A stretch of 34,448 nucleotides of DNA, taken from positions 1,963 to 36,410 of the forward strand of contig JAHBMJ010001014.1 in the NCBI GenBank assembly GCA_018398765.1. Direction: 5' to 3'. This document shows positions 1 through 34,448 of the stretch, one piece after another. How positions within the stretch are numbered: position 1 is the first letter of the stretch; each line of letters begins with the position of its first letter. Both the position numbers and the translations under genes were made by a program. The notes beneath the pieces are model-generated. The model had not been told where the DNA came from, searched no databases, and saw nothing but the letters and a program-made list of their open reading frames with translations. This DNA comes from Chromera velia. Taxonomy: Eukaryota > Sar > Chromeraceae.

Positions 1-68
1 AAAGAAAGAAAGAAAGAAAGAAAGAAAGAGAAAGAGAGAGAGAAAGAGTTTTGAAGAGAAAGAGTTTT

Positions 69-103
<35 letters not shown>

Positions 104-115
104 AGACAGACAAGA
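1..115. repeat. AAAG / GA microsatellite
   Basis: Tandem AAAG units at the very start of the window pass into GA dinucleotides, with two copies of a GAGTTTTGAAGAGA-like unit between them. The array is cut by the window edge. ORFs reading as Arg-Glu repeats here are products of the repeat. Confidence 0.9.
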
Positions 116-1891
116 CAGAGGGAGCAAAGGACTTGTGTGGAGAATTTGTAACTCAGAGGCAACGAGACTGAAGAGAGCCAGGAATGCCGACAGGGAGAAA
201 AGGAGGGCGGTCGGAAGGAAGGAATATGGCCGGGAGGGAATAAATCACCAGGCAAAAAAGAAAGAAGAGAGGAGAAAGTAGAAAAGAGAAGAGTTGCGCT
301 GTGTGTGTGGTTGGACGACAGGACAGGACAGGACAGACTCGGGGGGATCTGTTCCTTCCGTTCAGAACAAAAAAGTCTTTTCTTTCATGCATGGATTCAG
401 GGTCACGTTTTCGCCTCCTTGCTCCTCAACAGATTGCATACATTACTATGCGCACACACTCACTGACTCACCCACACGCTCTCTCCCCTACAGACTGACT
501 GACTGACCCTGCGCAGTTGCCTCAAAGTCCTCGAGTCTAGTTCCCTCGCTGCACGCAGGCAGGCAGGGAGGAACACATACAGAAATAGGGACCCGCGCAA
601 GAAAGAGATTGTAAGGACGACTTGCTGCGTCCCCCTGATCATGCATGCATTCATCACTTCAATTCTTCCCGCTGGCCAGAGGCTCATGTGTGCCGGCCTT
701 GTTTTACTTTGACTGAGTAAAATAATTCGATCAGTGGCTCTTCTACCTGCCTGGCTGACTTCTGAGCTTGCAATGACCGGCCCAGGTGAACTTCCTTCCG
801 TCTCTTGGTGCGGGGCGTCGAAACAAAAAAAACATTTCTTTTTTGGAGGAGGGTATGAATGCTATGGGAGGGCTAGGGCAAAAAGGGGAGAGGAGAGGAG
901 ACGAGAGGAGAGGAGAGGAGTAAATTTCGGGGTGACGGCCTGCTTCCGTCTGTATTCAGCTATTCAGGACACGCTCATATTTAATGAGAGGCGTCATGCA
1001 TTCAACAAAACGAACGAAGAAGGGTCTCTTATCAATGACTTAATTCGGCAGGAGCGCGAACAAAAAGGGCGATCATTATCGAATGAATACTAAGAGGCAA
1101 GCAGGAGAAGGGAGAGATGACGGTCTGGAAGGAAAAAGACTCCGGAGAGCGAGCGTTGAGATGAAGGGAGGGAAGAATGAAGACACAAAAAACAGTCCAG
1201 AAGACCGAAGGGAGAGGCCATCAATCATCCTCCACGCCGGCACTGTCACAGCCACTGTGGAAACATTTGAAAACGTCACATCTAGAAAACAAAAGATAAC
1301 AGTCGACTGCGCAGGATATGTTCAACGAGAAGATGCCCGAAACAAGGAGGGAGACAGGGAGAGGCGAAGAAACCACCAGGGAAACCTTGTTAGTTGCTGC
1401 ATGTTTGGGTGGAAGGAATGCAGTGGAAGGCGAAGAGAGAGAGGATAGCGTCAGAGAGTGGCATCGAACGTTTCTAGTGAGAGTGGGGAAGTACAAGAAA
1501 AGTGAACTTTAATTACAGACGATGGGTGGACAAAAGAAACAGCGTGGGTAGTTCCTCTGAAGGTTGGTTCATTCTCACACGTCCCCCCCCATGCAGCAAT
1601 GCGGGCTTGATGAAACACTGCGACAAGGCACTGATGAATCGTTCCACTACAGTCAGAGAAGTGAAGGGAGGGGAGGGGGGGGGAAAGAAGCAAAGAGAGA
1701 AGGTATACTGTATGGGCACTAAAGTAGCCCAACGTTCAAAAGAACGCAGACCAGTTGACGCGTAAAATCTCGAGGCTGAGAGCACGACGGCAAGCTCAAG
1801 GCAGGTAGCAGCGACCAAGAAGGCAAGAAGGAAAACTCAAGAGCTATGGAGGCAGTGCGTCGATCGATGCACACAACCATGAGAGGATGGA
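116..1891. other. Purine-rich stretch without a recognisable gene
   Basis: Several ORFs of 60-120 codons cross this stretch on both strands. They are compositionally biased (Arg/Glu/Lys or Ser/Phe/Leu), overlap one another, and show no domain or convincing splice structure. A GGAGA-type pentamer repeat lies at about 885-920. I see no RNA gene. It may hold untranslated sequence of a gene lying to the left. Confidence 0.5.
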
Positions 1892-2020
1892 TTATTTATT
1901 TGCCTGACCTGCCTCCTTGAAGATGGCATCGTCGACCTCATCCAGATCGAAATCGAAAGGATCGACCACCTCGGCCTTTTCCTTTTCCTTTTCTTTTCGA
2001 TGGGTCCCTGTTTCAGTCAT
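1892..2020 (-). CDS. Short acidic ORF, 42 aa, possible small gene or terminal exon
   Basis: Reading from an ATG at 2020-2018 to TAA at 1894-1892 gives 42 residues: a short N-terminus, a Lys/Glu run (RKEKEKEKAE), then an acidic and aromatic segment DPFDFDLDEVDDAIFKEA. This composition is unlike the random ORFs nearby and resembles a genuine protein C-terminus. An AG dinucleotide at 2009-2008 inside the ORF could instead be a splice acceptor, making it the last exon (1892-2007) of a gene with exons to the right. I could not find such exons. Its strand fits the alternating gene order, being divergent from the membrane-protein gene at 2751. Function unknown. Confidence 0.35.
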   Translation of the reverse strand: MTETGTHRKEKEKEKAEVVDPFDFDLDEVDDAIFKEAGQANK

Positions 2021-2750
2021 GGGGATCAAATAAGAAACCTCAGCGCATTTCCCGGATGAGTGGAAAAACGGAGCAGTACAACCTGGGCTACAGTCCAGCT
2101 GTCATGCAGACAGACAAGACAGTCTGCCTTTCCCAGGGCGGTTAGATTTGTTCCTGAAGGCAGAAATCCAAGGCGAAGGCAGACCTGGCGTGAAACGAAT
2201 CGACGTATGGAGCAATGATGTTAAGTAAATTAAAGAAAGGAGGATGATCGAAGGAGAGTAAAGAAATTAACCCAACCTGGGCCAATCATCGTCGGATCGA
2301 AGTCTGACTGACAAAGTTAATTTCAACCCCAGGGGGCGGCGCTTGCAAGTTGGGGGCCCCCGGCGCCGGGCATGGCCACGCCGCCACGGGCGCCCGGCGC
2401 CGCGTCCCAAGAGCCATATGGAGCCGTCTACACTAACTTTGCATTCAGTCTCCCTGACCAAGGCTGACTCTACCTTGACACCTTCAGCCTGATTCAAGGG
2501 CTAGAGCCTTTGACAGTGAGTGACCTCTGGGGTTTGATTGATCATTCAGAAGGCGTCGAAAAAGACCGTCAGATAGCATGAGATGGCATGAGCAAACAGT
2601 CAATGCGTGCATAAGTGTTTTCCCGTCTCTCGCTCGTGCGATATACTATCAGACGGCTCATGTACCCTCGCACAACGTGCAGAGAGATACAGAGATGACC
2701 TGACTGTTTGCTCTGTTCTGTTTTGAAACTCGATTGGAGAGGAAGGAAGG
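2021..2750. other. Intergenic region, GC-rich centre
   Basis: This lies between the short minus-strand ORF and the plus-strand gene starting at 2751. It holds a very GC-rich palindromic segment at about 2335-2405 (listed separately). A 76-residue minus-strand ORF at 2267-2497 is biased and has no recognisable domain. Promoters for the flanking genes could lie here, but no core promoter element can be named with confidence. Confidence 0.4.
2361..2402. repeat. GC-rich inverted repeat, 11-nt arms
   Basis: CGGCGCCGGGC at 2361-2371 is the exact reverse complement of GCCCGGCGCCG at 2392-2402, with a 20-nt spacer. A GGGGGCCCCC palindrome lies immediately to the left. The segment could form a strong hairpin. 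Similar GC-only palindromes occur next to other gene starts in this window. Confidence 0.75.
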
Positions 2751-5633
2751 ATGCTTGCATTGGATCAGTGGATTCTCCTTGCGTGGGTATGTGGGGTGGT
2801 GAGCGTGTGGGTTCTCGAGCACCCTGTTCGTCGCCCCCAGACGAAATACGTGCGTCTGGCAAGACAAATGTCCATGGTGCGGAAACAGTGCGAGGGTGTG
2901 AGGGTGAGCGTACGTGAGTTCATCCACTCTTTCGGGTTCTTTGAAAATTTCGGTCTCGTCACTGCAATCGCCATCTTAGTTGAGGTGGGTTGCATGCAGT
3001 GAAAGAGACAGACACTGATCAGATATGTGACAGGCAGATTTGAAGGTTTTGAAGGGTGTGCTTCCGATCTTTTTGTCATGTTTTAGCAAACCACGCTGTC
3101 CATTTTTTTTCTTCGTGTCCTCTATCTTTCCTTTTGTCGCGAAGTCTCCTCTCTCTTTTCGTCTGTTTTGCCATCTTCGTCTGTTCACCATTTTCTTCCG
3201 CTACCCCCCCCTGCTCTTTCGCTCTTTTTTGCCGTGTTGCTTAGTTTCCCTTCTGCCTTGCACCCATTTCTTTGCCGCAACTCAAACCCTGATGCCCGTA
3301 CCTGCACACAACCGCGAACTAAGTTCAACAAAAGGTTTTGTACAATGCTCATCAATTCATCCGATTTGACTTGTGTCCCCCCCCTGTCGCAAAGCCAAGC
3401 CCGCCTCTGTCGCCTCTCCTGAACTGCTGCAGCATTAGCACCATTTCCCAAATCAGCGGGAGTATGGGAATTAATCTTGAGAAAAGAGGATCGAAACAGA
3501 AGAAATTAAGTCCGGTTAATTGTTGATTGGTCAACTCATTTGCGGAATATTTTTTGTGCCGACTGCAGCTCCACCTCTTTTTGACTAAGAGGGAGTACTA
3601 CAGCGGTGTCTTTTGGCATTCAGTGGTTGGGTATGTGGGGGCCAACCACCTGCTGTACGGCTTGCACAACATGGCGGGGACCTTCGGGCTGGTGTGTCAG
3701 GAGACGCAGAGTAAAATAAAAGAGGTGGCGGGGGTGGGAGGAATGCTGAAGAAAGAGATGGAGGGCGACGGCTGCATGGACAAATGGACTGTGTCAGTCA
3801 GTCTGTCTGTCAGTCAGTCAGGCACTCTGGCGCTCTGTGTCTGTCTGTCTGTCTGTCTTTTTTTGTGTGTGTCTCCGTCTATCTTCCCGTGCCTGCCTTT
3901 GTCGCCTGTTTGGACAGAAGGGAGAAAAAAAAAACACGGCGTACAGCCTGCCTATCTGTCTGTCTGCCTACCTGCCTGTCTGCCTAACTGCCTGCCTGTC
4001 TGTCTGTTCATGAAGAAAAGGAGGGAAAAGAAGTGGAAGAAACATATAGCCTGTCTGTCTGTCTGTCTGTCTGCCTGCCTGTCTGCCTGCCTGTCTGTCT
4101 GTCCCGACCGAATGTCTGTCCCGGAGACCCTGCTGGTTTGTCTGTGAGGCCGCGTGCGGGAAAGAGGAAGAAAGAAGACGTTGCAGCTAGGATCACCGTC
4201 CGGGTGCATTTTCTTTTTTTCTTAATTGGTACATTTTTTTTCACCGCCTGTTGTGCGTCCGTCGGTCTCTTCTTTTCTTCTGCCTATTTCCCCCCCTTTC
4301 TCTTGTAGATGTATCCCTTTTCTCCCCGTTCTTCATCCTCCAGCGCTCACCTGCCCACTTCCGTTCGTGTCTCTGTTTTGTTTTGTTGTGTTATCTGATC
4401 ATCCAATTTCGTCGCGTTCTTCCGTTCTTCTCCGTTTCGCCGCTCTCTGTTCTGCTGTCTTTCTACAAGTGTCTAATTTCTCTCCTTCTTGTTGCAGCAT
4501 TAATTCTCCGTCTGCATGCATGTTCTTCTCTCGAGCCCATTCTGGCGTCCCCACGACTGACTGAGATGGCCCCATGACTGACTGAGAAGGCCCCATGACT
4601 GACTGAGATGGCCCCATGACTCACTGAGATGGCCCCATGACTGACTGAGATGGTCCCATGACTGACTGAGAAGGCCCCATGACTGACTGAGATGGCCCCA
4701 TGACTGACTGAGATGGCCCCATGACTGACTGAGAAGGCTCCATGACTGACTGAGGCCCATGACTGACTGAGATGGCCCCATGACTGACTGAGATGGCCCC
4801 ATGACTGACTGAGATGGACGACACATGCCTGCCTGCCTGCCTATATGTCTGCTTGTTCGTGTGTCTCTCTGCAGATACTTGTGGAACTTCTCTGAACACA
4901 GACTGGCAGATGTCTGGGTGCATCTCGGCATGGCTCTCCTGCACCCGCTTCGAGTTGACCACTGGCTGTGCCTGGTCCTGCACGTGATGAAGTACAGCGG
5001 CCACCCGATCCCCCAGGGCCTCTCTGTGCCTGTGCAGGTAGTAAGTGCACGCATGCAGGTCTAGCTCTAGCTTTGGTGTTTGGGTGTGACGGTCTCAGCC
5101 GGTTGCTTGCTTTGCCTGTTCGTGTGTTCATGAGTACTTGATTTCTTTGAGTGCATACATGAGTGTTTTGATAGAAATCAAGTGTTATCTCTTGTCTGCG
5201 TTTTTTATTTTTTGCATTCCGACTCCCATTTGGTTCTCGATGTATCGATGGCGAGATCTTTGCATTGATTGATGTCACCTTGAACGTTGATGATACCTTC
5301 CTTGCATTGAAGGTACGATGCATGGGTGCCTCTACTCAATTGTCCCTGCACGCTATGCAGGTGGGCGCGGGGACACTTCCCCTCGATGACGTTGTGGACG
5401 TTTGGGCCCACAGTTTCTCGTCTCTCCGTGCACTCGGCGTTCGTTGGTTTTTGGTCTCGGTGGTCTTGGCGGAGGCGCAGAGGTGGATCTTGCGGAGGGA
5501 GGTGGTCTCACACCACGGGAAAAAAGGGAGGAGGGATGGGAGCCCCAAGTGCCAGGTGGAGACGGCAAAAAATGCAGACAACCGCCAGGATTCTCCAAAC
5601 GTCCAGGGTCCAGAATCAATCAAGGGAGGATGA
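2751..5633 (+). CDS. Predicted multi-pass membrane protein, four exons, unknown family
   Basis: Proposed exons are 2751-2984, 3569-3792, 4875-5040 and 5361-5633, giving 298 residues. All three acceptors end in TGCAG; donors are GTGGGT, GTCAGT and GTAAGT. Phases agree at each join: phase 0, then two bases left over at 3792 completed by one base at 4875, then phase 0. Hydrophobic stretches lie near residues 5-22 (WILLAWVCGVVSVWVL), 62-84 (spanning the first join), 89-105, about 168-185 (with LRVDHWLCLVLHVM) and about 227-245, suggesting four or five membrane spans. The C-terminus is basic and hydrophilic. The start was chosen as the first ATG of the exon; an upstream exon cannot be excluded. 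The donor of exon 2 could alternatively be GTGTCA two bases earlier, but that breaks the frame. I do not recognise the family. Introns 1 and 2 are pyrimidine-rich, and intron 2 carries CTGT repeats and a minisatellite. Confidence 0.65.
3793..4115. repeat. CTGT/CTGC tetranucleotide arrays in intron 2
   Basis: The intron begins with GTCAGTCAGTCTGTCTGTC, so the donor itself is part of the repeat. Further CTGT/CTGC blocks lie at about 3838-3860, 3948-4010 and 4050-4105, separated by purine-rich spacers such as GAAGAAAAGGAGGGAAAAGAAG. ORFs through this region (Cys-Leu-Ser-Val repeats) are artefacts of the repeat. Confidence 0.85.
4551..4816. repeat. 21-bp minisatellite, about 13 copies, in intron 2
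   Basis: The consensus unit is approximately ATGACTGACTGAGATGGCCCC. Copies vary at a few positions (GATGG versus GAAGG, one CTCACTG, one TGGTCCC), and one copy is shortened at about 4752-4760. It ends about 60 bases before the exon 3 acceptor. A minus-strand ORF through it (SQSVMGP-like heptads) is open only because 21 is divisible by 3. Confidence 0.9.
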
Positions 5634-5648
5634 CGCGTGGTGGATGGA

Positions 5649-5671
5649 CTCTCTCTCTCTCTTTCTCTCTT

Positions 5672-5716
<45 letters not shown>

Positions 5717-5770
5717 TTCTCTGTCTCTCTCCCTCTCTTTCTCTCTCTCTCTCTTTCTCTGTCTCTCTCC

Positions 5771-5813
<43 letters not shown>
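5649..5813. repeat. CT dinucleotide microsatellite
   Basis: About 165 bases of near-pure CT with scattered TTTCT, GTCTCT and CCCTCT interruptions lie just after the stop codon of the membrane-protein gene. All ORFs here (Ser-Leu or Arg-Glu repeats) are artefacts. Confidence 0.95.
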
Positions 5814-5816
<3 letters not shown>

Positions 5817-7451
5817 AATTGTCAGACAAATAGGCTCGCTGGCTGGCTGCCTGGCTGGCTGGCTGACTGACTGACTGACTGTCACCGTAAAACCGTAACG
5901 GTCGTGGACGGTTTCAGCCCTTCTCATGCAGTGGCCGGCTGAATCACTTCAAAGCAATCTCTCCGTGTTGGGCCTGAGTAGTGTTGGGCCTAGTTGGGCC
6001 GGCTGGACATGTGGACTCGATCGGAAAGATCACTGTGGCCTCATCCGATATACTACTAAGCATGCAGAACTAGATGCAGAAGATGGCTGAAAACGTACAA
6101 GAATCATTCTTCAATCCATTATGCAAGCTGTACGCGACTGCGGTGCCAGTGTGTAGCAAGAGGTGCAATACTGCTTGAACTTTGCCTCGAAGCCAGTCTT
6201 CTGTGTAGCTTATGTTGAGCTTATATTACTCGTATATAATATTTTAATTTAGAAATTAATAAGTATATGACTGTATATCTAAGTTATGTGAAGTTGCGTC
6301 ATACCTTGAGTTCTTAACTCCTAGCTTGACTCATGTACGTGAACAGAGCATAGTAAAATAAGTTACATTGCATGTACGCTAGCATGCACGGTCTTATTCA
6401 ACTACATATACAACCAAAAGGTTTGGCTGGTCAGATAATCAGAAACTACGTCAAATTAAAACGTGGCACACTTTCACCAGATATGCAACATGTGTGTCGC
6501 CACTGTTGCGGCGCACTGTCGTCTTTCACAAAAATGATTGGGACTAGTGGTGTTAGTGGCAGTGGTCAGACAGCTTTCAGTAATTAACATTTAGTCTCTA
6601 CTCACGACGACGATAATACGGTTTTGCATGAATTCTGGCATAAATTTAGCTTGTCTAGCTGTATCTATAGAATAAAAAATAAAATTATACAAATTAATTA
6701 ATTAATTCAATTAATTAATAAAAATTATTTAACTACTACCACATTATTTTGTATGTCATTTCAATTCCTATCTCAATTCAAGTTCATATTTAGATTCACA
6801 CTTTAATAACAAAACAGTCACAAAGTTGACACAAACATCCAAAACTTGCATAATTCTTCTATGGTTTACAAAGTGACATTTTTATTTACATATAGTACGG
6901 CGTGCTGAGGGATACTGAAGGGAGCCCATTGATCGGTTCATTCGGACAATCAAACGAGTCGATCGATCAAACTGAATTAACGTGCTGGTACGTAATTGAC
7001 GTATTCGCTTCCCCACCATGATCTTTGTGAGCGTGAACCCATGCATGCAGAGCATTTCACTCTAGATTTCACTGCTTCAATTAGACAAAAAATCGTTGGG
7101 CAGGGGAAAGAAAAATGCTTCAAGTGATCGATTGCTGCGGGTGTGAGTGGGAACTTTGACTGAAGAAAAAGGGACGGAAAGAAGGAAAGCAGATGGTATC
7201 TTCTGATGAGGCAGTCTGTCTGCAGATGCACAGGCCCGAAAGGAAACTTGAATGAAGGCTTGCGATGTTTGAGAGAATGAATTCAAGGTATTCTGAGATT
7301 GCCATGCAGCAAGCAAACTAACAAACTCGTACAAACTCGCCGAGCGGCCCGAGCGGCCATGCACCCCCTCCCCCCAAGATGCGAAATCAATTAAGTCAAT
7401 CAATGGAATATCGTTCATTCATTCATTCATTGAACGAAGACAATTAATGAC
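5814..7451. other. Convergent intergenic region with AT-rich core
   Basis: It separates the 3' ends of the membrane-protein gene and the aminotransferase. From about 6180 to 6900 the DNA becomes strongly AT-rich, with TTAATTAATTAATT-type stretches near 6690-6720. A 71-residue ORF at 6372-6587 has no recognisable domain. ORFs near 7000-7418 on the minus strand are downstream of the aminotransferase stop and look like untranslated sequence. No RNA gene seen. Confidence 0.5.
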
Positions 7452-8792
7452 TCACAATCGGTGTCTGCTACAGAAGGCCGCAATTCGATTCACGGCTTCC
7501 TCCAGCATACCGATCGGTGGGGTTGTGACTATCCGAAAGAACCCCTTATACTGAAAGCAGGCCCCCGGAAGCACAAACACACTCTCTTCCTCTAGTAGCC
7601 TCCTCCCAAACTCCTCATCATCCTCAAATTTCAACACCGAAGGGTCAACACGCACCATCACATACATCGCCCCCCGGGGCCTCACTGCCGTCAGCCCCTC
7701 AATCTTCTCAATCCCCCCACACACCACTCGCGCGTGCTCTTCCAATCTTATCTTCACGTCTTCAAAGTAGTCGGCAGGCGTTTTCTCCAACAAGGACGGC
7801 ACTAACGCCTGTGCGAGAGAACACGGGCCCAGATTGATTGTTGCCACCGTGCCCAAACCATTCCGCACCCCCCCCATCGTATTCTGCCTGTCATGCACAA
7901 TCACCCAGCCAACCCTCCAGCCGGGAATCATGAACTGCTTCGCCAGTCCTCCCACTGAGAGAATCGGCACGTTCTCACTCAGGGAAGAGGCAGAGTGAAA
8001 GGACACCCCTGGGAATCCCATGTCCGCATAGATCTCATCTGAGATTAACACCTTGCCTCTTTTCTCGAGGAGAAAGAGGAGGTCCTGCAGGTGCTCTTTG
8101 GAGAACACAGAACCTGTGGGGTTGGAGGGGTTGTTGATCAGTACTGCTTTCACATTCGGTTGGCTCTGCAGCTGTCTATCTAGGTCCTCTAGGTCAATCT
8201 CCCACTCCTTCTCTGGAAGGAGGTTGTAGTGTGAGAAGTGTATGCCTTTGCTTTCACACATCGTCTGATAGAGGGGAAACCCGGGTCGGGGCAGGAGGAC
8301 AGAGTCTGTTCCAGGCTCGAACAGAACGGAGAAGCAATAGTCAAGTGCTTGGGAACAGCCAGAGGTTAGAACCACGTCATTGGCTGTCAGTTGGGGAGAC
8401 GGGGATGGGGGGGAGAACCGTCTGGCGATGCAGCTTCGGACTTCCTGGTAACCGGATGAGTGCGCGTAACCGTTGTACCGTCCCGTCTCGTAGATTCTTT
8501 TCAATTCATCAAACACATGGGAGGGCGGTGTAAAGTTTCCAAACACCGTAGGATCACCAATGGAGAGGGGGATGACTTCCTTCTTGGGATTAGGCTTCAC
8601 GCCCATCCTGTCTACTAGCTCTCGAATCGGGTTGCGGGTGCGCTTCACGAGTTCGGACACCCCGACCTCCCCTGACTCTGTCAAAGAGGCAGCACGATGA
8701 AAACATCGCCTGAACAAACTCAAACGAGGAGACATGGGAATGCTTTTCTGCGAACGGTAAGAAGGCAGGGAGCTGCCCACCACAAACCACAC
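7452..8792 (-). CDS. TAT: Tyrosine aminotransferase-like PLP enzyme (class I/II aminotransferase)
   Basis: An uninterrupted 446-residue ORF covers the whole fold. Family enzymes move the amino group of tyrosine or related amino acids to 2-oxoglutarate using pyridoxal phosphate. Visible landmarks: NPSNPTG at 221-227, SDEIYADM at 251-258 with Asp252 for the cofactor ring nitrogen, GGLAKQFMIPGWRVGW with Lys285 as the Schiff-base lysine, and Arg420 in GFFRIV as the likely substrate carboxylate arginine. The tyrosine/nicotianamine aminotransferase subfamily fits best; exact substrate is inferred. Length matches the family (about 400-450). The first 45 residues are basic, Ser-rich and poor in acids, resembling a mitochondrial transit peptide, especially from Met20 (8735), which is an equally good start. 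A CTTTCAG just upstream of Met1 might be an acceptor for a 5' untranslated exon. The gene is intronless, unlike its neighbours, and divergent from the glycosyltransferase. Confidence 0.93.
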   Translation of the reverse strand: MWFVVGSSLPSYRSQKSIPMSPRLSLFRRCFHRAASLTESGEVGVSELVKRTRNPIRELVDRMGVKPNPKKEVIPLSIGDPTVFGNFTPPSHVFDELKRIYETGRYNGYAHSSGYQEVRSCIARRFSPPSPSPQLTANDVVLTSGCSQALDYCFSVLFEPGTDSVLLPRPGFPLYQTMCESKGIHFSHYNLLPEKEWEIDLEDLDRQLQSQPNVKAVLINNPSNPTGSVFSKEHLQDLLFLLEKRGKVLISDEIYADMGFPGVSFHSASSLSENVPILSVGGLAKQFMIPGWRVGWVIVHDRQNTMGGVRNGLGTVATINLGPCSLAQALVPSLLEKTPADYFEDVKIRLEEHARVVCGGIEKIEGLTAVRPRGAMYVMVRVDPSVLKFEDDEEFGRRLLEEESVFVLPGACFQYKGFFRIVTTPPIGMLEEAVNRIAAFCSRHRL

Positions 8793-9348
8793 TGAAAGTT
8801 AATTTAAATATTCTTTCCACCTGAGCAACAGATGACGTCGCCGGAGCGCTCTGACAACGGTGGAACAGTTTCGATTCAGACAGTCGACTATTGTTGATCT
8901 GCGCTCTGCGTGAGCTTCACTAGGGGAGGGGGGTCAGCCTTTAGCACCTGTTCTGGTGGTTCTTCGAAACTTCCACTCTCAATTGGATGAAATGCCGAAT
9001 TGAGTCTTCGCTCCGGTGTTTGAACTTGACCCTGCATGAACGAAGAGTCTGAGATCTCGAGTGTCTGCTCCCCGCGCGGCGCCGCGGATCAATCGCGCAT
9101 GCATGCATGCATCTGCGGCGCCGCGTGTCATCGCGCGGAAAGATGGATGGACGGGTCGATCGGCTTGACATCACTGAGAGGAGGTTCAGTGATGAGGTGG
9201 GCACCGATTGCATCATCAAACGCAAGTTGCAGTCAGTCTTTCTTTGTAATTGCAAACCGTGATGCGGACTTGCTGTACATATTGACCGAGAAAGAGCAGA
9301 CCCATCCGCCCCTCCGTCCATCCATTTTCGCTCCTCGGGCGTGCAGGC
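8793..9348. promoter_or_regulatory. Divergent intergenic region, probable shared promoter area
   Basis: These 556 bases separate the starts of two divergent genes, so both promoters must lie within or near them. A symmetric block at 9072-9140 holds two copies of the palindrome GCGGCGCCGC (9076-9085 and 9115-9124) flanking CGCGCATGCATGCATGCATC. GCATGC-type sites are known ApiAP2 targets in apicomplexans; use here is inference. ORFs crossing the region on both strands are not convincing. Confidence 0.45.
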
Positions 9349-12300
9349 ATGCATGCCTCGCCCGCCTGTGGAGCGAGGGAGGGCTCCCCTTCCTCTCCTC
9401 TGGTCATCAGGGGGAAGTGGTGCAGGGTCAACCGAAGGACTCTGCCCTACTACCTGAACAGCACAACCTACTGGATGGGCCTGTTGGGCCTGATCGTTGC
9501 CTGGGCCTTTGCGTTTCTGTATCATGGGGGAGTCTTTTGTCATGTCCACGGGTGTCCTGTGGTCTTTTCCTTCTCGCACTCTTCCGACTTCCACTTCTTC
9601 TCCATTCTGCTCAATCTGATCATGTACGCGTACTATCTGCCCACCACTCTTGCGGGTGCGTTTCTGTACCTCCTGGGGTTCCTGAATCCTCACGGAATGG
9701 AGGCCCACAAAAAGGTGGACTGGCGGAAGGTAGCACAGGCCTTCACGCTGCCTCCCGGTGCGTGTCGGTGGAAGCAGAGGCACAGAAGGATGATCTTCAG
9801 AGTCGTCACAAAAGGAAGGGACGCCGAGCTAATCGATGAGGTGCTCAGACACAACCTCCCGATCCTCCACGGGTTCATGAACGACGGCGTGCTCTTCTCC
9901 CCCGTGATTGAAATTGTGACTGACCTGAGCCTCCCAAACTTCGACCACTTGCACGCACTGGGCCACAGTCTTGGCGTCTTAGTGCGTCAGATGGTTGTCC
10001 CTCCCGACTACCGAACACCCCGTGGGTCCAAGTTCAAGGCACCTGCCCTTCACTACGCAAATGTGGTCGGGTTCCATCCCGTCTACGTTCAGACTGAAGA
10101 AGCAGGCATCGAAACGCTCAAGCAAACAGACAGAAGGGAGCAGAGAGGCGAGGAGAGAAGAGAGAGGAGATTCAGAGAAAGACCTTCAGGAGGTGAGGGG
10201 GGGACTGGTGCCGCATTGGCGGTGTTGGATTTCCCCTTCAACAGCACCAGCAACAACAGCACAGACAGAGGAGCATCCGAAGTGGATCCGTGGGGGGACG
10301 AACCAATCTCCCCCCAGTCACCCCTCCCGATCCCCCCCCCTGCTCTCAGAGGCCATGCAGAACTTCCTTTCCACTACCCCCCCCAGGCTCCTGCTCCTCT
10401 CCCGAACACAGCCCCAAATCCCATCCACTCCCCTGTGGGGGGGGGGNNNNNNNNNNNNNGGGGGGGGGGGGGGTCCATCTGCCCCCCCGTCATGGAGACG
10501 GATCTGATCATCCACTTAGACGAAGAGACCAAATTGACCGGTCAGTCCGTGGGTGGCTGGGAAGACACGCATTGTGTTCCGTTCTCGATGGCTTGGTTGG
10601 TTGATTCAGTCCGTTTGCTTCTTTTTTGTTTTCTTCGTTTCCTAGGAGTTGCCAGTCGGTCACGTCCCTGAAATGACCCCTTTTTGAAGATGAGTCTCGA
10701 CACCGTCTGGTCTCTTTTGTCCCCCGTGTCGAAAAGAATTGGTTGGCCGAAGAGAACCGAACGAAGAGGAACGTCTGTGATAATCCTGTGCCCTTTATAA
10801 GCTTCGCTTCCCACCTTCGTTCCCTCCCACGTGCACCAGATCACTTTAGTGCTTCTGCCTACTCTGTCCCTTTATGTTTCGTTCGCTTGTGAGGTTAAGA
10901 GAACCGATGGACACTGCTTTAATTTCCAGACAACACAATCATACACTGCACTGCATGCAACGCAACACACTTTAATGGTCTGCGTGCATGGACGTGCAGG
11001 TGAGGCCATCCAGGGCATCATGTGCTTCTACGCGGACTCATTCTCGAAGGCGCAGAATCGAAACAAGAAGAAACAGCAGCAGAAGGAAAACACACAACGG
11101 AAAAGACCGAGGGAGGGCAGAACAGGCAGAGAGAAAGAGAGGGAGAGAGGCAGATTAAGCTGTTGCCCTGCCCGCAGGCCCTGGGGACAAAAACGGGACG
11201 GCAGGAGGGGGAGAGACAGAGGGGTAAGAGACGGCGCCTCCCTTTCACCCAACAACAGACGAAGCCCCATGCAGGTTCCGAGATCCTCTTGGGACTCTGC
11301 GTCCCCTTCTCCTGCTGGTCGGGTGCTTGACAGAGAGAGAGAGACGGAGACGCTGATAGAGGAGGGGCTTCTTCTGCCTCAAACTAGTCAGCAGACAACC
11401 TCCCTCTCCTCATCTAAGGGGGGGAAATCGTGCAAAGGCGAATCGGCACAGGCGGGGGGGTTTGATGTGGTTGGTCAGGGGGTGATTGTGTACGGTCACG
11501 AGACCCCCACCTTCCTCCCGGCCACTTTGGCTGACTCCACTCGCGTGACTGACGACTACGCCCGTTTCCGTCTTTTTTTTTCCATCACTGGCAGGGCTCT
11601 GCAGGGCATGAAAGGTTCTTATGTCTGCGTGCCTGCGTGGATGGAGAAGGATCCTAATGAGGCCTCCTCCTGCAGTGGGATCGGGTTACCCGATCGAGAC
11701 GGGGAGTCAGAAGAGGAGGGTGTGGGGTTTGACGTTGGGGAAGACAACTCCATCACAGAAGATGCCGCATTCGGTCTTCTACTGATGCAGAAAGGCATCA
11801 AAGTTGGGTTTGTCCGTGGTGTGATGATGGAAAAGTCGCCCTATTGTTGGGACGATTTCATCAAACAACGTTCTCGATGGATCCAGGGACTCTGGAAAGT
11901 TGCGCTCTCCTCAGATCCAAGATTGCCCCTCTCCTCCCGCCTCTGTCTCCTCTTGGCTGTCTACCTTTTCTCTGTACTCCCTGTGAACCTCCTCATGGCC
12001 CCGCTCATGTGGCTCGCACCCCGCAGCTGGACTGTGCTGATCTTCGGCAGTCTCACACACAGTCTGGTGATGTGGGGGTATGCCTTCGGTGCCCTCCACA
12101 ACATCCGCCTCCCCCCTGCCTCCTCGTTAGCAGACTCAGCCGCGAACATCTTTTGGAAGGGCGCGCTAGTGCTTGTGTGCTGTGGCCTCTCGCCTGTGTG
12201 GTTGTACTTTGAGGCCGCGAGAATTGCACACGCAGCATGGACTTGGAGCACTAGGTCGAGGGGGTTCCATGTAATCCAAAAGAGTACTTATCGGCAGAGG

Positions 12301-13326
12301 GAGCAGGAAGAAGAGCAGGCAACGACAGACACGGGGGCAGAGGAATCGAGAGAAAGTGGACAGTCAGTAGGGGAAGAAGGAGATGCGTCCTCCTCGTTGA
12401 GTGGAACAAACATGAAAAGTGAGATAGAGGGAGAGGTGTCTGTTCGGTCGGGAGGACCAACTCCAGAAAGACAGTCAAACCCTTTGACTCTTTCCTTTTC
12501 TTCCCTTTCCCTTTCGTTTTCGATGCCCCTGCCTCCCCAACTAAACATCAACCTCCCCTCCCTCTCGTCACTTCCCCGTTTCCTCAAAAAGCTCTCAGGC
12601 GCCTCGTCAGGGGCCCAGAGTGGGACGACACAAGAGGGAGAAGGAGGTACGCGTGATGACCTCTTCATCTCCTCAGACAGAGACAGTGACTCCCCGTCCT
12701 CCTCTGCGTGGACTTCCTCTTCTTCCTCAGGATCTTCGTCTGTCCTTCTGCCCTGTGCAAAGAGGGAGAAGAAACAAACAAAGAGGGAGAACGAGTCTGT
12801 TCCCGACCTTCGCACCACAAACGCAAACAGAAGCAGGAGAGCCGAAATAGACCTCCCTGGAAAGAAGGAAGAGAGCGTGGAGGAAAAAGAAGCGCCCGAC
12901 GCAGCTGTCCCTTTCCCAGACGAGAGGGGCCCCTGGATGGACAGTCTGTCTGAGTCTGAATCAGAATCAGAGGCCGACTCGGAGACGGAGTCAAGGTGTG
13001 GGGTAGAAGAACAGGAAGAGGATGAAGAAGAGCAGCTAGAAATGACCCTGCAGAGCGCGGGAGTGCGACTCGACAGACAGTCCTTCTCGGAAGGTCGCGT
13101 CGTCATTTCTTCTTCTGCCTGTCCCTCTCCAGACAACAGAAAGAAAGACTGCAACAGAGAGAGGAACGGTGGGGGGGAGAGGGAACCGGAAGAGAGGGGG
13201 GGCCCGAACGTTCTTCAGATTCCTCCCGGGGCACCTCTCCGTTCCGATTCTTTCGACTTCGACCTCAACCTCGCAGACAAATGGGGACAGCCTCAGGGCC
13301 CTCCGCATCCTTCTCCCTCCCTCTGA
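9349..13326 (+). CDS. Egghead-type GT2 glycosyltransferase (beta-mannosyltransferase-like) with long inserts
   Basis: Two exons, 9349-10540 and 11000-13326, join in frame (ACC-G|GT) across donor GTCAGT and acceptor TGCAG, giving about 1172 residues. The order of motifs follows the egghead/BRE-3 beta-1,4-mannosyltransferase family: two N-terminal membrane segments, FRVVTKG, VIEIVTD, VPPDYRTPRGSKFKAPALHY, IIHLDEETKLTGEAIQGI (acidic motif at Asp391), GQGVIVYG, TLADSTRVTDDYARFRL, GSYVCVPA, SITEDAAF (Asp652), EKSPYCWDDFIKQRSRW (QRSRW at 687-691), then C-terminal membrane segments ending FHVIQKS. Animal members transfer mannose from GDP-mannose onto a glycolipid at Golgi/ER membranes; the donor and acceptor here are unproven. 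Low-complexity inserts interrupt the domain before HLDEE (about 10120-10490) and after GIMCFYADSF (about 11040-11450). About 340 Ser/Glu-rich residues follow the domain. Undetected introns inside the inserts are possible. The first insert contains a gap of Ns. Confidence 0.87.
10437..10473. other. Assembly gap (13 N) inside a poly-G run
   Basis: Thirteen undetermined bases at 10447-10459 are flanked by 10 G on the left and 14 G on the right. In the glycosyltransferase frame this encodes a glycine run within the first insert. The frame is the same on both sides, but the true length of the gap is unknown, so this could be chance. Confidence 0.95.
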
Positions 13327-15373
13327 GTGACTGGTCATTCATGCAAACGCACACACAATTAAACAGACACACAGAACGAGCCATCGTCATGCACCCCTTC
13401 TTTCTGATCTAATTCATCGGCAATCGGAGTAAAGGCAAACGAGAAGAAGGAAAACCAACAAGGAAAGACACGCAGCCACTGTAAAAGTCAGAGAAAATCA
13501 AGTGACAAGAAAGTTCCTTCCGACTGTCGAGAACATGAAAAAAAGAAAAGAGCACTAATGGAGTCAATCAAAGCATCAGTTAGAGGAAAGGAATGACGAC
13601 AGACGAAATCAATCAGCGAAAACGAATTAATGGAAGGACACAACCAATCTCCGGTGAGACTGGTTTTCATTCCATGCACCCGTCCATCAATCCGACAAAA
13701 AAACAGAACATGCAAAAGCAAAAAGAATGAACTGTCGGGACGTCAAGCAGCCACAAATTCTTGCAGGCATGCTTAAACGGACTGGCGGTTTTCTGAAAAC
13801 GGCACTAACGCACAAGCAATTACTTCCAGCTTGCACTGATCAACTCGAAAGAAACACAGGTCGATGCGAATTGAGGGATCCTGTCCCCAAGCGATGCAAT
13901 TTGAAGCGAATTTAAGATCGAGCGTCTTCAGGAAGTGCACGATCGAGGTTTCCCTCCCGCACGGCATCGATTGAACTGGTGCAACATGCAGGCGCTGCCT
14001 CTCGTTTCATGTAGATCATCGATCGACAATGAATGATTCGCCAAATAATGCACACGTACTGAAATGTTCGGACCGTCAACCTGCCAGTTTGCTGAACCCT
14101 GGTCATTGCCAGTGATTGGCCTGCATGAGCTCGGCCTCGTTCTAGCAGACCGTCGACCTGCATGTGGCAGACTCGTGACACTGCATTGACACTTTGTTAT
14201 TGTTGTTCCAATTTGGAACAATTTTGAAATATTTTCTTTCTATGTCAAAAACTTGGTGTACAAACTTTAAGCTAGATACTAAGGAAATATACTAAAATAT
14301 CAACTATAGAATGATGATGATGATGATGTTGATTAAACCCGGCAGCCATCGTGTCCCAATGGCAGAGGGCAGTCTGCGTATATATGCATTGTTAGCCTAG
14401 GGGCGTAAAAGCTCCCTCAGAAAGGCCATACTGAATCAACCAGAAACTAGTAACCCCTTCAAGAGGAGAATATCAATTGAAAAATTGAAATGAAGATTCA
14501 ATACCACATCAAATCTAGTATCAAATATGCATGATCCTAAAATTAATCATTGAGCTTGCATTAGAGCTTGCATCATGTATATAAGTTAATAACCTCATAC
14601 TACACTTATAATTGATATAAGTTCTATGTTAATTGCTAGCTATGTTGGTATCTATAGGTTGGTATACCTAGGTTGCTAGCTAGGTTGATACGATGATATA
14701 TTGAAGACTCTGCACGCTGGCGTACATGTCTTTCACTTCACTTGAATCAATGACTTCCCATATCATCATCATCTATCATTTCATTCATATTGATTGATAG
14801 AATTTGCATGCTGCATGCAATGCCATACATCATGTATACCGTGAATGTTCCTTGCATGTTTCTTCTTAGGTCACTTCTGATAGATCGAGCAGGCCAAACG
14901 AAGTGCATGATCGAATATGCATGCATGTACATTACTTGCTTTTTGTTTAATTCACCCATTGATATACACACTGCGTATCTTGCGTGCGGCCGATCGAATG
15001 CAGATAGATGATTGATTTGTTCATTTTCAGACAGAGGCGAAATTCATTCAGAGAATGCATGCGAGTTGACTGCATGGATTCTTCAAGGACAGAGAGGAGC
15101 CTCAGGCTGAGAGGTCACCACCGCATGACAAGCAGAATTAAGAAGACCAAACGAGTAAGTAAGTACAAAGAAAGAGAGAACCTGAATTCAGTCGACCGAT
15201 CAATCCATGTAAGGGAAAAGAGGAGAGGCGAGGACCGCTAGGAGAGGATTGAATGTACAAAAGAGAAAGAGGATCCATCGGCTGATCGACCCAAACATGT
15301 GCATACACGAGGAAAGGAGCATTAAGGTGGTTCCACTGCATTAATTCTGACTGCTAAGAGAATACACACAGAC
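13327..15373. other. Intergenic region, AT-rich centre
   Basis: Beyond the glycosyltransferase stop there is no convincing gene. ORFs of 60-97 codons at 13488-14221 overlap on both strands and have no domain. At 14204-14220 an inverted repeat TGTTCCAA-T-TTGGAACA occurs. About 14220-14720 is AT-rich, with an (ATG)n stretch at 14310-14330 and repeated GCTAGCTA/TAGGTTG elements near 14630-14690. The segment 14335-14460 (from AAACCCGGCAGCCATCG to GGGCGTAAAAGCTCCCTCAG) has a structured, repeat-element look that I cannot assign. Confidence 0.4.
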
Positions 15374-16091
15374 ATGGGTAGGCAGGCGAGGCGACGCGGC
15401 GTTCCTTCTTGCAAGAAGACTCTTTTTCTTCTCCTTCTCTTGTTGTCGTTGCCCGTGCGCTCAACATCCTCCCATCGATCCCTCTGTCCGATCCCATGCA
15501 GACAGACAGGCTCGTTTTGGCCTTTCAGGACCGACGGTGCAACCATTGCGGGCGTAAGTGTGACTGACTAGCGGCCTCGTTAGATTGATGAGGGAGAGCG
15601 TGTTGAACGGCTTGCTTAATTTGTTGTCTTCAGTACGTTTGCGTCGATCCCTCTTTCTTTTCTTTTCTTTTCTTTTGGACAGGCGCGTCTTTCTTTCGTT
15701 TGGTTCGCTTATTTCCTTCTTGCGTGTCATTCTCTCTCTCTCTCTCTTTCTCGCGAGGAGCTGAAAGGAAGGAAAGAAGGAGCCCTCTTTGGAGCTCCAT
15801 CCATCAATCAATGAATCGTTCGAGCCTTCCTCTTTTTGTGATTGATTGCCTGAAAGGATGGTTGGTCTTCTCCTCCCTCTCGCTTCTGTTTGAATGGTTT
15901 TGGGGCTGTACGTTCACAGGGGGAAGGAGACAAAGAGAGAGGTCAGCAGTCGAAATGGAATTTACGGACACAGAAATGGATGCGGATACAGGGACCTCAT
16001 TCTTTCTTCACGCAACACAAACACATTGAAGGGTGGAGGGAGGGAAAATGTGCAGACTGACTTAAAGAAACATTGGGCACGCACAGCATGA
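15374..16091 (+). CDS. Possible small secreted protein, two exons (weak)
   Basis: An ATG at 15374 opens a basic N-terminus followed by a hydrophobic core (KKTLFLLLLLLSLPVRSTSS) that looks like a signal peptide. The ORF reaches a strong donor GTAAGT at 15553. Joining 15552 to 15920, after an acceptor CACAG, keeps the frame and stays open to TGA at 16089-16091, predicting 116 residues. The acceptor is not the TGCAG form of the better genes, the intron is CT/TTTTC-repeat-rich, and no domain is recognisable. It may be an untranslated region or a chance ORF; I include it because of the signal-like segment and the donor. Confidence 0.22.
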
Positions 16092-16383
16092 AGCGATTCA
16101 TTCCACATCCCCTCCCTGCATGCCCCCATGCTCATTCACTCACTCACTTGCGGCCTCTCTACACAACTTGTTTAATGTTACCCTTCCTTCTCCTCTCCAT
16201 GCAATTAAGTGAAGGTCCACATACCCCTTTCCCCACCCACCACGCCCCACCACCCCAAGAGAAGAGAAGAGAAGATCCCTGAGGGAGGCATCACTCCACT
16301 CCCTGTCAATTTCTTTTTTTTCTCGTCTTTCTTGGTGAGAGAGGGCAAGCGAATGACTCAACTAGCTAGCGTCTCTCTTTCCC

Positions 16384-18028
16384 TCAATATCCGTACCCCA
16401 CCATCCCCCCATAGGCAGGCATGCCTCCTGCGTACGTTGCGGGCATTCCTCCGTAAGGGTAGGAGCCAGACATAATCATGGGCTGCTGATGGGCGGACAT
16501 CGTCATGGGCTGCTGCTGCATGGCCATGGGCTGCATTCCCACTCCCCCCCAGGTGCCGAATCCCGGCTGCATCATCTGCTGCGGCTGCACCATGGGCTGT
16601 TGCTGCATGGATTGGAATCCCGGCTGCATTCCCATGGGCCCCATTCCTGTTCCCATACCTGCCATGGGCTGCTGCTGCATGGCCATGGGTTGCTGCTGCT
16701 GTGTCATCATTCCTCCTCTTCCGAGTCCCCTCTGCTTGACCTGGGGGCCTTCGTACTCGAGGAAGTTGGTGCGGGGGAGGTTGGCGCCGTCTCCGCCGTC
16801 GAAGAGCCACTCAGTGGGGGGGGTCCTGTGACGGGCCACTGCATGCAGCCAGCCATACGGACGGACAGAAAAAGGGAAGGAGAGAGAGGGAGGGAGAGAA
16901 AGCATGGGTGGGTCTGTCAGTTGGGAGTGAGTGAGAAGTATGAGCAGAGAGAAAGATGATGGTTTCCTCAGACAAGTTCGCAGGGCGTTTGAAGACTTGC
17001 AATTCGAGATGTTGCAAACAGAGAAGAGAAAAGGCTGACAGATGGATGGATGTTGATCAGATGGCCGGCTGCAGTGCCTATCTTGAATCGAAGATCGAAT
17101 TGCGTGATAGGCGGATTGGGAGAAAGCAGTTAACTGAATGACGAAACACAACAGTCCTCTGAAGAACGCACATGAAGGAGGGCATGTATTGCCTAACTAA
17201 CTGTTGCTGACCAAGGGTGAGTTCGAGAGTCTTCATCTTGGTGGCGAATCTGGTCTCGTCCATGAACCCTCCTGACATCATGCTGTTCTCCGTCACAAAC
17301 TGCATGCAGAACTGGCATTTGTTGGAGTCTGCCGCACAGCCTGCGCAGAGCCTCTGGAGAATATTTCCCTCCTTGTCCTTCACCAACACGGGCGCCCTGC
17401 CCCATGCACCGAATGCCATCCGTTCTCTCTGAATGTCCTCCTTGATTTTCAACCAGGGGACTGGGCAGATGTTCACATTGCACGCGCAGCAGGGCACAGT
17501 GGTGTCGTGGTTGTGGTAGGGGCCGCCAACCTTCTCTGCGTAGATGACGGTGGTCGCAAGAATTCCTGCACAGAAGATTCGGAGACAATGGAAGACGTGT
17601 ATGGAGCGGGACGGAGCGTTTACGGCCCGCGCAAGTGTTGTGAAGGTCAGTCGAAACTTCGAATACTTACTGTCGAGGTCGGACTCGAAAGTGGCAAGGG
17701 TTGGGAGGATATCCTTGCATCCCTGGCAGAGAGGGAGTGCGCTCATGATCTTCTCCTTTGAGAGGACCATCATCACCGGGTTCGGGTAGCACGCGCTCTC
17801 TCCGCAGTCGTGACAGTGCTGTCCTCCGCAAACGCTGATAACAGCTGTCTTACCTCCGGTTTCAGTTTCCTGGGTCTTGGTGCCTCCAAAGCAGCTTTTT
17901 GACGTTTTAGCCGGCATGGGGAGCCCCACCAGCTTGTTGTAGCAGCATTCGCATGCCATCATTCCCTTTTGCGGCTGGTCCTGCTTGAAAGTGCCGGCTG
18001 TCGCCACGGATCTCTGCATTGGCATCAT
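16384..18028 (-). CDS. Cysteine-rich, probably zinc-binding protein with Q/M/G/Y-rich tail
   Basis: Three exons in transcript order: 18028-17671, 17565-17212 and 16838-16384, giving 388 residues. Donors are GTAAGT and GTCAGC; both acceptors end in TGCAG; one base is carried over at each join and the frame is restored exactly. Residues 26-206 hold ordered Cys/His clusters: C26, C28, C29; HCHDC at 71-75; CQGC at 101-104; CCAC at 145-148 plus C153; CAGC at 193-196; CQFC at 203-206. This spacing suggests structural zinc sites, an inference. The last exon starts near ARHRTPPTEWLF, then becomes a tail of QQQPM repeats mixed with Gly, Met and Tyr, ending YGGMVGYGY, like the low-complexity tails of RNA-binding or condensate-forming proteins. 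I do not recognise the family. It is divergent from DNAL1 and convergent with the glycosyltransferase. Confidence 0.72.
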
Positions 18029-18754
18029 CTTGTGGTATATCGATATATGTACGTGTTGTTCGACAGAGAAAGAGTGTACACGGACTTCGACTGTGTCGTT
18101 CAGGTTTCTGGAGCTTTTTCAGAGGGTCTATTCCTTTACAGGTAATTGTCAACGTAGCAGAAGAATCCAGAAGAGGTGTTGGGGAGTTCTGAAGCAAGCC
18201 TTGATTCCATTGCTGCATGCAGGACGCATTCGTTCTTGAGAGATCCGTGCGACTGGCACATGCTCAGTGAAATCGTTGAATTAAGTGCCCCGCAAAAGGG
18301 CCAAATTTGGGACAAAATAGACGTAAGTGCCACACACACGCACACTTCGGGGCCATTTGGTCACGGGGCCCACCGCGGGCCCGAATTTAACTCACGTACG
18401 CCCGTGCATCTGCGTGCTCAAAATGTGCATAATGCCGGGGCCTTTCGGGCCATGGATGATCATGGATGCATCAAATGAACTTACATATATAATTGGTCAG
18501 TGATGACGGACGAGATCGAGACCAATCTACAATCTTCGTACGTCACTGTGTTCATTCCTGGGCAGCACTCGATCTCCCTTAAATTGCTTACATCAGAGCC
18601 CTCCTTTCTTGCACGAGGGCAGCCTGTCCCGTTTCATTGCAGCCGCAGAAGCCGAACAACAGTTGCGTACCACAGCATATCTCTTTAGCCAAGCTCACGT
18701 GGGTGAGGTTGTTGTTCTTGTCTTTGGTGTATCGAGTTCAGCAGGGAGGGCAAC
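18029..18754. other. Divergent intergenic region with GC palindromes
   Basis: It lies between the starts of the cysteine-rich gene and DNAL1, so it should include both promoters and leaders. A GC-rich stretch at about 18350-18455 contains two GGGCCC palindromes (18366-18371 and 18377-18382) and GGCC-TTTC-GGGCC near 18439-18451. ORFs at 18176-18478 and 18500-18688 have no domain. A 5' untranslated exon for DNAL1 could be present. Confidence 0.4.
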
Positions 18755-20523
18755 ATGACGAGTTGTGCGAAGGCCATCCAGATGTGGGAGGAGAAGACCG
18801 AAAAGGTCGCAGCAGAGGCAGACGAGGTAAAGCTGATCTGTCAGGTCCCTCCCATCACAAAAATGGACGCTGCGTTGAACACTCTGGTGAACTGCAAGAA
18901 ACTCTCTCTGTCGACCAACTCGATCGATAAGATCATCAACCTTCCGAACCTCAGTCAGTCATCAGGGAATTGATCAGTGAGCAATCTTACCTTATGCCTT
19001 TTCTTCACACCGTACGCATCAGTTTTCCTTCAGGCTCATGAAATTCTTCTGTTCATCAGGATATACACACGCGCGTTCTCGGACCCTGGCATGCCCATAC
19101 ACTGCCCAGAAAGAGAAATCTGTTGCTGTGGATTGTATGCGTGCCTCTTCACTTCCTTGCCTGCTCATTCCTTGCACCCTTGCCCCTTTCTCTGTTTCTT
19201 TTTCTTCCCCCCCCTTTCTTCTTTCCGACTTTCCTTCTGTCCTCTTTCCGGTTTTTCCTGCCCTCCCTGCTTCCTTTCCTGCCTCCCCCCCTTGCTTCCT
19301 TCCTTCCTTGCTTCATTCCTTCCTCTTTTTCTTCCTTCCTTGCTTCCTTCCTTCCTTCCTTCCTTCCTTGCCTTCTTTCTTCACTCCACAGTTCCTTACC
19401 TCCCTCCTCTTTTTCTTTTCTCGCTTTCCTTTCTGCTTCAGTCCCTCATTCTTTCCTGTGCGTCAGTGCACGCACGCACATGCCCATACATTCGTTGTGC
19501 TTCTCTGAGTCTGCCTGCAGAGAACCTGGAGATTCTCTCTCTAGGACGGAATGTGATCAAAAAAATCGCAGGGTTGGATGAGATCGGGGCCACCTTGCGA
19601 GAGCTGTGGATCTCCTACAACCTGATCGACAAACTCGATGGCCTTTCGCCCTGTGTGAAGTTGCAAGTGCTCTTCATGAGCAACAACAAGATCAAAAACT
19701 GGGAAGAGATCGAGAAATTGGTCGGTTGGTTGGCTGCCTATATGCCGCTCCTTCCTTCCTTAAATTCGGACCCTAGATTTCCTTCTGATCCTTGATTCAA
19801 GATATTCGGGACAGCCCATGCGAATTCTTCGGTGACCTTAGATCGCCTGTTTGGGCTTTGTGTGGTTTTTCGTCAATATCTTGCACAGAATGGTGTGTCT
19901 GAACGTAGAGGACCATCTTCTGTCTCCATTCCTCACTCCCTCCCTCCCTGCCTACCTTGAATGAAGGGCAGAAGAAAATAAACAAAAGAGGAGAGAGAGA
20001 GAGAGAGAGAGATTACATCGGACTCGACATTCAAACGCGAAGGCTCAGAACACATAGAAAGAAGCACATCTATCTGCTGTCTATCTGCCTGCAGGCCTCC
20101 CTGCCCGAGCTCCAGAACGTTCTCTTCATCGGAAACCCAATCTATGACGGTTTCTCGAAAGTCAGTCGAAGTTAGGAAGGAACAGGATGAACTGTCTGAT
20201 TCTTCTCTCTCTCTCTCTCTCTCTCTCTCTTCCTTTCTTCCTTCCTTCCTTCCTTCCTTCCTTCCTTCCATTCCTTCCGTGATACCCTTTTTTTCTTTCT
20301 TCTCTGAGTCAGTTGCTTCTTCCGATGCTTCTGCTCTCCTTTCTTTTCGTCGTCGGCCGTGTACATGTCCTAGCGCACAATTTTGTGCGTCTGGCTGCTT
20401 TGTGATGGCCTATCCCTTCTTTTCCTTCCTTTTCTTTTTCTTCTTTCTGCACATCCGAATGCAATCCTCGAACCGTGCCTCCCTGAAGATGTTACCACAC
20501 ACACGCACACACACCGACACACG

Positions 20524-20564
<41 letters not shown>

Positions 20565-21075
20565 CCCGCTTCCCCTTTCTTTCATCATCCTTTTTCCCTT
20601 CCCTTGCCTTTCCGTTCCTTGAATCTTCCATGGTGATACATACACACAAACCTGTGTGTCTGTATGAAACTGTGAGTGGTAGAGTGACTGAATGTGTTTC
20701 TGGGTGACTCTGTGAATGAATGTGTGTGAAAGAGAGAATGCGTGAGTGAGTGAGTGCGTGAGTGCAGGAGGACGTGAAACCCAAAGTCGTGAAGAGGCTT
20801 CCCAACATCAAGACACTCGACGGCCAGCTGGTCGGTCGGCCGGCCTTCCCGTCCCTTCTCTTCTCTTTTCATTCTGTGTGTCGGCCTGTCTTCCTGTCAG
20901 TTTGTCTTGTCTGGAGTACCTCAAGACAAAGAGGAAAAAAAAAAAAAAGCAATCTGTCAGTCTCTCCCTGCCTGGCTCTCTCTGTCAGAAAGGAAGCCCC
21001 CATCTTCACTCAAAGTAAAAGGAAGGAGATGGAATAGAAAAGGGAAGAAGAACAAGAAGAGGAGGAAGAAAAACA

Positions 21076-21106
<31 letters not shown>

Positions 21107-21693
21107 GAGAAGAAGAAGAAACATATAGTCTGTCTGCCTTGTCTGTTGTGTTCATGAAGAAAAGAGGGGAGAAGAAGAAGCATTTAGTCTGTCTTGCTAG
21201 AGTCGGTTCATCCGTCAGCGCTTAGAATGGTCTTTGCTTTTGTCGTGAGACTAGAATGTCCGAAAAAAAACTACAGCTCATACGGTCTGCACATCTGCCC
21301 ACCTATCTGTATGCATCCGTGCATGCATGTCTGTATTGAGACAGAGCTGCATGGGTCCTCAGTGGTTCTTCAAAATGAACGATCTGTATTCTGTAATCCC
21401 TTCAAGCGCATTGTTTATTTACCCATTGACTGTTCGATGATAAGGTAGGTAGGGAAGGGACTCTTGTCCCGTCCATCCAGCCCCCCCTTTAATTTTGTGT
21501 TTGCACACTCATGTGTGTCACGCTCTCTCGTTCCTTTGCCGTTTGGATGTCGACACGTAAAGGCGTGAATTATCTCAGAGTTCTCTCGGCTTTGCGTTCT
21601 GACGCACGCATGCACACGCCTCCTTCCTCCCTTCGCTTGTGTGGACTGCAGGTTTCGGACAGCGTGAGGGAATTGGCGGGATCTGCCGACTGA
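18755..21693 (+). CDS. DNAL1: Axonemal dynein light chain 1 (leucine-rich repeat protein)
   Basis: Five exons, 18755-18953, 19521-19720, 20095-20160, 20768-20830 and 21652-21693, give 189 residues, essentially the family length (about 190). Frames agree at every join: one base at 18953 completes Lys in [12 protein letters not shown], the rest are phase 0. Family landmarks in order: [109 protein letters not shown]. These are the leucine-rich repeats and C-terminal cap. Orthologues bind the motor domain of the outer-arm gamma heavy chain and the A-tubule, tuning ciliary motility, so the organism should make motile flagella. All four acceptors end in TGCAG; donors are GTCAGT, GTCGGT, GTCAGT, GTCGGT. 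The last exon (14 codons) is the least certain, chosen for acceptor, phase and total length. Introns are packed with simple repeats. Confidence 0.95.
19170..19445. repeat. Pyrimidine-rich tract with CCTT repeats, DNAL1 intron 1
   Basis: Almost uninterrupted C/T sequence with TTCCTTCC tandem blocks near 19300-19375. It lies upstream of the exon 2 acceptor. Ser/Phe/Leu/Pro-rich ORFs across it are artefacts. Confidence 0.85.
20203..20278. repeat. CT then CCTT microsatellites, DNAL1 intron 3
   Basis: A CT dinucleotide block (about 20203-20230) passes into TTCC tetranucleotides (to about 20278), shortly after the exon 3 donor at 20161. Confidence 0.9.
20495..20563. repeat. CA dinucleotide microsatellite, DNAL1 intron 3
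   Basis: ACACAC repeats with a few G and T interruptions in the left half and a pure CA run from about 20526. A GTGA/GAATGTGT-rich stretch follows at 20670-20765, just before the exon 4 acceptor. Confidence 0.92.
21077..21107. repeat. CTGT microsatellite, DNAL1 intron 4
   Basis: Nearly eight perfect CTGT units, followed by a GAAGAAGAAGAAACATATAGTCTGTCTG segment that resembles a spacer in intron 2 of the membrane-protein gene (about 4030-4060: GAAGAAACATATAGCCTGTCTG). Confidence 0.9.
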
Positions 21694-22597
21694 TGGGGGC
21701 ATCGCCTCTCCTTTGCTGGTTGGCGACTGGCTTAGCGATTGGTGGAGGGAAAGCAAAAGGTTCCCGGGCACACACGTCAAGTTTGGTTTTAGAATCATCT
21801 GCTGATGCAAATTACATGATCGCATCAGCAGGCAGTATAAAGAATTGACTTAATTGTATTGAAATACACATACATATAAAACATGCAAGCAAGTTGAAGC
21901 AACAAAAGTTCAGTAAAAACTAGAGTAAAAACTGTACATTGCACAAATACATTAATATTGAAATACTAACTATTACTAAGTAACTGTTCAAGTTCGAAGT
22001 TCATTATAATTAGGAAAGTACATCGTCTTGTTTCTATATTTGATTGATTTGATTGATAACTTGAATGAAATAGAAATTATAAAATTCTAATCAATAAATT
22101 GTTGAATATAATCAGAATGTTGATCTTCTATATATTAACATATACTTGCATGGAGGATATACTAAAATTAATTAACTTAAAATTAAGTTAAAGATAGGAT
22201 AGGATGAATGTTCCGGCTAACGTTCATTTATGACTAAATTTGCTCTATATTGTTTCTTTAATTCATTCGCTGTCGCATCTTCTGTTAGACTCCCCGGGAT
22301 CATTTGTTCACGATGATCGAAGGCCAGTGCATCTTCTTCTGCCAAACGCCGCATATTAACACCTCTTAGATTGATTCTCTTCTCTCAGAGACTGCATACA
22401 TGTGTGGAGAGCCATCAAACCAGTCAGGAGTCTGCATAGCTTTCTTTCCTTTTGCTGGAGTCAGTCTCAACGCTTCAATGTGTATATATGCAGGCGTTCG
22501 AAAGACTACTGTATGTAGTGATTCACTCTCAAGGGTGCATGTGCACACCGTAAGCAGATCATCCATGCACCTTCTTTACCGCAGGGAGGGAAGGGAT
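21694..22597. other. Convergent intergenic region, AT-rich
   Basis: Between the 3' ends of DNAL1 and the secreted-protein gene. From about 21840 to 22260 it is strongly AT-rich. ORFs near 21700-21850 and 22366-22566 are short and without domains. No RNA gene seen. Confidence 0.5.
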
Positions 22598-25426
22598 TCA
22601 CGCCGTCGGCCCCTGAATTTCAAACATTTCGTCTTGTGCCAGTCCCTGCGCGATTGCAACCGTGTACGCAAAGGGGGGTACCTCGGGTCCCTCATATGCC
22701 GGATTGTACTGCTGGAAGATGTCCGCCATCAGTTGACCGACATCGACGTTCCCCCCCATGGAGCCTTCCAGACCTTCCGCCTCCACAAGGGCCTTTACGG
22801 ATTTCGCATTTGCCAGTCTTTGGGGGGTTGCGGAGAACTCGCCGTCTTTGAACTCTGGCTGGAAGACCTCATAGAGGGCTTTGGCAGGGGCCATCTCCTG
22901 ATCTTTGCTCAGCCCGCCGGACTTCCACAGGTCCATTGCCCAGCCATACCAGAAAGATTTCTTCCCCTGCGTACTAATCTCCAGCAACCACCCCCTTTTG
23001 TAAACTTCTTCAAACGTTTCCGCGATGTCCTTAACCCCCGACTTCAAATATTCGAACCACCCCTCTTTGCCTTCTTTCTTCTTCTCTTCAACTTCTTCCT
23101 TCAGGCTGTCCAGCCTTTGGAGTTCGTCCATTTTGTCGAAGAATCCTGCCAGACAGACAGACAGAAAGACAGACAAACAGGCAAACATATAGACAAGCAG
23201 ATAAATAGACAAGCAGCCAAACAGACAAACAGACAGACAAACAAACAAACACACAAACCGACAAACATACAAATAAGATAAACAGGCAGACAGACAGACC
23301 GAGCCACACAGTGAAAGTGTAAGTGCGTGTGTGTGTGTGTCATAGAATACATACATAAATTTGGATGACTGAATGCATGATTGCATGCCAACTCAAGTCA
23401 TGAGTGCATCATCTTCCCATGATTGACTGCCAACTCGTATTTATCTATGAGGAAGGAACCTCACACCGGTTGCCTTTCTGCCTGCGTGAATAGATCGAAA
23501 GATTCATTTGAACAGCCGTGAGACAGACGTGAACGAACGCAACTGGAGGGAGACAGGGGCAACAGTCTGAGTGGAGAGACAGAGAAGTTTGTTGAGCATT
23601 CGACACAAGGTGCAAGCAGATCGAGAGCAACAACTGAATTGTATTTCCGCCTTCTCCAGACAGACGTCGGTCAGACAGCTAATTTTGCTTTTTCTGAATG
23701 CTGTCTCTTCCTTCTACAGACAGACGGACAGACTGGTAATTTTGTTTTTTTTTGAATGCCGTCTCTTCCTTCTATAGACAGACGGAGAGACAGGTAATTT
23801 TGTATTTTTTTTTTAATGGTGTGTCTTCCTTCTCCAGACAGACGGACAGACAGTTTTTTTTTTTTTTGAATGGTGTCTCTTCCTTCTCCAGACAGACGGA
23901 GAGACAGGTAATTTTGTTTTTGTTTTTAATGGTGTCTCTTCCTTCTACAGACAGACGGACAGACAGGTAATTTTGTTTTTTTTTTGAATGGTGTCTCTTC
24001 CTTCTACAGACAGACGGACAGACAGTTTTTTTTTTTTTTTTGAATGGTGTCTCTTCCTTCTACAGACAGACGGACAGACAGTTTTTTTTTTTGAATGGTG
24101 TGTCTTCCTTCTCCAGACAGACGGACAGACAGTTTTTTTTTTTTTTTGAATGGTGTCTCTTCCTTCTCCAGACAGACGGAGAGACAGGTAATTTTGTTTT
24201 TGTTTTTAATGGTGTCTCTTCCTTCTACAGACAGACGGACAGACCGAATTTTGTTTTTTTTTTGAATGGTGTCTCTTCCTTCTACAGACAGACGGACAGA
24301 CAGTTTTTTTTTTTTTTTGAATGGTGTGTCTTCCTTCTCCAGACAGACGGACAGACAGTTTTTTTTTTTGAATGGTGTCTCTTCCTTCTCCAGACAGACG
24401 GACAGACAGTTATTATTATTATTTTTTTTTAATTATGTTCCTTCCTTCTCCAGACAGACGGACAGACAGATACGCAGCAACACTGACAGACAGCAATCAG
24501 GCAGGCAGTATGATTTCTTCAAACCGACCTTGGGTTACGAAATGTAAAACAGAGACACAAACAGAGACAGAGGAGGAGGAACAAACAAAGAAAGACAGCC
24601 AAGGCTGACCTTGGGTACCCATGATCAGAACACCCAGCGAGGCCTTGACATTCCGCATGCCCTTTATCCAGTGGCGCACATCGGCGGTCTTAATCGACAG
24701 CCTCACAGGACGGCACTTCTCCTCTGTCCCAACAACGCCTTTCTCTGTCCGGGCATTCCCCTCAAACTCGGCATCGGGGTGCTGCATTCCGCGGCACCAG
24801 TCCCAGGCACTGCTCTTTAGAGTATAGTCGTATCTGAGTGGGATAGTTCGGACTTGGGGCCCAGTGGTACTATTGTCGATCCAAACGGCCCGCACTGTCC
24901 CCATGGTATTGCCCATTCTTCCAATATACATCTCCCCTTTCAGGTAGAAGGCGATCTGCACATTCACGCCGCCCTTAATCGGGCCAAGCTGCTCGACAAG
25001 TAATGACTGAATTTGACCGAAAGCGTCCTCGAGCCCTCGGGAAAAAGAGAGCCTTATACCGGTGACCCAAGGGTCATCTCTGGCGAGGTCCTCACTGACA
25101 GCCGAAGTACCAGTCCTCATTGCTTCAGCGAGCAGGGGGAAGGCGGCGCTCAACCACTTCCCCCCCTCTGGACCAAAAGCTTCACAGATGAGCATCGCCC
25201 AACCGTTGGTAAAAGTGAAGGTCTCCGCTTTGTTTTTGGCATAATTCTCGGAAATCGTTCCGGGCAGACTCACACCCCCAAGCAACCACTTTCCATCATC
25301 CACTGTGGCTTCAACGGGCGTGAACACCTCAGGCTCGGTGTCAGTTTTTGTTGCTGACTTGAGCTTTAGTGCGAAAGTTTGCGCGAAGATCGCGACGAAG
25401 ATGATCACAGCAGTCGGGTACTTCAT
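22598..25426 (-). CDS. Secreted protein of unknown family, two exons
   Basis: Exons 25426-24610 and 23145-22598 (transcript order) give 454 residues. One base at 24610 plus two at 23145 complete a Gly codon, so the frame is exact. The donor is GTCAGC; the acceptor ends in GGCAG. Residues 1-19 (MKYPTAVIIFVAIFAQTFA) form a clear signal peptide with likely cleavage after FA, so the protein should enter the secretory pathway. The first exon encodes a mixed alpha/beta-looking domain with few cysteines (LICEAFG, WDWCRGM, EEKCRPV). The second starts with a charged segment likely to form a coiled coil (DELQRLDSLKEEVEEKKKEG), then a Trp/Tyr-rich region (KSFWYGWAMDLW) and an acidic C-terminus. I see no known domain or catalytic motif. 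Its 1464-bp intron contains two large repeat arrays. Confidence 0.75.
23146..23310. repeat. CAGA/CAAA tetranucleotide array beside the intron acceptor
   Basis: On the + strand it reads CCAGACAGACAGACAG, then CAAACAGACAAACA variants. On the transcribed (minus) strand this is a CTGT/TTGT array that runs straight into the acceptor TCTGGCAG of exon 2. A GTGTGTGTGT run lies at about 23327-23340. Confidence 0.9.
23649..24475. repeat. Minisatellite of about 52-60 bp, 15 copies, inside an intron
   Basis: Each unit reads on the + strand CTTCCTTCTMCAG, then ACAGACGGACAGACAG, then either GTAATTTTGT or directly a poly-T run of about 9-15, then GAATGGTGTCT. Copies start near 23649, 23707, 23766, 23825, 23879, 23937, 23997, 24052, 24104, 24158, 24218, 24276, 24328, 24381 and 24442. 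Unit length varies mainly through the poly-T run and presence or absence of GTAATTTTG. The host gene runs on the minus strand. ORFs here (QTDRQ repeats) are artefacts. Confidence 0.92.
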
Positions 25427-25666
25427 CGCGAACGCTTGAGACTGAGATAAAAACTTGATTTAGGTAACAGACCTCTGAGAGCAAAGTCCGCGAGTAGCAG
25501 ATGTGTTGCTTACAGATTAATTGCCGTCAGACAGGTCGTGAATGAATGATGGCATGTAATTCACTCAATGCTCTCTCATCAATCTGTAGAGTCCTGCAAT
25601 TCATACATGCAGACACGCGTATACGTATACGTCTCTTTCGATCAAAAAAAACAGCTTCGAAAAATG

Positions 25667-25742
25667 ATGCATGCATGCATGCATCCATCTTTTTTTTTTG
25701 TTTTTGTGCATGCAATGTGCATGCATGCATGATGCATGCATG
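25667..25742. promoter_or_regulatory. Cluster of TGCATGCA motifs upstream of a gene start
   Basis: Tandem overlapping GCATGC sites lie about 240-315 bases upstream of the secreted-protein start codon. GCATGC/TGCATGCA are known binding motifs of ApiAP2 factors in apicomplexans. Here the regulatory role is inference, and simple-repeat expansion of TGCA is an alternative. Confidence 0.35.
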
Positions 25743-25789
25743 TTTTATATTAAATTTTTTCTATTATTAATATATAATACAAGTGCGTG

Positions 25790-25806
25790 CGCGCGCTCTG
25801 CGCGCG
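25790..25806. repeat. GC hairpin, 7-nt arms
   Basis: CGCGCGC-TCT-GCGCGCG is a perfect inverted repeat with a 3-nt loop, about 365 bases upstream of the secreted-protein start and surrounded by AT-rich DNA. Confidence 0.75.
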
Positions 25807-26433
25807 GAGGTGAGTGAGTTTGGCAGTGCATGCATGCATGAGACGCTGTTGATCGATTGTGCCGTATATTTTGAAGAGAGACGCACTATGCCAAACTCAT
25901 TATAAATATAATTTTGACTGATCTCGTAATATATTGGCCGCGGCTTTATATATTATCAGGCCTCTCAGTTTGGTCCCTGCTGGATTGAAAATATTAATTG
26001 GATGAACTAAAATTTTGGATGAGCACATACAACCTGTGTGAAATTCGAGGACGATATAATAATTTACCATCGTTTAATTTCACAATAGGATTATCACTTA
26101 CGTTAGATAACTAACAAGTTTGTTCGCGTGCATTTATGCGTGAAGGCAACTTCGTGTGAGTAACTTTGTGCAAAAATCTTGGAGAGCAGCTCAGGTATTA
26201 ACAAATCATTGTAAATCCGAGGCCCTGAGAAGTATCGGAATCTCGCGCTAGCACTAGCTAGCATAAAAATTGCGCATGCACGTGATTTTTAAGTACCGCT
26301 GCCTGAGTCAAGACCGATTTGGAATAAGATACTCATCTGACTTAGCATATGAGGCTGAGTATATGTGTCTCTAATAATAATACTCTATACTAGTAATATC
26401 AACATTTTTAACCACACTTATTATCACGTTAAA

Positions 26434-27088
26434 TGTTATGGAAGCAGAGCTTAGGACATACTCTGCTATAAGGCTGTAGCTGCACCGAAACCGTCAGCTA
26501 AGCCTAGCCATCAAACGTGGTTTGGGGAGAGAGAGTACTCAGCTAATCTGAGGACTTCCCACGTGTCATCACTATGAACTATAGACACGCCTCTCTCTAC
26601 TTGTATGGAACCTATGAATACGGTTCATCCCAGACTAACACACACGGTTCACCAACAAACAGTGAACCTAGGGAACAGGGAAATCGGGAAGTGTCAGTCC
26701 AACGCTGGATCAACATTCCACAGAAACGAATGATCGATCAGCACTCTTACTCACAGGACAGCATACACGAACTTGCATGCACATTGCAATGCAGATGCAT
26801 ATGAGATGACGTATAGCGGTATTTAAAGGCAAGACGCAGGAGCAAGGGCCACAGCCGCTACCGGCATGTCGCCGCCCACAGTTTGACGCCCACAGAGACT
26901 TATGCAAGTATCAGTGACCCGGCATGCCTTGGCGTATGTGGCCCTCAACTCAAGGACCTCACCAAACAGGCTTAAACAAACAGGCCAAACAACATCAAAC
27001 AGCTAACAGGCCTAACAAGCCAAACGACAGACTTCAGCTCACTTACTCTAGTCAAACAACAGGCTCTGGTTAGCCATTTTCCCTCACA
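26434..27088 (-). repeat. 3' LTR of the non-autonomous element
   Basis: 655 bp, direct repeat of 28145-28799. On the minus strand it contains GCCTTTAAATACCGC (from about 26818-26832), a TATA-like box; the other copy has GCCCTTAAGTACCCC at the same place. Confidence 0.92.
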
Positions 27089-27110
27089 GATCACCCCCCG
27101 AGAGAACTCC
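27089..27110 (-). other. Polypurine-tract-like segment
   Basis: On the minus strand the interior ends GGAGTTCTCTCGGGGGGTGATC directly before the LTR. The run of six G is the likely core, though it is less pure than many polypurine tracts. A related copy lies at 27432-27453 inside the element. Confidence 0.45.
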
Positions 27111-27769
27111 ATGAAACAAAGCTCTCGAGTCAACACATGAACCGATATGAACTGCCCACGCTAGATGTCATTAATGCAATCGACTGCAGACTACCTTTTA
27201 TCTGACTCAGACTCAAAAAAGTGATGGACTAACTAACTAACAAACTGTTGAACAAACTAACGAACAAACGAATGGATGGACGACTCAAGATAACTGACTT
27301 AACAACTGACAAACATCTAACACCCAGTTCCCTCCAACCACATGAGCTTACATTCAAGCTCGACTTGACTGTCACTTGCGGATGAGTTCAACAGAATGGC
27401 ACATGCATAAACTTATACGCTTTCTCTCATAGATCACCCCCTGTCTGAACTCACGCAAGGAGGGAAGACACACTTTGAGAGAAACAGTCACCTACAATGA
27501 AGAAACTTTGTCTGTCTTTCTTTTAGTTTGCAGGTGCATAGAGATGACGGTATGCTTGACTCCTCAAAAGAACCAGTCCCTTCCTTACAACACGGAAGCA
27601 CAGCTTTTCGTGCCTACAGACCTAACTAAACGACTCTATTGATCAAGCGGACTCAAGCTGACTATAACACAGCCACAAATCTGGACAACGACCGTGTGCT
27701 TCCGTAACAATTGGTACTTGCCTGCATCGGGCTCGTACTGTTGACTGTGAGCTTGACTCCGCTTTTGTC

Positions 27770-28069
27770 TCACTCTATAATGGTCGTTGTCTCGTTTTCG
27801 GTTTTGCTTCGACTCGTGGAGACGGACTTCTTCCGAAGTCGTTTGTTTGTTCTGCTTGCTGCGGGGCCCTGAGTCTCTTCAGGGCAACAGTTGTTACTCT
27901 GTGGCGGCATGTTAGTGCCCTTGTTCTCGTTTTCGCTGCAGTAAAGCAGCTTGGAACCTTGGAAGAGCGCTTGTTGGACAGAGGCCGTCTTGTATCCTAA
28001 GGAGATGAATGGAGACGGCAAGTTTGCGCTGTCTGTTCTGTCCGTCCGTCTGAGGCGCTTGAAGGGCAC
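27770..28069 (-). CDS. 99-codon ORF in the non-autonomous element
   Basis: The first sizeable ORF after the primer binding site on the element's own strand. The product is basic and polar, with Ser/Thr/Asn-rich stretches and no visible domain. It could be a remnant of gag or a chance ORF. The remaining interior (27089-27769) has only short interrupted ORFs and repeated CAAACTAAC-like motifs. Confidence 0.25.
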   Translation of the reverse strand: MPFKRLRRTDRTDSANLPSPFISLGYKTASVQQALFQGSKLLYCSENENKGTNMPPQSNNCCPEETQGPAASRTNKRLRKKSVSTSRSKTENETTTIIE

Positions 28070-28124
28070 AGCAGTGATCGGAGGTGCTTGTTTGAAGGGC
28101 GTTTCCTTTACTGCGACGGTTCGG

Positions 28125-28142
28125 GCCCGCCTGGGAGCACCA
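28125..28142 (-). other. Primer binding site (tRNA 3' end complement)
   Basis: On the minus strand TGGTGCTCCCAGGCGGGC starts two bases inside the 5' LTR. The + strand reads GCCCGCCTGGGAGCACCA, the 3' end of a tRNA including CCA, discriminator A, a 7-nt acceptor strand and the T-stem strand CCGCC. Resemblance to a tRNA T arm continues beyond 18 nt (see findings). I cannot assign the tRNA. Confidence 0.82.
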
Positions 28143-28144
28143 AT

Positions 28145-28799
28145 TGTTATAGAAGTAGAGCTTAGGACACGCTCTGCTATAAGGCTGTAGCTGCACCGAA
28201 ACCGTCAGCTAAGCCTAGCCATCAAACGTGGTCTGGGGAGAGAGAGTACTCAGCTAATCTGAGGACTTCCCATGTGTCATCACTATGAACTATAGACACG
28301 TCTCTCTCTACTTGTATGGAACCTATGAATACGGTTCATCCCAGACTAACACATACGGTTCACCAACAAACAGTGAACCTAGGGAACAGGGAAATCGGGA
28401 AGTGTCAGTCCAACGCTGGGTCAACATTCCATAGAAACGAACGATCGATCAGCACTCTTACTCACAGGACAGCATATACGAACTTGCATGCACACTACAA
28501 TGCAGATGCGCGTGAGATGACGTATAGGGGTACTTAAGGGCAAAACGTAGGAGCAAGGGCCATGGCCGCTACCGGCATGCCGCCGCCCATAGTCTGATGC
28601 CCACAGAGACTCACGCAAGTATCAGTGACCCGGCATGCCTTGGCGTATGTGGCCCTCAACTCAAAGACCTCACCAAACAGGCTTAAACAAACAGGCTAAA
28701 CAGCATCAAACAGCCAACAGGCCTAACAAGCCAAACGACAGACTTCAGCTCACTTACTCCAGTCAAACAACAGGCTCCGGTCAGCCACTTTCCCTCACA
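28145..28799 (-). repeat. 5' LTR of the non-autonomous element
   Basis: 655 bp, direct repeat of 26434-27088, adjacent to the primer binding site on the minus strand. Ends are TGTGAGGG and CTATAACA in element orientation. Confidence 0.92.
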
Positions 28800-30297
28800 T
28801 TCAAGTTATATACACAGTAAGATTCTTAATAACTTAAATAAAATCTGTTTTATTGAAATGCATTGATATATACAAGTTATTTTGCATGTGTGTACAAGTG
28901 CGTAAAGCGTGTGAAGTCGATTAAGTGTTTATGGCCCCAAAAAATTAAAATAGAGGGTACTTAAACACTGCGGCAACACCTCAGGTTCCAAAATGCACAT
29001 ACTTGAACCTCTTAAAAACATAAAAAACATTCTTAAAAATTTAGGTACAATTAAGATGATAATCCTTAAGATTCTTTTTTAAAATGGTCCTTAAATAGAT
29101 CGCCTACATGTATATATGACTCGGACATACTATGTGTCTACTGCACATTGATAATATATATAAAGACATACAATACCGTCTCATATTATTTATCGCTTCC
29201 AGTCATTATGCTCTGCTCTCTTCGATCTAGGTCTTGAACCTGGTCTTATCTGGTCTTCACTTTGCTGTCTCTGCACAAGAGAGAGGAAAAGAGGTGATGA
29301 AACATACCTTTTTCTTTCTTTGGTCTCTCCCGGAATGGAGCATTAGGAAAGCCCTGTGGGAAAGCGCTAAGAGGGCCCCTAGGCAGGCATCATTTTTTTT
29401 CACCATTCTATCATAGCTTCCCGAGTGCTTCTTTGATAAAAAAATAGGGGAAGCCGCTGCAAGCCTTCATTTAAAGTGCTGCAGCCTGGATAAGTCAAAA
29501 CACAAAGGTCGCCCATACATCCCCCATGCAGGCTGAAAGTGATGTTATAATTCTCCTTCATTTTGAAGTTCGAGTACGTATGTCTCCGTCCACCTCCGTC
29601 TATTTATTCTTCTGTCCGTCTGTCTTTCTACTTATATGGATGTGGGTGGGTGAGCGCACGCGATTTTGTCAAGCTCAGGCTGATGAAGTTTGTTTTTGAA
29701 CTTTCAGGATAGAGGGAATGAAAAAATGTTGGGAAAGAAAAAGGAATAGAGCTAATAAACCTATTTTTTAACTATCAGTACGTCTATCTCAATCCGACTT
29801 CAAAGTTGAAGCTTCTCTCGATCCCTTTTTTTTTTTTCTCTCCACGCACGACCTTTCCGTTTTACTTCACAGGTCTTCTTCTTTTGTATGCCTCAAAGAG
29901 AAAGAAATTCATAATAAAAGAGAGTTGATGAACCTGTCTGCTTGAGTAGACTGTACGTTCAGAGCTCTGGAATAGCTTTTATGTGCTTTGAGTCTCTCCG
30001 CTGTTCACTGCTGTGCATCTACTTTTAATGAAATCCTTGAAGAAAAAACAAAACAATACAATCAATCGCTTGCAGTCGTTCTCTCTTTCAATCATTGAAA
30101 ATTTAAAAGCTGTGAAATCTGATTGATGTTGTCCCGGCAAACGTGCCAACGATGGTCGAATCCTTCCTGTTTGGCCTGATTTTGGCTCCAATGGTTTGAT
30201 GATACTTTGATCAATCTAGTTTTTCTCATTGGTTCAAAGAGGGTGTCGGGAATGAAAGGACTTCAATCCTAGGCATAAGAGGTTAGCCTCAAGATAG

Positions 30298-30352
30298 CTA
30301 TCGTATCGTATCGTATCGGTATCGAATCGGTATCGTATCGGTATCGTATTGG
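30298..30352. repeat. TATCG-type tandem repeat
   Basis: TATCGTATCGTATCGG-like 5- to 6-bp units repeated about ten times, with an AATCGG variant. Confidence 0.85.
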
Positions 30353-30548
30353 AATTAAACGTTCCAAAAAAAAGGGGTATCGTCGATAATTTCGATACTG
30401 ACATAAAATTTTTAGCGTACGACGCTAAAACCTAGTGCAAATAGTATCATTCGTCAAACTAAAAACTTTTTATAAAAATCTCATGTTTTTAAAGAGTCAA
30501 CTTTACTTAGAAAATGGGCTCCGAAACGTTGAGAAGGCCAAACCATAA

Positions 30549-30573
30549 GGGGGGTTTCGCCCCCCTAACCCCC
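30549..30573. repeat. G6/C6 hairpin followed by a second C tract
   Basis: GGGGGG-TTTCG-CCCCCC is a perfect stem with a 5-nt loop, followed by TAA and CCCCCCCC. Related words AAAGAGTCAAC (about 30493) and AAAGAGTCAAC (about 30582) flank it on both sides. Confidence 0.7.
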
Positions 30574-31782
30574 CCCTTTAAAAGAGTCAACACATTATCA
30601 GATTGACAATGACTTTATCAACACGTTGTTCCTGAAAATCTCATACCAGATGCAAACTGTTAGACTCGTTTTTATTCTGATGTGTATATCAAAATCACCC
30701 AAATACAAGTGAATGCATACAAAATTTATAGTAAAACGCAGACATCCATATACTATTCTGCACTTACGAAGGAACCATGTAGATTTAGAGCACAAAGAAG
30801 AAAGAACAAACAAGCTACGCAGCAAGCAGCTTAGGTTGGACTCTCTTGAGCGACATGGTGGTTGACACTCAGCAAGCGGAGTAAAAAGAAAATTGAGGCC
30901 AAAGGTCTGATACTATTAGTGTGCAGCGGTCTATATGTTTATTTGTATGTGTATGCATCTCCATAAAAATCAACCAATACGCAAAACAGCCAACTAAGAT
31001 TTTAAAGCTGCAACAAATTGGTGGAACACATCTATAGTAAGACAATCTTCAGCTTTCTAGACTTTGGGGAAGCTCTCTCCTTCCTCTGTGGAGCGGGCAC
31101 AAGTGACAAACTCACCCTGTTGATATTCTGGTCGATCCAGTCACTCCTGAAGCTCCAAGACAGCATAAAAAGAAGAGACAACACTGTAGAAAGACGATTC
31201 TTAGACTATTGTCCTTGAGTTGTTTGGATGTTGGCCAGTAAGCCAACTCTGACAGGTCAATAACGGGTTAAACAACTCTGCATGCTGAGGAGACGAAATT
31301 TCTATCCGCCTGACGTTTATAATATACCCACACTTTAACTTGTTTTTTCCCTTTCTGGCTGTTATGATGCTTTAATTGTCCAGAAGCGGTTTTGTTCAGA
31401 AACCGGAAATGATGAAACTCTGTTAGATCGGACGCAGTGAACATGCAGTCTTGTCTTGAGGCGCTGTTCCAGCCGCAGCCGGGCCGCTGGGGCTGAATTC
31501 AGTGTACATTCCATGGAGTCGGTTCCGCATTTATCCATGCATGGAGCCGGTTAGGGATGGAAGACGTGTTACTGGGCCCGCGGCCGCGCCCGGTCTCCGA
31601 ACACCGAGGCCTGGCCTGGCGCGCGTCTAGCCACATAGTAGTCCTTCACAAATATTCATAAGCTCTAAGCAGGCCGATACTAACCGATGTTATGCACTAT
31701 CAAAGCGTGACTAGAAAGAAAATGAGAATTAAATAAATTGACTTAATTGAAAATAGTGCTAAGCAAAAGAGAATGGTATGTG

Positions 31783-31862
31783 TCGCTTACGTTCATGACT
31801 TAGTGGTTAACATACAACATTAACAAACAGAAGATCATAGGTTCAATCCTCGCTACCTGCCT
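31783..31862 (+). repeat. Degenerate tRNA-like (SINE-like) sequence
   Basis: CTTAGTGGTTAAC (31799-31811) matches a Pol III A box and GGTTCAATCCT (31840-31850) a B box, at normal tRNA spacing. Between them TTAACAA resembles an anticodon loop with AAC (valine type). The T stem and acceptor stem do not pair well, so I read it as a tRNA-derived SINE head or tRNA relic, not a working tRNA gene. A short T run (TTTTT at 31862-31866) follows. Confidence 0.5.
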
Positions 31863-32152
31863 TTTTAAGCATCAACAAGAAAAGAGATGGGACGTTAACG
31901 TCCTGTACTATACAGATTTTGGCCTGTTGCATTTCGATCGAAATCACATGAAAGACTTCCAAAAGACTTTCTGGAAGACTACTATGAAATCAGATCGATC
32001 GCTGAATCGCAAGAAAGCTCCATATTCCTGATATCGATCGAGTCTGTCACTAGGGATCGACCTGAACCGCTCCAGCGACATCAAGCCCTGAAGACCCTTG
32101 AACCTCTGCAAGCACTTACTAGCGCCAACCCCTCTAAGTAGGCCTTAACACG

Positions 32153-32170
32153 TGGTGACGCCTAGCTCGA
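32153..32170 (+). other. Probable primer binding site
   Basis: TGGTGACGCCTAGCTCGA starts two bases after the probable LTR end TTAACA. It begins with the TGG expected as complement of tRNA CCA, and its spacing equals that in the element at 26434-28799. The tRNA is not identified. Confidence 0.5.
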
Positions 32171-32415
32171 GATCAACAAGATCAAAGAGCTGAGCGAACG
32201 GAGACCAACCTTCTCTGCCGAACAACAACTATTCTACAAGTAACGCAGACCACCTTCTTCGCCCAGAGAAGGTTCACCCAGAGGAAACCAGAACGCTGTG
32301 ATCATCTACACGCATACTACAGGAGCCCACACCTGCGAGCCATCAACTCAAACCTCAATTTATACGCCCTCGACTTGGCCGTCCCTTTGGTGTCCTGTAC
32401 CTGTAAGGAGAAGAA

Positions 32416-32740
32416 GCAGGACCATATCGCAAAGCGCTGCTGGAATTTCTGACGGAACCCCACTTTCTGTCCTCTGCCATAAATCGACATCAGACAGGAC
32501 CACACCGCGAAGCGCTGCTAAAATTTCTGACTGTACCACCTTTTCCTGCCCTTTTTATAAATTTCACGCATTCTACCTAACAGTGAATTTGACTTCTCTT
32601 CATTTCTTTGTGAACGGCGAAGCCCTGCTCTTTTTGCGAATTTCACGCATTCTACCTGATGGTAAATTTGACTTATTTTTGTCCTTCTGTGAAAGGCAAA
32701 ACACATTACGAAGCGTTCGTGCGTTTTATGACCTGGACTT
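32416..32740. repeat. Imperfect 78-79 bp tandem repeats in the element leader
   Basis: CAGGACCATATCGCAAAGCG at 32417 recurs as CAGGACCACACCGCGAAGCG at 32495 (period 78), and ATTTCACGCATTCTACCT at 32561 recurs at 32640 (period 79). GCGAAGC words recur throughout. About four diverged units are visible. Confidence 0.7.
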
Positions 32741-33211
32741 TCCTGCTAAGCAAAAAGAAAATTCGACTACTTCCATCCCTGTGTGACTTACTTTTTTCGC
32801 TTGCCGTCTTCGTATATACGAACAGTCTACCTGCACATACGAGACAAATACAAGTATCTCTTTCTTCATTCGAATTTGGATTGCTTCTCTTTCTTTCCTT
32901 TTGCGAAGGAGATCTTTCTGCAAATTAGGCCATCTTTCCCCTCAGCAAGTTTGGAATTTCACTCTGCTGCACAAATCTTTCCTTCACAGCTAAACAAACC
33001 CTTTTGTCTTTCTTCAAATTCGGATTCTCCCTTCTCTTTTCGCTCTTCAACGGAACCCTACCTCTCTCACTTCATCAAGTCGTTTTTTCTCTCTGTAAGT
33101 TCATAATTTTTAACTTCCTTTACTTATATCACGAGATTTTAACAGAAATCAGCAGCGAAACAGAAAACTCTATCTAACCGAAATACAAAAATAATCTCCC
33201 AAACCCATCCG

Positions 33212-33526
33212 ATGCGAAAAAGAACAACTGACCAGGCAAACCCCGAAGAAATCATAGCCAGAACGAGAAAGATCCTTCGAGCAATTTTGCCTGGAGAACT
33301 TCCAAAATTGCACACAACAGAGAGGGAAGAACGAGCGAGACTCATCGTGAACGAAATTTTGCAGAGGAACACAGAATTCATTCAGGACCAACAAAATCTG
33401 AGAATCTTCCTTTTGGATCAGTATTCATACACAGTCGTCGCTCATAATCGCCAGTCAGACGAAGTCATCAAGGCACTGAATCTTGACGTCACACGTCAGC
33501 TGAGATTTATCGACAGTAACCGCTAA
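33212..33526 (+). CDS. Small ORF upstream of gag, 104 aa
   Basis: It starts basic (MRKRTTDQ) and continues with an alpha-helical-looking, charged sequence (REERARLIVNEILQR; DEVIKALNLDV). The composition looks like a genuine protein. It lies in the same frame as the start of gag at 33620 but is separated by a stop and a 93-base spacer. The frame remains open upstream to at least 33146, where a possible acceptor AACAG ends a 51-base intron-like segment starting GTAAGT at 33095. I do not recognise a domain; it may be an extra gag-region protein of this element lineage. Confidence 0.5.
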   Translation: MRKRTTDQANPEEIIARTRKILRAILPGELPKLHTTEREERARLIVNEILQRNTEFIQDQQNLRIFLLDQYSYTVVAHNRQSDEVIKALNLDVTRQLRFIDSNR

Positions 33527-33619
33527 CTTCTCCCTATATACATTCCTTCCCCCGCTTGCTACATTTGGGTAGACTGAAGGCTTTTCTGTCAAAAAAAAAA
33601 AGGGGAAAGAGAACCAAAT

Positions 33620-34448
33620 ATGGCTCCAAAGCCTCAGGCCAAAAAAAAACTGATAGCACGACAAAAAGCACTAGAAAAGAACAAGAAAAAAAACAACGCT
33701 GACGAATTCCTTGAAATAGACGAGTTTTGTCAGCATGTGGAAAAATCTAAGAAAGTAATTAAGGAGCTATCAAAAAAGAAGGAAAAGGGCAAATCCTCCA
33801 ATTATAACAAAAAAATCGGAACAACAAGAAAAAGGAAACGGAAAAGGAGGTGGAGAGCCAAGACGAAAAAATGGAAGAAAACGAGACACAAGAGAATGAG
33901 AAAGGAAAGGAAAATAATGAAGAGAAAAGAAATGGAGAAGAGAACGAAGAAGACCCCGACGAGGAAATGACAGATCAACCGACCGATGAAGCACAGAAGA
34001 AGATGTCAGCCGGCCCCGCGCAAGTACAGAAATGGGATCCGTCTGTCCTGAAGGAATTAGCAAGACAGGGAGTGACATTCAAACCTACAAAAGAAGGAGA
34101 ATTCGAGTTGGTGCTTAACACAGACAAACTGCCCGTAAAGGAAACGAAAGCAGACAGCGTGGCTTCGGTACCCTCACAGCTTCCCTTTTCTACCCAAAGA
34201 GCTGATCTGCCTCCTCTGCTACCGATCCCTCCACTGCTGCCAACCCCAAACCACTTCTACAACCCCCCAATCAAAGCAGACATCAATGCATATTCAGGAG
34301 AAAGAAAAGACGCACGAAATTTCTGGAGAGCTTTCGAGATGGATGCCACTGCCTTCCAATGGAACATCACCCAAGTCCTGTTCTATTTCCGAAAGTCGCT
34401 GAAGGGAAATGCACTCGATTGGTTCACAAACATATCCGACGAAAAAAT
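33620..34448 (+). pseudogene. gag: gag gene, in two overlapping frames, 3' end outside window
   Basis: An ATG at 33620 opens a Lys-rich ORF (MAPKPQAKKKLIARQ...) that ends at 33970. A second frame, one base back, is open from 33808 to the window end and carries the rest: an acidic Glu/Asn-rich linker, WDPSVLKELARQG, a Pro-rich segment, then a retrotransposon-gag domain with RKDARNFWRAFEMDA, FRKSLKGNALDWF. The N-terminal frame drifts into Lys/Arg-only sequence after about 33830, while the other frame becomes acidic there, so the true product should change frame between 33808 and about 33840. This is either a one-base indel (mutation or assembly error in A-rich sequence) or a -1 ribosomal frameshift. 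Gag would form the particle that packages element RNA. I mark it as broken because a programmed shift inside gag is not usual. Confidence 0.7.

Follow-up and report, generated by a model that had tools for sequence, protein, structure and literature searches.

What reads the third base of an intron when that base is so often a cytosine? The reading of donor position +3 is usually credited to pairing with U1 snRNA, and the question is raised here by a stretch of 34,448 nt of the Chromera velia contig JAHBMJ010001014.1 (hereafter the window), in which an initial annotation named eleven donor splice sites. All eleven hexamers are present at their coordinates and on their strands, and the count of eight donors with C at +3 was reproduced. 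We consider below whether this pattern extends to the rest of the genome, and at which step of splicing such a base might be favoured.

Introns of the window

The predicted window introns fall in five translated gene models (DNAL1, a glycosyltransferase, a cysteine-rich protein and two without a name), and open frames are kept across the joins of all five. Those outside DNAL1 are as follows.

2985..3568, forward strand: intron 1 of the gene at 2751-5633; GTGGGT donor, CTGCAG acceptor (hexamer check, gene finder, in-frame join)
3793..4874, forward strand: intron 2 of the same gene; GTCAGT donor within GTGTCAGTCAGTC (hexamer check, gene finder, in-frame join, sequence reading)
5041..5360, forward strand: intron 3 of the same gene; GTAAGT donor (hexamer check, gene finder, in-frame join, sequence reading)
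10541..10999, forward strand: intron of the family-2 glycosyltransferase gene; GTCAGT donor, GTGCAG acceptor (in-frame join LDEETKLTGEAIQGIM)
17566..17670, reverse strand: intron 1 of the cysteine-rich-protein gene; GTAAGT donor (hexamer check, gene finder, in-frame join)
16839..17211, reverse strand: intron 2 of the cysteine-rich-protein gene; GTCAGC donor, ATGCAG acceptor (hexamer check, gene finder, in-frame join)
23146..24609, reverse strand: intron of a gene with no Pfam match; GTCAGC donor, TGGCAG acceptor (hexamer check, gene finder, in-frame join)

Of the GTs beside donor 3793, neither that at 3791 nor that at 3797 keeps the frame with the acceptor of that intron; donor 5041 has an in-frame alternative at 5038 (GTAGTA), with A at +3 in both. 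In the glycosyltransferase gene, whose exon downstream of the intron matches PF13632, the gene finder described below chose the same donor, 10541, but placed the intron end at 10689. Pfam searches returned no match for two later open frames of the gene at 2751-5633, for the cysteine-rich-protein gene (a name given by eye) or for the two open frames of the gene with the 23146..24609 intron. All eleven donors were also predicted by the gene finder, which is blind to +3, an agreement limited by the use of window exons, among them the joined DNAL1 CDS, as its seed; it adds ten window introns that are absent from the earlier list, some of them plainly doubtful.

Several other features of the window were apparent. 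Tandem arrays of CTTCCTTCTCCAGACAGACGGACAGACAG-like and CCCCATGACTGACTGAGATGG-like units lie within introns at 23640-24470 and 4555-4815 (by eye), and a run of N at 10447-10459, in a G-rich part of the glycosyltransferase exon, is probably an assembly gap. Two near-alike direct-repeat blocks, about 1.7 kb apart at 26430-26800 and 28135-28505, look by eye like parts of a mobile element, and the end of the window (33600-34448) carries open frames which, again by eye, resemble a retrotransposon Gag region.

Introns were placed by homology through spliced alignment to reference proteins, with all GT and all AG words scored equally and GT-AG ends only; the margin of a donor is the score lost after that donor is blocked, and donors were counted at a margin of at least 5. 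The five-exon DNAL1 product matches LC1 of 7k5b, its best PDB match and presumably the Tetrahymena protein, with an E value of 2.6e-67 over residues 2-183 of 189, spanning all four junctions with a single one-residue gap, near join 3.

18954..19520, forward strand: DNAL1 intron 1; GTCAGT donor, CTGCAG acceptor; homology-fixed, margin 27
19721..20094, forward strand: DNAL1 intron 2; GTCGGT donor, CTGCAG acceptor; homology-fixed, margin 36
20161..20767, forward strand: DNAL1 intron 3; GTCAGT donor, GTGCAG acceptor; favoured by its acceptor and smoother join, and by the gene finder
20831..21651, forward strand: DNAL1 intron 4; GTCGGT donor, CTGCAG acceptor; chosen weakly, margin 3

Judged from this alignment, DNAL1 is secure as a gene, but its joins are not all secure by homology. 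The first three had been described as fixed by the protein family, which stands for joins 1 and 2 and not for join 3, where a rival intron (GTTTCT..GTGAG) is ahead by 1 point in the flat GT/AG aligner and donor 20161 is preferred only because of its TGCAG acceptor and smoother join.

Cytosine at +3 beyond the window

From 177.8 Mb of genome in 4,040 contigs, we took 23 homology targets: 16 Ras/Rab regions (of 48 Ras matches, picked for partial or several exons), four ubiquitin-conjugating-enzyme regions (of 37 matches), LUC7, RPS18 and DNAL1, the Ras and ubiquitin-enzyme regions being picked blind to their donors. Of the 23, L055 yielded no intron; the other 22 yielded 57, 51 of them with a margin of at least 5; the six left out below that margin (G 3, T 2, C 1) include DNAL1 joins 3 and 4. 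At +3, the 51 homology-fixed donors carry C in 26 cases, G in 13, A in 9 and T in 3, and outside the window the counts are C 24, G 13, A 9 and T 3 for 49 donors in 21 genes. The share of C is similar at margins of at least 15 (22/41), at least one C donor is found in 15 of 22 genes, and the gene-bootstrap 95% interval for C is 37-64%. GTCAGT is the most frequent hexamer (16/51), and a purine at +3, the mark of GTRAGT, is present in only 22 of the 51, such that the donors here are, as first proposed, not of the GTRAGT kind. On the evidence of these alignments, C is the commonest donor base at +3 in this genome, in about half of the introns examined; the initial annotation was therefore right about which base leads, whilst its word "dominated" suits the eight of eleven in the window better than this less extreme share.

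A second set of introns came from a self-trained gene finder, run on 20 random stretches of 5.9-10 kb (four with 1,054 to 5,000 N, and the sources including L011, home of two introns of the homology set), in which donor +3 was given no weight and the start set consisted of the window exons (with DNAL1) and three long open frames. Seed codon statistics with a bare GT yielded just 47 noisy introns, with C at 0.36 of +3 positions, and iteration with +3 kept neutral yielded 173, window included, with C 0.40, G 0.28, A 0.18 and T 0.13. C stays at 0.35-0.46 across cut-offs on the flanking-exon score, and where both flanking exons score above 15 (n=34) G leads C by 0.41 to 0.35. Among the 86 non-window introns with a TGCAG end and G at +5, a filter chosen after the fact, the counts are C 41, G 22, A 13 and T 10. 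Considered as words, GTCAGT, the most frequent donor here too, is called in 26 of 189 occurrences, GTGAGT in 9 of 186, GTAAGT in 5 of 73 and GTAGGT in 7 of 48, so the calling rate of GTAGGT is as high as that of GTCAGT. A model allowed to learn +3 returned C at 0.51 and was set aside because it is self-reinforcing.

The donor and acceptor signal

Around +3, the 51 homology-fixed donors carry G at -1 in 71%, A at +4 in 59%, G at +5 in 98% (50/51) and T at +6 in 80%. The acceptor of the same introns is a near-invariant TGCAG (T at -5 in 96%, G at -4 in 92%, C at -3 in 100%; for example at 19516-19520, 20090-20094 and 21647-21651), with T at -9 in 65%; to our knowledge, a near-fixed G at -4 is unusual. 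A search close to the acceptors brought out no conspicuous branch-point word. U12-type donors read RTATCC, and in a test of GT starts GTATCC occurs in none of the 51 donors and GTATCT in one. By these signals, the introns are ordinary nuclear U2-type GT-AG introns, whose donor consensus appears to have moved from GTRAGT to roughly AG/GTCAGT. The suggestion that positions +4 to +6 carry more weight agrees with the strength of all three, and yet by itself leaves the frequent C and the rare T without explanation.

C donors also differ from the others at neighbouring positions, the effects being modest and the p values uncorrected for eleven tests. A at +4 accompanies C among the homology-fixed donors (19/26 vs 11/25, p 0.048) and again among the 128 gene-finder introns outside the window that end in CAG (29/52 vs 24/76, p 0.010), but this does not hold in the 86 cleanest introns, a subset of the 128 (22/41 vs 19/45, p 0.39). 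T at +6 accompanies C in the 128 (41/52 vs 39/76, p 0.0017), a set in which false introns could imitate a coupling of +5 and +6. C at -3 is scarcer with C donors among the homology-fixed introns (6/26 vs 14/25, p 0.023), a difference that the gene-finder introns do not repeat (15/52 vs 29/76, p 0.34). Compensation on the exon side for a lost U1 pair was not found in the homology set, where G at -1 accompanies C in 17/26 and other bases in 19/25.

How much of this is simply composition? Of the GT words in the sampled DNA, 28.8% are followed by C, and of those within the same introns 31.0%, as against 26 of 51 donors (binomial p 0.0007 and Fisher p 0.0035, respectively); against GTNNG words the p value is 0.012. 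Relative to GT words in the same introns, A is raised about 1.9-fold and C about 1.6-fold, with G at about 0.7 and T at about 0.24. At +3, then, A and C are preferred to G and T, the excess of C itself being modest (51% vs 31%), and C is the top base partly because GTA is rare in this genome.

U1, U6 and the protein factors

A DNA search recovered five U1-like copies. L001 (full) and L002 begin AAACTTACCTGG, which over twelve bases differs from the Rfam consensus only at nucleotide 2; the 3'-truncated copy at L060:1-251 retains AACTTACC; the copy at L061:1-251 is diverged or truncated at its 5' end, its match being limited to nucleotides 6-68; and that at L003:1501-1607 is without a 5' end. 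The ACUUACCUG 5' end is present in three of the five (L001, L002 and L060), and position 6 is T in all four copies that reach it, and so the altered U1 5' end offered as one explanation fails for the copies found. In U6, ACAGAG is intact in 7/7 matches and the longer ACAGAGA in 6/7. With U treated as unmodified, the U1 duplex energies are -11.9 kcal/mol for A at +3, -7.8 for C and -8.0 for T, and because the values for C and T are about equal, U1 pairing offers no explanation of C over T. That C cannot pair with the pseudouridine of U1, as had been stated, is in any case too strong, considering that, according to PMC3950712, a duplex can be more stable with pseudouridine paired to C than with U in its place.

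As for protein factors, LUC7 exons lie on one contig, zf-U1 matches occur at two places, and by eye the U1-C finger looks canonical. The C-terminus of SNRNP27K is likewise canonical by eye and retains QYMNRKGGFN, the methionine of which is, on our reading of PMC10581693, probably human M141. A METTL16-like gene is present too; the names METTL16 and U1-C rest on reading of the translated exons, the Pfam families for the two having matches also among 14 prokaryote control genomes, in 5 and 1 of them respectively. The idea of altered splicing factors gains no positive support from the canonical U1-C finger and SNRNP27K motif. That the shift towards C is real, and that a changed U1 is not its cause, we hold with far greater confidence than the pairing with U6 discussed below.

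What could favour C?

The simplest cause would be an expressed U1 variant with G at position 6, which would pair with C at +3. No such copy was found: besides the T at position 6, a pattern search that left U1 positions 5 and 6 free gave ACTTACC in both of its two finds, and within a search that a strongly diverged U1 may escape, in a possibly incomplete assembly, we regard this cause as very improbable indeed. Unlikely too, if less starkly so, is a protein variant (LUC7, U1-C, PRP8 or SNRNP27K) that would recognise or tolerate C at +3 directly. The genome does hold LUC7 exons and zf-U1 matches, and LUC7 proteins and SNRNP27K bias donor classes according to PMC11732430, but the U1-C finger and the SNRNP27K C-terminus argue in the other direction.

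Perhaps the donors arose from GTCA/GTCG tetranucleotide repeats, in which case C would be microsatellite sequence and not a matter of recognition. Several donors read GTCAGTCAG, C is present in 6 of 9 tandem GTNN/GTNN donors, and among the homology-fixed donors C at +7 is linked to C at +3 (15/26 vs 6/25, p 0.023); however, without the repeat-like donors C still comes first (17/37, with G 10, A 7 and T 3), and the link to +7 lacks significance among the gene-finder introns (23/52 vs 26/76, p 0.27), so that such an origin has, in our estimation, little to recommend it. Distinctly more credible, whilst still doubtful, is mere tolerance, whereby +3 would be nearly unread, the signal would be carried by +5G, +6T and TGCAG, and C would be common since GTC words are common. 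Indeed, 29-31% of GTs are followed by C and just 9-15% by A, +3 holds just 0.36 bits relative to intron composition, and T is less rare in the gene-finder set (10/86). On the other hand, an unread +3 predicts T near 18-25%, where T is found in 3 of 51 donors (p 0.0005 vs 24.5%), and C stands above its level within introns, also among GTNNG words.

Our preferred reading, which we put at somewhat short of an even chance, is a positive preference for C at a step after U1. U1 would pair despite the mismatch at +3, relying on -1, +1, +2 and +4 to +6; C would then be favoured later, most likely at the hand-over to U6. In PMC9803359 and PMC11732430, G44 of U6 is placed opposite +3, usually A or G, its interaction there being weak at transfer and more stable later. 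Opposite G44 of the ACAGAGA box, C could make a Watson-Crick pair, where A or G would have just weak contacts at transfer; a C donor would lose one contact with U1 and gain one with U6, whilst T, also a mismatch to U1, could at best wobble with G44, and T is rare. It is possible, if doubtful, that C at +3 pairs with G44 in this way after U1 leaves. We posit with similar reserve that the donor may have given up a contact with U1 in exchange for one with U6, the helix between U6 and the donor being extended inward, and that the hand-over, not first recognition, would have driven donor evolution. RNAduplex runs against a fragment of U6 lend this no support, in that the +3:G44 register did not form and the energy for GUCAGU (-0.1) was weaker than that for GUAAGU (-1.4). 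Also against our preferred reading, the enrichment of A relative to GT words of the same introns is no smaller than that of C. Considering that the enriched bases, A and C, are the amino bases and that G and T are depleted, the pattern may suggest, again with reserve, that what is read at +3 is an amino group facing G44.

Comparison with known donors

With the major U2-type GTRAGT donor, the introns of C. velia share the GT start, +5G, +6T, -1G, the U1 ACUUACCUG and the U6 ACAGAG; they differ in having C at +3 in about half of cases, a purine in 22/51 and T rarely. In the U6-leaning GURAG class (PMC9803359, PMC11732430), recognition likewise leans on +4 and +5 through the ACAGA box of U6. This genome also has SNRNP27K and a METTL16-like gene, but C replaces R at +3 and could pair with G44. 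In Saccharomycotina, a donor switch between +4A and +4U is tied to METTL16 and SNRNP27K (PMC10581693), and both cases would be a lineage-wide move of one donor position with the core conserved, the position here being +3 and the move towards C, with homologs of both proteins present. Amoebophrya is, like C. velia, an alveolate with unusual donors; however, more than 60% of its introns lack GT-AG ends and no U1 was detected there (PMC7789003), whereas here U1 and GT-AG introns were found, GT-AG being the only ends sought. C at +3 in chromerids was the subject of no title or abstract opening listed in a search of a mostly open-access literature. The donor variant is new; the introns that carry it are of the known U2 type and not a new kind.

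There is a practical side to this: where gene finders and read mappers judge donors by GTRAGT, some half of the introns here could be scored wrongly. More broadly, a genome that combines C as the leading base at +3 with an unchanged U1 would make U1 pairing separable from the later contact with U6, and the introns of C. velia could therefore serve as a natural test of the role of the +3:G44 contact.
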